DNA from: Collinsella sp. AF08-23
GTDB lineage: Bacteria > Actinomycetota > Coriobacteriia > Coriobacteriales > Coriobacteriaceae
Direction: 5' to 3'
Length of the DNA stretch: 64,000 nucleotides
NCBI RefSeq assembly: GCF_003479805.1
Contig: NZ_QUHV01000001.1
Location: forward strand, 258,742-322,741
Position 1 is the first letter of the stretch, and each line of letters begins with the position of its first letter. Under the pieces are notes generated by a model. That model made no database searches. It was not told where the DNA came from and saw only the letters and a list, made by a program, of their open reading frames with translations. Below are positions 1 to 64,000 of the stretch, piece after piece. The translations under genes and the position numbers were made by a program.

Positions 1-609
1 CGCTTCGGTCTGATGAACTGGGCCTACAAGATGGGCACCTCCGCCATCGACTCCCTGACCTCCAACATGCAGGCCTTCACCCGCGCTGCCGCCATCATGG
101 GCTGCTTCGTGGTTGGCGCCCTGACGGTCAACATGGGTGGCACCCAGATCAACCTCAACATCCCGAACGGCACCACCCGTGGCCTTGCCGCTCACACCGT
201 TGTGGTTTCCAACGAGGAGGCCGAGAACTTCGCCGACCTCGCTATCGACACCGAGACCGCTGAGGCCGGTACGCTCGGCATGACCGACGAGGACGGCACC
301 GCCCTCAAGGCCGCCGACGCCGACGGCAACGTTGTCGATTGCGGTATCGTCGACCTCGGCAACGGCATGAGCTCCGTCACCTATGGTGAGGTCACCGTCT
401 CCGACGTGTCCTTCTCCGTGGCTTCGACGCTCGACACCGTCATGCCCAAGCTCGTGCCGCTCGCGCTCGTGCTTCTGCTCTACTTCCTGTTCGCCAAGAA
501 GAACTTCACCCCCATCAAGGGCATCATTCTCATGCTGATCATCGGCATCCTTGGCGCCCTGCCTCTCAACGAGTGGCTCGGCATCACCTGGTGGACTGGT
601 CTCTGGTAA
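1..609 (+). CDS. PTS mannose/fructose/sorbose-family IID component, C-terminal part (5' truncated by window edge)
   Basis: The reading frame is open from base 1, so the start lies outside the window; the first internal Met is at base 13. The visible protein resembles the C-terminal half of a mannose-family IID membrane subunit. It has a hydrophobic segment (AAAIMGCFVVGAL), a roughly 90-residue polar Asp/Glu/Thr-rich stretch, a pair of hydrophobic segments (LVPLALVLLLYFLF and GIILMLIIGILGAL) and a Trp-rich end. The polar stretch is longer than in typical IID proteins and longer than in the IID at 8166. The gene is probably the last of an upstream PTS operon, since a strong terminator follows at once. 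The downstream GntR/agaS/nagA genes suggest an amino-sugar substrate, which is inference. Confidence 0.75.
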   Translation, partial: RFGLMNWAYKMGTSAIDSLTSNMQAFTRAAAIMGCFVVGALTVNMGGTQINLNIPNGTTRGLAAHTVVVSNEEAENFADLAIDTETAEAGTLGMTDEDGTALKAADADGNVVDCGIVDLGNGMSSVTYGEVTVSDVSFSVASTLDTVMPKLVPLALVLLLYFLFAKKNFTPIKGIILMLIIGILGALPLNEWLGITWWTGLW

Positions 610-656
610 TTCCAGTTGCCTCTTGAGGGCAAATCTCCCCCAGATGCGCCTTCTCG

Positions 657-692
657 CCCGGCGTGGGTCTTCGCGCCCACGCCGGGTTTTTC
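657..692 (+). terminator. Rho-independent terminator after PTS IID
   Basis: A perfect 11-bp stem, CCCGGCGTGGG (657-667) and CCCACGCCGGG (676-686), is followed by TTTTTCTTCTTT. It ends the upstream PTS operon before the GntR regulator. Confidence 0.9.
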
Positions 693-778
693 TTCTTTCG
701 TACGTATGATCATGACTCTAGCCGGATGCAGTTGGCCTTGGTTGGGTCATTTGGATAGCCCTGTCGGAGGTTTCAATC

Positions 779-1510
779 ATGGCGGTCGCTGCGCGCAAAC
801 AGCCTTTATACGATCAGCTTGTCGACATCCTCACCGATAAGATCGAGCATGAGTACAGTGCGGGCGACATGATTTCCTCCGAACGTGAGCTCTCCGAGCG
901 CTACGGACTTTCCCGTACGACGGTTCGCCTCGCCCTGCAAGAGCTTGAGCGTATGGGCCTCGTCGTGCGTCAGCACGGTCGTGGTACGTTTGTCGCGGAC
1001 CGTTCCGCACAGACCACCAACCTCATGCAGTCCTACAGCTTTACCGATCAAATGCGCTCGATGGGGCGCGAGCCGCGTACGACCATTCTTGAGTTCTGCG
1101 ACTTTGAAGCGGATAAGAACCTCTCCGAGCACATGGGCGTGCGCCTAGGCGAGAAGCTGTATAAGATCAAGCGACTTCGCTCCGCCGATGGCATGCCGAT
1201 GATGGTCGAGCGTTCGTATCTGCCGGTGCGCAAGTTCCTCACTCTCAAGCGCCCTCTCCTCGAGTCGATGCCCCTCTACGACATCATCGAGAAGGAGTAT
1301 CGCGAAAAGATCAGTGTTGCGGAGGAGGAATTCTTCGCAAGCATCGCTCGCCCTGCTGACGCCCACCTGTTGGGCATTTCCGAAGGCGCGCCCGTCTTGG
1401 ATTTGGTGCGCACTACGTACAACGCGTCTAACGAGGTCGTTGAGTACACGCTTTCCGTTGCTCGTGCAGACCAATTCAAGTACAAGGTTTTGCACCGCAG
1501 GGGAGAGTAG
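779..1510 (+). CDS. GntR family transcriptional regulator with UTRA sensor domain
   Basis: The 243-aa protein has an N-terminal winged helix-turn-helix (about residues 8-75, core SERELSERYGLSRTTVRLAL then HGRGTFV) and a C-terminal UTRA effector domain (about 95-235). This is the HutC/NagR/AgaR2 subclass, which usually binds sugar phosphates. The start is fixed by GGAGGT seven bases before ATG 779. It lies just upstream of agaS and nagA, so regulation of N-acetylgalactosamine or galactosamine use is the likely role. A perfect 7-bp inverted repeat at the agaS promoter is its best candidate operator. The effector is unknown; galactosamine 6-phosphate or GalNAc 6-phosphate are guesses. Confidence 0.88.
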   Translation: MAVAARKQPLYDQLVDILTDKIEHEYSAGDMISSERELSERYGLSRTTVRLALQELERMGLVVRQHGRGTFVADRSAQTTNLMQSYSFTDQMRSMGREPRTTILEFCDFEADKNLSEHMGVRLGEKLYKIKRLRSADGMPMMVERSYLPVRKFLTLKRPLLESMPLYDIIEKEYREKISVAEEEFFASIARPADAHLLGISEGAPVLDLVRTTYNASNEVVEYTLSVARADQFKYKVLHRRGE

Positions 1511-1690
1511 GGTCCGCCGAGTGCCAAAGTGGCACGAGCCCGTCAACTGGAGTGCATGGCCGCCACCGCTTTGTGAAGGGGCCTCATGTGTTCCCGTTGC
1601 CGGACCAATATCGCATGTGTTGGACGCACGGATCGAGTGGTCTTCAAACTCGGTGCCAATATGTGTCAAACGCATGCAATTCTGGCTTAA

Positions 1691-1720
1691 CTGGTTACAA
1701 CCACATAACCAGCTTATAAT
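1691..1720 (+). promoter_or_regulatory. agaS promoter with probable GntR operator
   Basis: A perfect inverted repeat CTGGTTA (1691-1697), 8-bp spacer, TAACCAG (1706-1712) lies directly before a consensus -10 TATAAT (1715-1720). A weak -35 (TGGTTA, 1692-1697) lies 17 bp upstream of the -10, inside the left arm. A protein bound here would cover the RNA polymerase site, which fits repression by the adjacent GntR regulator. The promoter call is firm; the identity of the binding protein is inferred. Confidence 0.7.
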
Positions 1721-1765
1721 GAAAACAACTAGTAAAGGCGTTAGCCAGAAAGAGAGGTATCATCC

Positions 1766-2932
1766 ATGTTCGAGAAGACTTCGGAGGAACTCCACGAGAT
1801 CGGCGGCTATAACACCACCGTCGAGATCAAGCAGCAGCCTGAGCTTTGGCTCGATACGCTGAACATCTATCGTGAGAACCTCGAGGCCATCGAGTCCTTC
1901 CTGGCCGACGCGCGCGCCATGGGCGAGGGCCGTCTGTCCGTCGTATTCACCGGCGCCGGCACCTCCGACTACGTCGGCGACACCTGCGCCCCCTACCTCC
2001 GTCACGCGGGCGACACCAAGCTGTACGACTTCAAGCCTATCGCAACCACCGACATCGTCTCGGCTCCCCGCGACTTCCTGAACCCGGATGAGCCCACTGT
2101 CCTCGTTTCTTTCGCCCGTTCCGGCAACAGCCCTGAGTCCCTGGCCGCCGTCCAGGTTGCCAAGACGTTCGTCAAGAACGTCAAGTTCATCAACCTCACC
2201 TGCGCTCCCGAGGGTAAGCTCGCCGTCGAGTCCGCCGATGATCCGAACGCGCTGACCATCCTCATCCCGCGCGCCAATGACAAGGGCTTCGCCATGACCG
2301 GCTCCTACAGCTGCATGACTCTGCTCTCCACCCTCATCTTCGACACCGCATCCCTCGAGCAGAAGACCGCTTGGGTTGAGCAGGCCGCCAAGATGGGCGA
2401 GGACGTCGTTGCTCGCGAGGCCGAGATCGCCGAGTTCCTGTCTGGCGATTTCAACCGCGTGACCTACCTGGGTTCCGGTTCCTTCGTGGGCCTCGCCCAG
2501 GAGGCTCAGCTCAAGATCCTCGAGCTCGCCCACGGTCTCGTTGCCACTTCCTGGGACTCCTGCATGGGCTATCGCCATGGGCCGAAGTCCTTCGTGGACG
2601 ACAAGACTCTCGTGTTCGTGTACATGAACAACGACGAGTACACCCGTCAGTACGACCTCGACATCCTGAATGAGATCAACGGCGATCAGATCGCCGCCAA
2701 GACGATCGCCATCCAGCAGGACGGCTCCACCAAGTTCGACGGCAAGGCCTTCACCTTCTCCGGTTTCGATGCGCTGCCCGAGGGTTACCTCGCTCTTCCG
2801 TTCGTCATGGTTGCGCAGGTCATCTCCCTGCTCAACTCCGTGCGCGTGGGCAATACCCCGGACACCCCGTCTCCTTCCGGCACGGTCAACCGTGTTGTCA
2901 AGGGCGTGACCATCCACCCCTTCGAGGCCTAA
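1766..2932 (+). CDS. agaS: AgaS-type SIS-domain deaminase/isomerase
   Basis: The 388-aa protein carries two SIS (sugar isomerase) domains. The first includes FTGAGTSDYVG and SFARSGNSPES, and the second starts around YLGSGSFVGLAQEAQLK. Length and motifs fit AgaS, which converts galactosamine 6-phosphate to tagatose 6-phosphate plus ammonia in the cytoplasm. GAGAGG precedes ATG 1766. It sits between a GntR regulator and nagA, the typical company of the Aga pathway. Its product is the substrate of LacC at 27599 and then of the class II aldolase at 29996, so this locus and the lactose locus share their lower pathway. A GlmS-like glucosamine role is less likely because the glutaminase domain is absent. 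Confidence 0.88.
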   Translation: MFEKTSEELHEIGGYNTTVEIKQQPELWLDTLNIYRENLEAIESFLADARAMGEGRLSVVFTGAGTSDYVGDTCAPYLRHAGDTKLYDFKPIATTDIVSAPRDFLNPDEPTVLVSFARSGNSPESLAAVQVAKTFVKNVKFINLTCAPEGKLAVESADDPNALTILIPRANDKGFAMTGSYSCMTLLSTLIFDTASLEQKTAWVEQAAKMGEDVVAREAEIAEFLSGDFNRVTYLGSGSFVGLAQEAQLKILELAHGLVATSWDSCMGYRHGPKSFVDDKTLVFVYMNNDEYTRQYDLDILNEINGDQIAAKTIAIQQDGSTKFDGKAFTFSGFDALPEGYLALPFVMVAQVISLLNSVRVGNTPDTPSPSGTVNRVVKGVTIHPFEA

Positions 2933-2944
2933 TTACCTCGCAGA

Positions 2945-2985
2945 CCCGATGTGTAAAGGGGGACGGGTGCGTTTTGCACATCGGG
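2945..2985. repeat. Variable-stem hairpin with conserved loop, copy 1
   Basis: Perfect 9-bp arms CCCGATGTG (2945-2953) and CACATCGGG (2977-2985) are extended by AAA/TTT pairs. The loop reads GGGGGACGGGTGCG, whose complement is CGCACCCGTCCCCC. It belongs to a family of four in this window (also 3017, 46183 and 57831) that shares the loop but not the stem. It lies in the agaS-nagA gap. Confidence 0.7.
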
Positions 2986-3016
2986 AAGGGCGTTTCGCCC
3001 ACATTTGGCTTTTAGC

Positions 3017-3057
3017 GCGGATGTGTAAAATGCACCCGTCCCCCTTTACATATCCGC
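3017..3057. repeat. Variable-stem hairpin with conserved loop, copy 2
   Basis: Arms GCGGATGTGTAAA (3017-3029) and TTTACATATCCGC (3045-3057) pair over 13 positions with one mismatch. The loop is ATGCACCCGTCCCCC. It lies only 31 bp after copy 1 with the loop in the opposite orientation, so the pair resembles a two-unit REP-type cluster. Confidence 0.7.
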
Positions 3058-3072
3058 ATTTGCTCCCATGAG

Positions 3073-3110
3073 GCGCCCGCCCGGTCTGCAAGGACGGGCG
3101 GGCGCTTTTC
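3073..3110 (+). terminator. Rho-independent terminator after agaS
   Basis: The perfect 11-bp stem GCGCCCGCCCG (3073-3083) and CGGGCGGGCGC (3095-3105) is followed by TTTTC. It separates agaS from nagA, so nagA probably has its own promoter in 3110-3165, where I see no convincing -35/-10 pair. Confidence 0.88.
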
Positions 3111-3178
3111 TTGCTGCTCGTTCGTTGCTTTCTGGGTACAAGCCCAGTGTGTGCATCAATATCGTGTTAGGAGAACAC

Positions 3179-4342
3179 ATGAGCACTTATGCAATCAAGG
3201 CCGATGCCTTCTATCTGCCCACTCGCGTTGCCCGTGACGGCTACCTCATGGTCGAGGATGGCGTTTTCGGCGAGTATGTGACCGAGGCCCCCGACTGCGA
3301 GATCCGCGATTACTCCGGTTGCGAGATCGCTCCTGGCTACGTCGACACCCATATCCACGGCTTCGACAATCATGACATCATGGACTGCGAGTCCGAGAGC
3401 GTCGCCATCGTGTCCCGTGGCATCCTGCGCAACGGCGTGACCAGCTACCTGCCCACCACGCTCACCGCGAGCACCGAGCAGCTCGAGCGCGCCTGCGCTT
3501 CCGTTGCCGAGTACGTCGAGGCTGGCGACGAGACGCCGCACGCCCGCATCCAGGGCATCTTCCTCGAGGGCCCCTTCTTCACCGAGAAGTACAAGGGCGC
3601 CCAGAACCCGGCTTACCTCTCCGCCCCCACCATGGAGAAGTTGAACGCCTGGCAGACCGCTGCGCACGGCCTCGTCAAGAAGATCGCCGTCGCCCCCGAG
3701 TACGAGGGCGCGGTCGAGTTCACCGCCGAGGCTGTGAAGTCCGGCGTTGTCGTGGCGCTCGGTCACTCCGCGGCCACCTGCGAGCAGGCTCAGGCTTGCC
3801 TGGACGCGGGCGCCAAGGTCTTCGTCCACACCTATAACGGCATGAGCGGCCTGCATCACCGCGAGCCCGGCATGGTGGGCGCCGCCCTTTCCAGCCAGGA
3901 TAAGTCCTTCTCCGAGCTCATCTGCGACGGCCATCACGTCAACCCCATCTCCGCGGGTATCGTGATGCACGCCAAGGGCCATGAGCATGTCGCGCTCATC
4001 ACCGACTGCATGTGCGCCGGTGGCATGCCCGATGGCGACTACTTCCTGGGCGAGCTGCCTGTCGTCGTCGCAGGCGGCACGGCCCGCCTCAAGGACGGCG
4101 GCTCGCTGGCGGGTTCCATCCTCAACATGAAGGACGCCGTCAAGAACGTCGCCGACTGGGGCGTTGCCACCAAGGCCGAGGCCATCTACATGGCTACTCA
4201 GGCTCCCGCCGAGGCCAACGACATCGCCGACGAGTGCGGTTCCATCCGTCCCGGCCGTCATGCCGACTTCGTCGTGCTGAACTCCGATCTCACCCTCGTC
4301 GAGACCTACCTCGGCGGCGAGAGCGTCTACGTCGAGAGGTAA
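3179..4342 (+). CDS. nagA: N-acetylglucosamine/N-acetylgalactosamine-6-phosphate deacetylase
   Basis: The 387-aa amidohydrolase has the family metal and active-site motifs in order: GYVDTHIHGFDN (HxH), LEGPFF, GHSAATCEQ, HTYNGMSGLHHREPG and LITDCMCAGG (catalytic Asp). It removes acetate from N-acetylhexosamine 6-phosphates in the cytoplasm. The start at 3179 is chosen because TAGGAG precedes it; the frame is open 37 codons further upstream, but that stretch overlaps the agaS terminator. Next to agaS it most likely serves the GalNAc branch (AgaA role) and possibly GlcNAc as well. The sequence cannot separate NagA from AgaA specificity. Confidence 0.9.
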   Translation: MSTYAIKADAFYLPTRVARDGYLMVEDGVFGEYVTEAPDCEIRDYSGCEIAPGYVDTHIHGFDNHDIMDCESESVAIVSRGILRNGVTSYLPTTLTASTEQLERACASVAEYVEAGDETPHARIQGIFLEGPFFTEKYKGAQNPAYLSAPTMEKLNAWQTAAHGLVKKIAVAPEYEGAVEFTAEAVKSGVVVALGHSAATCEQAQACLDAGAKVFVHTYNGMSGLHHREPGMVGAALSSQDKSFSELICDGHHVNPISAGIVMHAKGHEHVALITDCMCAGGMPDGDYFLGELPVVVAGGTARLKDGGSLAGSILNMKDAVKNVADWGVATKAEAIYMATQAPAEANDIADECGSIRPGRHADFVVLNSDLTLVETYLGGESVYVER

Positions 4343-4378
4343 CCATCGTTCTCTGGCGAGAGCGATATGAATCTTTAG

Positions 4379-4412
4379 CGCCCCGACCCGGTTGTACCGG
4401 ATCGGGGCGTTT
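4379..4412. terminator. Terminator between convergent nagA and DeoR regulator
   Basis: CGCCCCGA (4379-4386) pairs with TCGGGGCG (4402-4409), with an inner CCGG/CCGG pairing and a short TTTGAAT tail. The hairpin is strong but the T-run is weak. It may serve both converging transcripts. Confidence 0.65.
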
Positions 4413-4443
4413 GAATGCGAAACGTTCTTGAAGGCGAAGCGAA

Positions 4444-5223
4444 TCAGTCGGCGACGATTATTCGGGTTGATTCGAGGACCATGGAGCACTGTTCGTCGCT
4501 GACATTTGCATCGGTGATGAGCGCGTCCATCTGATCGAGGTTGTAGAAGCCGAAGAAGTCCATCTGTCCGATCTTGCTTGAGTCGCAGACGAGGTACCGC
4601 TCGGCGGCTCGATCACAAGCGAGCGCCTGCAGACGACCCTCCTCGAGGTTGGAGCAGGAGATGGATTGAGCGAGCACGCCGTTGGTGCCGATAAAGCACG
4701 TGTCGATACCGAGTGGGGCGAGCGCATCTTCCGCTACGGGACCGACGAAGGACCCCGAGCGCTTGCGATACTGTCCTCCCAGGGCGCAGATCTCCACGTC
4801 GCTGCGCGTTTGGAGCATGTTCAGCACGATGATGCTGTTTGTGATGACACGCAGCTGCATGGGCGGCAGTGCGCGGGCGATGAGGGCGCAGGTCGAACCG
4901 GGTCCGAGGAAAACGGTGTCATGCTCCTTGATCAGACCGACCGCGCAGTGCGCAATGCGTTCCTTTTCGGGCGAGCGTATCGAGAGCTTTTCAAAGAAGG
5001 GAACCTCGCCGGCGGTGGGGGTCCCGCTTGATAGGCGGATACTGCCGTGCTCGCGGCTTACGCCGCCATCTCGCGCGAGTTCATCGAAATCCCTGCGAGC
5101 GGTCATTTCGGAAATGCCGAAGATCTTCGCCGCTTGGGCGACGGTGACCATACCGCGCTGCATGCACAGTTTCAGCAATTGTTCGTGACGTTCAGATTTG
5201 AGCATGGCTTGCCAATCGGTCAT
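4444..5223 (-). CDS. DeoR-family transcriptional regulator (second of a coupled pair)
   Basis: The 259-aa protein has an N-terminal DeoR helix-turn-helix (VTVAQAAKIFGISEMTARRDF, about residues 26-46) and a C-terminal DeoRC sugar-phosphate sensor domain with the FLGPGSTCALIA and VITNSIIVLN motifs. Its ATG at 5223 overlaps the stop of the upstream regulator (ATGA), which indicates translational coupling; an internal Met (MLKSERHEQ) is an alternative start. The pair is divergent from the IIA-IIB-IIC-IID operon and probably controls it. The ligand is unknown. Confidence 0.87.
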   Translation of the reverse strand: MTDWQAMLKSERHEQLLKLCMQRGMVTVAQAAKIFGISEMTARRDFDELARDGGVSREHGSIRLSSGTPTAGEVPFFEKLSIRSPEKERIAHCAVGLIKEHDTVFLGPGSTCALIARALPPMQLRVITNSIIVLNMLQTRSDVEICALGGQYRKRSGSFVGPVAEDALAPLGIDTCFIGTNGVLAQSISCSNLEEGRLQALACDRAAERYLVCDSSKIGQMDFFGFYNLDQMDALITDANVSDEQCSMVLESTRIIVAD

Positions 5224-5984
5224 GCGGTGACAACGGAAATGTAAGTGCTGAGCGCCTCGAGGATCTGAGGGTCTGCGTCGGCGTTGACGAAGGCCGCGGT
5301 CATCTCCTCCAAGGTGGTGAACAGGCAGAAGTCGCGCCTACCAACTTTTACCGCGTCTACAACGAGGTAGCGCTCCTGGGCGCGTGCAAGGGCATCGGAA
5401 AGAACCATAGTCGCGTCGGGGCGAGAGCCGAAGACCTCATTTTCGAAAATTCCGGTGGCGGAGACATAGGCTTTTGGCGCCGAAAGGCCGTAGAGTCCGC
5501 GGCCGTTGTACGGCATGGTGAAGACGCGGGTGTCATGGCGCATCATGCCGCCAATGAAGAAGAGGTCGACATGGGGGTTGTCAGCCAATAAGTTCAAGAC
5601 GGGGAGGCTGTTGGTGACCACGCGGATGTCCTCCTGCGGCAGATACGAGCACATAAGTTCGAGTGTGGAGCCGCCCCCGAGGAAGATGGTATCGCCGGCG
5701 GAGACAGTGCGCGCCGCCGCCATCGCCGCCGCGCGTTTCTGTTCGACGTGGAAATGGCGCTTCTCTTCGTGTGAGATCAGGCGTGAGAGTGTCGTACCAC
5801 GTGCGGAGCGCGGCAGTTGGGCGCCGCCGTGTACGCGCACGAGCAGTCCCTTGTCGGCGAGCTCCGCCAAATCGCGCCGAATGGTCATATTCGAAACACC
5901 CAGGGTGTTGGATATCTCATTGACCGTAACGGAATGATGTTGATCGAGCAGGTCGAGAATGGCCTGCTGACGTTCGGATTTCAT
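5220..5984 (-). CDS. DeoR-family transcriptional regulator (first of a coupled pair)
   Basis: The 254-aa protein starts MKSERQQAILDLL and carries a DeoR helix-turn-helix (VTVNEISNTLGVSNMTIRRDL) followed by a DeoRC domain (FLGGGSTLELMC, VVTNSLPVLNLL). The start at 5984 is preferred because GGAAG precedes it; the frame opens 11 codons earlier at 6017 without a ribosome site. It is coupled to the next DeoR gene by a 4-base overlap. Two different DeoR proteins in one operon suggest a heteromeric or two-signal switch for the divergent PTS genes, which is inference. Confidence 0.87.
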   Translation of the reverse strand: MKSERQQAILDLLDQHHSVTVNEISNTLGVSNMTIRRDLAELADKGLLVRVHGGAQLPRSARGTTLSRLISHEEKRHFHVEQKRAAAMAAARTVSAGDTIFLGGGSTLELMCSYLPQEDIRVVTNSLPVLNLLADNPHVDLFFIGGMMRHDTRVFTMPYNGRGLYGLSAPKAYVSATGIFENEVFGSRPDATMVLSDALARAQERYLVVDAVKVGRRDFCLFTTLEEMTAAFVNADADPQILEALSTYISVVTA

Positions 5985-6240
5985 GGCCGTGAACTTCCTT
6001 ATCGAGCGTTTGTTCATATTTCAATTAAAGCGAACAACACAAATGAACGCAAATCGTTCACAGAAACACAACTACCTTTCACCGGTCAAAACAGCACGTT
6101 CACGGGAAAAAATCCATTGATACCAATTAAAAACGATAAAAAAGAGCGCGTTGTAAAAAACAATCCTTGACCAATAATCAAACATAGACGAACATAAATG
6201 AGCAGAACGAACATAATATAACAACATGAAAGGACAGCAG
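5985..6240. promoter_or_regulatory. AT-rich divergent control region with repeated CGAACA motifs
   Basis: This stretch is far more AT-rich than its surroundings. It holds a perfect palindrome TGAACG-N5-CGTTCA (6044-6060), an inverted pair TTGTTC (6010-6015) and GAACAA (6032-6037), and direct repeats of CGAACATAA (6189-6197 and 6208-6216), 19 bp apart. TTGACC (6167-6172) with AACATA (6191-6196) is a possible promoter for the PTS operon. The repeats are likely DeoR operators. Confidence 0.6.
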
Positions 6241-6681
6241 ATGCGTATTGGCGTTATCCTCGCGAGCCACGGAGAGTTTGCACGCGCCGCCCTCGGCGCC
6301 GTTGAGATGATTGCCGGCAAGCAGGGCGACGTCGTGGCGCTTGGTCTCACCGCCGAGAAGAGCCTGGAGACCTTCGAGGCCGAGATGCGCGAGGCCTACG
6401 AGACGCTCAACGCCGAGTGCGACTTGGTCGTCACCCTGTGCGACATCTACGGCGGCACCCCGTTCAACGTGACCACCCGCGCCCTGCTCAACGGGATGGA
6501 CATGGTCGCGTACACCGGCCTGTCGATGCCCGTGGTCGTCGAGCTCCTGTTGACCCGCGATGGCCTCGAGTCCGCCGATGCCGTCCGCGCACAGATCACC
6601 GCCGCGCATGCCGGTGCCCAGCAGGAGATCAAGGCCCCTGTTCCAGTCGCTGAGGACGATGGGGACGACCTCGATCTCTAA
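6241..6681 (+). CDS. PTS mannose/fructose/sorbose-family IIA component
   Basis: The 146-aa protein starts MRIGVILASHGEFARAAL; His10 in the ASHG motif is the expected phosphorylation site that takes phosphate from HPr. The family's CDIYGGTPFN motif is present. The C-terminus ends in an acidic tail. The start at 6241 follows AAAGGA at the right distance; an ATG at 6226 overlaps that ribosome site and is less likely. It is the first gene of a complete IIA-IIB-IIC-IID set. Confidence 0.88.
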   Translation: MRIGVILASHGEFARAALGAVEMIAGKQGDVVALGLTAEKSLETFEAEMREAYETLNAECDLVVTLCDIYGGTPFNVTTRALLNGMDMVAYTGLSMPVVVELLLTRDGLESADAVRAQITAAHAGAQQEIKAPVPVAEDDGDDLDL

Positions 6682-6798
6682 CTCGCCCGCGATCGCCGCC
6701 ACCGAGGGCGCGCGCCCGGCCCCCATTGGGTGGCGCCCCACGTGTTACGCCACTTGCTGGAAGCAATGAACATAAGTGCAAACGACAAGGAGAACATC

Positions 6799-7275
6799 AT
6801 GGCACTTAAGCTCGTCGACATTGATGACCGCCTGATTCACGGCCAGGTGGCCACGACTTGGATCCCGGACTTCGGCATCGAGTCCGCCATCATCGTCTCC
6901 GACAAGGTCGCCAATGACCCCGTTCAGAAGTCCGTGGCCGGCCTCGCCGCCCCCGACATCAAGGTCTCCGTCTTCGGCGTCGACAAGTTCATCGACGTCC
7001 TGAAGAAGACGGAGCTCAAGAAGGCCACGATGGTCCTGTTCACCAACCCCATCGACGCCCTCAAGCTGCATGAGAACGGCCTGCCGTTCGATTACCTGAA
7101 CGTCTCCGGCATGCGCTTCAACGATCAGCGCCATCGCCTGCACAAGAACATGTCCGTCACCGCCGAGGAGAAGGCCGCTTTCGAGGAGCTCATCGGCTTG
7201 GGCGTCGAGTGCTGGATGCAGACGACCACGCGCGATTCCAAGGAGCCGGTGTCCGAGCTCCTCAAGAACTACTAA
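6799..7275 (+). CDS. PTS mannose/fructose/sorbose-family IIB component
   Basis: The 158-aa protein begins ALKLVDIDDRLIHGQVATTW. His14 in RLIHGQV is the family's phosphorylated residue, which passes phosphate to the sugar during import. AAGGAG precedes ATG 6799; the frame is open upstream but without a ribosome site. Its length matches the family (about 160 aa). GalNAc-type specificity is suggested only by the neighbourhood. Confidence 0.9.
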   Translation: MALKLVDIDDRLIHGQVATTWIPDFGIESAIIVSDKVANDPVQKSVAGLAAPDIKVSVFGVDKFIDVLKKTELKKATMVLFTNPIDALKLHENGLPFDYLNVSGMRFNDQRHRLHKNMSVTAEEKAAFEELIGLGVECWMQTTTRDSKEPVSELLKNY

Positions 7276-7356
7276 GCCGGTAATCATCTCCGGGCATATG
7301 GGTCCGGAGTGTGCCCGCTGGATGCGTGCGGCGGGCGAATAGGGAAGGAGAGGCAT

Positions 7357-8166
7357 ATGCTTCAAGCACTTCTGCTCGCCATCTGGGCGGGTCTGTGCAC
7401 CTGGGACCAGTTCGGTCCCCACCTGGGCTTCCGCAAGCCCCTGCTGGCGTCCGTCGGCGTCGGCATCATCCTCGGCGACATGACGACCGCCATCATGATC
7501 GGTGCGACCATGGAGCTCATGTGGCTCGGCGTCAACAACATCGGCGCCTATGTTCCGCCGGATGTCATCTCCGGCACCATCGTCGGTGCTGCCCTGGGCA
7601 TCATGGGTGGCGGCGACACCGCCTCAGCCATCGCGCTCGCCGTCGCCATCGGTATCCCGACCGCTACCCTCGTTCAGCAGCTGAACATCCTGGTCATGAC
7701 CACCAACGTCTCCCTCGTCCACGGTGCTGACAAGGCCATCGAGTCCGGTAAGTTCAACGCTGTGAACAAGTTCTTCTGGACCGGCGCCCTCTGCTTCTTC
7801 CTGACGCGCGCCGTCCCGGTCTTCATCGCCACGGGCATCGGCTCCTTCGTGATCGAGGACATCATGAACTTCCTGCAGAACCAGGTTCCGTGGGTCCTCT
7901 CCGGCTTCTCCACCGCCGGTGGCATGATGCCCGCCGTCGGTCTGGCCATGCTCCTCACCATGATGATGAAGAAGAACATGTGGATCTTCCTGCTGCTCGG
8001 CTTTATCATGGCCGCCTTCCTCAACGTCCCGACCGTGGGCATCGCCCTGGCCGCCTGCGCCGCCGCCGGCGTGTGGGACGTCATTACCGAGGGCCAGAAG
8101 AACCAGCCCGCCCCTGCCGCCGCCCCTGCCGCCGGCTCCGATGATGACGAGGAGTACGATCTCTAA
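7357..8166 (+). CDS. PTS mannose/fructose/sorbose-family IIC component
   Basis: The 269-aa membrane protein has many hydrophobic segments and family-typical stretches (MIGATMELMWLGVNNIGAY, STAGGMMPAVGLAML). It forms the sugar-conducting membrane unit with IID. AAGGAG precedes the start. The C-terminus is a short Ala/Pro then Asp/Glu tail. The stop overlaps the IID start (TAATG), so the two are translationally coupled. Confidence 0.9.
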   Translation: MLQALLLAIWAGLCTWDQFGPHLGFRKPLLASVGVGIILGDMTTAIMIGATMELMWLGVNNIGAYVPPDVISGTIVGAALGIMGGGDTASAIALAVAIGIPTATLVQQLNILVMTTNVSLVHGADKAIESGKFNAVNKFFWTGALCFFLTRAVPVFIATGIGSFVIEDIMNFLQNQVPWVLSGFSTAGGMMPAVGLAMLLTMMMKKNMWIFLLLGFIMAAFLNVPTVGIALAACAAAGVWDVITEGQKNQPAPAAAPAAGSDDDEEYDL

Positions 8167-8996
8167 TGGGTAAGATCTCTAAGTCCACCCTGAACAAGGT
8201 GCTGCTGCGCACCCAGGGTTGCCAGTTCGCGCACAACTACGAGCGTATGCAGTCTCTGTCTCTGACCTACTGCTTCGCCCCCGTTCTCGAGGAGCTCTAC
8301 AAGGACGCCCCCAAGGAGGAGCGCGTCAACGCGATGAAGCGCCACCTCGAGTACTTCAACACCCACCCGCTCGCGATCCCCTTCATCCTCGGCATCACCG
8401 CCGCCCTGGAGGAGTCCACGGATGAGGACCAGAAGGACACCGTCGTCGGCATCAAGACCTCCCTCATGGGTCCCTTCGCCGGCCTGGGCGACTCCCTGCT
8501 GAACCTCACCTGGTTCCCGATCGCCGGCTCCATCGGCGCCTCCATGTGCGTCGACAACGGCTCCATCGTGGGTCCGCTCGTGATGTTCCTGCTCATCAAC
8601 CTGCTGTACTGGCCGCTGAAGTACTTCGGCCTGCACAAGGGTTACGAGATGGGCATGGAGCTCGTCGAGAAGGCCGGCGTCCAGGTCTTCGACCGACTCG
8701 GCAACCTCGCCAACGTCCTGGGCGTCATGGTCACCGGCGGCCTGGTCGCCACGACCGTCAAGCTCAAGCTCGCCGTGCAGTTCGCCTTCGGTGAAGGCGA
8801 TCCCCTGGTGCTCCAGGACCAGCTCGACAAGGTGCTGCCCTTCCTGCTGCCCGTCGTCCTGACGTTCATCTGCTATCGCCTGCTCAAGAAGGGCCAGGGC
8901 AAGAACTCCGCTCAGATCATCATCGGCCTGATCGTGTTCTCCCTCGTGTTCGCCGCCATCGGCTTCTATTTCCCGGCGTTCAAGATCTTCGCCTAA
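8166..8996 (+). CDS. PTS mannose/fructose/sorbose-family IID component
   Basis: The 276-aa protein has the IID signature of this family (YERMQSLSLTYCFAPVL near the N-terminus, then GIKTSLMGPFAGLGDSLLNLTW). Its C-terminal half holds several membrane segments. The ATG at 8166 overlaps the IIC stop codon. It completes the operon and is followed by a strong terminator. Unlike the IID at 1-609 it has no long acidic insert before its last membrane pair. Confidence 0.92.
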   Translation: MGKISKSTLNKVLLRTQGCQFAHNYERMQSLSLTYCFAPVLEELYKDAPKEERVNAMKRHLEYFNTHPLAIPFILGITAALEESTDEDQKDTVVGIKTSLMGPFAGLGDSLLNLTWFPIAGSIGASMCVDNGSIVGPLVMFLLINLLYWPLKYFGLHKGYEMGMELVEKAGVQVFDRLGNLANVLGVMVTGGLVATTVKLKLAVQFAFGEGDPLVLQDQLDKVLPFLLPVVLTFICYRLLKKGQGKNSAQIIIGLIVFSLVFAAIGFYFPAFKIFA

Positions 8997-9026
8997 TCGC
9001 GAGCCCGCCCAAGGCCGATCGTTCGA

Positions 9027-9060
9027 GGCCCGCGACCCGCATACCGGGCGCGGGCCTTTT
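9027..9060 (+). terminator. Rho-independent terminator after PTS IID
   Basis: Stem GGCCCGCG (9027-9034) and CGCGGGCC (9049-9056) with a further CCCG/CGGG pairing inside, followed by TTTT. It separates the PTS operon from the sulfatases. Confidence 0.85.
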
Positions 9061-9149
9061 CGACCGTCGGGGGCCGATGCCCGCCACGGGGCGGATGCCG
9101 AGCGGGTCCGCCGTCGATGGCGTGCCGCCCTCCAAATGAAAGGATCCCA

Positions 9150-10646
9150 ATGAGAACCGTTCTCGTGCTCATGGATACCCTGCGTCGCGACGTCCTGTCG
9201 TGCTACAACCCCACGACCGATGTCCAGACGCCCAACCTCGATGCCTTCGCGGGTCAGTCCTGCGTGTTCGACAACCACTGGATCGGCTCGGCGCCGTGCA
9301 TGCCCGCCCGCCGCGACATCCTCACCGGCCGTTACAACTTCCTCGAGCGCCCCTGGGGTCCCATCGAGCCCTTCGACGTGACGCTGCCCGCATGCCTGCG
9401 CGCGAACGGCAACTTCTGCCACATCACCACCGACCACTGCCATTACCTGCGCACCGGTGGCGAGGGTTATCTGCAGGAGTTCAACACCTGGGACTACTAC
9501 CGCGGCCAGGAGGGCGACCCGTGGGTCAGCCGCATCGACGAGCCGGGCAACATGCCCGAGACCTTCTACGGGCGCGTGCGCGAGCAGTATCAGAAGAACC
9601 GTCAGCTGTGGCCGAACGAGGAGGACATGCCGAGTCCCAAGACCTTCCAGTCCGCCTGCGACTGGATCGACGGAAACGCCGGGGCCGATGACTTCTTCCT
9701 CATGGTCGAGGCCTTCGATCCGCATGAGCCCTTCGACGTCCCGGACAAGTACATGGAGATGTACGGCGGCACCGGCGGGCTCGACCGCGACTATTTCGAG
9801 ATCCCCGAGTACAAGCGCGTCTCCGCCACCGACGTGAACCCCGAGGCGGAGGATTACCTGCAGCGCCGCTACAAGGCCCTGGTCACCATGACCGATCACT
9901 GGTTCGGCAAGCTCATCGACAAGCTCGCAGAGCGCGGTATGCTCGAGGACACCATGGTCATGGTCACCACCGATCATGGCTACTTCCTGGGCGAGCGCGA
10001 CTACATGGGCAAGAACTACATGCACCTGTACAACGAGCTCGCGCACCTGCCGTTCATCGTGCACTTCCCGGGCAACGCCCGCGCGGGCGAGCACGCCCAT
10101 CAGCTCACGCAGGCCATCGACATCATGCCCACCGTGCTCGATGCCCATGGCTGCGAGATTCCGGCGGATGTGTGCGGCGCCTCCCTGGTCCCGCTCATGA
10201 CCGATCCCGACGCGCCCACGCGCGACTACGCCCTGTACGGTGTGCACGCCATGACCGTCAACGTCACCGACGGGCGCCACACCTACTTCCGCGCCCCGGT
10301 GCCCGGCAACCAGCCGTGCTTCGAGTACGCCGCGCTGCCGCACACCATCCGCAAGAAGATGGGCTCGGATTGTCCGGAGGAGATCGAGTGCGGTCGCTAT
10401 TTCAAGCGCACCAAGTACCCGCTGTTCAAGATTCCCTGCAGGAAGCCGGCTCAGATCGAGGGCGCTGCGCCCCTCGCCGAGGTTTCCGAGACCATGCTGT
10501 TCGATCTCGAAAGCGACTACGGCCAGGTGAACAACCTCGCCGGCAAGGGCGATCCGGCGGAGCAGCATATGATCGACCTGCTGCTGCGCGGCCTGGAGGA
10601 GCATGAGGCCCCCGCCGAGCAGAAGGTTCGTCTGGGGCTGGCGTAG
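9150..10646 (+). CDS. Sulfatase, Cys-type, predicted cytoplasmic
   Basis: The 498-aa protein is a type I sulfatase: it starts MRTVLVLMDTLRRDVLSCYN (metal-binding Asp region) and has the CMPAR signature with Cys50, the residue converted to formylglycine. A second metal-site region reads MVTTDHGYFLGERDYMGK. There is no signal peptide, so the enzyme should act inside the cell on an imported sulfated sugar. AAAGGA precedes ATG 9150. The first gene of a four-gene group after the PTS operon. Maturation needs an anaerobic sulfatase-maturing enzyme, which is not in the window. The substrate is unknown; sulfated GalNAc/GlcNAc or glycosaminoglycan fragments are plausible. Confidence 0.9.
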   Translation: MRTVLVLMDTLRRDVLSCYNPTTDVQTPNLDAFAGQSCVFDNHWIGSAPCMPARRDILTGRYNFLERPWGPIEPFDVTLPACLRANGNFCHITTDHCHYLRTGGEGYLQEFNTWDYYRGQEGDPWVSRIDEPGNMPETFYGRVREQYQKNRQLWPNEEDMPSPKTFQSACDWIDGNAGADDFFLMVEAFDPHEPFDVPDKYMEMYGGTGGLDRDYFEIPEYKRVSATDVNPEAEDYLQRRYKALVTMTDHWFGKLIDKLAERGMLEDTMVMVTTDHGYFLGERDYMGKNYMHLYNELAHLPFIVHFPGNARAGEHAHQLTQAIDIMPTVLDAHGCEIPADVCGASLVPLMTDPDAPTRDYALYGVHAMTVNVTDGRHTYFRAPVPGNQPCFEYAALPHTIRKKMGSDCPEEIECGRYFKRTKYPLFKIPCRKPAQIEGAAPLAEVSETMLFDLESDYGQVNNLAGKGDPAEQHMIDLLLRGLEEHEAPAEQKVRLGLA

Positions 10647-10727
10647 CCGGCTGGCCAACCTGAAATGAAACGCATGCGCCCGAAACTGCCTTCGTTTTGG
10701 GCGCTTTCGTCAAGAGAGGAGACCCTC

Positions 10728-12206
10728 ATGGCACACAAGGGGCAGCGGCCCAATGTGTTGCTCATCATGTGCGATCAGATGAGGGGCGATTGCCTGGGTA
10801 TAGACGGGCACCCGGATGTGAAGACGCCCTACCTCGATACGCTCGCCGCCGACGGCATGCTGTTTGAGAACGCCTACTCGGCGTGCCCGAGTTGTATTCC
10901 CGCCCGCGCCTCCCTCTTCACGGGTAGGACGCCCGCCGGCACGGGCCGCGTGGGATACAAGGACGGTGTCGCGTGGGAATACGATCATATGCTCGCGCAG
11001 GAGATGCGCGACGGCGGCTATCAGACGGCCGTGGTCGGCAAGATGCACGTGCATCCGCCGCGCCTCGGCTGCGGCTTCGAGTACATGCGCCTGCACGACG
11101 GCTACATCGGGCACTGCCGTAAGGCGAACCTGCCCTACTGGATGCACCAGAACGTCTCCGACGACTACATGCGCTTCCTCAAGGACGAGCTGGGTGAATT
11201 CGCCGACGTGAACGGAACCGGCGTGGAGAACAACTCGTGGATCACGCACCCGTGGGCATACGAGGAGCGCCTGCATCCCACCAACTGGGTGGTCGACGAG
11301 TCCATCCGCTTCCTCGAGACGCGCGATCGCACGCGCCCGTTCTTTCTCATGACGAGCTTCGTGCGGCCCCATCCGCCCTTCGACGCGCCGCAGACCTACT
11401 TCGACCTGTATCGCGATATGGAGTTGCGGGCCCCCGCCGTCGGCGACTGGGACGACGCGGGCGCTACCGAGCGCGACGGCATGATTTTGGACAGCGTGCA
11501 TGGCTGTCGCGACGCCGAACTGCGTCGCGAGGCCATGGCGGGCTATTACGCCTGCATCACGCATATGGACCACCAGATCGGCCGCCTCATCACCGCGTTG
11601 GAGAACGATGAGACCTACCACGACACCGTGGTCGTGTTCTGCTCCGATCATGGCGAGATGCTGTTCGACCACAGCCTGTTCCGCAAGGTTTTACCCTATG
11701 AGGGCTCCACGCGCATCCCCTTCATCGTCCATGTGGGCAAAAACGTCGAGCTGGCGCCCGGCGAGCGCGTCTGCGGCGTGAGCGAGAGCGCTGTCGAGCT
11801 CATGGACCTCATGCCCACGATTCTCGAGGCGTGCGGGCTGTCCGTGCCCGAGGGCGTCGAGGGCTCATCGCTTCTGGGGGAGCTCACCGGGACCGCACCG
11901 CTCGACCGTGCTTGCCTGCACGGCGAGCACAGCGGCAGCCATGAGCAATCCAACCAGTGGATCGTGACCCCGCACGACAAGTACATCTGGTTCACCCAGA
12001 CGGGCGTGGAGCAGTACTTCGACTTGGATGCCGATCCGCGCGAGTGCGTGAACCTCATCGACCGTCCGGAGTGCGCCGAGCGCATCGCCGAGCTCCGCGC
12101 GCTTTTGATCGAGGAGCTCTCCGGCCGCGAAGAGGGGTATGTTAAGGACGGTGAGTTGAGGGTCGGGTGCAAGCCCGCCGTCAATCTCGAACACCCTCGT
12201 CGCTAG
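10728..12206 (+). CDS. Sulfatase, Cys-type, predicted cytoplasmic (second)
   Basis: The 492-aa sulfatase begins MAHKGQRPNVLLIMCDQMRG and has the signature CIPARASLFTGRTP with Cys56 as the formylglycine precursor. Another metal-site motif, FCSDHGEMLFDHSLFRK, is visible. No signal peptide is present. A GAGAGGAG ribosome site precedes ATG 10728; an in-frame ATG 21 codons upstream lacks one. It lies 81 bp after the first sulfatase and differs clearly from it in sequence, so the two probably remove sulfate from different positions or sugars rather than being a recent duplication. Confidence 0.9.
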   Translation: MAHKGQRPNVLLIMCDQMRGDCLGIDGHPDVKTPYLDTLAADGMLFENAYSACPSCIPARASLFTGRTPAGTGRVGYKDGVAWEYDHMLAQEMRDGGYQTAVVGKMHVHPPRLGCGFEYMRLHDGYIGHCRKANLPYWMHQNVSDDYMRFLKDELGEFADVNGTGVENNSWITHPWAYEERLHPTNWVVDESIRFLETRDRTRPFFLMTSFVRPHPPFDAPQTYFDLYRDMELRAPAVGDWDDAGATERDGMILDSVHGCRDAELRREAMAGYYACITHMDHQIGRLITALENDETYHDTVVVFCSDHGEMLFDHSLFRKVLPYEGSTRIPFIVHVGKNVELAPGERVCGVSESAVELMDLMPTILEACGLSVPEGVEGSSLLGELTGTAPLDRACLHGEHSGSHEQSNQWIVTPHDKYIWFTQTGVEQYFDLDADPRECVNLIDRPECAERIAELRALLIEELSGREEGYVKDGELRVGCKPAVNLEHPRR

Positions 12207-12221
12207 CAGAAAGGCAAGAAC

Positions 12222-12830
12222 ATGGATATGAAGACGGTCGGCATCGTGGTCATGGTGGTTGCGCTCGCGTTTACCATCTACATGGAGGTGCAGAAGCGCG
12301 CCACCTTCGCCAAACTCGAGGCCTATCTGCGCGAGGGCGATCTGGAGAATTACCTGAAGGTCCTCGACCGTCCTCTCACCAACGTTTTGTATCCCAAGTA
12401 CAACGTCCTGTTCATGCGCTTGAACGCGCTGCTCGCCATGGACGACGCCGAAAAGACGGCCGCCGTCATCCGCGAGATGGGGTCGCTCAAGATGAACGAT
12501 GAGCAGAGGATCGCGCTCGCGGTCAAGGCCTTCACCTTCTACGTGGAGATCGAAGACGAACTCCACGCGCGCGAGGTGCTGGAGTACCTCGAGGCCAATG
12601 GGGACGAGTCCATGGCCAAGGCGAACCGCCGCACCTACGACATCTTCCTCAAGGGTTCCCACGCCTACATCAATGAGATGGAGAGCGCCCTGTCCGACGC
12701 GAGCGGAGTCGAGGAAGCGCTGTTGTGCCAGATGCTCGCGATACAGTACGACAACAAGGGAGATAAGGACCGCTCCGCTTCGTATCGCGAGCGTGCGGAG
12801 CGCTCGCTCGACGCGGCCGTCTCCAAGTAA
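12222..12830 (+). CDS. Unknown membrane-anchored helical protein in sulfatase operon
   Basis: I do not recognise a family. The 202-aa product starts with one membrane segment (VGIVVMVVALAFTIYM, about residues 6-21) followed by charged helical repeats that look TPR-like, such as LEAYLREGDLENYLKVL and EVLEYLEANGDESMAKANRR. It should sit on the inner membrane face with the helical part in the cytoplasm. AAAGG precedes the start, and it lies 15 bp after the second sulfatase and 24 bp before the exporter, so it is probably co-transcribed. A scaffold or accessory role for the exporter is only a guess. Confidence 0.7.
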   Translation: MDMKTVGIVVMVVALAFTIYMEVQKRATFAKLEAYLREGDLENYLKVLDRPLTNVLYPKYNVLFMRLNALLAMDDAEKTAAVIREMGSLKMNDEQRIALAVKAFTFYVEIEDELHAREVLEYLEANGDESMAKANRRTYDIFLKGSHAYINEMESALSDASGVEEALLCQMLAIQYDNKGDKDRSASYRERAERSLDAAVSK

Positions 12831-12854
12831 CAGGGAAGGGTTCGAAAAGCCCGT

Positions 12855-13637
12855 ATGCTAGCGATCGTATTTGCCATTGCGTTCTTCGCCTCCACCATCG
12901 GCGCCATTTGCGGCATCGGCGGCGGCATCATCATCAAGCCTGCCATGGATGCCGTCGGCGCCGCGGACGTCGCGACCATCAACTTCCTATCCGGATGCAC
13001 CGTGCTGTCGATGACGTGCTACTCGGTGATCAAATCGAAGGTCTCGGGGGACTCCAAGATCGATCCGAAGATCGACACCCCGCTTGCCGTCGGCGCGGCT
13101 GCGGGCGGTTTGGCGGGGCGTCAGATGTTCTCCGCGGTCGCATCGTTCTTCGGCGACGCGAACATCGCCGGCGCCGTGCAGGCGGGAACGCTCATGCTCG
13201 TCACGGCGGGGACGCTGCTGTACACCTTGAACAAGGAAAAGATCGCCACCCGCAATGTCACCGGAGTCATTCCCTGCATGGCCATCGGCCTGGTGCTGGG
13301 CATCTCCTCCTCCTTCCTGGGTATCGGCGGAGGGCCCATCAACCTCGTGGTCCTGTTTTACTTCTTCACCATGAGCACCAAACGCGCGGCCCAAAGCTCG
13401 CTGTACATCATCTTGTTCTCGCAGGCCGCCAGCACGATCGCGGCGATTGCGGGCGGTGTGTCCAACCTCGACGTCGCATTGCTCGCGGGCATGGCCGCCT
13501 GCGGCATCCTCGGCGGCATCGCGGGTCGCGCCATGAACAAGCACATCGACGATGCCGCGGTGGACAAATTGTTCTGCGGCCTCATGGTTGCCATCATTTT
13601 GATCAGCGGTTTCAACGTGGTGCGATATTGCGGTTGA
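12855..13637 (+). CDS. TauE/SafE-family anion exporter, likely sulfite/sulfate
   Basis: The 260-aa integral membrane protein has two homologous halves, each with a glycine-rich motif: ICGIGGGIIIKP near the start and SSFLGIGGGPINLVVLFYFF in the middle. This is the TauE/SafE pattern of about eight helices. Family members move sulfite, sulfoacetate or related anions. Placed after two sulfatases, export of sulfate released in the cytoplasm is the natural reading. The ribosome site before 12855 is weak (GGGAAGGG lies rather far upstream), so coupling or a slightly different start is possible. Confidence 0.82.
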   Translation: MLAIVFAIAFFASTIGAICGIGGGIIIKPAMDAVGAADVATINFLSGCTVLSMTCYSVIKSKVSGDSKIDPKIDTPLAVGAAAGGLAGRQMFSAVASFFGDANIAGAVQAGTLMLVTAGTLLYTLNKEKIATRNVTGVIPCMAIGLVLGISSSFLGIGGGPINLVVLFYFFTMSTKRAAQSSLYIILFSQAASTIAAIAGGVSNLDVALLAGMAACGILGGIAGRAMNKHIDDAAVDKLFCGLMVAIILISGFNVVRYCG

Positions 13638-13677
13638 TCTCGGGCCCCACTGACAATCAAATAGCTGAGCAGATTTG

Positions 13678-13702
13678 TGCGCACATGCTTTTCATGTGCG
13701 CA
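13678..13702 (+). terminator. Hairpin after exporter gene, possible terminator
   Basis: Perfect arms TGCGCACATG (13678-13687) and CATGTGCGCA (13693-13702) around CTTTT, followed by TATTTGT. It lies 40 bp after the exporter stop and may end the sulfatase operon. Confidence 0.5.
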
Positions 13703-13773
13703 TATTTGTACATTACTGTGCATCATTGATATGAAGGACGAGCGTCTGCGCCGATGGATATCGGCGGAAACCA

Positions 13774-13818
13774 ATGCGCCCCCTGCGGCGGCGATGCCGA
13801 CAGGGGGCGCATGCGTTT
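13774..13818. terminator. Hairpin between convergent exporter and lacG genes
   Basis: A perfect 12-bp stem ATGCGCCCCCTG (13774-13785) and CAGGGGGCGCAT (13801-13812) has a GC-rich loop, with GCGTTT after it. It probably blocks transcripts arriving from both sides. Confidence 0.65.
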
Positions 13819-13851
13819 AATGATATGCGGCGCTAACAGGTGATTCGATGC

Positions 13852-15282
13852 CTATAGGCAGTGGTTCTGAGCGACGCGTTTGAACCAGTACGCGCTGGCC
13901 TTGGGCGTGCGCTGCTGGGTTTCAAAGTCAACGTAGAAGAAGCCGTAGCGCTTGTTATAGCCGTTGGTCCAGCTGAACTGGTCCTGCAGGCTCCACATAA
14001 AGTAGCCGCCAACGTCGACACCGCATTCGATGGCTTTGAGGATCCAGCGCAGGTGGTCTTCGACGTATGCGATGCGCTCGGAATCGTCCACGGTGCCATC
14101 GACAAGCTGGTCCTTGCGACCCATGCCGTTTTCGGTGATAAACAGCTGCTTGTAATTAGGGTAGCGCAGTGAAATATCCATCATAAGGTCGAACAGGCCC
14201 TTGGGATAGATAATCCAATCCCAGTCCGTGGTGGGAACGCCGGGGCGTACGGCGCGCTCGCCCACGCCCGCCACGCGCCAGCGGCCGGTGCCCTTGTCGC
14301 CTGTACCGTTGTGATGAAGGTCGGTCTCACCGTCGAACGCCTTGAGAAAACGGCTTTGGTAATAGTTGATGCCCAGGCAGTCGTTGAGCTGCGCGGCGCG
14401 GCGCATAATCGAGAGGTCATCGTCCAAAAACTCGACTGAACCGTTGCTCGCCTGGCAGAGGTGCTCGATAATCTGGAGCGTATCGGGCGCATAGTCGCCG
14501 CGGAAGGTGGCGTCGAGCAGCAGGCGGTTTTGCAAAACGTCGTCGTTTTTAGCTGCCTGGATGTCGCCGGGGCAGGCGGGGTCATAGGGATACTTGTATT
14601 CCAGTGCGTGGATGACGCCGATCGTTCCGGGATAGCCGCCCTGCTTGTAAGCCAAGACGGCTCGGGCGTGGGCGAGCATCATGTTGTGCTGGGCCTGCAG
14701 GCACTCGTGCAGGCAGCCCTTCTTGCCCTGCGGCCAGGTTCCCTCGACGTAGCGGTTGAGCGTGGCCGCCGCGATCTCGTTGAACGTGAACCAGCGGGTC
14801 ACCTCGGGGTATTCGTCAAAGCAGAAGCGGGCATACGCCTCAAAGGCGTCGATGGCATCGCGGTTGAGGAAGTCGCCATTGGCGTAGATCGCGGCGGGGG
14901 AGTCGAAGTGGTGCAGGGTCACGTATGGCTCGACTCCGTGGGCGCGGCAGCTGGCGAAAAGGTTGTGGTAGAAGGCGACGCCCTCGGGGTTGGGCTCACC
15001 CACGCCGCCATCGGGAAAGATGCGGCTCCAGGCGATCGACACGCGGATGCCGTTCATCCCAAAGCGCTCGCACAGCTCGAGGTCGCTATCGTAACGGTTA
15101 TAGAAGTCGCAGGCGGGCTCGGGTGAAAAGCGGCCTTGCTGAGCGAGGTAGTCGTCCCATGCGACTTTGCCCTTGCCATGGGATTGGCAAGCGCCTTCTA
15201 CCTGGTAGGCGGCGGTGGCGCCACCAAAAACAAAGTTGTCGGGAAAGCGCTGGGAGGTATCGGCGGAAAAGACGGGGCTCAT
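13852..15282 (-). CDS. lacG: 6-phospho-beta-galactosidase, GH1 (module 1)
   Basis: The 476-aa GH1 enzyme closely follows LacG of lactic acid bacteria and staphylococci: NFVFGGATAAYQVEG, GKVAWDDYL, VTLHHFDSP, WFTFNEI with the acid/base Glu169, and FITENGMG with the nucleophile Glu384. It cleaves lactose 6-phosphate or related phospho-beta-galactosides made by the PTS. It follows lacE on the same strand with a 129-bp gap that holds a hairpin, so it is likely co-transcribed. It is clearly paralogous to the GH1 at 19110-20519. Confidence 0.93.
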   Translation of the reverse strand: MSPVFSADTSQRFPDNFVFGGATAAYQVEGACQSHGKGKVAWDDYLAQQGRFSPEPACDFYNRYDSDLELCERFGMNGIRVSIAWSRIFPDGGVGEPNPEGVAFYHNLFASCRAHGVEPYVTLHHFDSPAAIYANGDFLNRDAIDAFEAYARFCFDEYPEVTRWFTFNEIAAATLNRYVEGTWPQGKKGCLHECLQAQHNMMLAHARAVLAYKQGGYPGTIGVIHALEYKYPYDPACPGDIQAAKNDDVLQNRLLLDATFRGDYAPDTLQIIEHLCQASNGSVEFLDDDLSIMRRAAQLNDCLGINYYQSRFLKAFDGETDLHHNGTGDKGTGRWRVAGVGERAVRPGVPTTDWDWIIYPKGLFDLMMDISLRYPNYKQLFITENGMGRKDQLVDGTVDDSERIAYVEDHLRWILKAIECGVDVGGYFMWSLQDQFSWTNGYNKRYGFFYVDFETQQRTPKASAYWFKRVAQNHCL

Positions 15283-15324
15283 GGCGAATCCAATCTTGTT
15301 TGAAGGGCTGAAAGGGGTTGGGGG

Positions 15325-15365
15325 CGGTTCGGGAGAAGACGGCAGGGCGTGTTGCTCCCGGACCG
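15325..15365 (-). promoter_or_regulatory. Intercistronic hairpin between lacE and lacG (module 1)
   Basis: CGGTTCGGGAG (15325-15335) pairs with CTCCCGGACCG (15355-15365), 10 of 11 positions. No T-run follows on the transcribed strand, so a stability or processing element is more likely than a terminator. Module 2 has a hairpin at the same place with a different stem (20555-20588). Confidence 0.5.
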
Positions 15366-15411
15366 CGGAAATGGGGGCTCTATTCGAGCGCGCTACTGCA
15401 TGCGCAGGAAT

Positions 15412-17292
15412 CTAGATTCCCAGTTGCTGGGCTACGAATGCCAGCGATGCCTCGCCGTCGCGGGTGAGGTCGATGTACTGCTTGCCGCGGGTGACGCAGC
15501 AGGCGACGCCCATACGCTCGCCGTCGGCCTTGAGGTCGTCGAAATAGGACGCCGCTTGGGGTGCCAAGATAACCAGGTCGAAGTCCGGCATGATGTCCAG
15601 ATGGCTGCCGTAGGCGTCCGCTGCGGTCTCGAGATCGATGCCGTGCTCGCGGGCGGCCTTGGCCAACGCGTTGGCGAGCAGGCCGGAGGTTCCGCCTCCC
15701 TGGCACAGGACAAGGACACGACGGCCGTTGAGCGCTGCATAGGGGTTGCCCGACGCGTCGGTGGTGCTGGACGAGGCGCTGGCGGCTGCGTCATCATCAT
15801 CAGATGCAGCGGGGGTGGTGCTACCCGCAGATTCTTCATCCATAGACTGGCCGGCGGCGCGCTTCTTCTCCGCTGCCATGCTCGCGGCGGCCTGGGCGAC
15901 GGCGCCGGTGGCGACGCTTGCCGTATCCGCCTTGCCCTGGAATGCGGCGTTCATGGCAGCCTGCTTCTGGGCGGCGCGCTGCGCGACCTCAGCCTGATCG
16001 GCCTCGGCTTCTTCGGCGCACTTCTCGCGGTCGTATACCTTGAAGAAGGGGAAATAAATGAGGAAATCAACAATCAGCAGGGCGGGGATGAGCAGGAACG
16101 CAAGGGGCTGAAGTCCCAGACCCATGGCGATGCCCAAGGGCGCGGGGGTGGTCCAGGGAAGGCTGAACATGAAGCCGTTCATACCCAAGACGTCGATGAA
16201 GAATTTGGTGATCCAGATATTGGCGATGGGCGCGAAGATGAAGGGGATGAAGAAGATGGGGTTCAAGACCATGGGAGCGCCGAAGAGGAACGGCTCGTTG
16301 ACGCCAAAGCAAACCGGCACGGCTGAGGCACGGCCCACGGCGCGCATCTCTTTGGACTTTGCGAGGAAGGCGAACATGAAGCAGATCACCAGTGTGGCGC
16401 CGGTGCCGCCCATGGCGACGACGAAATCCTGAAGCGGTTTGGTGAGGACGGCGGTTGCGTGCTCACCGGCCTGGTACATGGCCATGTTGAGCTCAAGGTT
16501 GGAGATGAGGGCGGCAGAGATTGCGGGCTCGATGATGGAGGGGCCGTGGACGCCTACAAACCAGAAGAGCGACATGGCGCCGTAGATGATGGCGAGGCCA
16601 ACATAGCCGTCTGCCGCGGAGAAGAGCGGCTGGAACACCTGGATAACGCCTTGGGCGAAGCAGAAGCCAAAGACGTTGCGGAATGCAAAGTCAAAGCCCC
16701 AGAAGAAGACCAGGCAGACGCCAAAGGGGATGATGTCCTTGAAGGTCTGGGAGATATTGGGCGGCACCTGTTCGGGCATCTTGATGGTGATGTTGCGCTT
16801 GATAAAGAACTTGTAGATGATGCCGGTGGCGAACGCACAGATAAAGGCGGTTAGCAGGCCCTTGGATCCCATGTAGCCGTTGGCGAGGCCGGAGATGGAG
16901 ACGCCGTTATCCGTGAAGCTGATGGCGTCGCTGGAGAGCAGCAGAAAACCGATGAGCGATGCAATCATGACCGAGATGAAGTTGATCTGGTTGTTCTTGG
17001 GCAGGTCGCGATTCTGCGCATCGCAGAAGTGCTTGGCCGTGGTGGCCGCTGCGCAGATGCCGACGATGCCCATGGAGTAGTTGTAGGCCTTCATGAGAAC
17101 ATCGTTGATCTCTGCCGGCCAGTAGAAGCCCCAGACATTGGGGACGGCGCTGACCAAAAGAAAGATGCTGGAGACGATGATGATGGGCATGACGGAGATG
17201 AAGCCGTCGCGGATTGCCTTGAGGTACTTGTTGCGCGCGATGGCGTTGAAGAAAGGTTTGCCTTTCTCGATGAGCGCTATGAGCTTTTCCAT
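15412..17292 (-). CDS. lacE: Lactose-type PTS EIICB component (module 1)
   Basis: The 626-aa protein starts MEKLIALIEKGKPFFNAIAR, the LacE N-terminal pattern, and has the multi-helix EIIC domain to about residue 430. A linker rich in Ala/Ser/Asp/Thr follows, then the EIIB domain with LCQGGGTSGLLANALAKAA, where Cys530 is the phosphorylation site. It imports and phosphorylates lactose-like sugars with phosphate from an EIIA (LacF at 23902). GGAGGG precedes the start. The linker is longer than in the module 2 copy. Operators and a leader hairpin lie upstream. Confidence 0.93.
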   Translation of the reverse strand: MEKLIALIEKGKPFFNAIARNKYLKAIRDGFISVMPIIIVSSIFLLVSAVPNVWGFYWPAEINDVLMKAYNYSMGIVGICAAATTAKHFCDAQNRDLPKNNQINFISVMIASLIGFLLLSSDAISFTDNGVSISGLANGYMGSKGLLTAFICAFATGIIYKFFIKRNITIKMPEQVPPNISQTFKDIIPFGVCLVFFWGFDFAFRNVFGFCFAQGVIQVFQPLFSAADGYVGLAIIYGAMSLFWFVGVHGPSIIEPAISAALISNLELNMAMYQAGEHATAVLTKPLQDFVVAMGGTGATLVICFMFAFLAKSKEMRAVGRASAVPVCFGVNEPFLFGAPMVLNPIFFIPFIFAPIANIWITKFFIDVLGMNGFMFSLPWTTPAPLGIAMGLGLQPLAFLLIPALLIVDFLIYFPFFKVYDREKCAEEAEADQAEVAQRAAQKQAAMNAAFQGKADTASVATGAVAQAAASMAAEKKRAAGQSMDEESAGSTTPAASDDDDAAASASSSTTDASGNPYAALNGRRVLVLCQGGGTSGLLANALAKAAREHGIDLETAADAYGSHLDIMPDFDLVILAPQAASYFDDLKADGERMGVACCVTRGKQYIDLTRDGEASLAFVAQQLGI

Positions 17293-17375
17293 GGACCCTC
17301 CGTTTGCATGGGTTTGCTTTTGCAGCCACTAAACGTGCTAGTAGAGATGGCTGCTAGGGCGAGCTTGCGCTGCTT

Positions 17376-17405
17376 ACGAGTATGTTGTGCCCGGATGATA
17401 CTCGT
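17376..17405 (-). promoter_or_regulatory. lacE leader hairpin with CCGGGC loop (module 1)
   Basis: ACGAGTAT (17376-17383) and ATACTCGT (17398-17405) form a perfect 8-bp stem. Read on the lacE strand, the loop is CATCCGGGCACAAC. The same arrangement with different arms and the shared CCGGGC occurs in module 2. It sits about 85 bases upstream of the lacE start and abuts the operators. Confidence 0.5.
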
Positions 17406-17406
17406 T

Positions 17407-17445
17407 ATGAGCACGTGCTCATTTCTACAATGAGCACGTTAACAT
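17407..17445. promoter_or_regulatory. Tandem LacI-type operators for module 1
   Basis: The perfect 16-bp palindrome ATGAGCACGTGCTCAT (17407-17422) is followed 23 bp further on by ATGAGCACGTTAACAT (17430-17445). Both have the central ACGT. On the lacE strand a -35-like TTGTAG lies between the sites. The neighbouring LacI-family gene at 17681 probably encodes the binding protein. Confidence 0.72.
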
Positions 17446-17564
17446 GAGTTGATGGCAGTGCAAGGGGCGTTGGGGGTAGAGGGATGCGAGCGGTCGATTA
17501 TCGGCGGCAAGCGGTGGGATAGATGCAGGCAGAGGTGCGCGGAAAAGGCGATAGCCTTCGTTCA

Positions 17565-17580
17565 ATGCGCACGTGCTCTT
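17565..17580. promoter_or_regulatory. Third operator-like site, near the LacI gene (module 1)
   Basis: ATGCGCACGTGCTCTT matches the perfect operator at 17407 in 14 of 16 positions. It lies about 100 bp before the regulator start, suggesting autoregulation or looping to the lacE operators. The rest of 17446-17680 shows nothing else clear. Confidence 0.55.
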
Positions 17581-17680
17581 CAGCTTACGCTCAGTTGATG
17601 CTACATTTACCAGAACAGCAGTTTGAACAGCAATTCGAGCATCAATCTGAGAGCATGCGCAGTGCGAGGGGAGCCGTTGG

Positions 17681-18727
17681 ATGGAACGGGATAACAAGAT
17701 GACGGCGGCAGGTTCCTCAGTCCACAAGCCTGGCAGGGCGGTGTCCATGGCGGACGTCGCCAAGCTTGCCGGCGTCTCCCGACAGACGGTGTCGCGCGTG
17801 GTCAACGGGCAGGCGTGCGTGGTCGAGGAGACCCGAAGGCGCGTTATGGATGCCATGGACCAGCTTGGCTTCTACCCCAGCTTTGCCGGCAGGTCGCTGC
17901 GCGGCGGCAAGTACGGCTGCATCGGCCTGTGCATGTTCGATATCACCCATACGGGTAACGTAGCTACGCTGGAGGGGCTTATGTCCGCCGCCCGCGAGTA
18001 CGGTTACGCCGTCACCTTGATCGAGTTTGATGAGAGCGAGTCCGTGCGCCTGCGGGACACCGTGCGTCGCCTGGCGGAGCTCCCCGTGGACGGCATGGTG
18101 TTCAACACCAACAGGACTATCGAGGATTTTGACGAGTTCGAGCCGCTCAACGGCCTGCCCACCATCATCATCTCCATGAAGGAGCACCCGCGCTGCACCA
18201 CTATCGACTCCGATCAATACGGGTGCTCGCAGCTTGTGGTCGACCATCTTCGCTCGCGCGGCCATACGCAGATCAGGCACCTGGCCGGCCCCAAAGACTC
18301 GATCACGGCGGATTTCAGGACGCGCGGTTGGCGAGACTCGCTGGAGCGCGCGGGGCTCGAAGTCGTTGAGCCCTTACACGGGGATTGGACTGCGGACAGC
18401 GGTTACGAGCTTGGCGAAAAGCTCGTCCAAGACGCTGAGATGACGGCGCTCTACGTTGCCAACGATCAAATGGCCATGGGTGCCATCATGGCGCTGCGCG
18501 CCCATGGCAGGCGTGTGCCGGAAGACGTGAGTGTTATAGGCGTGGACGATTCCATGCAGGGCATGGTGCCCCACAATGACCTGACCACGGTGCGCTTCGA
18601 CATGCGCGAGCGTGGCCGAAAGACGTTCGACTACTTCTTCTCCCAGCTATCGAGAGAATCTAAGGTCGAGGCGGTGCGTCTGCCGGGCGAGCTGGTCGAG
18701 CGCAGCACCGTGTCGGACGCTCGCTAG
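17681..18727 (+). CDS. LacI-family transcriptional regulator (module 1)
   Basis: The 348-aa repressor has an N-terminal HTH (MADVAKLAGVSRQTVSRVV) and a hinge with NGQACVVEETRRRVMDAM, then a periplasmic-binding-like sensor domain. It is divergent from lacE module 1 and most likely represses it. The recognition helix has Arg at the position where the module 2 paralogue has Glu (SRQTVSR versus SEQTVSR), which fits their different operators. The N-terminal extension before the HTH is about 20 residues; GAGGGGA precedes ATG 17681. The inducer is unknown. Confidence 0.9.
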   Translation: MERDNKMTAAGSSVHKPGRAVSMADVAKLAGVSRQTVSRVVNGQACVVEETRRRVMDAMDQLGFYPSFAGRSLRGGKYGCIGLCMFDITHTGNVATLEGLMSAAREYGYAVTLIEFDESESVRLRDTVRRLAELPVDGMVFNTNRTIEDFDEFEPLNGLPTIIISMKEHPRCTTIDSDQYGCSQLVVDHLRSRGHTQIRHLAGPKDSITADFRTRGWRDSLERAGLEVVEPLHGDWTADSGYELGEKLVQDAEMTALYVANDQMAMGAIMALRAHGRRVPEDVSVIGVDDSMQGMVPHNDLTTVRFDMRERGRKTFDYFFSQLSRESKVEAVRLPGELVERSTVSDAR

Positions 18728-18850
18728 GTATTTGCGGTGCTGTGTGGCGTTGTGCGGCGTTTTGCTACGTTTCGCTACGTCTTACTGCGTTGGCGACGTC
18801 CGAGGCGGCTTTTTCGGCTTGGATCAACGCATCGAAATAGTAGGAGAATG

Positions 18851-18919
18851 ACGAGACGGGCTTTTGAACGTTTTTTTGAAGGCTGAGGCGGAAAAAAAGC
18901 GTTCAAAAGCCCGTCTCGT
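18851..18919. repeat. Long inverted repeat, 27-bp arms
   Basis: Arms 18851-18877 (starting ACGAGACGGGCTTTTGAACG, then T7) and 18892-18919 are complementary except for one extra base. The loop is about 14 bases. The T/A tracts are inside the stem, not after it, so this is not a standard terminator. It lies in the convergent gap between the module 1 regulator and lacG module 2. Confidence 0.7.
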
Positions 18920-18971
18920 GAAATTGAGAGCCGGAGCCGGAGGGCCGCTGAATGGGGAGCGGCAAAAAGGT

Positions 18972-19010
18972 TGAGAAAAAGCCCTGTTCCAGATGGCTGG
19001 AACAGGGCTT
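18972..19010 (-). terminator. Rho-independent terminator after lacG (module 2)
   Basis: A perfect 14-bp stem AAGCCCTGTTCCAG (18979-18992) and CTGGAACAGGGCTT (18997-19010) with a 4-base loop. On the minus strand it is followed by TTTCTC, so it ends the lacE-lacG operon of module 2. Confidence 0.88.
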
Positions 19011-19109
19011 GTGCTTGGCGCGGCGGTTGGTGAGGCAGCTGTGGCAACTATGGTGACGGCGTCCGCGGCGGCGGGTACGGCAGCTGCCGCGGCGTGGTGA
19101 CAGACGGAC

Positions 19110-20519
19110 CTACAGGCAGCGGGTCTGCGCGACGCGCTTGAACCAGTAAGCGCTGGCCTTGGGCGTGCGCTCCTGGGTCTCGTAATCAACGTAGAAGAAT
19201 CCATAGCGCTTGTTGTAGCCGTTGGTCCAGCTGAACTGGTCCTGCAGGCTCCACATAAAGTAGCCGCCTACGTTGACGCCCGCCTCGATGGCGCGCAGTA
19301 CCGCAGCGAGATGCTTCTCAACGTAATCGATACGGGGTGCATCGTCCACAAAACCATCGACAAAGGGGTCTTTATAGCCCATGCCGTTCTCGGTGATAAA
19401 GATCTCCTTGTAGTTGGGGTACTGCAGGCGAATGCGGACCAAGAGGTCAAAGAGGCCCTCCGGATAGATGATCCAGTCCCAATCCGTGGTGGGAATGCCG
19501 GGCTTGTTTACGCGCTCGCCCACGCCCGCCAAGCGGAAGCGGTCCGTTCCCTTTTCGCCCGTGCCGTTGTGGTGAAGATCGTTTTCGCCTTCGTAGGCGC
19601 GCAGGAAGCGGCTTTGGTAGTAGTTGACGCCCAGATAATCGTTGAGTGCTGCAGCCTCGCGCATGACGGCAAGATCATCCTCGCGAATCTCGATGCTGCC
19701 GCCGGAAACTGCGGCAAGGCGGCTGGCAACCTCGAGCGTATCCGCGGCGTAGTCGCCCCTAAAGGTGGCGTCGAGAAGGAACTGGTTTTGCAGCACGTCC
19801 TCGTTTTTAGCAGCGTTGATGTCTGCGGCGGAATTCTCGTCCAAAGGATACTTGTACTCAAGCGACTGGATAACGCCGATCTTGCCAGAGAACCCGCCGC
19901 GCTTGAACGCGAGGACGGCACGGGCGTGGGCGAGCATCATGTTGTGCTCGCACTGGAAGCATTTGGCCAGGTTGGCCTTTTCGCCGCCGGGGAAAGTGCC
20001 CTCGATGTAGGTGTTGGTGGCGTCCGCCCAGATCTCGTTGAACGTGAACCAGTAGGTGACGTCGTCCGCGAACTCCTTAAAGCAGAACGTGGCGTAGTCA
20101 ACAAATGCATCGATGGTTTCGCGGTTGAGGAAATCGCCCTTTTCGAACAGGGTGAGGGGCGTGTCGAAGTGGTGGAGCGTGACGTAGGGCTCGACGCCGT
20201 GCGCTCGGCAGCACTTGAAGAGGTCATGGTAGTACTGGACGCCCTCGGGATTGACCTCGCCGGTTCCGGTGGGGAAGATGCGGCTCCAGGCGATGGAGAG
20301 GCGGATGCCGTTCATGCCAAAGCGCTCGCAAAGCTCAAGGTCGCGCGGGTACTGGTTGTAGAAGTCGCTTGCGGGGTCGGGGGAGAAGCGGCCTTGCTCC
20401 TTGAGGAAGTCGTCCCAAGCGACCTTTCCTTTGCCGTGCGTTTGGGTTTCGCCCTCGACCTGATAGGCTGCCGTGGCGCCTCCGAATACAAAGTTGGCGG
20501 GGAACTGATTGGAGCTCAT
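19110..20519 (-). CDS. lacG: 6-phospho-beta-galactosidase, GH1 (module 2)
   Basis: The 469-aa GH1 enzyme has the same LacG features as the module 1 copy: NFVFGGATAAYQVEGETQT, WFTFNEIW with the acid/base Glu162, and FITENGMGYKD with the nucleophile Glu377. The two paralogues differ across the whole protein, so the duplication is not recent. It follows lacE module 2 on the same strand. Different phospho-beta-galactosides for the two copies are likely but cannot be read from the sequence. Confidence 0.93.
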   Translation of the reverse strand: MSSNQFPANFVFGGATAAYQVEGETQTHGKGKVAWDDFLKEQGRFSPDPASDFYNQYPRDLELCERFGMNGIRLSIAWSRIFPTGTGEVNPEGVQYYHDLFKCCRAHGVEPYVTLHHFDTPLTLFEKGDFLNRETIDAFVDYATFCFKEFADDVTYWFTFNEIWADATNTYIEGTFPGGEKANLAKCFQCEHNMMLAHARAVLAFKRGGFSGKIGVIQSLEYKYPLDENSAADINAAKNEDVLQNQFLLDATFRGDYAADTLEVASRLAAVSGGSIEIREDDLAVMREAAALNDYLGVNYYQSRFLRAYEGENDLHHNGTGEKGTDRFRLAGVGERVNKPGIPTTDWDWIIYPEGLFDLLVRIRLQYPNYKEIFITENGMGYKDPFVDGFVDDAPRIDYVEKHLAAVLRAIEAGVNVGGYFMWSLQDQFSWTNGYNKRYGFFYVDYETQERTPKASAYWFKRVAQTRCL

Positions 20520-20554
20520 GATGTGATCCTTTTTCTTGCTTGATGTAGGGAAGT

Positions 20555-20588
20555 GCCCGGCCGTCGATTGTGGGGACGACGGCCGGGC
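20555..20588 (-). promoter_or_regulatory. Intercistronic hairpin between lacE and lacG (module 2)
   Basis: Perfect 12-bp arms GCCCGGCCGTCG (20555-20566) and CGACGGCCGGGC (20577-20588). No T-run follows on the transcribed strand. It occupies the same place as the hairpin at 15325-15365 in module 1 but has an unrelated stem sequence. Confidence 0.6.
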
Positions 20589-20611
20589 GATACGCTTGCG
20601 CGATGGTTTGA

Positions 20612-22369
20612 TTACAGGTTGAGCTGTTCGGCCACAAAGCGCAGGGAGGCTTCTCCGTCGCGGGTGAGGTCGATGTACTGCTTGCCACGGGTGACGCAGC
20701 AGGCAAGGCCCATGCGGTCGCAGTCTGCCTTGAGGTCGTCAAAGTAGGAGGCTGCTTGCGGGGCGAGGATAACCAGGTCGAAGTCCTTCATCATATCGAC
20801 GTGGTTGCCGTAGGCGTCCGCACCGGTTTCAAGGTCGATACCGTGCTCTTTTGCTGCCTTGGCAAGGGCGTTTGCCAGCAGGCCGGAGGTACCGCCGCCC
20901 TGGCAAAGCACCAGCACGCGGCGACCGTTGAGCTTTGCAAGGTCGTTGGAATCTGCGGCTGCGGCCTGAGTCTTGGAGTCATCGTCCGCAACAGAAGAAG
21001 CGTTGATCTTGCCCTGGAAGGCTGCGGTCATGGCGTCGCCCTTGGCGGCTGCCTTTGCAGCGAGTTCTTCCTCGAGCATGGCGGCCTCTTCCTCGCACTT
21101 CTCGCGATCATAGACCTTGAAGAAGGGATAGTAGACCAAGAAGTCGATGGCGAGCACAGCGGCGAGGAACACGAACGCGAGGGGCTGGAAGCCAAGGCCC
21201 ATGATGATGCCGACGGGGCCGGGGACCGTCCAGGGAAGCGTGTAGAGGAATCCGTCCATGCCGATGAGGTCGACAAAGATCTTAAGAGCCCAGATGTTGC
21301 AGATGGGGGCGAAGACAAAGGGGACAAAGAAGATGGGGTTCAAGACCATGGGGGCGCCGAACAGGAACGGCTCGTTGACGTTGAAGAGCGTGGGGATCAT
21401 GGAGGCGCGTCCAATCGCCTTCATCTCTTTGGACTTGGCGAGGAAGGCGAACATGAAGCAGATGACCAGGGTAGCGCCGGTGCCGCCAAGGCAGACGACG
21501 AAGTACTGGGAAGAAAGGGAGAGTACGTGGGTTGCCTGCTCGCCTGCTTGGTAAGCAGTGAGGTTGGCGGACATGTTGGCGACAAGGGCAGCGGAGATGG
21601 CGGGCTCGACGATGGACGGGCCGTGAACGCCGACGAACCAGAACAGGCTCATGGCGCCGTAGATGATGGCGAGGCCTACGTAGCTATCGGCTGCGGAGAA
21701 CAGGGGCTGGAAGACCTGGATGACGCCCTGGGCGAAGCAGAAGCCAAACGCGCTGCGGAAGATAAGGTCGAAGAGCCAGAAGATGGAAATGGAGACGGAG
21801 AAGGGGATGAGGTCCTTGAACGTCTGGGAGATGTTGGGCGGAACCTGGTCGGGCAGCTTGATGGTGATGTTGCGAGACACGAAGAACTTGTAGACAATGC
21901 CTACCACAAATGCCGAGATAAAGGCGGTAAGCAGGCCCTTTGATCCAAGGAAGCCGTTGGCGAAGCCGGAGTAAGAGGTGGAATCAACCTCTACGTTGAT
22001 GGCGTCGCTGGAAAGGAGCAGGAAGCCGATGACGGAGGCGATCATGACCGAGAGGAAGTTGATCTGGTTGTTCTTGGGCATGTCGCGGTTCTGCGCGTCG
22101 CAGAAGTGCTTGGCCGTGGTGGCGGCGGCGCCGAGTGCCAGGATGCCCATGGAGTAGTTATAGGCCTTCATGAGGATGGCGTCGATCTCTGCAGGCCAGT
22201 AGAAGCCCCAGACGTTGGGTACGGCATCTACCAGGATGAAGATGCTGGAGAAAATGATGATGGGGATAACCGAGATGAAGCCATCACGAATCGCCTTGAG
22301 GTACTTGTTGCGGGCAATGGCGTTAAAAAACGGCTTGCCCTTCTCAATGGTCGCAATGAGTTGTTCCAT
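20612..22369 (-). CDS. lacE: Lactose-type PTS EIICB component (module 2)
   Basis: The 585-aa protein is the paralogue of the module 1 LacE, with MEQLIATIEKGKPFFNAIAR at the start, a multi-helix EIIC domain and the EIIB phosphorylation motif LCQGGGTSGLLA at Cys489. Its interdomain linker is about 40 residues shorter than that of module 1. No EIIA is fused or adjacent in this module, so it must rely on LacF (23902) or another EIIA. AGGAGAGG precedes the start. Confidence 0.93.
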   Translation of the reverse strand: MEQLIATIEKGKPFFNAIARNKYLKAIRDGFISVIPIIIFSSIFILVDAVPNVWGFYWPAEIDAILMKAYNYSMGILALGAAATTAKHFCDAQNRDMPKNNQINFLSVMIASVIGFLLLSSDAINVEVDSTSYSGFANGFLGSKGLLTAFISAFVVGIVYKFFVSRNITIKLPDQVPPNISQTFKDLIPFSVSISIFWLFDLIFRSAFGFCFAQGVIQVFQPLFSAADSYVGLAIIYGAMSLFWFVGVHGPSIVEPAISAALVANMSANLTAYQAGEQATHVLSLSSQYFVVCLGGTGATLVICFMFAFLAKSKEMKAIGRASMIPTLFNVNEPFLFGAPMVLNPIFFVPFVFAPICNIWALKIFVDLIGMDGFLYTLPWTVPGPVGIIMGLGFQPLAFVFLAAVLAIDFLVYYPFFKVYDREKCEEEAAMLEEELAAKAAAKGDAMTAAFQGKINASSVADDDSKTQAAAADSNDLAKLNGRRVLVLCQGGGTSGLLANALAKAAKEHGIDLETGADAYGNHVDMMKDFDLVILAPQAASYFDDLKADCDRMGLACCVTRGKQYIDLTRDGEASLRFVAEQLNL

Positions 22370-22468
22370 TTCCCTCTCCTTTCAGGAGGACGCTAAACCA
22401 GTGCTCTGTTCTGTGCCAGGGTTACAGGAGCTGTTGCGTTGCGGCTTGGCAATTGATCGCTGTTTACG

Positions 22469-22504
22469 ATAAGAGGAAAAAAGCCCGGTAATGATTCCTC
22501 TTAT
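22469..22504 (-). promoter_or_regulatory. lacE leader hairpin with CCGGGC loop (module 2)
   Basis: Perfect 10-bp arms ATAAGAGGAA (22469-22478) and TTCCTCTTAT (22495-22504). Read on the lacE strand the loop is TCATTACCGGGCTTTT. The arms share nothing with those at 17376-17405 but the CAT..CCGGGC loop core does, which hints at a conserved RNA structure. Confidence 0.52.
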
Positions 22505-22565
22505 GCGTGCCCACCGACAATCAACATGTTTTGCCGCGGTGGCTGCAAGGAGCCTGTAATCCAAA

Positions 22566-22601
22566 ATGGCGACGTCAACATTACAATGATGACGTTAACA
22601 T
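22566..22601. promoter_or_regulatory. Tandem LacI-type operators for module 2
   Basis: ATGGCGACGTCAACAT (22566-22581) and ATGATGACGTTAACAT (22586-22601) lie 20 bp apart. They share the ACGT centre with the module 1 sites but have ATGnyG and YAACAT arms. They lie between lacE and the divergent LacI gene. Confidence 0.68.
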
Positions 22602-22710
22602 TTTGAATTGGAATGCTGGTTTCTTTTTAGGCTGAGCGGTTCTTTTTATACGGTGAGCGGATTATCCAGTATGTTCAAAAGGTGTGCATGTTAAGGGGAA
22701 GGTGGAAGTA

Positions 22711-23724
22711 ATGGCTGATGGAAAGCCCGCATCGATAAAGGACGTCGCACGTCTTGCGGGTGTGTCTGAACAGACCGTTTCACGCACCGTGCATGATTCT
22801 CCTGCGGTGCGCCCCGCTACAAAGGAGAAGGTAAGGCGGGCGATTGCCGAGCTGGGGTATCGTCCAAGCAATGCAGGGCGAGCGCTGCGGCGTGGTCGCT
22901 ACATGGCCCTGGGTATCGCCATGGGCAATATCTCCGAGACGGGCAATCGCGATCGCCTTGAGATGTTTGTTGACGCCGCTGCGGCGCAGGGTTACACCAT
23001 AGCGCTGCTAAAGATGGATCGCGAGGAGCCCTTGAGCCTGGGGCAGGCGGCGGACCGCATGTCGAGCCTGTCGATCGACGGCATGATATACGTGCTCAAC
23101 CGCACGCCGGAGGACTTTGACACGTTTGTGCCCCGGGCGGGCCTTCCCGAAGTGATCATTTCTATGCATGATCACCCTGCGTGCCCTACCGTTGATTCCG
23201 ACCAGGAGGCGAGCGCCCGCGCGGTGGTGGATTACCTGGTTGAGCACGGTCACACAAAGATTTGGCACATCAGCGGCCCTTCGAGATCGCTCGCAGGCGT
23301 CGCGCGCGAGAGTGGCTGGCGGTCTGCCATGCTTGATCACGGGATTGAGCCGCCGCAGGTTATCGCGGGTGATTGGAGCCCAGAAAGCGGATATGCGGCG
23401 GGAACGTTGTTGGCCGATAAGGTGCGCAGCGGTGCCTGCACTGCTGTGTTTGCATCCGATGATGCGATGGCTTATGGCTGCATGTGCGCGCTGTCCGATG
23501 CGGGCCTTTCGGTTCCGGGGGACGTGAGCATGATTGGCGCGGATGATATCTCGTCCGCCTTTGTCCCCAACTGCCAATTGACGTCGCTTCACTTTGACAA
23601 CTCGGCAATCGCTGAGTGGGCAATTGGCAAGCTGGTGATTCCGGAGCGCATGGCGGACGGATGCAACCACAAGCTGTTCCCGGGGCACCTGGTTGAGCGG
23701 GGGTCGGTCCGCGACCTTAGGTAG
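22711..23724 (+). CDS. LacI-family transcriptional regulator (module 2)
   Basis: The 337-aa repressor has the HTH ASIKDVARLAGVSEQTVSRTV and a periplasmic-binding-like sensor domain (GADDISSAFVPNCQLTSLHFD near the C-terminus). It is paralogous to the module 1 regulator and is divergent from lacE module 2, which it probably represses. The start at 22711 gives the usual short N-terminus; an ATG at 22684 with AAAGGTG before it would add nine residues and is a real alternative. The recognition helix has Glu where the module 1 protein has Arg. Confidence 0.88.
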   Translation: MADGKPASIKDVARLAGVSEQTVSRTVHDSPAVRPATKEKVRRAIAELGYRPSNAGRALRRGRYMALGIAMGNISETGNRDRLEMFVDAAAAQGYTIALLKMDREEPLSLGQAADRMSSLSIDGMIYVLNRTPEDFDTFVPRAGLPEVIISMHDHPACPTVDSDQEASARAVVDYLVEHGHTKIWHISGPSRSLAGVARESGWRSAMLDHGIEPPQVIAGDWSPESGYAAGTLLADKVRSGACTAVFASDDAMAYGCMCALSDAGLSVPGDVSMIGADDISSAFVPNCQLTSLHFDNSAIAEWAIGKLVIPERMADGCNHKLFPGHLVERGSVRDLR

Positions 23725-23754
23725 CGCGGGCCTTTTGCCTCTATCTAGATAGCA

Positions 23755-23797
23755 AGACGGAGCCGGGCGCGAGCGCGCTTTTTGGCTCCGTCTTTTT
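23755..23797 (+). terminator. Rho-independent terminator after LacI gene (module 2)
   Basis: Arms AGACGGAGCC (23755-23764) and GGCTCCGTCT (23784-23793), perfect over 10 bp, followed by TTTT. Confidence 0.88.
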
Positions 23798-23901
23798 ATG
23801 CGGCAGGTGAACGTAGAAAGGGTACGGCAAGAGGGGGAATGCCGCACCCGGGGGAACAAGCTGTCGCGGATGGTTCTTGTAGGGCCTCTTTAGGCGGCTC
23901 T

Positions 23902-24240
23902 TTAGGCGAGCTTTGCCTCCAGCTGGCCGATGCGCTCGTACGCGTCGATGGTGAACTTGGTCTGCTTCTCAAGTAGCATGGTGGTCATCAGCGTGTCCTG
24001 CGCGTGTACCATGATGAAGGTCACGTCCATTTCGCCGCCGCCTGCCTCCTGGGAAAGAAGCTTGGTCTGGACGTCATGGGCGTCGATCAGCGCCTGCTTT
24101 GCGGACTCGTGAAGGGCGCGCGCACCTTCGATGTCGCCCTTGCCTGCCTTTTCGCAAGCGGCGATAAGGTCGGTCTGGGCATCTCCGGCATATGCGACGA
24201 TCTCAAAACCAATCATCGAGATTTCTTCTTTAGTTGCCAT
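23902..24240 (-). CDS. lacF: Lactose-type PTS EIIA component
   Basis: The 112-aa protein starts MATKEEISMIGFEIVAYAGD and has the EIIA-Lac motif FIMVHAQDTLMTTM with His79 as the phosphorylation site. It is all-helical and trimeric in the family. GGAGGAA precedes the start; the frame is open upstream but without a ribosome site. It is the only EIIA of this type in the window, so it probably serves both LacE paralogues. An operator matching module 1 sites lies just upstream. Confidence 0.93.
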   Translation of the reverse strand: MATKEEISMIGFEIVAYAGDAQTDLIAACEKAGKGDIEGARALHESAKQALIDAHDVQTKLLSQEAGGGEMDVTFIMVHAQDTLMTTMLLEKQTKFTIDAYERIGQLEAKLA

Positions 24241-24256
24241 GGTTCCTCCATAGGGA

Positions 24257-24272
24257 ATGAGCACGTGCCCAA
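24257..24272. promoter_or_regulatory. Module 1-type operator upstream of lacF
   Basis: ATGAGCACGTGCCCAA matches the perfect operator at 17407-17422 in 14 of 16 positions and lies 17 bp upstream of the lacF start. This ties lacF to the module 1 LacI regulator rather than to module 2. Confidence 0.65.
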
Positions 24273-24364
24273 ATGATCTGACACGCACACAGTGGACTGG
24301 AATATCCGGGCTAGCGGCACAATAACATTTCAACAAAAGCAAACAGATATTCTCGTAATAAAAC

Positions 24365-24440
24365 ACCGTAAACGGTAGAAAAAGATCGACAAACGGTAAA
24401 ACAGTAGGAAAACAATGGTGTTCAATTTATATTGAATGCA
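24365..24440 (+). promoter_or_regulatory. AT-rich lacR control region with AAACGGTA repeats
   Basis: The palindrome ACCGTAAACGGT (24365-24376) overlaps a direct repeat of AAACGGTA (24370-24377 and 24391-24398, 21 bp apart). TTCAAT-TTAT-ATTGAA (24421-24436) contains a TATATT that may be the -10. The sites are good candidates for LacR (DeoR-type) operators. Confidence 0.55.
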
Positions 24441-24507
24441 TCTTTAGAAAAGTTCTTGCATGTTGAAAGATGTTTGATTATGTTGGAAACTGTGAAAGGA
24501 GGACGTG

Positions 24508-25272
24508 GTGATCAAAGCTGAACGACAGGATAGGCTCATGCGCCTTATCGAGAGCCAGGGCACCGTTTCCGTCAAGGAGATCGTGGACGCCCTTGGTGTG
24601 TCGGACATGACTGTTCGCCGCGATTTGGAGGAACTGGCGGGCGCCGGCGAGGTGATTCGCGTCCACGGGGGAGCCCGTAGCGCGTCTTCGCAGCGCCGTT
24701 CGATGATCCGCCACGAGTACAGCCATATCGAGAAACGCGCCCGCCATGCGAGTGAGAAGATCGATATAGCGCGTACGGCAGCGGGCTTGGTCGAGGAGGA
24801 TTCGACTATCTTCCTGGGCACGGGAACCACCATCGAGCAGATGGTTCCGCTGTTGCCCTCGTGTCACCTGCGCATCATCACCAACTCGCAGTCCATCTTC
24901 ACCCTGCTGGAACCCAACGAGGCCTATGAGCTCTGCTTCATCGGCGGAACGTACCGCAGGCGCACCACCGCGTTTGTGGGTCCCGTGGCGGAGGACGCCA
25001 TCTCGACTCTGGGCATAGACGTCGCCTTTATAGGCGCCAACGGCATCTGCTTTGACGCGGTCTCCACCTCCAATATGGACGAGGGGCGCTTCCAACAGCT
25101 CGCGTTCGACCAGGCAGATACCAGGTATCTTGTGGCGGATTCAAGCAAGATCGGCCAGCGGGACTTCTACACGTTCTACAGGCTTTCAAACATCGACGCG
25201 CTCATCTGCGAAGGTTCGATTGCGGACGAGAAGCGCCGGCAGGTCGAGGAATTCACCAAGATGATCTGCTAG
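24508..25272 (+). CDS. lacR: DeoR-family lactose phosphotransferase system regulator
   Basis: The 254-aa protein has an N-terminal HTH (VSVKEIVDALGVSDMTVRRDL) and a DeoRC sensor domain (FLGTGTTIEQMV, IITNSQSIFTLL). Family LacR proteins respond to tagatose 6-phosphate. It starts at the second of two GTG codons (24508): AAAGGAGG ends five bases before it, too close for the first GTG. It is the first gene of the lacR-lacA-lacB series, the arrangement of classical lac operons. Confidence 0.88.
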   Translation: MIKAERQDRLMRLIESQGTVSVKEIVDALGVSDMTVRRDLEELAGAGEVIRVHGGARSASSQRRSMIRHEYSHIEKRARHASEKIDIARTAAGLVEEDSTIFLGTGTTIEQMVPLLPSCHLRIITNSQSIFTLLEPNEAYELCFIGGTYRRRTTAFVGPVAEDAISTLGIDVAFIGANGICFDAVSTSNMDEGRFQQLAFDQADTRYLVADSSKIGQRDFYTFYRLSNIDALICEGSIADEKRRQVEEFTKMIC

Positions 25273-25351
25273 CTTCTTTGTGGACGGCGTCGGTGTCTGG
25301 GCAAGGTAACCAAGCGCGCATATCGGGTGCGCGCACGTAAAGGAGGACAGC

Positions 25352-25780
25352 ATGAGAGTTGTCATCGGTTCTGACGCGGCAGGCATGCCGCTCAAGGAGC
25401 TCATCAAGGAGACGCTGCTCGAGGACGGCCACGAGGTGGTCGACCTTTCCGTCGAGCCCGCCGCGGACTTTGTCGATTCCGCCACCGCCGTCGCCGCCGA
25501 CCTGATGGAGAACGAGGGCTCGCAGGGCCTCTGCTTCGACGCGTACGGCGTGGGCAGCTACATGGCCGCGACCCGCGTCAAGGGCATGGTCGCCGCCAAC
25601 ATCTCCGACGAGCGCAGCGCCTACATGACCCGCGAGCACAACAACTCCCGCATCGTCTGCCTGGGCTCCGCCGTGGTGGGCTCCGAGGTCGCCAAGAAGA
25701 TCGCCCGCGAGTTCCTCAAGGCCGATTACGCCGCCGGTCGTCACCAGGTGCGCGTCGACATGCTCAACAAGATGGCCTAG
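25352..25780 (+). CDS. lacA: Galactose-6-phosphate isomerase subunit LacA
   Basis: The 142-aa protein has the RpiB/LacAB fold and ends in [12 protein letters not shown], nearly the LacA C-terminus of staphylococci. [22 protein letters not shown] is typical of LacA. With LacB it converts galactose 6-phosphate to tagatose 6-phosphate. An AAAGGAGG site precedes the start. Length equals that of known LacA. Confidence 0.95.
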
Positions 25781-25792
25781 GGGGAACGAATC

Positions 25793-26320
25793 ATGACCAA
25801 GAAGATCATCGCACTCGGCTGCGACCACATCGTCACCGACGAGAAGACGTACCTGCACGACCGCCTGGAGGAGGCCGGCTACGAGGTCCTCGACTGCGGC
25901 ACCTACAGCCACACCCGCACCCACTACCCGATCTACGGCAAGGCCGTGGGCGAGGCCGTGGCCTCCGGCAGGGCCGACCTCGGCGTGGTCCTCTGCGGCA
26001 CCGGCATCGGCATCACCAACTCCGTCAACAAGGTGCCCGGCGCGCGCTGCGCCCTGGTCCGCGACATGACGAGCGCCCTCTACGCCCGCCGCGAGCTCAA
26101 CGCCAACGTGGTCGGCTTCGGCGGCAAGATCACCGGCGAGTTCCTCATGGCCGACATCATGCTCGCGTTCCTCGAGGCCGAGTACGAGCCGACCCCCGAG
26201 CGCGACGCCCTCGTGGCCAAGATCGATGCCGTGAACAAGGCCGACGCCGAGGCCCAGGCCGACCCGCACTTCTTCGACGAGTTCATCGAGAAGTGGGACC
26301 GCGGCGAGTACCACGACTAG
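25793..26320 (+). CDS. lacB: Galactose-6-phosphate isomerase subunit LacB
   Basis: The 175-aa subunit has [32 protein letters not shown], and ends [20 protein letters not shown], the LacB pattern. The GCDH Asp/His and the CGTG Cys belong to the active site at the LacA-LacB interface. It lies 12 bp after lacA and is clearly co-transcribed. Confidence 0.96.
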
Positions 26321-26427
26321 CCTGCGCGCGATATAGCCGCGACCATATCGCGTCCGTGATGTGGGTGCGTCCATCTCGATCCGGACCCTTGGGGCCGAGC
26401 CCCGTCTTTCGCGAAGCGAGCGATTGC

Positions 26428-26472
26428 GCCCGCGTCCCGTCAGGGGGCGCGGGCTTTGCTTTGGTTTGCTTT
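26428..26472 (+). terminator. Probable terminator after lacB
   Basis: GCCCGCG (26428-26434) pairs with CGCGGGC (26448-26454), followed by TTTGCTTTGGTTTGCTTT. The T-run is interrupted, so efficiency may be moderate. TACAAT boxes at 26533-26538 and 26548-26553 may start the next transcript. Confidence 0.6.
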
Positions 26473-26605
26473 GCCCCGCTGCTCGCCCGCATTCGGCGTC
26501 GAAGGCGAAGGCGGGCGGGGTCGTCGGCGCGGTACAATCGAGCTGCATACAATTGCACGTATTTCTTTGTTTTCGCACGCTGTATCGTGCGGAGAGGAGA
26601 GGGCC

Positions 26606-27490
26606 ATGGCCGACTTCGTATTGGACAACGGCACCCTGCGCGTGGGCTTCACCACCGCCGGCGGCTCCTTCACCTCCCTGTTCTCGCAGGGGCGTGAGTA
26701 TCTGTGGCAGGGCGATCCCGCGGTGTGGAGCGGGCAGGCTCCCGTGTGCTTCCCCATCTGCGGCGGTCTGCGCGATGACGCTGCCCAGACCCGCTCGGGC
26801 AAGCAGGTCAAGCTGGGCCGTCACGGTTTTGCCCGCAAGCAGGAGTGGGAGCTCGCCGAGCAGGGCGAGGGCCAGATCGCGTTCAAGCTCTCGAGCGCCG
26901 AGCACCCCGAGCTGCTCGAGCAGTTCCCGTTCCCGTTCGCGTTGGTCGCCCGCTATGCGCTCGACGGCGCAAAGCTGCAGGTGAGCTACGAGGTCACCAA
27001 CGAGGGCGACGAGGACATGCCGTTCTTTATCGGCGGCCACCCCGGGTTCGCCTGCCCGCTCGATGAGGGCGAGGGCTACTCCGACTACGAGCTGCGTTTC
27101 GATGCCGACGAGGCCGCGACCCTGTGCACCGCCGTCCCGTCCACCGGCCTCATCGACGTGGAGAACAGGAGCGCCAACCCGATGATCGGCCGCACACTGC
27201 CGCTCACCCACGAGCTCTTTGACTTCGCTGAGACGATCTTCGACGTCCTCAACAGCCGTACGGTCGACCTTGTGAAGAAGGGGGAGGAGAAGGGCCTTCG
27301 TGTGTCTTTTCCGGACTTCCCCTACCTCATCATCTGGAGCAAGCCCGAGGGCGATTTCGTCGCCATCGAGCCGTGGGGCGGCCTGTCCACCTGCTCCGAC
27401 GAGGACGATGTGTTCGAGGACAAGCGCGGCTGCCTGACCGCCAAGCCGGGCGAAACCGTCAAGCGCGCCTTCTCGATCGAGATCCTCTAG
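26606..27490 (+). CDS. lacX: Aldose 1-epimerase-like protein (LacX type)
   Basis: The 294-aa protein matches the galactose mutarotase-like superfamily: MADFVLDNGTLRVGFTTAGG, GRHGFARKQEW, FFIGGHPGFACPL (catalytic His) and FVAIEPWGG (catalytic Glu). LacX proteins in lac operons are of this kind, probably acting on the anomers of hexose or hexose phosphate. GGAGAGG precedes ATG 26606; the frame is open further upstream across the promoter region, which I exclude. The symbol rests on context. Confidence 0.8.
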   Translation: MADFVLDNGTLRVGFTTAGGSFTSLFSQGREYLWQGDPAVWSGQAPVCFPICGGLRDDAAQTRSGKQVKLGRHGFARKQEWELAEQGEGQIAFKLSSAEHPELLEQFPFPFALVARYALDGAKLQVSYEVTNEGDEDMPFFIGGHPGFACPLDEGEGYSDYELRFDADEAATLCTAVPSTGLIDVENRSANPMIGRTLPLTHELFDFAETIFDVLNSRTVDLVKKGEEKGLRVSFPDFPYLIIWSKPEGDFVAIEPWGGLSTCSDEDDVFEDKRGCLTAKPGETVKRAFSIEIL

Positions 27491-27598
27491 CGATCGGCTT
27501 CATCCGACGGGCGGCGAGGCGCGACTGGGCCTCGCGGCGTGCCGGAGGCACTGTGTAGAACCGGGGCCTGTGGGTTGGCCCCGAGAAAAGGAGTGAAC

Positions 27599-28534
27599 AT
27601 GATTCTGACCGTAACCATGAACCCCGCAATCGACACCGCGTATCAGCTCGACAAGCTGGTCATCGACGACGTCAACCGCGTCTCCCCCAAGAAGACCGCG
27701 GGCGGCAAGGGCCTGAACGTGAGCCGCGTCCTGTGCCAGCTCGGCGATGACGTCGTGGCGACCGGCCTGCTCGGTGGCCACATGGGCGCCTACATGGGCT
27801 CCCTCATGGATGCCGACGGCATCAAGCACGACTTCACGCCCATCGCCGGCGAGACCCGCATCTGCCTGAACATCCTGCATGAGGGCAATCAGACCGAGCT
27901 GCTCGAGAGCGGCCCCGAGATCTCGCCTGAGGAGCTCGCTGCCTTCTCCGCCAAGTTCGCCGAGCTCGTCGCCAAGGCCGACTGCGTGACCATCTCCGGC
28001 TCCCTGCCCAAGGGCGTCCCCGCGGACTTCTACGCCGGCATGGTCGCCCAGGCCGCCGAGCACGGCGTCCCGGTGCTGCTCGACACCTCCGGCGCCTCTC
28101 TCGACGCCGCCCTCGAGGCCGAGGTCAAGCCCACGCTCGTCAAGCCCAACCTCACCGAGATCAACGCGCTGCTCGGCACGTCGTACACGCCCGAGCAGGT
28201 GGCTGACCTGGCCGCCGCGCTCAAGGCCGACGCCCGCTTCGCCGGCATCCCGTGGGTCGTCGTGTCCATGGGCGCCGCGGGCTCCTTCGCCTTCCACGGC
28301 GACAAGATCTACCGCGCCGTCACCCCGCCGATCCCGGCCGTGAACGCCACCGGCTCCGGCGACTCCACCATTGCCGGCTTCGCGCACGCCATCGCCGCCG
28401 GCGCCGACGACGTGACCGTGCTCAAGACGGCCAACACCTGCGGCAAGCTGAACGCCATGGACCCGCAGACCGGCCACCTGGTCATCGAGCGCTGGGACGA
28501 AGTTTACAACGCCGTCGAGGTCACCGAGCTCTAG
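27599..28534 (+). CDS. lacC: Tagatose-6-phosphate kinase
   Basis: The 311-aa PfkB-family kinase follows LacC closely: MILTVTMNPAIDTAYQLDKL, KTAGGKGLNVSRVL, LHEGNQTELLESGPEI and the signature NATGSGDSTIAGF with the catalytic Asp. It makes tagatose 1,6-bisphosphate from tagatose 6-phosphate and ATP. AAAAGGAG precedes ATG 27599. A 1-phosphofructokinase role is possible in this family, but the LacA-LacB neighbours and the match to LacC favour the tagatose pathway. It should also take the product of AgaS. Confidence 0.92.
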   Translation: MILTVTMNPAIDTAYQLDKLVIDDVNRVSPKKTAGGKGLNVSRVLCQLGDDVVATGLLGGHMGAYMGSLMDADGIKHDFTPIAGETRICLNILHEGNQTELLESGPEISPEELAAFSAKFAELVAKADCVTISGSLPKGVPADFYAGMVAQAAEHGVPVLLDTSGASLDAALEAEVKPTLVKPNLTEINALLGTSYTPEQVADLAAALKADARFAGIPWVVVSMGAAGSFAFHGDKIYRAVTPPIPAVNATGSGDSTIAGFAHAIAAGADDVTVLKTANTCGKLNAMDPQTGHLVIERWDEVYNAVEVTEL

Positions 28535-28539
28535 GCGGC

Positions 28540-28633
28540 TTCCCCAGGCACCGCACCTTCGCCCGAGTGCGATAGCTTGTGTACCTTCGTACACCGCGCC
28601 CTCGCCCTCGGGCGAATCTGCGGCGCCTGGGAA
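28540..28633. repeat. Large imperfect hairpin downstream of lacC
   Basis: Arms 28540-28567 (TTCCCCAGGCACCGCACC, then TTCGCCCGAG) and 28607-28633 pair with three mismatches and one bulge. Inside is GTGTAC-CTTC-GTACAC. It opens a 320-bp gene-free stretch (28535-28854) that is almost entirely hairpins. Confidence 0.6.
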
Positions 28634-28675
28634 ACCCGCGCGGCTTTGCGGGACCGATCTTGCCGTTCAATCGTC

Positions 28676-28709
28676 GGGCGCCGCACGCAAGGCGTGCGCC
28701 CTCTTCTTT
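28676..28709 (+). terminator. Probable terminator downstream of lacC
   Basis: GGGCGCCGCACGC (28676-28688) pairs with GCGTGCGCCC (28692-28701) with a small bulge, followed by TCTTCTTTC. Confidence 0.65.
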
Positions 28710-28764
28710 CGCGGCAACCTCGGGCACTGTGGGAACCCGCTCCTGATTGGTGCCGGGTTGATTT

Positions 28765-28822
28765 GGTAGCACAACTCGACAAAACTTCACGAATTTCGGA
28801 AGTTTTATCGAGCTGTGCTACC
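28765..28822. repeat. Long inverted repeat, 24-bp arms, between convergent genes
   Basis: Arms 28765-28788 (start GGTAGCACAACTCGACAAAA) and 28799-28822 pair over 24 positions with two mismatches. The loop ACGAATTTCG is itself partly palindromic. It lies before the convergent DeoR stop. Confidence 0.7.
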
Positions 28823-28854
28823 ACCTTTGCGTTTTATGCCGCCGCGGATCCCGA

Positions 28855-29661
28855 CTATTGGTCGGCAATTAAAAGCTGAGGGCGCTTGGCGCCTTCGGGC
28901 AGAGCGCCGAGGGCGTCCGCAAGGGCGCCCTCTCCATCTTTGTCTATGACGATGTGGTCCACCGCATCGAGTGGGGCGAAGCAGTAGGTGCCGCGCGCAT
29001 TGAGTTTGCTGGCGTCCATGAGGGCGACGCTGCGCGAGGCGACCCCCGTGGCCGCCGTCTTGATCTCTGCCATTTGCGGAAAGTCCGTCATGAACCCGCG
29101 GTTGGCCACGAACGCCCCTGGGCAGATGATGGAAAGATCGGCGTGCAGCGTGCCGAGGGCGGCCATGGTGAGTGGCCCGAAAAGGTAACGGTGCCCTTGG
29201 CGCAGCTCTCCGCCGAGCATGATGACCGTGACGCCGGGCAGGCTCTCGTCGATGAAGTCGGCGATGGTGATGTCCGCGGTTATGACCGTGACGCCGCTGC
29301 GGATGTCGAGCATGCGGACGAACTCGAGCGCGGTGGTTCCGGAGTCGACGAACACCGTGTCGCCGTCGTGCACCAGCCCTATTGCGGTGCGGGCGATGGC
29401 CTGCTTCGCCTCGACGTTGACGTTGATCCGCTGGTCCTGCACGGAAACGGTCAGCCTCTTGTGAAGCGAGACGGCGCCACCATGAGTTCGGCGCAGCTTG
29501 CCCGCACTGGCTAAGGCATCGAGGTCCGCGCGCGCAGTGACCGATGAGACGCCGAAGGTCTCGGCGATATCGGCGACCTGCACCGACGAGGTGCGCTCGA
29601 GCATGTCCATGATGGCGGCGCGCCGCTCTTCGGCGAAGGTGCGTGAGGCTGTGGCGGACAT
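28855..29661 (-). CDS. DeoR-family transcriptional regulator next to aldolase
   Basis: The 268-aa regulator has an HTH (VQVADIAETFGVSSVTARADL) with Ala where most relatives have an Arg (TARADL versus TVRRDL) and a DeoRC domain with FVDSGTTALEFVRML. It starts at ATG 29661, with AAGGGGG before it. It is divergent from the aldolase gene and likely controls it and perhaps lacC. The ligand is unknown. Confidence 0.87.
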   Translation of the reverse strand: MSATASRTFAEERRAAIMDMLERTSSVQVADIAETFGVSSVTARADLDALASAGKLRRTHGGAVSLHKRLTVSVQDQRINVNVEAKQAIARTAIGLVHDGDTVFVDSGTTALEFVRMLDIRSGVTVITADITIADFIDESLPGVTVIMLGGELRQGHRYLFGPLTMAALGTLHADLSIICPGAFVANRGFMTDFPQMAEIKTAATGVASRSVALMDASKLNARGTYCFAPLDAVDHIVIDKDGEGALADALGALPEGAKRPQLLIADQ

Positions 29662-29995
29662 AGGTGCCCCCTTGAGGATTCGTGTGCGAATTGTGCAGAT
29701 TCTATTTTCTTATATTTTCTTTTAAAGAAGCAAAAGAAGTTTTAATCTCTTTCGTTTTGCCATGAACGCAAGTGGGGGAAAGGGTGCGGAGGCAATCTCA
29801 CATCTCGCCATCAAGGACCGCGTGTTGTGTTTTCTTGCCAATACTCATCAACATCCCGTGCGGACAGAGCGATGTAGCGGGCACGCATGCGGTGCAGTTT
29901 CGTACAATAGGGCCATCAAGTACGTCGGCGATGGGGCCGATGAATTGCCAAGCGGCGCGGGGCCATCCCGCCCGTGGAGAAGGGAGCGATCGCTC
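29662..29995. promoter_or_regulatory. Divergent regulator/aldolase control region
   Basis: The AT-rich core 29696-29760 carries the palindrome TTCTTTTAAAGAA (29717-29729), then GCAAAAGAAG and CTTTCGTTTTGC, which resemble DeoR-type operator elements. A -10-like TACAAT lies near 29905, about 90 bp before the aldolase start. The rest of the region has an open frame that continues into the aldolase from ATG 29762 but lacks a ribosome site and reads as non-coding. Confidence 0.5.
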
Positions 29996-30844
29996 ATGCT
30001 CGTAACCACCAAGGAGATGCTGCTCGACGCGCAGAAGAACCACTACGCCGTCGGCGCCTTCAACGTCGAGAACCTCGAGTTCGTCATGGCCGTCCTGGCC
30101 GCCGCCGAGGAGACCAAGTCCCCCGTCATCATGCAGACCACGTCCGGCACCATCAAGAAGACCGGCCTCGATTACTTCTACGGCATGGTCAAGGCCGCCG
30201 CTGAGCGCGCCTCCGTGCCCGTGGCCCTGCACCTCGACCACGGCGATGGCTACGATCGCTGCATGAAGGCCCTCCGCACCGGCTACACCTCCGTCATGAT
30301 CGACGGCTCCCACGAGACCTTCGAGGACAACATCGCCCTCACCAAGCTCGTCGCCGACGCCGGCGCCGCCATGGGCGTTCCGGTCGAGGCCGAGCTCGGC
30401 AAGGTCGGCGGCAAGGAGGACGACGTCGAGGTCGAGGGCGAGTCCCCTTACACCGACCCGGTCGAGGCCAAGGAGTTCGTCGAGCGCACCGGCTGCACCT
30501 CTCTCGCCATCGGCGTGGGCACCGCGCACGGCGTCTACACCGAGGAGCCCCACATCGACCAGGACGTCGTCAAGGCCATCCGCGCCGCCGTCGATGTGCC
30601 GCTGGTCCTTCACGGCACCTCCGGCGTGCCGGACGAGCAGGTCGCCGAGGCCGTCAAGAACGGCATCTGCAAGGTGAACTACGCCACTGAGCTGCGTCAG
30701 GCCTACACCAAGGGCTACATGGCCTACATGGCGGAGAACCCCAACAACTTCGATCCCAAGAACCCGGGCAAGGCCGGCGCCGAGGAGATCACCAAGATCG
30801 TCAAGATCCGCATGGAGAACCTCGGTTCCGTGGGTCGCGCCTAA
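29996..30844 (+). CDS. Class II aldolase, probable tagatose-1,6-bisphosphate aldolase
   Basis: The 282-aa enzyme is a zinc-dependent class II aldolase of the GatY/KbaY/FbaA group. It shows LHLDHGDGYDRCMKAL (zinc His and catalytic Asp), EAELGKVGG, a GTAHGVY zinc His and LHGTSGV. It splits a ketose 1,6-bisphosphate into dihydroxyacetone phosphate and glyceraldehyde 3-phosphate. Next to lacC in a locus lacking class I LacD, tagatose bisphosphate is the probable substrate, though fructose bisphosphate cannot be excluded. AGGGAG precedes ATG 29996; the long upstream extension is rejected. Confidence 0.87.
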   Translation: MLVTTKEMLLDAQKNHYAVGAFNVENLEFVMAVLAAAEETKSPVIMQTTSGTIKKTGLDYFYGMVKAAAERASVPVALHLDHGDGYDRCMKALRTGYTSVMIDGSHETFEDNIALTKLVADAGAAMGVPVEAELGKVGGKEDDVEVEGESPYTDPVEAKEFVERTGCTSLAIGVGTAHGVYTEEPHIDQDVVKAIRAAVDVPLVLHGTSGVPDEQVAEAVKNGICKVNYATELRQAYTKGYMAYMAENPNNFDPKNPGKAGAEEITKIVKIRMENLGSVGRA

Positions 30845-30889
30845 TCAAACACGCGCATTCCGCGAATCAAATCGAAATTCGCAGAGGGA

Positions 30890-30916
30890 GGGCGGCTTTC
30901 GGGCCGCCCTTTTTTC
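30890..30916 (+). terminator. Rho-independent terminator after aldolase
   Basis: Stem GGGCGGC (30890-30896) and GCCGCCC (30903-30909) is followed by seven T residues. Confidence 0.93.
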
Positions 30917-30959
30917 TGGCGCGATTGGAAATCGCATCCACAGGCTGCGTCAGTGGTTT

Positions 30960-31113
30960 CGAGCCACGAATCGGGCGATTTTGTAACGAGTTTTGAGCCC
31001 GTTCGAGTAGACGGCAGCTTTGGATGGCAAAACCCCAGTTGTTTGACGTCCGAAACCCTGGTGTACTCGGCCTCTTCGAAAACTCGTTACAAAATCGCCC
31101 GATTTGTGGCTCG
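30960..31113. repeat. Long inverted repeat element, 35-bp arms
   Basis: Arms 30960-30994 (start CGAGCCACGAATCGGGCGAT) and 31079-31113 are complementary at 34 of 35 positions. The 84-bp centre shows a further CGAGTA/TACTCG pairing, so the whole 154 bp can fold as one hairpin. No coding frame or terminator signature fits. The flanking stretches 30917-30959 and 31114-31289 hold nothing I recognise. Confidence 0.75.
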
Positions 31114-31289
31114 TCTGTCCGCGTGCCGCTTATTATCCGAAGGACACGGCGGCAGGTTTACTCGCAGCCGTTCGTGACGCGTACATTCCGCGCAGCTCGG
31201 GGTCGAGCCGCGCAGCCTGGCGTCGTGCGCTCCGCGCGAATCGCCGCCGCACTCCGTTCGCCACACGTCGATCGCCACGCGCGTGCCAT

Positions 31290-32213
31290 TTATCCCAGCA
31301 GCTTGCGGGCCTCCTGCACGGCGCCGTAGAGGTTGGCGTCGTTTCCGAGCGTCGCGCGGGTGACGCGGGGGAGGGGCATGGCGTCGAGCGGGCCCGTGTA
31401 CGCCCTGCGCTGCTCGGCGAGTGCCTCCTCGATCGCCTCGATGAGAGCGTCGTGGCAGCTGATGCCGCCGGCGATGGCGAACACATCGGGGTCGAGGACG
31501 CATTGCATGTTGAACAGGCGCCCCGCGAAGGCCGCGGCATAGGCATCGAGCCCGCGGCGGGCGTCCGCGTCTCCGGAGTCGATCCACTCGAAGATCGTGC
31601 GACCGTCGACCTTTGTGTAGGCGGGGTCGTCGGCCAGGCCCTTCGCCTCGAGGACGAAGCGGCGCAGGCCCATCCAGCCGCAGAGGTCGGAGAACGTGTT
31701 TGCCATGGTGAGTGGCTCGGCGATGTCGTTGCGCATCATGCTGAATTCCCCGGCAAAGCAATGGGTGCCGTGGAGGACGGAGCCGTTAATGACGACGCCG
31801 CCGCCGATCCCCGTGCCGATGGCGAGAACCACGCCCACGCGCGTGCCCTTGAGTGCGCCCACCGCGTATTCGCCCATCGCGCAGGCCTTGCCGTCGTTAC
31901 GCACCGCGACGGGGACGCCGAGCTCCTCACGCAGGATGCGGCCGATGGGGCATTCGTGCATATAGGTGAGCGCTCCGCCGTGGTAGATGGTGCCGTCGGG
32001 GTCGTCCTCGAAGATGAGGCCCGGAGCGCTCACGCCTACTGCCGCGAATGCTCCGGCATGCGTCTGCGCGATGTCGCAGATTGCCCGGACGACCTCCTCG
32101 CTTGAGGAAAACGCGGTCGGCGTGTCTCCCCGGTCGATCATGTTGAAGTCATCGTCGACGAGTGCCCATTTCACGCTGGTCCCACCGATGTCCACGCCAA
32201 GATATGCACCCAT
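31290..32213 (-). CDS. ROK-family sugar kinase
   Basis: The 307-aa protein begins MGAYLGVDIGGTSVKWALVD (phosphate-binding DxGGT) and has AIGTGIGGGVVINGSVLHG and IAGGISCHDALI, typical of ROK glucokinase, N-acetylmannosamine and fructokinase relatives. The usual ROK zinc motif (CxCGxxGCxE) is missing, and there is no N-terminal HTH, so it is a kinase rather than a NagC-type repressor. AAGGGGGT precedes ATG 32213; the open frame upstream is rejected. The substrate is uncertain. Confidence 0.85.
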   Translation of the reverse strand: MGAYLGVDIGGTSVKWALVDDDFNMIDRGDTPTAFSSSEEVVRAICDIAQTHAGAFAAVGVSAPGLIFEDDPDGTIYHGGALTYMHECPIGRILREELGVPVAVRNDGKACAMGEYAVGALKGTRVGVVLAIGTGIGGGVVINGSVLHGTHCFAGEFSMMRNDIAEPLTMANTFSDLCGWMGLRRFVLEAKGLADDPAYTKVDGRTIFEWIDSGDADARRGLDAYAAAFAGRLFNMQCVLDPDVFAIAGGISCHDALIEAIEEALAEQRRAYTGPLDAMPLPRVTRATLGNDANLYGAVQEARKLLG

Positions 32214-32254
32214 TGCCGTACCCCCTTCAGATATGACGATATCCGAAATGTACA

Positions 32255-32287
32255 CCAAAAGAGCCTCGATAACCGAGGCCCTTTTGG
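32255..32287 (-). terminator. Hairpin between the small ORF and the ROK kinase
   Basis: Arms CCAAAAGAGCCTCG (32255-32268) and CGAGGCCCTTTTGG (32274-32287) pair at 13 of 14 positions. On the minus strand it follows the small ORF at 32312-32524. The T-run is inside the stem. Confidence 0.55.
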
Positions 32288-32311
32288 CGAGTCGCTGTAT
32301 TGGTGGTGTTC

Positions 32312-32524
32312 TTAGGCTGTGTACTGCTGCATGGGTGCCATGTTGAGCGCAAGGAGCAAGTTGCGAAACGACTGTTCGAGATTCGCGGTCTGGTCGCTCG
32401 AGCGCTTGAGGGCGGTGGGACCGAGGAGGCCCTTTCTCTGTGTCGGGGGGAAGGAGAAAAGACTTGCACATGTGTGCTGCGACCGGTGCGTCCGGGCCAG
32501 CTTGACATCGTTGGAAGAATGCAT
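32312..32524 (-). CDS. Possible small protein with a strong ribosome site
   Basis: The 70-aa frame MHSSNDVKLARTHRSQHTCA.. ends in LLLALNMAPMQQYTA. I do not recognise it. Support is positional: GAGGAGGT lies six bases before the ATG, a hairpin (32555-32589) precedes it and another (32255-32287) follows. The composition is Ser/Arg/Gln-rich with no membrane segment. It could equally be a regulatory leader or a non-coding RNA, so treat it as a candidate only. Confidence 0.35.
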   Translation of the reverse strand: MHSSNDVKLARTHRSQHTCASLFSFPPTQRKGLLGPTALKRSSDQTANLEQSFRNLLLALNMAPMQQYTA

Positions 32525-32992
32525 GCTCGGACCTCCTCGTCATCCACCAAATACAGCACGCGGGGCATCGCTGCATCGCCCCGGGTGCTGTCCTCATTAT
32601 TGCCAGCAAGCTTCTCCTTGTTGCCATAAGAAAGACTTACGAGTCTTTGCCAGATTGATGAATGGCCAGTTCAGAAGTGAAAAATGAAATATAACGCGTT
32701 GCATGGCGACTGGCCAACCTTACGCACGCCTTAAGAAATCGACCGTTCGCCATGGCGCTTCTGTGGCGGGTCTGTTGGGGAAGTGTGAAGGGGCGTTTGT
32801 CGATACATCTCCGCGGGCAGAGTCATGCTCGCAAAGGGGGTCGACTTCATTTTAAGCATCGTGTGGAGTGCGCCATACGGCTGGCAAACCACGTATACTG
32901 TTTCGAAGCAAAGCGGCGTGATTGCACATGGCCGCAGCGCAGGACGATTCCTGCGGCTCCCGCACCCTTACGCCTCCAAGAAAGGGGCCGAC
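32525..32992. other. Gene-free stretch with hairpins upstream of aminotransferase
   Basis: It contains AGCACGCGGGGC (32555-32566) pairing with GCCCCGGGTGCT (32578-32589) at 11 of 12 positions, the palindrome AAAGACT-TACG-AGTCTTT (32631-32648), and TATACT near 32895 as a possible -10 for the aminotransferase gene. A frame continuous with the aminotransferase starts at 32825 but lacks a ribosome site. No other coding signal was found. Confidence 0.5.
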
Positions 32993-34279
32993 ATGCAGAC
33001 GATGTACCAAAAGATGAGCGATGCCGAACTGGCCGATGCCCTTGTGGATCTCAAGGCCCAGGTCGCCGAGGTCAAGGCACGCGGGCTTAAGCTCGACATG
33101 GCGCGCGGCAAACCGTCGCCCGCGCAGGTGGACATCTCCCGTCCCATGCTCGACCTTTTGAGCTCCTCTGCCGATCTCACCGACGAGGGCGTCGACTGCT
33201 CCAATTACGGCTGTTTCGAGGGCATCCCGTCTGCGCGCAAGCTCGCCGGCGAGTTTTTGGGCGTTCCCGCCGAGCAGACCATCGTCCTCGGCTCCTCCAG
33301 CCTCAACATCATGCAGGACGTCATCGTCCATTATTGGGAGAAGGGCGTGCCCGGTCACACCCCGTGGCACAAGCTCGAGGGCGTGAAGTGGCTGTGCCCC
33401 GCGCCCGGTTACGACCGTCACTTCGGCCTCACCGAGGACCTCGGCATCGAGAACATCCCGGTCCGCATGACCGAGACCGGCCCCGACATGGACGAGGTCG
33501 AGCGCCTCGTCGCTTCGGATCCCTCCATCAAGGGCATGTTCTGCGTCCCCAAGTATTCCAACCCCACAGGTGTGACCTACTCCGATGAGACGGTCCGCCG
33601 TCTCGCCACCATGGAGTGTGCCGCCCCCGACTTCCGCATCGTGTGGGACGACGCCTACGCCGTGCATGATTTTGCCGAGGAGCCCGAGAAGCTCGCGAAC
33701 ATCTTCGACTTCGCGCGCGAGGCGGGCAACGAGGATCGCATTCTCGCCGTCGCATCCACGTCCAAGATCACGTTCCCCGGCGCGGGCATCGCGTTCTTCG
33801 GCTCCTCGCCCTCGAACGTCGCGGAGGTCGCCAGCACCCTCAAGGTCGGCCTGATCTCCGCCAACAAGCTCAACCAGCTCATGCACGTGCGCTTTTTGCC
33901 CACGCTCGACGCCGTGCGCGAGCACATGGCCAAGCACGCGGAGTTCCTGCGTCCGCGCTTTGAGTGCGTTGAGCGCAAGCTCGAGGAGGGGCTAGCGGGT
34001 ACTGGTTGCGCCACGTGGACTCACCCCAACGGCGGGTACTTCGTGAGCTTCGACGGCCCCGAGGGCTCCGCCAAGCGCGTGGGTGCCCTTTGCAAGGAGC
34101 TGGGCGTCACCATGACGCCGGCGGGCGCCACCTGGCCCTATGGCAAGGATCCGCTCGACACGAACATCCGCATTGCGCCGAGCTATCCGAGTGTCGATGA
34201 GCTCTCCGCCGCGCTTGACGTGTTGGTACTTGCGGTCAAGCTGGTGAGTGCCGAGTTGGCGAGCGAGGAGCGCGCCTAG
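32993..34279 (+). CDS. PLP-dependent aminotransferase, probable aspartate aminotransferase
   Basis: The 428-aa protein fits the actinobacterial AspT group (aminotransferase MocR-like Pfam family): KLDMARGKPSPAQVDISRPML near the N-terminus, NYGCFEGIPSARKLAGEFLG, KYSNPTGVTYSDE, WDDAYAVHDF (PLP-ring Asp/Tyr) and STSKITFPGAG, whose Lys is the PLP attachment site. It likely interconverts aspartate and oxaloacetate. AAAGGGG precedes ATG 32993. It abuts the next gene with no spacing. Confidence 0.86.
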   Translation: MQTMYQKMSDAELADALVDLKAQVAEVKARGLKLDMARGKPSPAQVDISRPMLDLLSSSADLTDEGVDCSNYGCFEGIPSARKLAGEFLGVPAEQTIVLGSSSLNIMQDVIVHYWEKGVPGHTPWHKLEGVKWLCPAPGYDRHFGLTEDLGIENIPVRMTETGPDMDEVERLVASDPSIKGMFCVPKYSNPTGVTYSDETVRRLATMECAAPDFRIVWDDAYAVHDFAEEPEKLANIFDFAREAGNEDRILAVASTSKITFPGAGIAFFGSSPSNVAEVASTLKVGLISANKLNQLMHVRFLPTLDAVREHMAKHAEFLRPRFECVERKLEEGLAGTGCATWTHPNGGYFVSFDGPEGSAKRVGALCKELGVTMTPAGATWPYGKDPLDTNIRIAPSYPSVDELSAALDVLVLAVKLVSAELASEERA

Positions 34280-35155
34280 ATGAGCGAGTCCTTTGACGAG
34301 TTTTTCGATGACGAGCAGGAGCTGATGGATGCAGGGGAGACGCTCGAGGGCGCGAACGCTGCATCTGCCGGAGAGCCTGCTGAAGAGTCTGGCTGGGACG
34401 GCGGATCCGAGCAGGCCTCCGAGCCCGAGCATGAGCCGAGAACGGAAGCCGGCTCCAATCGCAAGGCCGCTTCGGCATCTGCTGTCCCCACCCGACAGGC
34501 TCCTCCGTTTTGGATGGTCTTGGCCATTGCGGGCATCTCGCTTGTCTTGGGCGTGGTGATCGGCTATCTGATCGGCACCTCGGCGACCATAGCGGAGCTG
34601 AGCGCGAATGCCGGGCAGTCCGTGAGTGCTTCCGATGACGCGAGCGATGAGGCGTCGCTGTCGATGCCCGAGGGGCATCCCGAGGTCGACGTCGACGAGG
34701 AGGGTAACGCCACGGTTGTCGACGGTTCGAGCGCGACAGGTGAGACGGACACCCTCTCTCGCGCCAACACGTACTTCGACATGGGCATGGCCGCTATGGA
34801 AGATGCCCAGGACGAATCTGCGCAGCAGCAGGCGGCGGATCTGTTTGCCCAGGCAGTTGAGCTCTACGATGAGTACCTCGAGACGACTGACTCTCCGTCC
34901 GCCGAGGTCGATCGCGCGATTTGCGTGTTCTACACGGGCGACCACGATGCCGCCATCGCGGATTTGGAAGACCTGGTGGAGCGTGACGACTCCTTCGCTC
35001 CGGCATGGGCGAACCTCGGCATGTTCTACGAATCGCACGGGGATACCGCCAAGGCCAAGAAAGCGTATCGTGCCGCAATCGACGCTGCGGAGCAGGATGA
35101 TACGTATGGCGTCAAGGATTATGCCCAGCAGCGTCTCGACGCGTTGAACGAATAG
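34280..35155 (+). CDS. TPR-containing membrane protein of unknown function
   Basis: The 291-aa protein has an acidic N-terminus (about 70 residues, Glu/Asp/Ser-rich), one membrane segment (FWMVLAIAGISLVLGVVIGYLIG, about 77-99), an acidic linker and a C-terminal TPR-like region, such as AWANLGMFYESHGDTAKAKKAYRAAIDAA. It is probably a bitopic protein with the TPR part outside the cytoplasm. It starts directly after the aminotransferase stop. The function is unknown. Confidence 0.75.
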   Translation: MSESFDEFFDDEQELMDAGETLEGANAASAGEPAEESGWDGGSEQASEPEHEPRTEAGSNRKAASASAVPTRQAPPFWMVLAIAGISLVLGVVIGYLIGTSATIAELSANAGQSVSASDDASDEASLSMPEGHPEVDVDEEGNATVVDGSSATGETDTLSRANTYFDMGMAAMEDAQDESAQQQAADLFAQAVELYDEYLETTDSPSAEVDRAICVFYTGDHDAAIADLEDLVERDDSFAPAWANLGMFYESHGDTAKAKKAYRAAIDAAEQDDTYGVKDYAQQRLDALNE

Positions 35156-35194
35156 CGGCGGTGCCCTGGTGCCGCGCGCGATGAAAGGTGATAT

Positions 35195-35509
35195 ATGGAA
35201 CTCATGATTACCACCAACCCGAGCCCTGAGCGCTACGTGGTCTCCGTGGCAGGCGAGATAGACATTTCGAATGCCGACAAGCTCCGCAATGCCATCGACC
35301 TGGCTCTGGAGCAGCCTACCGATCGCGTCGAGCTCGATTTCTCCCAGGTCGCGTACATTGATTCGACCGGCATCGGCGTGCTGGTGGGTGCTGCCCACCA
35401 TGCGTCCGAGCGTGGTCGCGCCTTTGCCATCACGGGAGCCCAGCCCAATGTCGTGCGCGTTGTGCAGTTGCTCGGCGTAGACAAGGACATCGACATCAGC
35501 GCTGTGTAA
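35195..35509 (+). CDS. STAS-domain anti-sigma factor antagonist
   Basis: The 104-aa single-domain protein carries VELDFSQVAYIDSTGIGVLV, with Ser57 as the expected phosphorylation site, and the end EDKDI-like pattern LLGVDKDIDISAV. It belongs to the SpoIIAA/RsbV group, which relieves an anti-sigma factor when unphosphorylated. No anti-sigma kinase or sigma gene is adjacent. AAAGGTG precedes the ATG. Confidence 0.9.
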   Translation: MELMITTNPSPERYVVSVAGEIDISNADKLRNAIDLALEQPTDRVELDFSQVAYIDSTGIGVLVGAAHHASERGRAFAITGAQPNVVRVVQLLGVDKDIDISAV

Positions 35510-35514
35510 GCGAT

Positions 35515-35547
35515 TGAACGGACCTTGCGTTCTGCAAGGTCCGTTCA
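35515..35547 (+). terminator. Hairpin after STAS gene
   Basis: Perfect 14-bp arms TGAACGGACCTTGC (35515-35528) and GCAAGGTCCGTTCA (35534-35547). No T-run follows on the plus strand, so it is either a weak terminator or a transcript end stabiliser. A -10-like TATACT for tatA lies at 35559-35564. Confidence 0.6.
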
Positions 35548-35635
35548 TCGTGCGGGGGTATACTTAAAAAATTGCCGACACTCGCCGGCGCGCGGTTTGG
35601 CGCGTCGGCCATTCGACTGCCCTGGGAGGTATCCC

Positions 35636-36205
35636 GTGTTAGGAATCGGCTCAACCGAGTTCGTGATCATTCTGGTCTTCGGCTTTTTGCTGTTTGGACC
35701 CGATAAATTGCCGCAGATGGGTCACACCATCGGCCGTGCGCTGCGTCAGTTCCGCGAAACGCAGGAGAAGCTGACCGCCGTCGTGCAGACCGAGGTGGTC
35801 GACCCCATGGCTGCCGCGGCTAAAAAGCCGATGACGTCCGATGCCGCAGCCTCCTCGCATGACGACGAAGACGCCGATGCGCCCGCCTCCGCCACCGAGC
35901 CCGCACGCAAGGAGACTTTCGCCGAGCGTCGCGCTCGTTTGGCTGCGGAGCGCGCGGAGCAGGAGGCTGCCAAAGCGGCAGCCGAAGAGAATGCCGACGC
36001 AACTTCTGACGATACCACTTCTGCCTCTGCCTCCGTCGAGGAGCCCCAGGCCGAGACCAAGGAGGAGACGGTCGAGGAGTCCGCGCCGTTGACTACCGAG
36101 GACCTCTACGCCCGCCGTCCCCGCAAGCGCAAGGCTGCCGAGGCGACTGAGGCGGCGGACGATTCCGCCACATCCGCCGACGCTTCGAAGGGAGGTGAGC
36201 AGTAA
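35636..36205 (+). CDS. Sec-independent protein translocase TatA/TatB-type subunit
   Basis: The 189-aa protein begins MLGIGSTEFVIILVFGFLLF, with one membrane helix, the FGPDKLPQ hinge and an amphipathic helix to about residue 45. A long acidic Ala/Glu-rich tail follows. It starts at GTG 35636 with GGGAGGT five bases before it, so a longer ATG start is rejected. The tail length is TatB-like, while the next gene is tatC. Whether it acts as TatA or TatB cannot be told. Confidence 0.85.
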   Translation: MLGIGSTEFVIILVFGFLLFGPDKLPQMGHTIGRALRQFRETQEKLTAVVQTEVVDPMAAAAKKPMTSDAAASSHDDEDADAPASATEPARKETFAERRARLAAERAEQEAAKAAAEENADATSDDTTSASASVEEPQAETKEETVEESAPLTTEDLYARRPRKRKAAEATEAADDSATSADASKGGEQ

Positions 36206-36999
36206 TGCCCATCGGACCCGCGCGCATGCCGCTCATGGATCATCTTGGTGAGCTTCGCCGTCGTCTCACCATCGTTGTGGCGTCGGTTGTCGCCGCCACG
36301 GTATTTATGTACTTCGCCGCACCCACGCTCGTGGATATCCTCAAGGATCCCATCAACGGGTCCCTACAGCCCGGCGAGCAGCTCTCCGTCATGACGTCGC
36401 TCGGTGGCTTCTCCATCAAGTTCAACATTGCCGTCAAGGTCGCGCTCGCCATGTGCACGCCCATGATCGTCTGGCAGATCCTTGCGTTCTTCCTTCCAGC
36501 CCTGCGTCCCAACGAGCGCAAGTGGGTCGTGCCTACCGTGCTCGTGGCAACGGCCCTGTTCTTTGCCGGCGTGGTGTTTTGCTACCTCTTCATCGCCCCG
36601 GCTGCCTTTGAATGGCTGCTCCAGGAGACGCGCTCGATCGGCGCCGCCATGCCGCAGCTTGAGGATTTCATCAACACCGAGCTGCTGCTCATGATCGGCT
36701 TCGGCGTATCGTTCGAGCTTCCGCTCATTGTGTTCTACCTCGCGGTATTCCATATCGTGCCGTACGCCAGCTTCCGTGGGGCCTGGCGCTATGTCTATGT
36801 GATCATGCTCGTGGTCTCGGCGTCCATCACGCCCGACGCATCGCCTGTGACGCTCATCTTCATGTACGCGGTCATGCTGTCGCTCTACGAGATCGCGCTG
36901 CTCGTGACCCGTTTTGTCGTGGTCGCGCGCGATGGCAAGGCAGGCCTTACCGAGAGCCGCCTGGGCCTGTTTGGCGACGATGAGGACGACGAGGAGTAG
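36205..36999 (+). CDS. tatC: Sec-independent protein translocase TatC
   Basis: The 264-aa membrane protein has the TatC N-terminal pattern (MPLMDHLGELRRRLTIVVAS) and about six helices, including FFAGVVFCYLFIAPAAFEWLL. It forms the twin-arginine receptor. Its ATG overlaps the stop of the TatA/B gene (TAATG). The C-terminus is acidic. Confidence 0.95.
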   Translation: MPIGPARMPLMDHLGELRRRLTIVVASVVAATVFMYFAAPTLVDILKDPINGSLQPGEQLSVMTSLGGFSIKFNIAVKVALAMCTPMIVWQILAFFLPALRPNERKWVVPTVLVATALFFAGVVFCYLFIAPAAFEWLLQETRSIGAAMPQLEDFINTELLLMIGFGVSFELPLIVFYLAVFHIVPYASFRGAWRYVYVIMLVVSASITPDASPVTLIFMYAVMLSLYEIALLVTRFVVVARDGKAGLTESRLGLFGDDEDDEE

Positions 37000-37019
37000 C
37001 GCACGCGCGCCCATGGAAC

Positions 37020-37391
37020 ATGCATGAGATCGGCATCGTCAATGGCATACTCAAGACAGTGATCGACACGGCGCGCGAGGCAGGTGCTTCGCGCGTCGTT
37101 TCCGTTAAACTGCGCATCGGTGACATGTGCGAGGTCGTTCCCGAGTCGCTCGATTTTGCCTGGGAGGTCTTTCGGGAGGATGACCCGCTCACAGGTGAAT
37201 CTGAGCTCGAGGTGGAGGATGTCCATCCCCGCAGCCGTTGCCTCGCGTGCGGTGATGAGTTTGACCACGACCGGTTCCACCTGCGCTGCCCTGCATGTGG
37301 GAGCCCGCAGACGCGCCTGTTGCAGGGACGGGAGCTCGACATCGTGTCAATGGAAGTCGAAACCGACGACGATTTCCAATTGGGGACGTAG
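37020..37391 (+). CDS. hypA: Hydrogenase nickel incorporation protein HypA
   Basis: The 123-aa protein starts MHEIGIVNGIL, with His2 and Glu3 as nickel site residues, and has a zinc site of Cys74/Cys77 (CLAC) and Cys90/Cys93 (CPAC). It hands nickel to NiFe-hydrogenase precursors with HypB. The next gene is hypB. The hydrogenase genes themselves are not in this window. Confidence 0.93.
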   Translation: MHEIGIVNGILKTVIDTAREAGASRVVSVKLRIGDMCEVVPESLDFAWEVFREDDPLTGESELEVEDVHPRSRCLACGDEFDHDRFHLRCPACGSPQTRLLQGRELDIVSMEVETDDDFQLGT

Positions 37392-37456
37392 TCGTTTTGG
37401 AAATCGTTTGGGAAAAACGGGGATAGAGTTGGAGCGAAAACAGGGAAGGGGACTTC

Positions 37457-38143
37457 ATGGCGGAGAAAACGATCGATATCGCACAGCCGGTGCTTTCGCG
37501 CAACGAGCGCATCGCTGATCGCTTGAGAACGCGTTTCTCGGAGTCGGGGGTGTTTGTGGTGAACGTCCTTTCGAGCCCCGGATCTGGCAAGACCACGACC
37601 ATCTTGGCCTCCAATGAGCGACTGCGCGCTGCGGGTCTTACCTGTGCCGTTATCGAGGGTGACATTGCGTCCGACGTAGATGCCTTAGCGTGCAAAGATG
37701 CAGGCATGCCGGCCATCCAGATCAACACCGGCGGTCTTTGCCACCTTGAGGGCAACATGATCGAGCAGGCGGTCGACGCGTTCGATACAAGCGTGGGCCT
37801 GCAGGATATCGACGTGATCTTTATCGAGAACGTGGGCAATCTGGTATGTCCCGTCGACTTTGACCTAGGTGAAAACCTGTCGGTTATGATCCTCTCGGTT
37901 CCCGAAGGCGATGATAAGCCGCTCAAGTACCCGGGCATTTTCCAGCATGCTGGAGCCCTGCTGCTCAACAAGGTCGATGTGGCAGCTGCCTTCGACTTCG
38001 ATCTTGCCGAATACAATCACGTTCTCGATGATTTGAACCCCACCGCCCCCCGTTTTGAGGTGAGCGCTCGACATGGACAGGGCATGGACGCCTGGTGTGA
38101 CTGGCTGCTGGCTCAAATCGCGAACAAAGCGTCGCGCGCTTAA
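37457..38143 (+). CDS. hypB: Hydrogenase nickel incorporation GTPase HypB
   Basis: The 228-aa GTPase has SSPGSGKTTT (P-loop, Lys45), the metal-binding CHLEGNM, ENVGNLVCPVDFDLGE and LLNKVDVA. It lacks the His-rich N-terminal nickel store of some HypB proteins. GGGAAGGGG precedes the start. It works with HypA in nickel insertion. Confidence 0.94.
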   Translation: MAEKTIDIAQPVLSRNERIADRLRTRFSESGVFVVNVLSSPGSGKTTTILASNERLRAAGLTCAVIEGDIASDVDALACKDAGMPAIQINTGGLCHLEGNMIEQAVDAFDTSVGLQDIDVIFIENVGNLVCPVDFDLGENLSVMILSVPEGDDKPLKYPGIFQHAGALLLNKVDVAAAFDFDLAEYNHVLDDLNPTAPRFEVSARHGQGMDAWCDWLLAQIANKASRA

Positions 38144-38378
38144 AAGCACCAGATAGGACTCTCGGAATCACCCGTGCCCGTCCATATCCAACCTCGCTTG
38201 TCCTTACCGGCCTGCGTTCTTCTGCGCGCCCGCCCGCAGCTGCCCGCGCTGAAGAGCCTTCAACGTGAGCTTTTCGCGCTGCGGTCAGAACTCGTGTACA
38301 CTGACCCCACACCATATATAGATACTTCCGGACGCCCTTTGGGCATGCCGGTTCGCGCACACCAAAAAGGAGCCCGAC

Positions 38379-40940
38379 GTGAAACTCGTCGTTGCAGAGA
38401 AGAACATCGCCGCGCAAAAGATCGCGCAGCTGCTGTCCGATGCCGGCGCGCCCAAGGCCGATAAGGTCTACAACACGCAGGTCTACCGCTTCAAGGTCGC
38501 GGGTGAGGACTGGGTTTCGATGGGTCTGGCGGGACATATCTTGGCGCCCGATTTCCCCGAGGAGATCCTCTTCGACAAACAGATGGGCTGGTACGGCGTC
38601 TCGCCCGATGGCGAGGTCCTGCCGGCGGAGGTGCCCGACGGCCTGGCCCGCCCGCCCTACGATACCAAGCGCAAGCCTTTCCTACCCAACGGCATCTCCA
38701 TCAAGGGCTGGAAGGTCGAGAGCCTTCCGTACCTCACGTGGGCGCCCATTGTGAAGCTTCCCGCGGAGAAGGAGATCATCCGCGTTCTCAAAAATCTCGC
38801 CAAGAAGGCCGACGAGGTCATCATCGCCACGGACTTCGACCGCGAGGGAGAGCTCATCGGCTCCGACGCCCTCAACATGGTGCGCGAGGTCGCACCCGAG
38901 CTGCCCGCCCGCCGCGCGCGCTATTCGGCGCTCATCAAGGGCGAGGTGACCGAGGCCTTCGCGAACCTCGTCGAGCTCGACCAGGATCTGGCCGACGCCG
39001 GTGAGTCCCGCCAGTACATCGATCTCATCTGGGGCGCGGTTCTCACCCGTTACCTCACGCTCGCCAAGTTCGGCGGCTTTGGCAACGTGCGCTCCGCCGG
39101 TCGTGTGCAAACTCCCACGCTTGCCCTGGTAGTCGAGCGCGAGCGCGAGCGTATGGCGTTCGTGCCCGAGGACTATTGGCAGATTCGCGGTGCGGCAGAG
39201 GCCCACGGGCAAGAGTTCAAGATCGCCCACACCACGGCACGCTTTACGGACAAAGCGGCGGCGGAGGCTGCGTTCGCGCACGTCGACGGCGCTACGACGG
39301 GTACTGTCGTCGCCGTGGCCAAGCGCAGCCGCAAGCAGCAGCCTCCGGTGCCGTTCAACACCACGGCGTTGCAGGCCGCGGCAGCGGCGGAGGGCATCAG
39401 CCCCGCCCGTACCATGCGCATCGCCGAGTCCCTCTACATGAGTGGCTTCATCTCCTACCCCCGCGTGGACAACACGGTGTATCCCAAGACGCTCGACATC
39501 GAGGGGATCGTGAAGGGTCTCGCGTCCGGCACGCCGGCGCTTGCGCCCGTGTGCAAGAAGGTTCTCGCCGGGCCTCTCACGCCTACGCGCGGCAAAGTCG
39601 AGACTACCGACCACCCGCCGATCCACCCCACGGGCCAGGGCGATCCCACCACGCTCGACGGCGGTCAGCTCAAGCTCTACAACCTCATCGCCCGGCGCTT
39701 CCTGGCGACCCTCATGGGCCCTGCGACCATCGAGAACACCAAGCTGTCCATCGATGTCGCAGGCGAGCCCTTCGCCGCGAGCGGTGACGTGCTCGTCAAG
39801 GCGGGCTTCCGCGAGGCCTACCCCTACGGACTCAAGCGCGACGAGCAGCTCCCCGTGCTAGCCGAGGGCGACGTCATCGACGTGCGCGACATCAAGCTCG
39901 AGGCCAAGCAGACCGAGCCGCCTGCGCGCTACAGCCAAGGCAAGCTCGTCCAGGAGATGGAGAAGCGCGGACTCGGTACCAAGTCCACGCGCGCGAGCAT
40001 CATCGAGCGCCTGTATACCGTGCGCTATCTCAAGAACGACCCCATCGAGCCCAGCCAGCTCGGCATCGCCATCATCGACGCGCTCTCTGAGTTCGCCCCG
40101 CGCGTGACCACGCCCGATATGACCGCGGAGCTCGACGCCGACATGACCAAGGTCGCCGAGGGTAAGGACACGCAGGACCACGTGGTGGACCACTCCCGCG
40201 CCCTGCTCGCCGGCATGCTGGATGCGCTCATTGAGCACAAGGACGATCTGGGCGAAGCGATCTCCGACGCTGTCACCGCCGATGCCCGTGTGGGCGCCTG
40301 CCCCAAGTGCGGCAAGGACCTCGTCATGAAGACGAGCGCCAAGACGCGCGGCAGCTTCATCGGCTGCATGGGCTGGCCCGACTGCGACGTGACCTACCCG
40401 GTGCCCTCCGGTGTGAAGGTGAGCCCGCTCGAGGGCGAGGCCGCCGTGTGCCCCGAGTGCGGTGCCCCGCGCATCAAGTGCCAGCCGTTCCGACAGAAGG
40501 CGTACGAGCAGTGCGTGAACCCCAAGTGCCCCACCAACTTCGAGCCCGACCTCAAGGTGGGGGAGTGCTCCGTGTGCGCCGAGGCCGGCCGTCACGGCGA
40601 CCTGATCGCCCACAAGAGCGAGAAGAGCGGCAAGCGCTTCATCCGCTGCGCAAACTATGAGGAGTGCGGCGTGAGCTACCCGCTGCCAGCACGCGGCAAG
40701 CTCTCTGCCACCGGCGAGGTCTGCGAGCACTGCGGCGCCCCCGTGGTGGTGGTCGAGACCGCGCGCGGCCCGTGGCGCATCTGCGTGAACATGGACTGCC
40801 CCGGCAAGGAGAAGAAGCCCGCCCGCGGTAAGGCGGGGGCGAAGAAGCCGGCGGCGAAACCAGGCACCAAGAAGCCCGCCGCGAAAAAGGGAGCTGCTGT
40901 CAAGAAACCCGTCTCGAAGAAGACAACGAAGAAGGCGTAA
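38379..40940 (+). CDS. topA: Type IA DNA topoisomerase I, archaeal-type
   Basis: The 853-aa enzyme begins MKLVVAEKNIAAQKIAQLLS rather than the bacterial TopA start (VIVESPAKA). It has a Toprim motif VIIATDFDREGELIG, AGESRQYIDLIWGAVLTRYLTL, and GFISYPRVDNTVYP with catalytic Tyr360. These stretches match archaeal TopA from memory. Four zinc ribbons follow (CPKCGKD, CPECGAP, CSVCAEAG, CEHCGAP) and then a Lys/Ala-rich tail suited to DNA binding. It relaxes negative supercoils. No second topoisomerase I is in the window. Confidence 0.9.
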   Translation: MKLVVAEKNIAAQKIAQLLSDAGAPKADKVYNTQVYRFKVAGEDWVSMGLAGHILAPDFPEEILFDKQMGWYGVSPDGEVLPAEVPDGLARPPYDTKRKPFLPNGISIKGWKVESLPYLTWAPIVKLPAEKEIIRVLKNLAKKADEVIIATDFDREGELIGSDALNMVREVAPELPARRARYSALIKGEVTEAFANLVELDQDLADAGESRQYIDLIWGAVLTRYLTLAKFGGFGNVRSAGRVQTPTLALVVERERERMAFVPEDYWQIRGAAEAHGQEFKIAHTTARFTDKAAAEAAFAHVDGATTGTVVAVAKRSRKQQPPVPFNTTALQAAAAAEGISPARTMRIAESLYMSGFISYPRVDNTVYPKTLDIEGIVKGLASGTPALAPVCKKVLAGPLTPTRGKVETTDHPPIHPTGQGDPTTLDGGQLKLYNLIARRFLATLMGPATIENTKLSIDVAGEPFAASGDVLVKAGFREAYPYGLKRDEQLPVLAEGDVIDVRDIKLEAKQTEPPARYSQGKLVQEMEKRGLGTKSTRASIIERLYTVRYLKNDPIEPSQLGIAIIDALSEFAPRVTTPDMTAELDADMTKVAEGKDTQDHVVDHSRALLAGMLDALIEHKDDLGEAISDAVTADARVGACPKCGKDLVMKTSAKTRGSFIGCMGWPDCDVTYPVPSGVKVSPLEGEAAVCPECGAPRIKCQPFRQKAYEQCVNPKCPTNFEPDLKVGECSVCAEAGRHGDLIAHKSEKSGKRFIRCANYEECGVSYPLPARGKLSATGEVCEHCGAPVVVVETARGPWRICVNMDCPGKEKKPARGKAGAKKPAAKPGTKKPAAKKGAAVKKPVSKKTTKKA

Positions 40941-40976
40941 CCTTCAGAACGCCTCAAAACCTCAAATCGCTCTCCA

Positions 40977-41015
40977 TCCCGGGCGGCATAAGCCGCCCGG
41001 GACTTTTGTCCCGGG
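40977..41015 (+). terminator. Terminator after topA with two alternative hairpins
   Basis: TCCCGGGCGG (40977-40986) pairs with CCGCCCGGGA (40993-41002), followed by CTTTTG. The right arm can instead pair as CCCGGGAC-TTTT-GTCCCGGG. Confidence 0.8.
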
Positions 41016-41058
41016 TCACCCTAATCGCCATGCTCATGGTGCTCATAAAGCGGTTCAT

Positions 41059-41232
41059 ATGCGACGGTGGACTCCACCTCGCCGTGTACAGGCCCGTTCC
41101 CACCGCGACGCAATTCTCGTCCGAGACGGTGGCGCGCTATCAGCGCATCTCGTGGACGATGAGTTTCGGCGCAACCTCATCGAGGTGCAGGTACCCGCTC
41201 GAAGCGCCCGCACCGATAAAATGGCTAAATAA
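41059..41232 (+). CDS. Doubtful short frame after topA
   Basis: A 57-codon frame (MRRWTPPRRVQARSHRDAIL.. ending ARTDKMAK) has no ribosome site and its last codons lie in the inverted repeat at 41222. Its middle (VDDEFRRNLIEVQVP) looks protein-like, so it may be a gene remnant. I see no family. Confidence 0.15.
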   Translation: MRRWTPPRRVQARSHRDAILVRDGGALSAHLVDDEFRRNLIEVQVPARSARTDKMAK

Positions 41233-41425
41233 TACCGTTTTGTATCGCAGGGGCAGTTGGCGGCGCTCATTTCGGCCCAAATGCGCCCTGTTACGGGGCG
41301 CGTCGCGCCGCGTGAGCGGCGCGCGGGTCTCCCTCGCTCACCTGAGCTGCGCTTTTGTTTCCCTGGGATTCCCACGCTCGGGCAGACTCCGAAGCAAGTC
41401 GATACAAAACGGTAATTTTTAGCCA
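41222..41425. repeat. Inverted repeat element, 26-bp arms, 204 bp long
   Basis: Arms 41222-41247 (TGGCTAAATAATACCG, then TTTTGTATCG) and 41400-41425 match at 24 of 26 positions as inverted repeats. The centre is GC-rich with hairpins (GCGCGTCGCGCCGC.. area). There is no transposase frame and no clear target duplication. The rest of 41016-41764 shows only a hairpin GCCAG-TTTG-CTGGC (41422-41435) and a -10-like TATGAT (41724-41729) before tmk. Confidence 0.65.
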
Positions 41426-41764
41426 GTTTGCTGGCTTTTGCACTCGAGTGCGCCCGTTCGCTCTTTGCGAGCCAGCCCGCGGGTGCAATCCGCCGCCGTT
41501 TTCCGCCGGTTCGTCTCCGAACGCCGATGCGTGCCCTATACTCAGATTACTGTTGCGACTATTGCTGACATGTACGGTTCTACTGCTGCCTTTGCAAGGT
41601 AACTAGTGGCATGGCAGTGCGGTAAGCGACAGGACTCCCGTCGATGCGCATTCAAGGCAGATTCCACGCGAGAGAATGGATATCGACCTGTATCGATGTT
41701 TATCTGAGAAACACCGGGCGCGGTATGATGGATGCTCGTTTGGTTCACACGAGGGGCGTTATCT

Positions 41765-42493
41765 ATGACACCAGGCCTGTTCATATCTGTTGAGGGCATT
41801 GACGGCTGCGGTAAGTCCACGCAAGCCGGCCTGTTAGCGCGTGCGCTTGAGCTCACGGGGCGCGATGTGTTGCGTCTGCGTGAACCCGGTGGCGTGGCTA
41901 TCTCCGAAAAGATTCGCGCGATTCTGCTTGATCCAGCCAATGCCGAGATGGGCGACGTTTGCGAGCTCCTGCTCTACGAGGCCGCACGCGCGCAGCTCGT
42001 GCATCAGGTGATCTGCCCTGCGCTCGCCGCCGGTCGTGTCGTGGTGTGTGACCGTTTCTACGACTCCACCACAGCCTATCAGGCCTTTGCTGATGGGCTC
42101 GAGCGCGCGATGGTTGCTCAGGCAAACGAGCTGGCGGTCGATGGCTGTCATCCGGATCTCACGCTCGTGTTCGACCTTCCGGTTGAGGAGGCTCTGCGTC
42201 GTCGCTCGGGGCGAGATGGGGCAGAGGACCGTCTCGAGCTCAAGGGCCTTGAGTTCCAGCGTCGCGTTGCCGAGGGGTTTCGTGCCCTCGCCGAGGAGGA
42301 GCCCCGCCGCGTGAAGCTCGTCGATGCCACTCATTCCGTTGCGGGGGTGTTCGAGAACGTTGTGCGCGAGCTGCGCGCAGCGGGCCTTGACGTTTCTGAC
42401 GAACACTTCGCCGCGGCGCTAGCCGAGATGGATGGAGCGAACGAGAGCACCCTGTTGCCTTCCACGTCTACTGGGGAGGTTTGCTGGCAATGA
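41765..42493 (+). CDS. tmk: Thymidylate kinase
   Basis: The 242-aa kinase has the P-loop VEGIDGCGKSTQAG, LREPGG and DRFYDSTTAYQAFADG. It phosphorylates dTMP to dTDP. GAGGGG precedes ATG 41765. It is followed by holB, a common bacterial order. Its last codons are part of a duplicated 26-bp segment that also forms the holB ribosome site. Confidence 0.95.
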   Translation: MTPGLFISVEGIDGCGKSTQAGLLARALELTGRDVLRLREPGGVAISEKIRAILLDPANAEMGDVCELLLYEAARAQLVHQVICPALAAGRVVVCDRFYDSTTAYQAFADGLERAMVAQANELAVDGCHPDLTLVFDLPVEEALRRRSGRDGAEDRLELKGLEFQRRVAEGFRALAEEEPRRVKLVDATHSVAGVFENVVRELRAAGLDVSDEHFAAALAEMDGANESTLLPSTSTGEVCWQ

Positions 42494-42530
42494 TCAAACA
42501 GCCTGTATCTACCGGGGAGGTCCGCTAGCC

Positions 42531-43676
42531 ATGTCGGATCACCTCGCTCCCAACAGCCTCCTCGCCAAGCTCGATACGCAGCCGCGCGTGCGCGACTTCC
42601 TCGCGCGCGCCGTGGCCAGTGGTCGCGCGAGCCACGCCTATCTGTTCCTGGGCTCGCCCGGTTCGGGCAAGCTCGACGCCGCCTGGGCGTTGGCTCAGGC
42701 GCTCCTGTGCGCTGAGGAGGCCATTCCAGGTGCTTGCGCGGCTTGCGACGACTGCGTCCGCGTTGCGCGCCGCACCCACCCGGACGTGCACTACTACGCG
42801 CCCGAGTCCGCGACGGGCTACCTCATCGCCCAGACGCGCGACTTGCTCGAAGACGTCGCGCTTTCGCCCATCCGCGCCAAGCGTAAGGTCTACATCATCG
42901 ATCGTGCCGAGCAGCTTCGCGCGAACACCGCGAACGCCCTGCTCAAAACGCTCGAGGAACCGCCGGAGAGCGTAACGTTCATCCTGTTGGGCACCAGCTC
43001 GGACGTCATGCTGCCCACCATCGTCTCGCGTTGCCAGTGCGTGCCGTTCCGCCCGCTGTCCACCGACGAGTCCACGACCGCAGTTGCGCGCGCCACGGGC
43101 CTGCCGCCTGCGCGCTGCCGCATGGCAGTGGCGGTTGCCGGCAGCCCTGCCCGTGCGGTGGAGTTCCTCAAGTCCGCCGATCGCCAAGCGGCCCGTCGTG
43201 CCATGGTCCGCGCGGTCGATGCGCTTGCCCACGCGGACGAGGCAGACATCCTCGCCTCGGCAAAGGAGCTCATGGGGGCCATTCACGCGCCTCTCGCGGA
43301 GGTCAAATCAACCCAGCAGGCCGTGCTCGAGCAAAACCAGGATTACCTTTCCCGTGGTGCTTTAAAGCAGCTGGAAGACCGCAACAAGCGCGAACTGAAC
43401 GCCCGGGAGCGTTCGGGTATCATGGAAGCGCTGGCAAGCGTGCGCTCGCTGCTCCGTGACGTGCTTATACGGCTCGAAGACGCGCAGGACGCTCCCGTCA
43501 ACGACGACGTTCGCGATGTGGTCGAGCGCATTGCCTCGGACACGACGACGACCGGGGTGACCCTCGCCCTCGACGCGGTTTCGTTGGCGGAGACGCGCAT
43601 TGCCCGCAACGTAACTCCCCAGCTGGCCATCGAGGTCATGCTCTTCGATATCAGGAAGGCGCTCAAATGCCCGTAG
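42531..43676 (+). CDS. holB: DNA polymerase III delta-prime subunit
   Basis: The 381-aa clamp-loader protein has an AAA+ fold start (HAYLFLGSPGSGKLDAAWALAQALLC), a zinc module ending CAACDDCVRVARRTHPDVHYY and EEPPESVTFILLGTSSDVMLPTIVSRCQ. GGAGGT precedes ATG 42531. The Walker A region ends SGKLD rather than SGKT/S, as in non-ATPase delta-prime subunits. The 3' end overlaps ricT by ten bases. Confidence 0.9.
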   Translation: MSDHLAPNSLLAKLDTQPRVRDFLARAVASGRASHAYLFLGSPGSGKLDAAWALAQALLCAEEAIPGACAACDDCVRVARRTHPDVHYYAPESATGYLIAQTRDLLEDVALSPIRAKRKVYIIDRAEQLRANTANALLKTLEEPPESVTFILLGTSSDVMLPTIVSRCQCVPFRPLSTDESTTAVARATGLPPARCRMAVAVAGSPARAVEFLKSADRQAARRAMVRAVDALAHADEADILASAKELMGAIHAPLAEVKSTQQAVLEQNQDYLSRGALKQLEDRNKRELNARERSGIMEALASVRSLLRDVLIRLEDAQDAPVNDDVRDVVERIASDTTTTGVTLALDAVSLAETRIARNVTPQLAIEVMLFDIRKALKCP

Positions 43677-45334
43677 TTGTTCCCGTCAAATTCGCGTTCG
43701 CCGCGCGCGAGTTGTGGTTCGATCCCCGTGGCCTCGACATCCTCGAGGGCGATCACGCCATCTGCACCACCGAGCGCGGTACAGAGATCGGCCTTGTCAC
43801 GGCCGACCCCTTTGAGGTCGAGCCGGAGGAGCTCGCCGCACCGCTCAAGCCCGTGGTTCGTATCGCCACCGATGCCGACCTCGACCGCGCCGACGACCTT
43901 GCCGACGCCGGCGAGGACGCCATGTTCGACTTCCGTCGCCTGGTGGAGAAAAACGGTCTCGACATGAAGCCTGTGGGCGTCGAGTACCTGTTCGGCGGGG
44001 AGAAAGCCGTCTTCTACTTCGCTGCCGAGGACCGCGTGGATTTCCGCCAGTTGGTCAAGGACCTCTCCGCCCATTTCCACGTGCGCGTGGACATGCGCCA
44101 GATCGGCGTGCGTGATGAGACCCGCCTGCAGGGCGGGTATGCGACATGCGGTCAGGAGCTGTGCTGCACCCGCTTTGGCGGTCAGTTTGAGCCGGTTTCC
44201 ATCCGCATGGCCAAGGAGCAGGACCTGCCGCTCAATTCCGCCAAGATCTCGGGCGTGTGCGGCCGCCTTATGTGCTGCCTGCGTTATGAGTTCGAGGCCT
44301 ACAAGGACTTCAAGAGCCGCGCCCCTAAGAAGAAGACGCTTATCGACACCCCGCTGGGCAAGGCGCGCATCATGGAGTACAACACCCCGCGCGAGCAGCT
44401 GGTGCTGAGGCTCGAGAACGGCAAGGTCTTCCGTGTCGACCTCGCCGACATGTCCTGTACCGACGAGAACAAGGAGCGCTGCGAGAGCCAGGGCTGCGCG
44501 TGCCGCCCCGACTGCGTAACGCGTGACGTCCTCGAGCGTCTTGAGTCGCCTGAGCTCGCCCTCGCCCTCATGGAGCTCGATCGCCAAAATGGCATCGATG
44601 TCGGCGATGGCCTCGACCGCGCCGACCGCATCGTCGCTTCCGGTCCGACTCCGCGCCGCAAGCGCATGCGTGAGGAGGAGGCGGCAAAATTTGAGAGTGC
44701 GAGCTCCGGCAAGTCTGGTCGAGGCCGCAAGGGTGCTTCCAGCGCTGCGCCCGCCAAGGGCAAGGGCCAGGATCGCCCTGCTTCCGCCGATGAGGTCCCG
44801 CCGCGCCGTCGCCGTCGTCGCTCGTCCGCAGGCGAGGAGAGCGTTCAGGCCGCTCCCGCCGTGGACGCCTCCGTGTCTGCCGAGGGCTCTGCGGGCGGTC
44901 GGCGCCGCAGGCATCGCGCCAGCGATGAAGTAGGTGCCACGTCGCGTGCAGGAGACGCTCGTTCCACTTCGGCGGTGGGAGAGGCAGCTGCGGACGTAGC
45001 GCCTGGTCGCAGTCGCCGTCGCAAGCACGTTTCCTCAAACGAGGCTGCACCTCAGCGAAGCGAATCTGCAAACGAGGCCGGTTCGGGCGGGCAGCGTCGC
45101 AAGCGCTCCCGCAAGCCCGAGACCCCCTCTGTTGCCGATCAGCTTGCCGAGGGCAACGTCAAGGTTCAGCGCCGTCGTCCGGGTGATGGGGGAGGTACAG
45201 AGGCGCAAAACCGTTCCGCCGGCTCTTCTGGCAACGCTGAGGATGCGCCCAAGAAGCGCCGCCGTCGCTCGCGTCGTAAGCCCAAGCAGGATGGGGCGGA
45301 CGGCTCCGATTCTGCGGCACCGCGGACCGAATAG
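43667..45334 (+). CDS. PSP1-domain protein (RicT/YaaT-like) with long basic tail
   Basis: The N-terminal half (about residues 1-280) is a PSP1/RicT domain: GYATCGQELCCTRFGGQFEPVSI and ISGVCGRLMCCLRYEFE contain the conserved cysteines. In Firmicutes RicT works with RicA and RicF in RNase Y targeting and phosphorelay; here that role is inference. The remaining 270 residues are low complexity, rich in Arg, Ser, Ala and Gly, with repeated RRRRR-like runs, and are probably disordered and RNA-binding. It overlaps holB by 10 bases, so the genes are coupled. Confidence 0.85.
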   Translation: MPVVVPVKFAFAARELWFDPRGLDILEGDHAICTTERGTEIGLVTADPFEVEPEELAAPLKPVVRIATDADLDRADDLADAGEDAMFDFRRLVEKNGLDMKPVGVEYLFGGEKAVFYFAAEDRVDFRQLVKDLSAHFHVRVDMRQIGVRDETRLQGGYATCGQELCCTRFGGQFEPVSIRMAKEQDLPLNSAKISGVCGRLMCCLRYEFEAYKDFKSRAPKKKTLIDTPLGKARIMEYNTPREQLVLRLENGKVFRVDLADMSCTDENKERCESQGCACRPDCVTRDVLERLESPELALALMELDRQNGIDVGDGLDRADRIVASGPTPRRKRMREEEAAKFESASSGKSGRGRKGASSAAPAKGKGQDRPASADEVPPRRRRRRSSAGEESVQAAPAVDASVSAEGSAGGRRRRHRASDEVGATSRAGDARSTSAVGEAAADVAPGRSRRRKHVSSNEAAPQRSESANEAGSGGQRRKRSRKPETPSVADQLAEGNVKVQRRRPGDGGGTEAQNRSAGSSGNAEDAPKKRRRRSRRKPKQDGADGSDSAAPRTE

Positions 45335-45374
45335 GTGGGTGCCTGCTCAACAGGCGCGCACGATGGAACGGCAC

Positions 45375-45407
45375 GCCCTCCCTCGTCAGCACGGGGGAGG
45401 GCTTTTT
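45375..45407 (+). terminator. Terminator overlapping the start of comF
   Basis: GCCCTCCC (45375-45382) pairs with GGGAGGGC (45395-45402), followed by TTTTT (45403-45407). The nominal ATG of the comF gene is at 45409, two bases after the T-run. Confidence 0.82.
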
Positions 45408-45408
45408 G

Positions 45409-46182
45409 ATGCGTCGTGTCGGGATTGTGCAAGGTGGGGGCGAGCGTGTGGGTGGGCGCGTGACAGGGCTCTTGCGGGAGCTTGCCGAGCAAACGTTGGA
45501 GCTGCTCTCGCCCACGCGCTGCGCGAGTTGCGAGGCGCCCGGTGCCCTGGTGTGCGATGCCTGCCTGCGGGATATGGTGCGCATCAATCCGGCGCACGCC
45601 TGCACGCGATGCGGAGCTCCGTATGGGAGCCTGCTTTGTACGGAATGCCAAGGGGACGAGGTCGAGCTCGACCGGTGTCTTGCCGCCGTGGTGTTCGATG
45701 GGCCTCCCGCACGTATCGTCCGTGCGTACAAGGACGGGGGAGAACGGCGGCTATCCACCGAAATCGCGTGCATCATGCACCGTGCCGCGCGCGAGGCCGA
45801 GCTCACGGTGCCCGCACGGTACGGAGGGCTTCTTTCGCGGGTGGACGCGGTGACGTTCGTCCCCGTGACCTCATCGGCATACCGACGCCGCGGATTCGAC
45901 CACATGGAGGCTATCGCCTGCGATTTTGCGGATGCGAGTTGCCTGCCGCTCATCGATGCCCTGGTGAAACACGGCTCACTCGACCAGCGAGAATTGGCGC
46001 GCGAAGAAAGACTTGCTCGCTCACGAGGGCAATACGAGGTGGTCGCTCCGGTTGGTGGTATGCGGGTCCTGCTGCTGGACGACGTCATTACCACGGGCGC
46101 CACCATGAACGCCGCCGCCCACGCGCTCAAATGCGCCGGAGCCGCGCGTGTAGACTGCCTTGCATTCGCCCGCGTGTGGTGA
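45409..46182 (+). CDS. comF: ComF-family phosphoribosyltransferase-like protein
   Basis: The protein has an N-terminal zinc module (CASCEAPGALVCDACL then CTRCGAPYGSLLCTEC) and a C-terminal type I PRTase domain with VLLLDDVITTGATMNAAAHAL. Relatives help DNA uptake in competent bacteria, though many hosts are not competent. The ATG 45409 lies at the end of a terminator and lacks a ribosome site; GTG 45460 (VTGLLRELAEQ) is a plausible alternative start. Confidence 0.85.
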   Translation: MRRVGIVQGGGERVGGRVTGLLRELAEQTLELLSPTRCASCEAPGALVCDACLRDMVRINPAHACTRCGAPYGSLLCTECQGDEVELDRCLAAVVFDGPPARIVRAYKDGGERRLSTEIACIMHRAAREAELTVPARYGGLLSRVDAVTFVPVTSSAYRRRGFDHMEAIACDFADASCLPLIDALVKHGSLDQRELAREERLARSRGQYEVVAPVGGMRVLLLDDVITTGATMNAAAHALKCAGAARVDCLAFARVW

Positions 46183-46214
46183 TGTGTAAAAATGCACCTG
46201 TCCCCTTTTACACA
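46183..46214. repeat. Variable-stem hairpin with conserved loop, copy 3
   Basis: Perfect 9-bp arms TGTGTAAAA (46183-46191) and TTTTACACA (46206-46214) enclose ATGCACCTGTCCCC. It starts one base after the comF stop codon. Stem sequence resembles copy 2 in part, the loop almost exactly. Confidence 0.75.
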
Positions 46215-46231
46215 CCCCTTGCAACCTGCGG

Positions 46232-46237
46232 TATAAT
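46232..46237 (+). promoter_or_regulatory. Promoter -10 for the candidate raiA RNA
   Basis: A consensus TATAAT. The -35 would be TACACA (46209-46214, 17-bp spacer) inside the repeat hairpin, a weak match. Transcription would start near 46244. Confidence 0.6.
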
Positions 46238-46243
46238 GCCGCG

Positions 46244-46440
46244 AAGTTCCTTCCAGGCTGTGGTTGCGGGAGCGCGCGAGCGAAAAACGCCGTGCGCTCC
46301 CTAGTCCAAGACAGACGCGGTCAAAGGGATCCACGTAAGCCGAAGCGTGCGCGCGGAGGCGATCATGGCGCGTCCTAGAGGTCAGTCGCACCGTCCGTCC
46401 TACTTGTTTTTGAGGCAATAGTGCCTCGCGGGCGAGCGGG
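46244..46440 (+). ncRNA. Probable raiA-motif RNA
   Basis: A 360-bp non-coding leader follows a TATAAT box and lies between comF and the raiA/hpf gene region, the genomic place where the raiA RNA motif of Firmicutes and Actinobacteria is found. It has GGGAGCGC (46268-46275) pairing with GCGCTCCC (46294-46301), a conserved-looking unpaired block CAAAGGGATCCACGTAAGCC (46322-46341) and GAGGCA-ATAG-TGCCTC (46412-46427). I could not run a covariance search, and the 3' end is approximate. A long mRNA leader for the lipoprotein gene is the alternative. Confidence 0.55.
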
Positions 46441-46605
46441 CTAGTCGTGATGCCGCCGCGGCGGTTGAGCAAACGTCCCAGTGCGCAGGTGTGGGGTCAA
46501 AAACCAGGTCAGCTGGGGGAACATCGATGGAAAACGCCTGCGCGCGGATGCGTCAACGTGCGCTCGCAGGCGAGGCAGGGATGTTGGGTTGAGTCGGGGG
46601 CGAAG

Positions 46606-47592
46606 ATGGTGCGCAGCATGGTGCGGCGGAACTGGGCAAAGGGCGGCAGGTCGTGGAGCGTGTTGCTCGCGGCGGGAGCATGCGCGTGTGCGCTGACCCT
46701 CGGCCTGAGCGGCTGTGTGTTCACCACGCCGCCGCGCGCCGAGGTGAAGCGAGATCGTGTCGAGTCCTCACTTACCTCGAGCGACTTAGTGAACGAGGGG
46801 TATCTGACCGTTGCCATGGATACCACCGAGGCTCCCCAGGCGATGATCGAGACGGATGGAACGCCGTCGGGCTATTACGCCGACGTCGCTCGTGCGCTCG
46901 CCGAGCGCCTGGGCCTCGACCTCAAAGTCGTTTCCTCCGCCGATGCCCCGGGAACCCTTTCCGATGGCGAGGCCGATATCTTTCTCGGCGGCAAGTCGAC
47001 CGACGATGACGAGGAGATCGTCATTGCCGGGAATCTGCTCGAGGATGGCTCGTCCCTGTTCGTGCGCAATGAGGACGGCTCCCTTGAGTCACCCGCGCTC
47101 GACGCAGACTCCCTTTCCGGCGCGGTGATCGCCGTCCAGGGGGATTCCGCCTCACAGGACGCGCTGGTGCGCGGCGGCGTAACCGCGACGTTCAAGACCT
47201 GCTCAAATGTGAACGAGTGCTTTGAAGCCCTCGGTTCCGGTGAAGTAGAATACGTCGCCTGCGATGCGACTGCCGGCGCATATCTCGCCCGCGCCTATCC
47301 GGGAACCGTCTTTGTGGCGACGCTGGGCTCGCTCACTTCGTACGGGCTCATCCTGCCGGCAGACGGGGGCAACCTCGCCAGCGCCGTTGAGGACGCACTC
47401 GCCGCCATCGAGAGCGATGGCACGCTCGATGCCATATATCGTTCCTGGTACGGGTCTCTGCCTTTTGGTCTTTCAAACGAGCAACTCGCCGGACTCTCGG
47501 CTTCCACTGATGGTGCCTCCGAGGACGAGGCGGTCGACTCTGGGGAGGATGGAGAGCTGGTGATCGAGGGCGACCTCAACGCACTCGACTAG
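46606..47592 (+). CDS. Family 3 extracellular solute-binding lipoprotein
   Basis: The 328-aa protein has a signal peptide with lipobox LGLSGC (Cys37), then a bacterial solute-binding family 3 domain: GYLTVAMDTTEAPQAMIE, PSGYYADVARALAERLGLDL, SGAVIAVQGDSASQDAL, YRSWYGSLPF. It likely binds an amino acid. No ABC permease or ATPase gene is adjacent, so it is an orphan binding protein. The start is uncertain: ATG 46606 and 46618 are both possible, and the acidic C-terminus extends past the domain. Confidence 0.82.
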   Translation: MVRSMVRRNWAKGGRSWSVLLAAGACACALTLGLSGCVFTTPPRAEVKRDRVESSLTSSDLVNEGYLTVAMDTTEAPQAMIETDGTPSGYYADVARALAERLGLDLKVVSSADAPGTLSDGEADIFLGGKSTDDDEEIVIAGNLLEDGSSLFVRNEDGSLESPALDADSLSGAVIAVQGDSASQDALVRGGVTATFKTCSNVNECFEALGSGEVEYVACDATAGAYLARAYPGTVFVATLGSLTSYGLILPADGGNLASAVEDALAAIESDGTLDAIYRSWYGSLPFGLSNEQLAGLSASTDGASEDEAVDSGEDGELVIEGDLNALD

Positions 47593-47737
47593 CCGCAAAC
47601 GGACCCTCTCGGCGCGACAATTCGGCAATCGGTTTACATGCTCCAGTCAACGGGAGTGCGACGGACTCGCGTGTGGAAGTGCCAATCTTGGGTACAACAA
47701 GGACATGGCCCTATCCCCGGATAGATTGGAAACACGT

Positions 47738-48322
47738 ATGGATATCAAGGTCTCCGGTCGCAAAACGACGGTAACCGATGCGCTGCGTGCCCATGTCGAT
47801 GAGAAGATCGGCGAATCCCTCAAGGTGTTCGACATCGAGCCCATGACCGCCGACGTGGTCTTGCGCTACGAGAAGAACCCTTCAAATCCCAACCCCGCCA
47901 TCGTCGAGGTCACCGTTCGCGCCCGTGGCTCTGTGATTCGCGTTGCCGAGCATGGTGCGGACATGTACGCCGCCATCGATTTGGCGGCAGACAAGGTCAC
48001 TCGCCAACTGCGCAAGTTCAAGACGCGCGTGGTCGATAATCGCCAGCAGGGTCTGTCCGCTGCTGACGTTGCGCCCGTTGAACCCGTTGCCGACCTGGCC
48101 GACCTGCTCATTCCCGAGGATGACGACGAGCAACTCGTCCGTGTCAAGGAGATCGAGCTCACCCCGATGACCGAGGAACAGGCACTCGTTCAGACCGATC
48201 TGCTTGGCCATGATTTCTATGTGTTTGAGAACAGCACGACGGGTTTGGTCAATGTGGTGTATCACCGTAAGAATGGTGGATACGGCATTATCAAGCCCAA
48301 ACTTGAGGTAGAGGGCGAGTAA
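47738..48322 (+). CDS. hpf: Ribosome hibernation promoting factor, long form
   Basis: The 194-aa protein has an N-terminal HPF/RaiA domain (MDIKVSGRKTTVTDALRAHVDEKI) and a C-terminal dimerisation domain (ALVQTDLLGHDFYVFENSTTGLVNVVYHRKNGGYGII). Long HPF joins 70S ribosomes into 100S dimers in slow growth. The start at 47738 gives the usual N-terminus; ATG 47705 with AAGGA close by is less likely. It is downstream of the candidate raiA RNA. Confidence 0.93.
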   Translation: MDIKVSGRKTTVTDALRAHVDEKIGESLKVFDIEPMTADVVLRYEKNPSNPNPAIVEVTVRARGSVIRVAEHGADMYAAIDLAADKVTRQLRKFKTRVVDNRQQGLSAADVAPVEPVADLADLLIPEDDDEQLVRVKEIELTPMTEEQALVQTDLLGHDFYVFENSTTGLVNVVYHRKNGGYGIIKPKLEVEGE

Positions 48323-48347
48323 AATAGCATCCATTGCATGATTTGGA

Positions 48348-48384
48348 TGGCGGTCATCCCATGTGGGTGGCCGCCACTTTGTTG
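48348..48384 (+). terminator. Terminator after hpf
   Basis: TGGCGGTCATCCC (48348-48360) pairs with GGGTGGCCGCCA (48365-48376) with one bulge, followed by CTTTGTTG. Confidence 0.7.
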
Positions 48385-48398
48385 CGAAAGGCATGCAC

Positions 48399-49355
48399 AT
48401 GGAAAAAGCTCCCGTCGCGATCGAACGTCCCGGCAAGTGCCGAATCGTCATCGATACGTGCGCTGACCTCTCGCCGGAGGTCGCTGCGACGCTCGACGTG
48501 GATATCTTGGGATTCCCCTACATCCTCGACGGTGAGGAATTCACCGATGATATCTGGACATCGATTACCCCCAAGGAGTTCTACGACAAGCTCCGCGCAG
48601 GTTCCAAGGCGTCGACATCCGCCGTTTCACTCGGCCGCTACATCGAGTTCTTCACGCAGTGCGCCGAGGAGGGGACGCCCACGGTGTACCTGTGCTTTAC
48701 GAGCGCCCTGTCATCGAGCTACAACTCCGCGTGTCGGGCAGCCGAACAGGTGCGCGCGGAGCATCCCGATTTCGAGCTGTACGTCGTCGATAATGCTTTG
48801 CCGTGTTCGTGCGGCGAGCTGCTCGCCATGGAGGCTGTGCGCCAGCGTGCCGCGGGCTTGAACGCTCGCCAGCTCGCCGATTGGGCGGACGAAGCCAAGA
48901 CATACGTCCACGGGTACTTTACGCTCGACGGGCTTGATGCCCTCGCTGCCGGTGGTCGCATTCCTCCTGCCGCCGCATCGCTCTCGTCCAAGCTGGATAT
49001 CAAGCCCGAGCTATCCTTCGATCTTGCGGGCTCGCTATCGCTCATCGGCGTGAACCGCGGACGCAAGAAGGCGCTTAAGTCGCTTGTCAAATCGTTTAGG
49101 GAGAATTACGAGCTCGATCCCACGCTGCCCCTGACGATCGTATCGTCCGATGCCGAGAAGGACGCTGACTGGCTTGAGGCCGCCGTTCGTAAGGAGCCCG
49201 GTTGTGAGGACCTCACGATCTTGCGCGGATCGGTGGGGCCCACCATCGGTGCGCACGTTGGGCCGGGGATGGTGGCACTCGTCTTTTGGGGCAAGAACCG
49301 CGCCGAGAAGATATCGCTCACCGACCGTATTGCCAACCGCGTTCGCGGCGAGTAG
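48399..49355 (+). CDS. DegV family fatty-acid-binding protein
   Basis: The 318-aa protein has the DegV pattern: IVIDTCADLSPEVAATLDVD near the N-terminus, SKASTSAVSLGRYIEFF and GPTIGAHVGPGMVALVFWG near the end. Family members bind fatty acids, and some deliver them to fatty acid kinase (FakB role). GAAAGG lies seven bases before ATG 48399; ATG 48393 is too close. No fakA is in the window. Confidence 0.9.
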   Translation: MEKAPVAIERPGKCRIVIDTCADLSPEVAATLDVDILGFPYILDGEEFTDDIWTSITPKEFYDKLRAGSKASTSAVSLGRYIEFFTQCAEEGTPTVYLCFTSALSSSYNSACRAAEQVRAEHPDFELYVVDNALPCSCGELLAMEAVRQRAAGLNARQLADWADEAKTYVHGYFTLDGLDALAAGGRIPPAAASLSSKLDIKPELSFDLAGSLSLIGVNRGRKKALKSLVKSFRENYELDPTLPLTIVSSDAEKDADWLEAAVRKEPGCEDLTILRGSVGPTIGAHVGPGMVALVFWGKNRAEKISLTDRIANRVRGE

Positions 49356-49426
49356 CCCTCGCCACTATTCCCAAATGGCACACCCAAAAACATTGTTGAA
49401 AGACAGCCCTGTGAAGGAGTCGAGAT

Positions 49427-50542
49427 ATGTCTAAGAAGCTCAAGGTCGCGTTCATTGGTACCGGTATCATGGGCACGCCCATTGCCGGCCACATCATGGA
49501 TGCCGGCTATCCGCTCACCGTTTTCAACCGCACCAAGACCAAGGCAGAAGGTCTCATTGCCAAGGGAGCCACATGGGCGGATTCCCCGGCCGAGGCGGCC
49601 AAGGATGCAGATGTCGTCTTCACCATGGTCGGCTTCCCCACCGATGTTGAGGAGATCTACCTCGCCGGCGACGGCCTGCTTGCGACCGCCAAGGATGGGG
49701 CGTACCTCATCGACCTCACCACGAGCGCGCCCGAACTCGCCCGCGATATCGCCGGGGCCGCCGAGGTCTGCGGCAAGCACGCCTTCGACTGCCCCGTGAC
49801 GGGAGGGGAGGGCGGCGCGATCGCCGGTACGCTCACGGCCATCGTGGGCGCGACCGAGCGCGACATCGAACCCGTTCGCGCGGTGCTTGAGACCTTCACC
49901 AGCAAGATTTTCTGCTTTGGCGGCGCGGGTAAGGGCCAGGCCGCAAAGCTCTCCAACCAGGTCGCACTTGCCAGCTCCATGGTGGGCATGGCCGACGCGC
50001 TGTCCTTCGCGCAGCAGAACGACCTCGACGTCGAGCAGGTCCGCGAGATGATCTGCTCCGGTACCGGTAGCACCGGTGCCATGATGGCTCTTGCCCCCAA
50101 GGCGCTCGATGGTGACTACAAGCCCGGTTTCCTGGTGGAGCACTTCCTCAAGGATCTGGGCCTTGCCCTCTCGGTTGCCGAAGAGAAGGAACTCGCGCTT
50201 CCCGGCGCCGACACCGCCTTCACCCTCTACGATATGCTCGACGCGATCGGTGGCGGGCGCATGGGCACCCAGGCGATCACCCTGCTGTACCAGGAGGAGG
50301 CGGATGCCGTGGCCGCCGGTCTGGACTGGTCGCTCTACACGGCAGCCCACGAGCACGACGAGGGCTGTGATTGCGGCTGCGATCACGATCACGAGGGGCA
50401 CGGCCACGAGTGCTGCTGCGGCGGCGAGGGTCACGGCCACGGTGAGGGCCACGAGTGCCAGTGCGGCCATGGGCACGGCGAGGGTCACGGCCACGGTGAG
50501 GGCCACGAGTGCCAGTGCGGCCACGGCCACCACGAGGAGTAG
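49427..50542 (+). CDS. 3-hydroxyisobutyrate dehydrogenase-family oxidoreductase with His/Cys-rich tail
   Basis: Residues 1-307 form a beta-hydroxyacid dehydrogenase: the NAD(P) motif FIGTGIMGTPIAGHIMDAG, the substrate motif DCPVTGGEGGA and the catalytic Lys in KLSNQ. Relatives reduce tartronate semialdehyde, succinic semialdehyde or oxidise 3-hydroxyisobutyrate. Residues 308-371 are an unusual tail with 17 His and 10 Cys in 64 residues, made of units like GHGHGEGHECQC, strongly suggesting metal binding (Ni, Zn, Co or Cu). The tail DNA contains a 54-bp tandem duplication, so it is probably expanding by slippage. Confidence 0.85.
   Translation: MSKKLKVAFIGTGIMGTPIAGHIMDAGYPLTVFNRTKTKAEGLIAKGATWADSPAEAAKDADVVFTMVGFPTDVEEIYLAGDGLLATAKDGAYLIDLTTSAPELARDIAGAAEVCGKHAFDCPVTGGEGGAIAGTLTAIVGATERDIEPVRAVLETFTSKIFCFGGAGKGQAAKLSNQVALASSMVGMADALSFAQQNDLDVEQVREMICSGTGSTGAMMALAPKALDGDYKPGFLVEHFLKDLGLALSVAEEKELALPGADTAFTLYDMLDAIGGGRMGTQAITLLYQEEADAVAAGLDWSLYTAAHEHDEGCDCGCDHDHEGHGHECCCGGEGHGHGEGHECQCGHGHGEGHGHGEGHECQCGHGHHEE
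50426..50533 (+). repeat. 54-bp tandem duplication inside the dehydrogenase tail
   Basis: Units 50426-50479 and 50480-50533 are almost identical (both start GAGGGTCACGGCCACGGTGA) and differ only near the end. They keep the reading frame and encode the His/Cys repeats. Confidence 0.9.
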
Positions 50543-50548
50543 GTGAAG

Positions 50549-50965
50549 ATGCCGGCAGATTGGGCATTCGCCATCGTCAATGTATTGGTGTTCGGCTTTG
50601 CCGTCTACATTGGCTTCTTGCTCGGAGACGGCTGGGGCAAGCGCATCGTCACTGCCAAGGCCTACTGGCTCTGCAATCTCGGGATGCTCGTGGGTGCGGT
50701 GCTCTTGGTGACCCTCGTTGCGGTACCGCTTATCCAGGTGTGCGCCATGGGTGTGCTCGCGGGGGCAATCGCTGGGCTCAAGATGGGTTTTGGTGAGTCC
50801 GTCGGTCCCTGGAAGTGGCTTGATAACTTTATGGATGTCAACCGCCGTCATCGAAAGGTTGCCGAGAAGGGTAACGGCGAGGCGTATCGTCGCCGTCGTA
50901 AGACTGGCGAGGCGGGCCCCGACCTCATCTCGGTCGACAAGAAGGGCGCTTCCACCCGTGAATAA
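50549..50965 (+). CDS. Small membrane protein of unknown function
   Basis: The 138-aa protein has three hydrophobic segments (FAIVNVLVFGFAVYIGFLL, GMLVGAVLLVTLVAVPLI and CAMGVLAGAIAGLKMG) and a basic C-terminal third (NRRHRKVAEKGNGEAYRRRRK). GAGGAG at the end of the previous gene precedes ATG 50549; GTG 50543 is an alternative. No family recognised. Confidence 0.75.
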   Translation: MPADWAFAIVNVLVFGFAVYIGFLLGDGWGKRIVTAKAYWLCNLGMLVGAVLLVTLVAVPLIQVCAMGVLAGAIAGLKMGFGESVGPWKWLDNFMDVNRRHRKVAEKGNGEAYRRRRKTGEAGPDLISVDKKGASTRE

Positions 50966-51024
50966 GCGCTCTGCGCTTTTGATAGTGTCGCGTTAGTTGG
51001 ATAAGAAAGATACGAGGTATGCAC

Positions 51025-51720
51025 ATGGCAGAAGATTCCGCCGTCGAACTGACCCCCGAGGAGGCCGCGCGCCTTGCAAGCGTCGAGGGGAGCGCCGACG
51101 CCCTCTCCGCCCTCATTGAGGACCTGTCGAGCTCGAGCCGTCGTACGCGACAGCTTGCCGCCCGTGTGGTCAACCTGCTCGCCCAGCGCGACCCCGCACT
51201 CCTTGTGCCCTGCATTGAGCAGCTCATCGACGCGCTGTACCGCCCGGAGGCTCAGACCCGTTGGGAGATTCTCGACGCATTGACCCTGCTCGCCCCCGAG
51301 CACGCAAAGGAGTGCGGAGCCGCCTACGAGGGCGCCGAGTCGGCCCTGTTCGACGAGATCTCCGCTCCTCTACGCTTGTCCGCTTTCCGCTTCCTGACGG
51401 TGTGGGGCGCTACGGAGCGCCGTCGTTCCGAGAAGGTCTGGCCCATCATTGACGAGGCGATCCAGTGCTACCACGGTGACCTTGAGTACCGCGACATGCT
51501 CGCCCTGTTGTTCGCCTTTGCACACGGGCAAATCGCCGGTACCGTCGCCGCCGAGCTCGCCGGTCGCCTGCAGTTCGATGCCGAGAACGGCAAGGGGAGC
51601 TATCTGCGCGTGCGCTCGCGCGAGATATACGACGCGCTGGTTAAGCGCTTCAAGCTCGACAACCCGCAGAAAAAGGTTCGTGCCAAGAAGAGCGAAGCCG
51701 ACGATGAGGACGAGGAGTAG
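51025..51720 (+). CDS. HEAT-like helical protein of unknown function
   Basis: The 231-aa protein is mostly helical with two or three HEAT-like units, such as SSRRTRQLAARVVNLLAQRDPALL and RWEILDALTLLAPEHAKECG. The C-terminus is acidic. GAGGT precedes ATG 51025. It ends 3 bp before the dehydrogenase gene, so they are co-transcribed. No function can be named. Confidence 0.75.
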   Translation: MAEDSAVELTPEEAARLASVEGSADALSALIEDLSSSSRRTRQLAARVVNLLAQRDPALLVPCIEQLIDALYRPEAQTRWEILDALTLLAPEHAKECGAAYEGAESALFDEISAPLRLSAFRFLTVWGATERRRSEKVWPIIDEAIQCYHGDLEYRDMLALLFAFAHGQIAGTVAAELAGRLQFDAENGKGSYLRVRSREIYDALVKRFKLDNPQKKVRAKKSEADDEDEE

Positions 51721-51723
51721 ACC

Positions 51724-52809
51724 ATGGCCCACGATGTTGTGTTGATTCCCGGTGACGGTATCGGCCCCGAGATCACGAGCGCCATGCGCCGCGTGGTCGA
51801 GGCGACTGGCGTTCAGATCAATTGGAATGTGCAGAACGCCGGCGCCGGTGTGATGGATGAGTTTGGCACCCCGCTGCCCGAGCACGTCCTCGAGGCGGTG
51901 CGCGCCACCAAGGTCGCCATCAAGGGGCCCATCACCACTCCCGTGGGCACGGGTTTCCGCAGCGTCAACGTCGCCCTGCGCAAGGAGTTCGACCTGTACG
52001 CTTGTGTGCGCCCCTGCCTGTCGCAGCCCGGCGACGGCTCGCGCTACCGCGACGTCGACCTTGTTATCGTACGTGAGAACACCGAGGACCTTTATGCGGG
52101 CATCGAGTTTGACGAGGGTGCTCTCGAGGTGCAGAAGCTGAGCGAGCTCGTAGAGGCCTCCGGTCAGAAGACGTTCGCTCCCGATTCCGCCATCTCCATC
52201 AAGCCGATCTCCATCGCGCGCTGCAAGCGCATCGTGGAATACGCCTTCGAATACGCCCGTCGCTGTGGCCGCAAGAAGGTCACGTGCGTGCACAAGGCCA
52301 ACATCATGAAGGCGACCGACGGCCTGTACCTGCGCATCGCGCGCGAGGTGGCCGAGCGCTACCCCGATATCGAGTTCAACGACAAGATCGTCGACGCGAC
52401 GTGCATGGGCCTCGTCCAGGAGCCGCACGATTTCGACGTGCTCGTGTGCCTCAACCTCTACGGTGACATCGTGAGCGACCTGTGCGCCGGCCTGGTGGGT
52501 GGCCTCGGCATGGCCCCGGGTGCCAATATCGGCACCGAGGCTGCCATCTTTGAGCCCACGCATGGCAGCGCACCCGATATCGCCGGCAAGGATATCGCCA
52601 ACCCCACGGCTGAGATTCTCTCCGCCGCGATGATGCTCGATCATCTGGGAGAGGGCGAGGCCGCCGAGAAGATCCGCGCCGCCGTTCGCGCCACGCTTGC
52701 CGAGGGCACGCAGGTTACGGGTGACGTGCAGTGCGCGCTCACCGGCAGCACCGAGGGAGCCGTGGGGACGCAGGCGTACGCCGACGCCGTCATTTCGCAT
52801 ATTTCGTAA
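51724..52809 (+). CDS. Isocitrate/isopropylmalate dehydrogenase family, probable NAD-type isocitrate dehydrogenase
   Basis: The 361-aa enzyme shows [11 protein letters not shown], the substrate segment [35 protein letters not shown] and [20 protein letters not shown] with the metal Asp residues. The segment [18 protein letters not shown] fits the homoisocitrate/NAD-isocitrate group better than LeuB. It probably makes 2-oxoglutarate from isocitrate. No other leucine or citrate-cycle gene is adjacent. Confidence 0.85.
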
Positions 52810-52840
52810 TACATCGCATCGATAGAAGGGAGCGGACCGC

Positions 52841-53950
52841 ATGGGTCTGGTCATGAAGAAGGACGATTCCGAAGATAACGAGTACATTGACGGCATCGAG
52901 GTCATTGGTCAGGGCGAGGGGCCGGAGCCGGAGGCGGATGGTCCGTTCGTGGAGCTGCACGACGGTCCGACTGCAGAGGACATCTCGGGCAAGACCGCGG
53001 CGGCGGAGGCCGAGCGCGAGCTCGAAGCCGACCCCGAGCTGCTCGATGCCGCCGATGAGGATGCGGACGTTGAGCTCGATGCGGATTCCGACGGCGTCTC
53101 CACAACGAATGGATCTGCGGGCGGTCCGGGTAAGCGTCATAAGCTCTATATCGCCCTAGCCGTTATTGCCGTGGTCGCCGCCGCCATCGTGGGCTATGTG
53201 ATTGGCTCGGGTGGATTCGGCCAGAAGGGGACGGGTTCCGCCACGCTCACCGAAGACCAGCTCGACACCACCGTCGCCGCCTGGACCATCGACGGCGGCA
53301 CCCACAAGGTCTCTGCCCGCGAGGCCATCGAGAGCCAGTACAGCCTCGATAGCGTCAAGGGCGATGACGACACCTACCCTGCGCCCTCTGCCGAGGTCAT
53401 CCTCTCCTATGCCCGCAACCAGGTGCTCCTTGCGGCAGCTGAGAAGCAGGGTCTGACCGTCGACGACTCCGAGCTCGCCGCGGCTGCCGAGCAGTCCCTG
53501 GGCACCTCCGATTTCGAGACGATTGCGAGCCAGTATCAGGTCACGGAGGAGCAGGCCCAGGATATCGTTCGTCAGCAGGCGACCATTCAAAAGCTCTACG
53601 GCACCATCGTGAAGAATGCTCCCGCCGCTCCAACTGCGCCCGAGGAGCCGGCGGACGGCGATAGCACGACGGCGACCGCCGACTACGCCGCCTATATTCT
53701 CGACCTCGCGGGAGATGAATGGGATGAGGAGGCTGGTGCGTGGGCCGACTCCGACGGTACGTACGCTACGGCGTTTAGTGGGGACGACTTTGACGGCCAG
53801 ACTGCCACCTATGAGCAGGCGCAGAAGGCCTACGCCGCCGCGTATCAGGATTATGCGACTGAGGCCTCTAGCGCCAACCAGGATTGGACCGCGTACGTAA
53901 ATGGCCTGTTTGCCAAGGCGAATATCACGCTCTATGGTCTGTTCGCTTAG
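52841..53950 (+). CDS. Membrane-anchored protein with SurA-N-like region
   Basis: The 369-aa protein has an acidic cytoplasmic part (about 100 residues), one membrane helix (KLYIALAVIAVVAAAIVGYVIG, about 105-126) and an extracellular helical domain. The stretch SAEVILSYARNQVLLAAAEKQGLTVDDSELAAA resembles SurA/PrsA N-terminal chaperone regions. No peptidyl-prolyl isomerase domain is visible. It may help extracytoplasmic folding, which is tentative. The tail is rich in Ala, Asp and Tyr. Confidence 0.65.
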   Translation: MGLVMKKDDSEDNEYIDGIEVIGQGEGPEPEADGPFVELHDGPTAEDISGKTAAAEAERELEADPELLDAADEDADVELDADSDGVSTTNGSAGGPGKRHKLYIALAVIAVVAAAIVGYVIGSGGFGQKGTGSATLTEDQLDTTVAAWTIDGGTHKVSAREAIESQYSLDSVKGDDDTYPAPSAEVILSYARNQVLLAAAEKQGLTVDDSELAAAAEQSLGTSDFETIASQYQVTEEQAQDIVRQQATIQKLYGTIVKNAPAAPTAPEEPADGDSTTATADYAAYILDLAGDEWDEEAGAWADSDGTYATAFSGDDFDGQTATYEQAQKAYAAAYQDYATEASSANQDWTAYVNGLFAKANITLYGLFA

Positions 53951-53976
53951 ATGTAGAGCCTCCATATGACCGCCCG

Positions 53977-54030
53977 GATGCCCGGTGCGCCGCTCACGGG
54001 TTTGCCCGAGGCGGCCGCCGGGCATCTTGC
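53977..54030 (+). terminator. Probable terminator after the SurA-N-like gene
   Basis: GATGCCCGG..GCGCCGC (53977-53993) pairs with GCGGC.GCCGGGCATC (54011-54026) with a small bulge, followed by TTGCT. The T-run is short. Confidence 0.6.
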
Positions 54031-54138
54031 TATGCTGGGCATATGGTTCCCAAGGTGATCGCACGACTGCAAGATCGCGGTTCAGATCATGCACCCATGG
54101 TCCCCGCGCGTTCACCGGGTAAGAAGAAAGGACGACTC

Positions 54139-54948
54139 ATGAGCGAGACGTTTGAGAAGATGACGGCACATTGCAAGCCCACCATGGAGCATCCCGTTGC
54201 GATTGTGTTGGGCAGCGGCCTTGGCTCTTTGGGTGAGCGGGTGCGCGTTGTGCGTCATATCCCGTACAGCGACATCGACGGATTTCCCCCCGAGGCGATT
54301 CCCGTTGAGGGCCATCGTTTCACGGTGCTCGTGGGTGAGCTCGATGGCGTTCCAGTGGTCGTGTACCCCGGCCGTGTTCATATGTATCAAGGATACGATG
54401 CCCTTCAGGTGACGTCCCTGGTTCGTCATGCCCATAAACTGGGATGCCGCAGCATTGTCTTGAGCTGTGCTTCGGGCGCGGTTGGCGACATCGCTCCGGG
54501 AACGGTCGGCATCATTAGCGACCAGCTGAACCTCACGGGGCGCAATCCGCTTGCAACGCCCGCCGGCGTCGCGGCAGCCGGACTCGATAGCCCCTTCGTT
54601 TCCATGGCGGGCGCGTATTCTTCGTATCTCTCCGGCTTGGCGCGCGAGGCGGCGGCGGAGCTGGGAATGGAACTCGCGGAAGGTACGTATGCCGGCTTGC
54701 TGGGCCCCAACTATGAGACGCCTGCGGAGGTTCGCATGCTCGATGCGCTCGGCGCCGACTACGTGGGAATGTCCACCGTGTGCGAGACGATTATGGCACG
54801 TGCGCTGGGCATGGAGGTGCTTGGCATTACGCTTGTGACCAATAAAGCGGGTTGCCCGGGTGGTGGGCATGCCGAAGTGCTCGAGGCGGCGGATGCCGCC
54901 TCTGATGCCATGCAAGCGCTCGCCCTCGGCGTGCTCGCACGCATGTAG
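54139..54948 (+). CDS. punA: Purine nucleoside phosphorylase (trimeric, PNP-I type)
   Basis: The 269-aa protein has the phosphate-binding LGSGLGSLGERV and PGRVHMYQGYD, plus NYETPAEVRML and MSTVCETIMARALGMEVLGITLVTNKAGCPGG, whose Glu, Met and Asn contact the purine nucleoside. It splits guanosine, inosine or their deoxy forms to base and ribose 1-phosphate. AAAGGA precedes ATG 54139; the open frame upstream crosses a terminator and is rejected. Confidence 0.93.
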   Translation: MSETFEKMTAHCKPTMEHPVAIVLGSGLGSLGERVRVVRHIPYSDIDGFPPEAIPVEGHRFTVLVGELDGVPVVVYPGRVHMYQGYDALQVTSLVRHAHKLGCRSIVLSCASGAVGDIAPGTVGIISDQLNLTGRNPLATPAGVAAAGLDSPFVSMAGAYSSYLSGLAREAAAELGMELAEGTYAGLLGPNYETPAEVRMLDALGADYVGMSTVCETIMARALGMEVLGITLVTNKAGCPGGGHAEVLEAADAASDAMQALALGVLARM

Positions 54949-55105
54949 CGTTTCCCCGGGTCGCGGTGCGGTTTGCCTCCAGTGTGTGTCCTAGGTTTTG
55001 GGCCTGCTTGCCACTGATGCGAGTCGGTTGGTCTCGGCACTTCCTGCGCCGTACTCGCGGCTTGCAATGCAATGGCAGATTTTTCTAGGAAGCGGCACTA
55101 GGGGC

Positions 55106-55147
55106 TTGCGCCGCCGACGGTTTCCACGTACTATAAACAACCGTCGG
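55106..55147 (+). promoter_or_regulatory. tRNA-Thr promoter embedded in an inverted repeat
   Basis: TTGCGC (55106-55111), 17-bp spacer, TACTAT (55129-55134). Perfect 9-bp arms CCGACGGTT (55114-55122) and AACCGTCGG (55139-55147) flank the -10 box. The rest of 54949-55105 holds nothing I can identify. Confidence 0.7.
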
Positions 55148-55176
55148 TATGGTCATGCCGTATCGCGCATGGAACC

Positions 55177-55252
55177 GCCAGCGTAGCTCAGTTGGCAGAG
55201 CACCGCTCTCGTAAAGCGGGGGTCACCGGTTCGAGCCCGGTCGCTGGCTCCA
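55177..55252 (+). tRNA. tRNA-Thr (anticodon CGT)
   Basis: A complete 76-nt cloverleaf: acceptor GCCAGCG/CGCTGGC, D arm GCTCAGTTGGCAGAGC, anticodon arm CCGCT-CTCGTAA-AGCGG with CGT at 55210-55212, T arm ACCGG-TTCGAGC-CCGGT. CCA is encoded (55250-55252). It reads ACG codons. Confidence 0.97.
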
Positions 55253-55263
55253 TCGAAATCAGC

Positions 55264-55298
55264 AGGTCAGATGCTTCGCGCATCTGACCTGTTTTTTT
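55264..55298 (+). terminator. Rho-independent terminator after tRNA-Thr
   Basis: Perfect 11-bp arms CAGGTCAGATG (55264-55274) and CATCTGACCTG (55281-55291), followed by seven T. Confidence 0.95.
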
Positions 55299-55332
55299 CA
55301 GTCCACGCATCCCAAGATTCAACTTGTGCCTA

Positions 55333-55490
55333 CCGGAACGCAACCCATGCCTACCGAGATTGCCTATGATTCTCTTCCATTTGAACGTGGGAAACGGCAG
55401 ATAATCATAGGCAAACCCGATCGGGGCAGAGGTAGTTTGCGCCGGGGCATAGGCAAACCCGCCTTGGGCATAGGTGGTTTGCGTTTCCGG
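55333..55490. repeat. Nested direct and inverted repeats based on GCATAGGCAAACC
   Basis: TTGCCTATGATT (55360-55371) is the perfect inverse of AATCATAGGCAA (55403-55414). CATAGGCAAACCCG occurs at 55407-55420 and again 41 bp later (55448-55461). Outer arms CCGGAACGCAACCCATGCC (55333-55351) and the 55467-55490 segment are roughly complementary. The block lies between the tRNA terminator and the amidohydrolase promoter (TTGCCC 55496-55501, TACAAT 55518-55523). Confidence 0.7.
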
Positions 55491-55547
55491 GGTATTTGCC
55501 CAACAATTTCAAGTAGATACAATCCGATATGTGGGCAGGAGCGCAAG

Positions 55548-57197
55548 ATGGAAATCGGTCAGGTCGACTATGTGATCACATCTACCAGGGTGTTCACGAG
55601 TGAGGTGGGGGAGGACGCGGCGCGGCCCCTAGCGTTTGCCGTGGCAGGCGACCGCATCGTCGTCGTAGGCGCACCCGCCGACGTGATCGCCGCCTGCGTG
55701 CCCGACACGCCGGTGCTCGACTTCGGCGACGCCTTCATCTGCCCTGGCTTTCACGACGCCCACTTGCATTTCTTTCATACCGCGCTTGGCGCATCCCCGT
55801 ACCTGCTCATGCACATGGGCGAAAGCGAGGCCGAACTCGTGGCGCGCACCGTTGAGTTCGCCGCTGGGCTGCCCGATCACGCCTGGGTGGTCACGCAGGG
55901 TTGGCGCGATTACCGTTGGGACCCACCCGTGCCGCCCACCAAGCGCTCGCTCGATGAGGCATTTCCCACCCGCCCGTGCGTTATGTACTCGGGTGATGGC
56001 CATACGCTGTGGATGAACACCTGCGCCCTCGAGGCCCTCGGCGTGACCCGCGATTCCGTGCCCCCGCAAGGCGGCAGCTACGACCGCGACGAGAACGGCG
56101 AACTCACGGGCATCATCCGCGAGGCTGCTGCCATGGAGCTGCTCCCGCGGTGCCTTGAGTGGCTCACCGAGGACGACATCGCCCGCGCCTACGAGGACCA
56201 GATGACTCGCATGGCGGAGCAGGGAATCACCTCGATCTGCGATATGGCCCTCATGCCGCACCCCGGCTGCGATTTCATTCGCGACGACGTATACGAGAAA
56301 CTCTCGCGCGAGGGCAAACTCACCTTGCGCGTGCATATGTACCCCACGCTGCTCGACGACCAGTCGCGCCTGGAGGATCTGCAGGACCGTTACGCGGGTG
56401 ATGAGTTCCCGTTGCTGCGTGCCCCGGGTTTCAAACAGTTCTTCGACGGCGTGAGCAGCCAACATACCGCGTGGCTGACCGAGCCCTACACGAACGCGCG
56501 CTTCGACGGCGACTGTGGGCGTCCCACGGTGCCCACGGACCATATGCGCGAGCTGGTGCTGGCGGCTGCCGAGCGCGGTCATTCCGTGCGCATTCACACC
56601 ATCGGTGACCGCGCCATTCACGAGGCCCTCGACATCTTTGAGGAGGCGCTGGCTTGGTACGGTGCTTCTATGCAGGGCCGCAACACCCTTGAGCACCTAG
56701 AGAACCTCCTGCCCGAGGACATCGACCGCCTGGCAGATCTTGGCGTGCTGGCAAGCTCGCAACCTGGGCACATCACCCTCGACCCGGGTGGTCCCGAGCG
56801 CGACCTCGGCCCCGAACGCAGCCGCATCATGTGGCCATTCGCGACGTACACAGCGCGTGGCGTTGAGCAAGCTTTTGGCACTGATTCACCCATCACGGCC
56901 GTGACCAGCATGGATGTGCTCTATTGTGCCGTTGCGCGTCAGGATCCGTTTACCCATGAACCTTCGGGCGGCTGGCTGCCGAGCGAGCGCATCAGTGCCG
57001 CAGACGCGCTGCGCATCTACACTGCAGGCAGCGCCGCGGCGGTGGGCCGCGAGCACGAGCTCGGTCAAATTGCGCCCGGCTACCTGGCTGACTTCGTAGT
57101 GCTGGACCGCGACATCACCGTGTGCGACCCGGAGGAGATCCAATCTGCGCAGGTGCTTGTCACCTACGTGGGTGGTCAACGGGTCTACGAGCGGTAG
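55548..57197 (+). CDS. YtcJ-like amidohydrolase
   Basis: The 549-aa metal-dependent hydrolase (amidohydrolase 3 family) has GFHDAHLHFFH near residue 70, SGDGHTLWMN, ICDMALMP, VRIHTIGDRAI and AFGTDSPITAVTSM, the usual metal and active-site stations. Relatives act on varied amides and cyclic substrates; the substrate here is unknown. AGGAG precedes ATG 55548, while the frame upstream runs through the repeats and is rejected. It stands alone with its own promoter. Confidence 0.87.
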   Translation: MEIGQVDYVITSTRVFTSEVGEDAARPLAFAVAGDRIVVVGAPADVIAACVPDTPVLDFGDAFICPGFHDAHLHFFHTALGASPYLLMHMGESEAELVARTVEFAAGLPDHAWVVTQGWRDYRWDPPVPPTKRSLDEAFPTRPCVMYSGDGHTLWMNTCALEALGVTRDSVPPQGGSYDRDENGELTGIIREAAAMELLPRCLEWLTEDDIARAYEDQMTRMAEQGITSICDMALMPHPGCDFIRDDVYEKLSREGKLTLRVHMYPTLLDDQSRLEDLQDRYAGDEFPLLRAPGFKQFFDGVSSQHTAWLTEPYTNARFDGDCGRPTVPTDHMRELVLAAAERGHSVRIHTIGDRAIHEALDIFEEALAWYGASMQGRNTLEHLENLLPEDIDRLADLGVLASSQPGHITLDPGGPERDLGPERSRIMWPFATYTARGVEQAFGTDSPITAVTSMDVLYCAVARQDPFTHEPSGGWLPSERISAADALRIYTAGSAAAVGREHELGQIAPGYLADFVVLDRDITVCDPEEIQSAQVLVTYVGGQRVYER

Positions 57198-57436
57198 CGG
57201 TTGCCGAGGTGTTCTGCATGGATTGTCCATGCTCGTGAACGGTTAGCTAGCGGTGGGCAACTGGGGTTCATCGGCAAGATGCACGCCTTTGCGGACAATG
57301 TCCGGAAATGGGGTCAAAATGTCCTAAAACGCCTTCAGACGTCCGGAAAGCAATCGATGCTCGATCGCGTCTTTGCGATACCCAATGAGCGCTCAGGAAA
57401 TCTAAGTGCCGGTTTATAAGATTTTTTGAAGTCGTG

Positions 57437-57465
57437 TTGTATAACTTCTGGAAGCTGGGTACTAT
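57437..57465 (+). promoter_or_regulatory. groES-groEL promoter
   Basis: TTGTAT (57437-57442), 17-bp spacer, TACTAT (57460-57465), about 70 bp before groS. I find no CIRCE (TTAGCACTC-N9-GAGTGCTAA) or HAIR element. The stretch 57198-57436 shows three similar segments around TGTCCGGAAA (57297 on), TGTCCTAAAA and CGTCCGGAAA, but nothing recognised. Confidence 0.7.
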
Positions 57466-57532
57466 TCATCGCGTACATAAACCGCATGGGCCTTGGCGTG
57501 GAGCCGGGGTGCCAGCAAAGGAGGAGACGAAC

Positions 57533-57820
57533 ATGTCTTTGAAGCCGCTTGCAGATCGCGTTCTGATCAAGCCCGACGCTGCTGAGCAGAAGACCGCTTC
57601 TGGTCTGTACATCGCCAGCAACGCCCAGGAGAAGCCGCAGCGCGGCACCGTCGTCGCCGTGGGCGCCGGCAAGCTCAACGACAAGGGCGAGCGCCTGCCG
57701 CTCGACGTTCACGAGGGCGATGTTGTCATCTACGGCAAGTTCGGTGGCAACGAGATCAAGGTCGACGGTGAGGACTACCTCCTCATGCGCGCCGACGACA
57801 TCTACGCCGTCGTCGAGTAG
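57533..57820 (+). CDS. groS: Co-chaperonin GroES
   Basis: The 95-aa protein is a complete GroES: SLKPLADRVLIKP at the start, the mobile loop EQKTASGLYIASNAQEKPQ, and YLLMRADDIYAVVE at the end. It caps GroEL. AAAGGAGGAG precedes ATG 57533. The next gene is groL, after a hairpin repeat. Confidence 0.97.
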   Translation: MSLKPLADRVLIKPDAAEQKTASGLYIASNAQEKPQRGTVVAVGAGKLNDKGERLPLDVHEGDVVIYGKFGGNEIKVDGEDYLLMRADDIYAVVE

Positions 57821-57830
57821 CATCTCCGGA

Positions 57831-57861
57831 CCTCAATTTAGTGCCTGTCCCTAAATTGAGG
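57831..57861. repeat. Variable-stem hairpin with conserved loop, copy 4
   Basis: Perfect 10-bp arms CCTCAATTTA (57831-57840) and TAAATTGAGG (57852-57861) enclose GTGCCTGTCCC. The stem is unrelated to copies 1-3 while the loop is nearly the same. It sits inside the groS-groL operon, and no T-run follows. Confidence 0.8.
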
Positions 57862-57938
57862 CGTGGTACTCGTTCTCGCCGCTGCGGCGCGCGACTCAGC
57901 CGCAGGCGGCATCCAACTTCACTCATTTGGAGGATTGA

Positions 57939-59579
<1,641 letters not shown>

Positions 59580-59580
59580 G

Positions 59581-59699
59581 CCGTAAGGCCTAAAACTCCC
59601 ACCGGAATCCCCCGGCGGTCCCACGCGCTCAGCTTCGCGGCAATGCCGCTCAGAAGTCGCGCTTTGGGATCCGCCGGGGGATTCCTGCGTTTACGGCCT
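59581..59699 (+). terminator. Large hairpin after groEL
   Basis: GGAATCCCCCGGCGGTCCC (59604-59622) pairs with GGGATCCGCCGGGGGATTCC (59667-59686) with one bulge, and an outer CCGTAA/TTACGG pair closes the structure. The loop is 44 bases. No long T-run follows, so it may be a bulky terminator or a structural repeat. The stretch 59700-60148 shows an AT-rich part before the next gene (TTGATT near 59980) but no further coding signal. Confidence 0.6.
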
Positions 59700-60148
59700 T
59701 GTATGGGCTGTGGTGGGGGAGGGTGCTTTAGGGTCTATGCGTTCTGCCCTACATCTTGCGCATCGTTGCTCGAGAACGGGGCGGCTTCGTCATGTTCGTC
59801 GGCATTTTAAACGGGATCGTCTTGTCCAGTATGCTCGACAGAATGGTAGGCGAACGATTCACGAGATGCCCTCCTCTTGACATGGAGAGGGGGTTCTACG
59901 TGTTTGAAGATGTTCGATTGGTTTGAACAATCTAATGTCGCGCATCTATCTCTTGTTGCGCATTCCCCATGTGCTGCCTTGATTTAAAACACCATTAATT
60001 CCAACATAAAAAACTCCCTCCATTTCAACCTACCGTTGCGATGGAATTACCGACCGTTAATCGAAATGCGGACATAATGTTCGAAAATGTTCGTTACATT
60101 GGGCCGGATATGCTGGGCTGCGCATGCAGCAAGGTTGATGGGAGACAG

Positions 60149-63100
60149 ATGGGAAGAAGGCAGAGCTTCGAGATGGCGGGGCGTCCGTTATTTCGCAACG
60201 TCTTGAGGCGCCCGCGTCATGTGATCGCCTACGCGCTCGCGGGCGCGGCTGTCACGGCGACGTGCGTGTTTGCGGCTCCTCCGGCGATCGCCGACCAAAC
60301 GGTGACGCCTCAGACCGCCCAAGGTTACTGGTCGTTTGAAAAGAAGAGCGAGGACGGCACCTACGTCAACGAGGGCACCAAGAAGGACCTCAAGCTGACG
60401 GTAAGCGGCGAGGGCGCAAAGGTCGAGGCGAGTGATCTAACGGCGCTCGGCGACTCGCTCAGTCTGGCCGATAAGACCAAGGACTTCGATGTCAGCGTCG
60501 ATAAGGCCGTTGACTCTCAGCAGAAGTACTCCATCTCGTTGTGGGTCAAGTCCGATGACAAGAACCCTGGCGAGAAGACAGCGTTGCTCCAGTTCGCCGA
60601 TCAAGGCCGTACGCTCTTGTATCAGCGCGCTAATGGCGAGTTCGTCTCGTACGTCGGTGGTAACGATATTCCTTTGGGCAACGATCCCAAGCGCGGCAGC
60701 TGGGAGCACCTCGTTCTTACTAAAACTGGCGATCCCCGCAATGTGACGCTTTATGTGAATGGTCAAAAGACGGGCGCAGGCGCTTGGTCGGAGAATCTTC
60801 CCGCCGGCATGATGAAGCTCATCATCGGCGAGCACAAGAACCCCAACGATATGTCCCGCTTCCAAGGGAAAATCGACGAGCTGTGCGTCTTCGATACCGT
60901 CCTGACCGAGCAGCAGGTCAAACAGCTCTATGCCTCGTACGGCGACATCACCATCGCCGACGAGCTCGCGCGCGATGTTGAAGCTGCGCAAAAGCTTTAC
61001 GACGACGCCTCTACCAAGGACGCTGCCGAGTACCAGTCTCTCAAGGTCGCTATCGACAAGGCGAATGCTGCCATAGAGGGCAAGGACGTCGAGGCCATGA
61101 AGGCTGCCAAGGCCGAGCTGGCCGCTTCAGTCGCCGCCGTGCGCGCGCTGGGTGCCACAATCAACATCGACCCGTCCGCCGTGGGCCGCGACATCGATGA
61201 TTCGCTCTTTGGCATCAACCATCGGTATTCCAACTACGGCTATGGCACCGTGAACGCGGACGGCACCGTTAAGGACGACTTCGCCGCGCTCTACAAGCAG
61301 GCGGGCTTTGGCTCCCTGCGCTACCCGGGCGGCACAATCTCCAATAACTACGTGTGGACCGAGTCCATTGGCGACCTCGATCCCAGCACCAAAGAGATTG
61401 AGCGCACCCCGCAGATCCACGGCTTCTATAACAACCAGGGCCAGGCGGGCTTTATACCTGCGTTCGGCCTGCTCGAGGTCGCAGAGTTCGCGGAGCAGAT
61501 GAACTCCGAGATCATCATGGTCTACGGCATCGGCCGCGGTGACGCGCTCGACGCTGCCGACATGGTCGAGTTCCTGAACGCCGAGCAGGGTACCAACCCC
61601 AACGGTGGTGTTGCTTGGGCCGATAGGCGCGCTGAGCTCGGCCACCCCGAACCCTTTGGCATCCGTTATTTCGAGATCGGCAATGAGAACAACCAGGGCG
61701 GCGATGACGGCACTGCCTCGCAGCAGTATTGGATGCCCAACGTCAACGGTGGTGCCCTTGAGGGCTATGTAGACGGTGGCACCGCGACCTTCAACAAGCA
61801 GTACGCCGTCATTCGTGGCGATTGGAACGTCGCCAAGTCTTACTCCACGGGTGAGAAGAACCAGGAATTCGCCTGCCGCTACGCACTTATCCCGCGCACC
61901 GATGAGAGCGGCAAGGCTCGTGACGCGGTCGTGAAGGACTCCGTCAAGGTCTACGTGGACGATGAGCTCTGGACGGCCGTCGACGACATCAAGACCGCCA
62001 AAGCAGGCGACAAGGTCTACCAGCTCGACATGACTACCGGCTTCTTCACCTTCGGCGATGGCGAGCACGGCGCGATCCCCGAGAAGGGCAAGCAGGTCAA
62101 GGTCGATTACCAGGTCGAGCGCGATGGCTTCATCGATATCTCCCAAGCCATGCGCAGCACCATGGATCAGATCAACAAAGATGCCGGAACCCAGGACGAG
62201 ATCGAGATCTACACCTCGTGGGAGGCCGACAATTTCGTCGACAAGATGCACGAGAAGAACGCCGACGCCCTCTACGACGGCATGGCTGTGCATCCCTACA
62301 CCAACAAGGTGGGAAATCCCGCCAACAACGACAACACCCCTACGGTTGAGAACAAGACGCAGTGGTACCTCGACGTCATGCGCTTGGGCGACGGTGTTGC
62401 CAACAACGTGCAGAGGCATGTCGACTACATGCGCAAGGTGACGGGCGACAACACCAAGGTGCCGGTCATTTCGGAGTACGGCATCTTCCGCTCGACCAAT
62501 ACCATGGTGCGTTCGCAGACGCATGCACTCTACATTGCCCGCGCCATCATGGAGTATGCCGAGCAGGGGAGCCCCTACATTCAAAAGCACTGTCTGGTGG
62601 ACTACTATTCCAGCGGCGCCGACTCGCTTGGCCCCACCCAGCAAGCCGTTATCCAGGCCGTTGCCCAGGGCAACCTGGACAACCAGAAGGACGGAACCGG
62701 CGAGTTCAAGTTCTTCTCCACGCCGAGCGCGCACATCTTCCAGATGCTGAATGGCAGCTTTGGCTCCAAGATGGTGGGCACGTCGCTTTCGAACGAAGGA
62801 ACGCTCTCCAACGGTGTATCCCAGCATTCCGTCATGGCCTCGACCGACGAGAACGGCACCGTCTACATTGCCATTGTCAACCTGGGCCTGAACGACGTTG
62901 AAACGGCCGGTGCCGATGCCGCGCTGTCGCAGAAGGTCACGCTCGCCGTGAACGGCATGGATCTCACGGGCAAGACGCTCAAGATCAAGACGCTTGCCGG
63001 TGACAGCTTCTACCAGGAGAACGACCTCGCCAACCCTGAGAACCTGGCGATTGAGGAGCGCACCGAGGAGGCAACGGGTGCCACGTATGAGCTTGAGCTC

Positions 63101-63574
63101 GCCCCGCACTCCTTCACGATCGTGGCCATTGGTGATGGCTCCGAGGAGCCGCCGGTGGATCCCGATCCGGAGCCCGAGCCCGAACCGACGGTCTACACGA
63201 TCAAGCTTATGCTCGATGGCGAGCCGTACAAGACCATTGATGTGGTGGACGGCAAGCTCTCCGAGGAGCTTCCCGTGCTCACTCGCGAGGGATGGGTTTT
63301 TGAGGGCTGGTTCTATGAGGACGGCACCGCGTTCGATTCCAGCAGGCCGATTGAGGGCGATCTGGTGCTGAGTGCCAAGTGGACCAAGGCATCGACGCCG
63401 GACGAACCGTCCGAGAAGCCGACCGACCCCAAACCCACGCCAAAGCCCGAGCAGAAGCCCCAGGGAGGCCTGCCCCAAACGGGCGATGCCTCGACGCTGA
63501 TGGTTGCAGGTGGCGTGGCTGTCGGTGTCGCAACGACAATAGCCGGCGCACGTGCTCGCAAGCGTCGCGTTTAG
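60149..63574 (+). CDS. Secreted LPXTG-anchored multi-domain glycoside hydrolase
   Basis: The 1141-aa protein has a signal peptide (cleavage likely after AIA48), a LamG-like domain (about 60-260), a FIVAR-like helical linker (about 270-340), a TIM-barrel hydrolase resembling GH51/clan A, an InlB-type repeat (GWVFEGWFYEDGT, about 1020-1085), a Pro-rich spacer and LPQTG at 1108 with membrane anchor and RKRR. EIGNEN supplies a probable acid/base Glu513 and VISEYG a nucleophile Glu776. The gap between them is over 260 residues because of an inserted domain of about 130 residues. GGGAG precedes ATG 60149. The substrate is unknown. Confidence 0.82.
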   Translation: MGRRQSFEMAGRPLFRNVLRRPRHVIAYALAGAAVTATCVFAAPPAIADQTVTPQTAQGYWSFEKKSEDGTYVNEGTKKDLKLTVSGEGAKVEASDLTALGDSLSLADKTKDFDVSVDKAVDSQQKYSISLWVKSDDKNPGEKTALLQFADQGRTLLYQRANGEFVSYVGGNDIPLGNDPKRGSWEHLVLTKTGDPRNVTLYVNGQKTGAGAWSENLPAGMMKLIIGEHKNPNDMSRFQGKIDELCVFDTVLTEQQVKQLYASYGDITIADELARDVEAAQKLYDDASTKDAAEYQSLKVAIDKANAAIEGKDVEAMKAAKAELAASVAAVRALGATINIDPSAVGRDIDDSLFGINHRYSNYGYGTVNADGTVKDDFAALYKQAGFGSLRYPGGTISNNYVWTESIGDLDPSTKEIERTPQIHGFYNNQGQAGFIPAFGLLEVAEFAEQMNSEIIMVYGIGRGDALDAADMVEFLNAEQGTNPNGGVAWADRRAELGHPEPFGIRYFEIGNENNQGGDDGTASQQYWMPNVNGGALEGYVDGGTATFNKQYAVIRGDWNVAKSYSTGEKNQEFACRYALIPRTDESGKARDAVVKDSVKVYVDDELWTAVDDIKTAKAGDKVYQLDMTTGFFTFGDGEHGAIPEKGKQVKVDYQVERDGFIDISQAMRSTMDQINKDAGTQDEIEIYTSWEADNFVDKMHEKNADALYDGMAVHPYTNKVGNPANNDNTPTVENKTQWYLDVMRLGDGVANNVQRHVDYMRKVTGDNTKVPVISEYGIFRSTNTMVRSQTHALYIARAIMEYAEQGSPYIQKHCLVDYYSSGADSLGPTQQAVIQAVAQGNLDNQKDGTGEFKFFSTPSAHIFQMLNGSFGSKMVGTSLSNEGTLSNGVSQHSVMASTDENGTVYIAIVNLGLNDVETAGADAALSQKVTLAVNGMDLTGKTLKIKTLAGDSFYQENDLANPENLAIEERTEEATGATYELELAPHSFTIVAIGDGSEEPPVDPDPEPEPEPTVYTIKLMLDGEPYKTIDVVDGKLSEELPVLTREGWVFEGWFYEDGTAFDSSRPIEGDLVLSAKWTKASTPDEPSEKPTDPKPTPKPEQKPQGGLPQTGDASTLMVAGGVAVGVATTIAGARARKRRV

Positions 63575-63576
63575 TC

Positions 63577-63612
63577 AAAAAGGATCCGTCCATTGAGGGC
63601 GGATCCTTTTTT
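63577..63612 (+). terminator. Rho-independent terminator after the hydrolase
   Basis: AAAAAGGATCCG pairs with CGGATCCTTTTTT (63600-63612) around TCCATTGAGGG. Confidence 0.93.
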
Positions 63613-63626
63613 GCATCGCGGTCCAC

Positions 63627-63740
63627 GTGACCGGCAAGGTTCTTGGCACCGATTGGTACGAGTGCGAGCTCGACGGCAAGACGGTCTACATGAGCGACGA
63701 CTGGCTTGACCCTGAGCTGCCGCAGGTCAAGAACCGCGCG
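63627..63740 (+). pseudogene. Possible remnant of an SH3-like domain protein
   Basis: The frame reads VTGKVLGTDWYECELDGKTVYMSDDWLDPELPQ, a pattern typical of bacterial SH3 repeats. No start with a ribosome site, no partner domain and no good end are present, and the terminator lies just upstream. It looks like the end of a lost surface protein. The stretch to 64000 has only a -10-like TATACAAT near 63890. Confidence 0.4.
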
Positions 63741-64000
63741 CGGGTTTTTGTGTCGAAGGCGCAATGGTGCATGATCGTTTTACCGCCCATGCATGCGTGG
63801 CGACTATGAAAGACAAAACAGCCACTATTGTCTTGCATGGTCGACACATATCGGGCGCCCCTCGTCATGTTCAATCCTGTACGCAGGTATACAATAGCTC
63901 GAGGTGTTTATCGAGCGATTGGATGCGAAATGGTGCGCACGAAGAGCCCCGGCCTTGTTCCACCCATTACAGTCTGAAATAGGCCATCGATAAATTTCGA

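Follow-up and report, generated by a model that had tools for sequence, protein, structure and literature searches.

Dispersed hairpins in Collinsella are probably copies of the terminal repeats of TIRYT-type Y1 transposase genes

A 64-kb stretch of Collinsella DNA, referred to here as the window, contains several hairpins with a common apical sequence. These hairpins probably derive from the terminal repeats of TIRYT-type, RAYT-like Y1 (HUH) transposase genes, as dispersed and non-autonomous copies. On this reading they are REP-like elements of the TIRYT type, which behave like REPs and represent a hairpin variant in which the core is nearly fixed and the stem is lineage-specific. The source genes would be of the TIRYT type, coding for a core protein of about 250-290 aa, part of them with a C-terminal helix-turn-helix. 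Their transposase would act on the folded single strand, where it may read the core plus the lineage-specific stem, and could carry hairpins, singly or as inverted pairs, to new sites. Two families are carried by the window: type A, for which flanked genes were located in G021 and G026, and type B, for which a probable gene is present in G031.

Hairpins in the window

The four hairpins described in a first-pass annotation of this DNA were all found in place (Table 1), and the loop that they were said to share proved to be associated with a stem. Indeed, the motif GYRCCYGTCCC occurs four times in the window (both strands), and all four sites carry a stem scoring at least 8. Stems of this quality surround arbitrary 11-nt loops at 175 of 63,925 positions in the window. 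In 400 first-order Markov resamplings of the window, no motif site with a stem of at least 8 was obtained; compared with four out of four real motif sites, this rules out a chance origin of the hairpins. Single-stranded DNA folding gave z values of -3.9 to -7.6 for the four hairpins. The first two (2945-2985 and 3017-3057) are arranged as one inverted pair whose cores point inward, and this pair (113 bp) folds as one long hairpin (z = -9.1). The stems had been described as four different, self-complementary sequences. They are paired, but only two classes could be distinguished, three hairpins having a TGTGTAAA-type stem (type B) and one a CCTCAATTTA stem (type A). On the opposite strand, the loop reads GGGAC(A/G)GG(T/C)(A/G)C, mostly with one extra 5' G. 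Reverse-complementing the loop as first annotated gives GGGGAC(A/G)GG, the core used below for Coriobacteriia.

Table 1. Hairpins and the paired element located in the window.
Feature	Position	Strand	Description
Type B hairpin	2945..2985	-	Core GGGGACGGGTGC on + strand, loop motif on - strand; left half of inverted pair
Type B hairpin	3017..3057	+	Loop GCACCCGTCCC on + strand; right half of inverted pair
Mini-element of two inward-facing type B hairpins	2945..3061		Boundaries from alignment, good to a few bases
Fifth hairpin	37369..37407	+	Core GGGGACGTAG, stem ACGATTTCCAA
Type B hairpin	46183..46214	+	Directly 3' of the stop codon of a ComF-like ORF, 5' of raiA RNA
Type A hairpin	57831..57861	+	CCTCAATTTA stem, loop GTGCCTGTCCC; groES / groEL spacer

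The core of the fifth hairpin, related to that of the other four, is similar to the flanks of a transposase gene in another locus (L114). This hairpin is not purely intergenic, since an ORF (37020-37391, presumably coding for a HypA-like product) extends into it with its 3' end and uses the TAG of the core as its stop codon. No RAYT-like Y1 transposase gene was found in the 64 kb of the window, and an Rfam search of the window at the gathering threshold returned nothing but raiA and one tRNA. A promoter-like pair, TACACA-17-TATAAT, is located at 46209-46237, just 5' of the raiA RNA (46248-46521). The TACACA hexamer lies in the 3' arm of the neighboring type B hairpin; thus, the insertion may have altered the raiA promoter.

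Copies in related genomes

Dispersal was counted in relatives of the window's genome. The ComF-like protein of the window matched 31 loci (29 from Collinsella, 1 from Candidatus Limicola and 1 from a distant Hydromonas), with C. stercoris as the best match (72%). The loop pattern was found 61 times in C. stercoris (G001, complete genome), compared to 29 for the reversed control. Four other genomes displayed no clear excess over this control (17/23, 20/23, 14/10 and 18/26).

Patterns combining stem and core were cleaner than the loop pattern alone. Over 43 genomes, type A copies numbered 107 in G021, 46 in G026, 27 in G001 and 11 in G020, with one copy in each of four further genomes and none in the other 35; the reversed control gave 8 single matches across the 43 genomes. 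For type B, 21 copies were counted in G020, 8 in G031 and 4 in G001, and none in 40 of the 43 genomes, the reversed control giving 0. The idea of a genome-wide family therefore holds for a few related genomes, where both families are dispersed, but not for the remaining genomes, which stay at control level.

In G001 and G020, type A and type B occur side by side with distinct stems. C. stercoris contains type A copies, yet a different hairpin (GATGTGTAATTTGGGGTCAGACCCC) borders the 260-aa gene of this species. For G020, which contains both families, the profile search of Collinsella genomes gave no Y1_Tnp match. Copies therefore exist without a matching gene, as is the case for type A in G001 and for the two families in G020.

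Transposase genes flanked by hairpins

Y1_Tnp matches were found in 37 of the 43 Collinsella genomes, as short IS200-like genes and longer ones. All 19 longer proteins that were aligned match PF01797, and also NF047646 at E <= 1e-3, although the single score given for the latter (69.2) is under the cut-off of 80. The HUH (NH-x-H) and Y-x3-NP motifs were seen both in individual ORFs and in the alignment. Helix-turn-helix profiles matched part of the 19 proteins at E <= 0.01, HTH_23 in 5, HTH_7 in 4 and other profiles in fewer. Hairpin-linked genes code for approximately 250-350 aa, and aligned members are 35-42% identical to the first. At E <= 1e-20, the transposase protein was present in 89 of 246 Coriobacteriia genomes.

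Ninety-eight loci were read: 69 of more than 150 listed places (30 + 39), plus 29 others, some places being read twice. Two loci without a usable ORF were dropped. A hairpin common to both flanks was present in 66 of the 96 remaining loci before redundancy removal. Removing proteins at least 90% identical discarded 23 of the 96 and left 73 non-redundant genes. Among these, 52 had a shared-flank hairpin, compared to 11 of 216 mismatched flank pairs; the former count is favoured, because redundancy removal gave priority to loci richer in hairpins. At a stricter similarity of 0.9, the values were 34 of 73 and 3 of 216. The other 21 of the 73 genes were without a shared hairpin. Pairing across lineages is partly built into this set, since hairpins were picked as paired and shared; the mismatched flanks are given as a control. 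The RAYT-type transposase that had been supposed to copy such repeats has a counterpart in these relatives, where hairpins of this kind flank Y1 transposase genes.

The two genes flanked by type A hairpins, L090 and L082, are located in G021 and G026, the two genomes with most type A copies. By one count, the G021 gene (L090) has one stop in the matched frame; the ORF scan gave 247 aa. From its flanking sequence, L075 of G031 is the probable type B transposase gene: GGGGACAGGTACAAATTG-like repeats lie on either side of it, with a reduced stem, and it is outside the 52.

Two observations were made in C. stercoris. In L112, beside the 260-aa Y1 gene, hairpins GATGTGTAATTT-GGGGTCAGACCCC have the type B outer stem and a palindromic core. 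Two 60-bp perfect inverted repeats (L177, 11370-11429; L180, 17830-17889) display a constant stem and a changing loop, their 25-bp arms being identical save for the outermost base and their 10-nt loops being different.

Core and stem between transposase lineages

The core was placed in each hairpin by its best match to GGGGACAGG. This choice inflates apparent conservation; the same choice was repeated on shuffled hairpins. The best core match averaged 7.6/9, compared to 5.8 in shuffled hairpins, and pairwise core identity was 0.76, compared to 0.46 in shuffled hairpins treated alike.

Stem-arm identity was 0.86 for protein pairs more than 70% identical (13 pairs) and 0.43-0.45 below this level, close to the shuffled value of 0.39; below 70% protein identity, the stems are thus almost entirely different. 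In the same protein classes, core identity was 0.95 and 0.78-0.84, respectively. Mantel tests against protein similarity, with 8 of 52 rows dropped, gave r 0.17 (p 0.005) for the core and r 0.25 (p 0.0005) for the stem. The core coefficient and the core identity classes indicate that, to a small extent, the core varies with the proteins as well. For stem specificity in the C-terminal part of the protein as opposed to the Y1 part, partial correlations were 0.10 (p 0.036) and 0.09 (p 0.052); they vanished without close pairs and did not discriminate between the two parts.

A maximum-likelihood tree was built for 46 proteins, after dropping 6 of 52 rows with a core match below 7. It contained young clades with a common stem (GGGAAAA; TGAGACAA; GGGTTG). 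In the sisters L274/L276, L270/L273 and L207/L210/L211, the stem differs and the core is kept, save for its last base in L210. Other cores were found in some lineages (GGTGACAGG, GGCGTCAGG, GGGGACGTG, GGGGTCAGA). By eye, the core is paired in about a dozen of the 52, extending into a palindrome such as GGGGACAGTCCCC. Thus, "constant apical core" is a better description than "constant loop". Stems that change while remaining paired, as first proposed, were recovered between transposase lineages, but such change is not free between copies within a genome.

Variation within families

The analyses of G021 and G026 were confined to stretches already known to contain copies. In G021, 77 of 82 cores had at least 6 of 11 pairs, and the outer stem CTC/GAG was invariant in all 75 distinct hairpins. 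The inner pairs form a loose mosaic of AT-rich arms: arms matched 7.9 of 11 positions with their own partner and 7.2 when swapped, with a maximum of 7.7 in 500 swaps. In G026, the own value of 8.0, compared to 7.6 for swapped arms, was within the swap range (maximum 8.25). In G001, where the sample is a mixture of families, the values were 7.8 and 6.4. Covariation within type B, judged by eye, was not convincing.

Hairpins less than 250 bp apart were oriented inward in 17 pairs of G021, in the same direction in 13 + 4, and outward in none; the inward arrangement is also that of the hairpins flanking the genes. The corresponding pairs were 2 inward, 5 same-direction and 1 outward in G026, and 3 inward and 1 outward in the G001 sample. 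According to crude ORF calls, 31 of 77 hairpins in G021, 12 of 18 in G026 and 11 of 19 in G001 were outside ORFs, compared to 13%, 11% and 11% of bases.

We tentatively propose that TIRYT-type Y1 transposases might read a two-part DNA address, made of an apical core, GGGGAC(A/G)GG, largely retained throughout the class and a lineage-specific stem, and that replacement of the stem might create a new independent family. If this is true, several families could coexist in one genome without cross-talk, and could outlive the loss of their transposase. It is rather unlikely that the transposase reads the core with any folded stem, the stems differing through drift and founder effects. The loose matching of inner stem pairs within a family would suit this reading, as would the finding that, beyond close pairs, stem similarity does not track the similarity of either protein domain (r 0.03 and 0.02). 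However, the invariant outer CTC/GAG of type A in G021 is hardly expected of free drift, and distinct type A and type B stems are kept alongside each other in G001 and G020.

Repeats in Pseudomonadota

The transposase protein was also found, at E <= 1e-20, in 110 of 299 Pseudomonadota genomes. A GGGTCAG-type core was present in inverted orientation on both flanks at 22 of 30 loci and on at least one flank at 29 of 30, compared to 0 and 1 for the reversed control. A shared hairpin was detected at 1 of 29 loci, or at two with a slightly different flank choice. In Pseudomonadota, the core is mostly GGGGTCAGG, followed by a lineage-specific linear sequence. Since these repeats are mostly not hairpins, the hairpin form is a feature seen in Coriobacteriia loci and not in the whole protein group. 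With the proposed two-part address, the linear repeats of Pseudomonadota would share the core except for a single base (GGGGTCAGG). In Coriobacteriia, a kept core with replaced stems makes the DNA choice of the protein, and the acquisition of a new repeat address, directly testable.

Insertion polymorphism and insertion sites

Comparison of genome sequences supports the mobility of the hairpins through insertion polymorphism, and empty sites were found in C. stercoris, in G020 and between two C. aerofaciens strains. C. stercoris matches both flanks of the mini-element, with 2 bp between them, compared to 117 in the window (2945-3061). At this site, G020 has 22 bp between matching flanks, compared to 137 in the window; in a shorter comparison, its flanks were 92.5% and 99% identical. 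Of the two C. aerofaciens strains (L023 and L005), with at least 96.5% identity adjoining the site, one carries an element with two inward-facing GGGGACGTTC cores that the other does not have. G031 (L283) contains at the site of the mini-element a diverged inward pair with cores GGGGACAGGTGC and GTACCTGTCCCC and different stems; this pair is either an independent insertion or a decayed shared one.

The groES-groEL spacer was inspected by eye in 30 loci. Other or decayed hairpins were seen in four: L134 has one of GGGTCAGACCC type, L159 has one type A and one type B, and those of L135 and L158 are decayed. None was seen in the other 26, including C. stercoris. The different and decayed hairpins in several species suggest that this spacer (57821-57941 in the window) is a recurrent insertion site. 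Between ComF and raiA, the motif with a stem was not found in L001-L031, and no hairpin was seen by eye upstream of raiA in five further genomes, two surveys that decayed copies could escape. Flanks at groES-groEL and ComF-raiA were too diverged for exact insertion boundaries.

The location of the hairpins beside groES-groEL, ComF/raiA and other housekeeping genes, and the overlap of one 3' arm (46183-46214) with a promoter-like site, would suit a host regulatory element, whose constant loop is selected by a binding protein or RNA and whose link to the transposase is secondary. We consider this highly improbable, because the sites are not conserved across species, most Collinsella genomes have 0-1 copies, and hairpins flank transposase genes in inverted order. 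That the hairpins are intrinsic terminators or attenuators, alike by constraint, is hardly credible: the window copies do lie at or after gene ends, but no terminator-like match (GC-rich stem and T run) was found at the hairpins, the sole match (3084-3103) is a separate downstream hairpin, and termination does not need a constant core.

Comparison with known systems

As probable copies of transposase terminal repeats, the hairpins can be compared to several published systems. Canonical REP/REPtron/REPIN systems (groups 2 and 3) are similar in having dispersed hairpins tied to a Y1 transposase and a gene-specific repeat, with dispersed copies, often in inverted pairs, that match the gene flanks, as was found here in relatives. 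However, none of the four window hairpins has the GT[AG]G foot, and the shared sequence is apical. Because they are without GTAG, the window elements are not canonical REPs. The REP/RAYT reading of the first-pass annotation is thus retained for the link to a RAYT-type Y1 gene, the dispersal and the empty sites, but not for canonical REPs. Corneloup et al. 2021 (PMC8266576) describe TnpAREP proteins that differ in their dependence on GTAG, stem and loop; single loop positions matter and are fixed in group 3, while only a non-specific role is given for the loop in E. coli.

IS200/IS605 elements have a related Y1 domain and hairpins near their ends. However, the short IS200-like genes of Collinsella are separate, with much higher Y1_Tnp scores. 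An IS200/IS605 TnpA of about 150 aa in near-identical copies was not what we found, the hairpin-linked genes being longer and 35-42% identical. In openly licensed literature, searched through titles and abstract openings for RAYT, TnpAREP/REPtron and Collinsella repeats, no description of the hairpin family was found among the papers listed; the strings GTGCCTGTCCC and GGGACAGGCAC occur only in papers with unrelated titles.

Judged by motifs, length and helix-turn-helix, the Coriobacteriia proteins would fit closest to TIRYT/TIRtron, mostly subclass 2.1. Di Nocera et al. 2013 (PMC3733652) described TIRYT genes with TIRs that partly share GGGGWSAS, some of them self-complementary and some repeated. 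Common to both systems are a Y1 transposase carrying the HUH and Y-x3-NP motifs, inverted repeats that border the gene on either side, and some TIRs that are self-complementary and repeated in the genome. GGGGACAG fits the published TIR core, whereas the common variants GGGGACGG and GGGGACGT misfit at position 7. In contrast to the TIRYT repeats as described there, the Coriobacteriia core is usually located at a hairpin apex, above a lineage-specific stem. Quentin et al. 2018 (PMC6006769) placed 20 of 26 TIRYT in subclass 2.1, the second-largest TnpAREP group (14.9% of strains), and reported that REP-like sequences were not found for 2.1. The dispersed families of Coriobacteriia, in contrast, reach about 100 copies. 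For the DNA partners of subclass 2.1, left open in PMC6006769, Coriobacteriia supply dozens of natural transposase/hairpin pairs.
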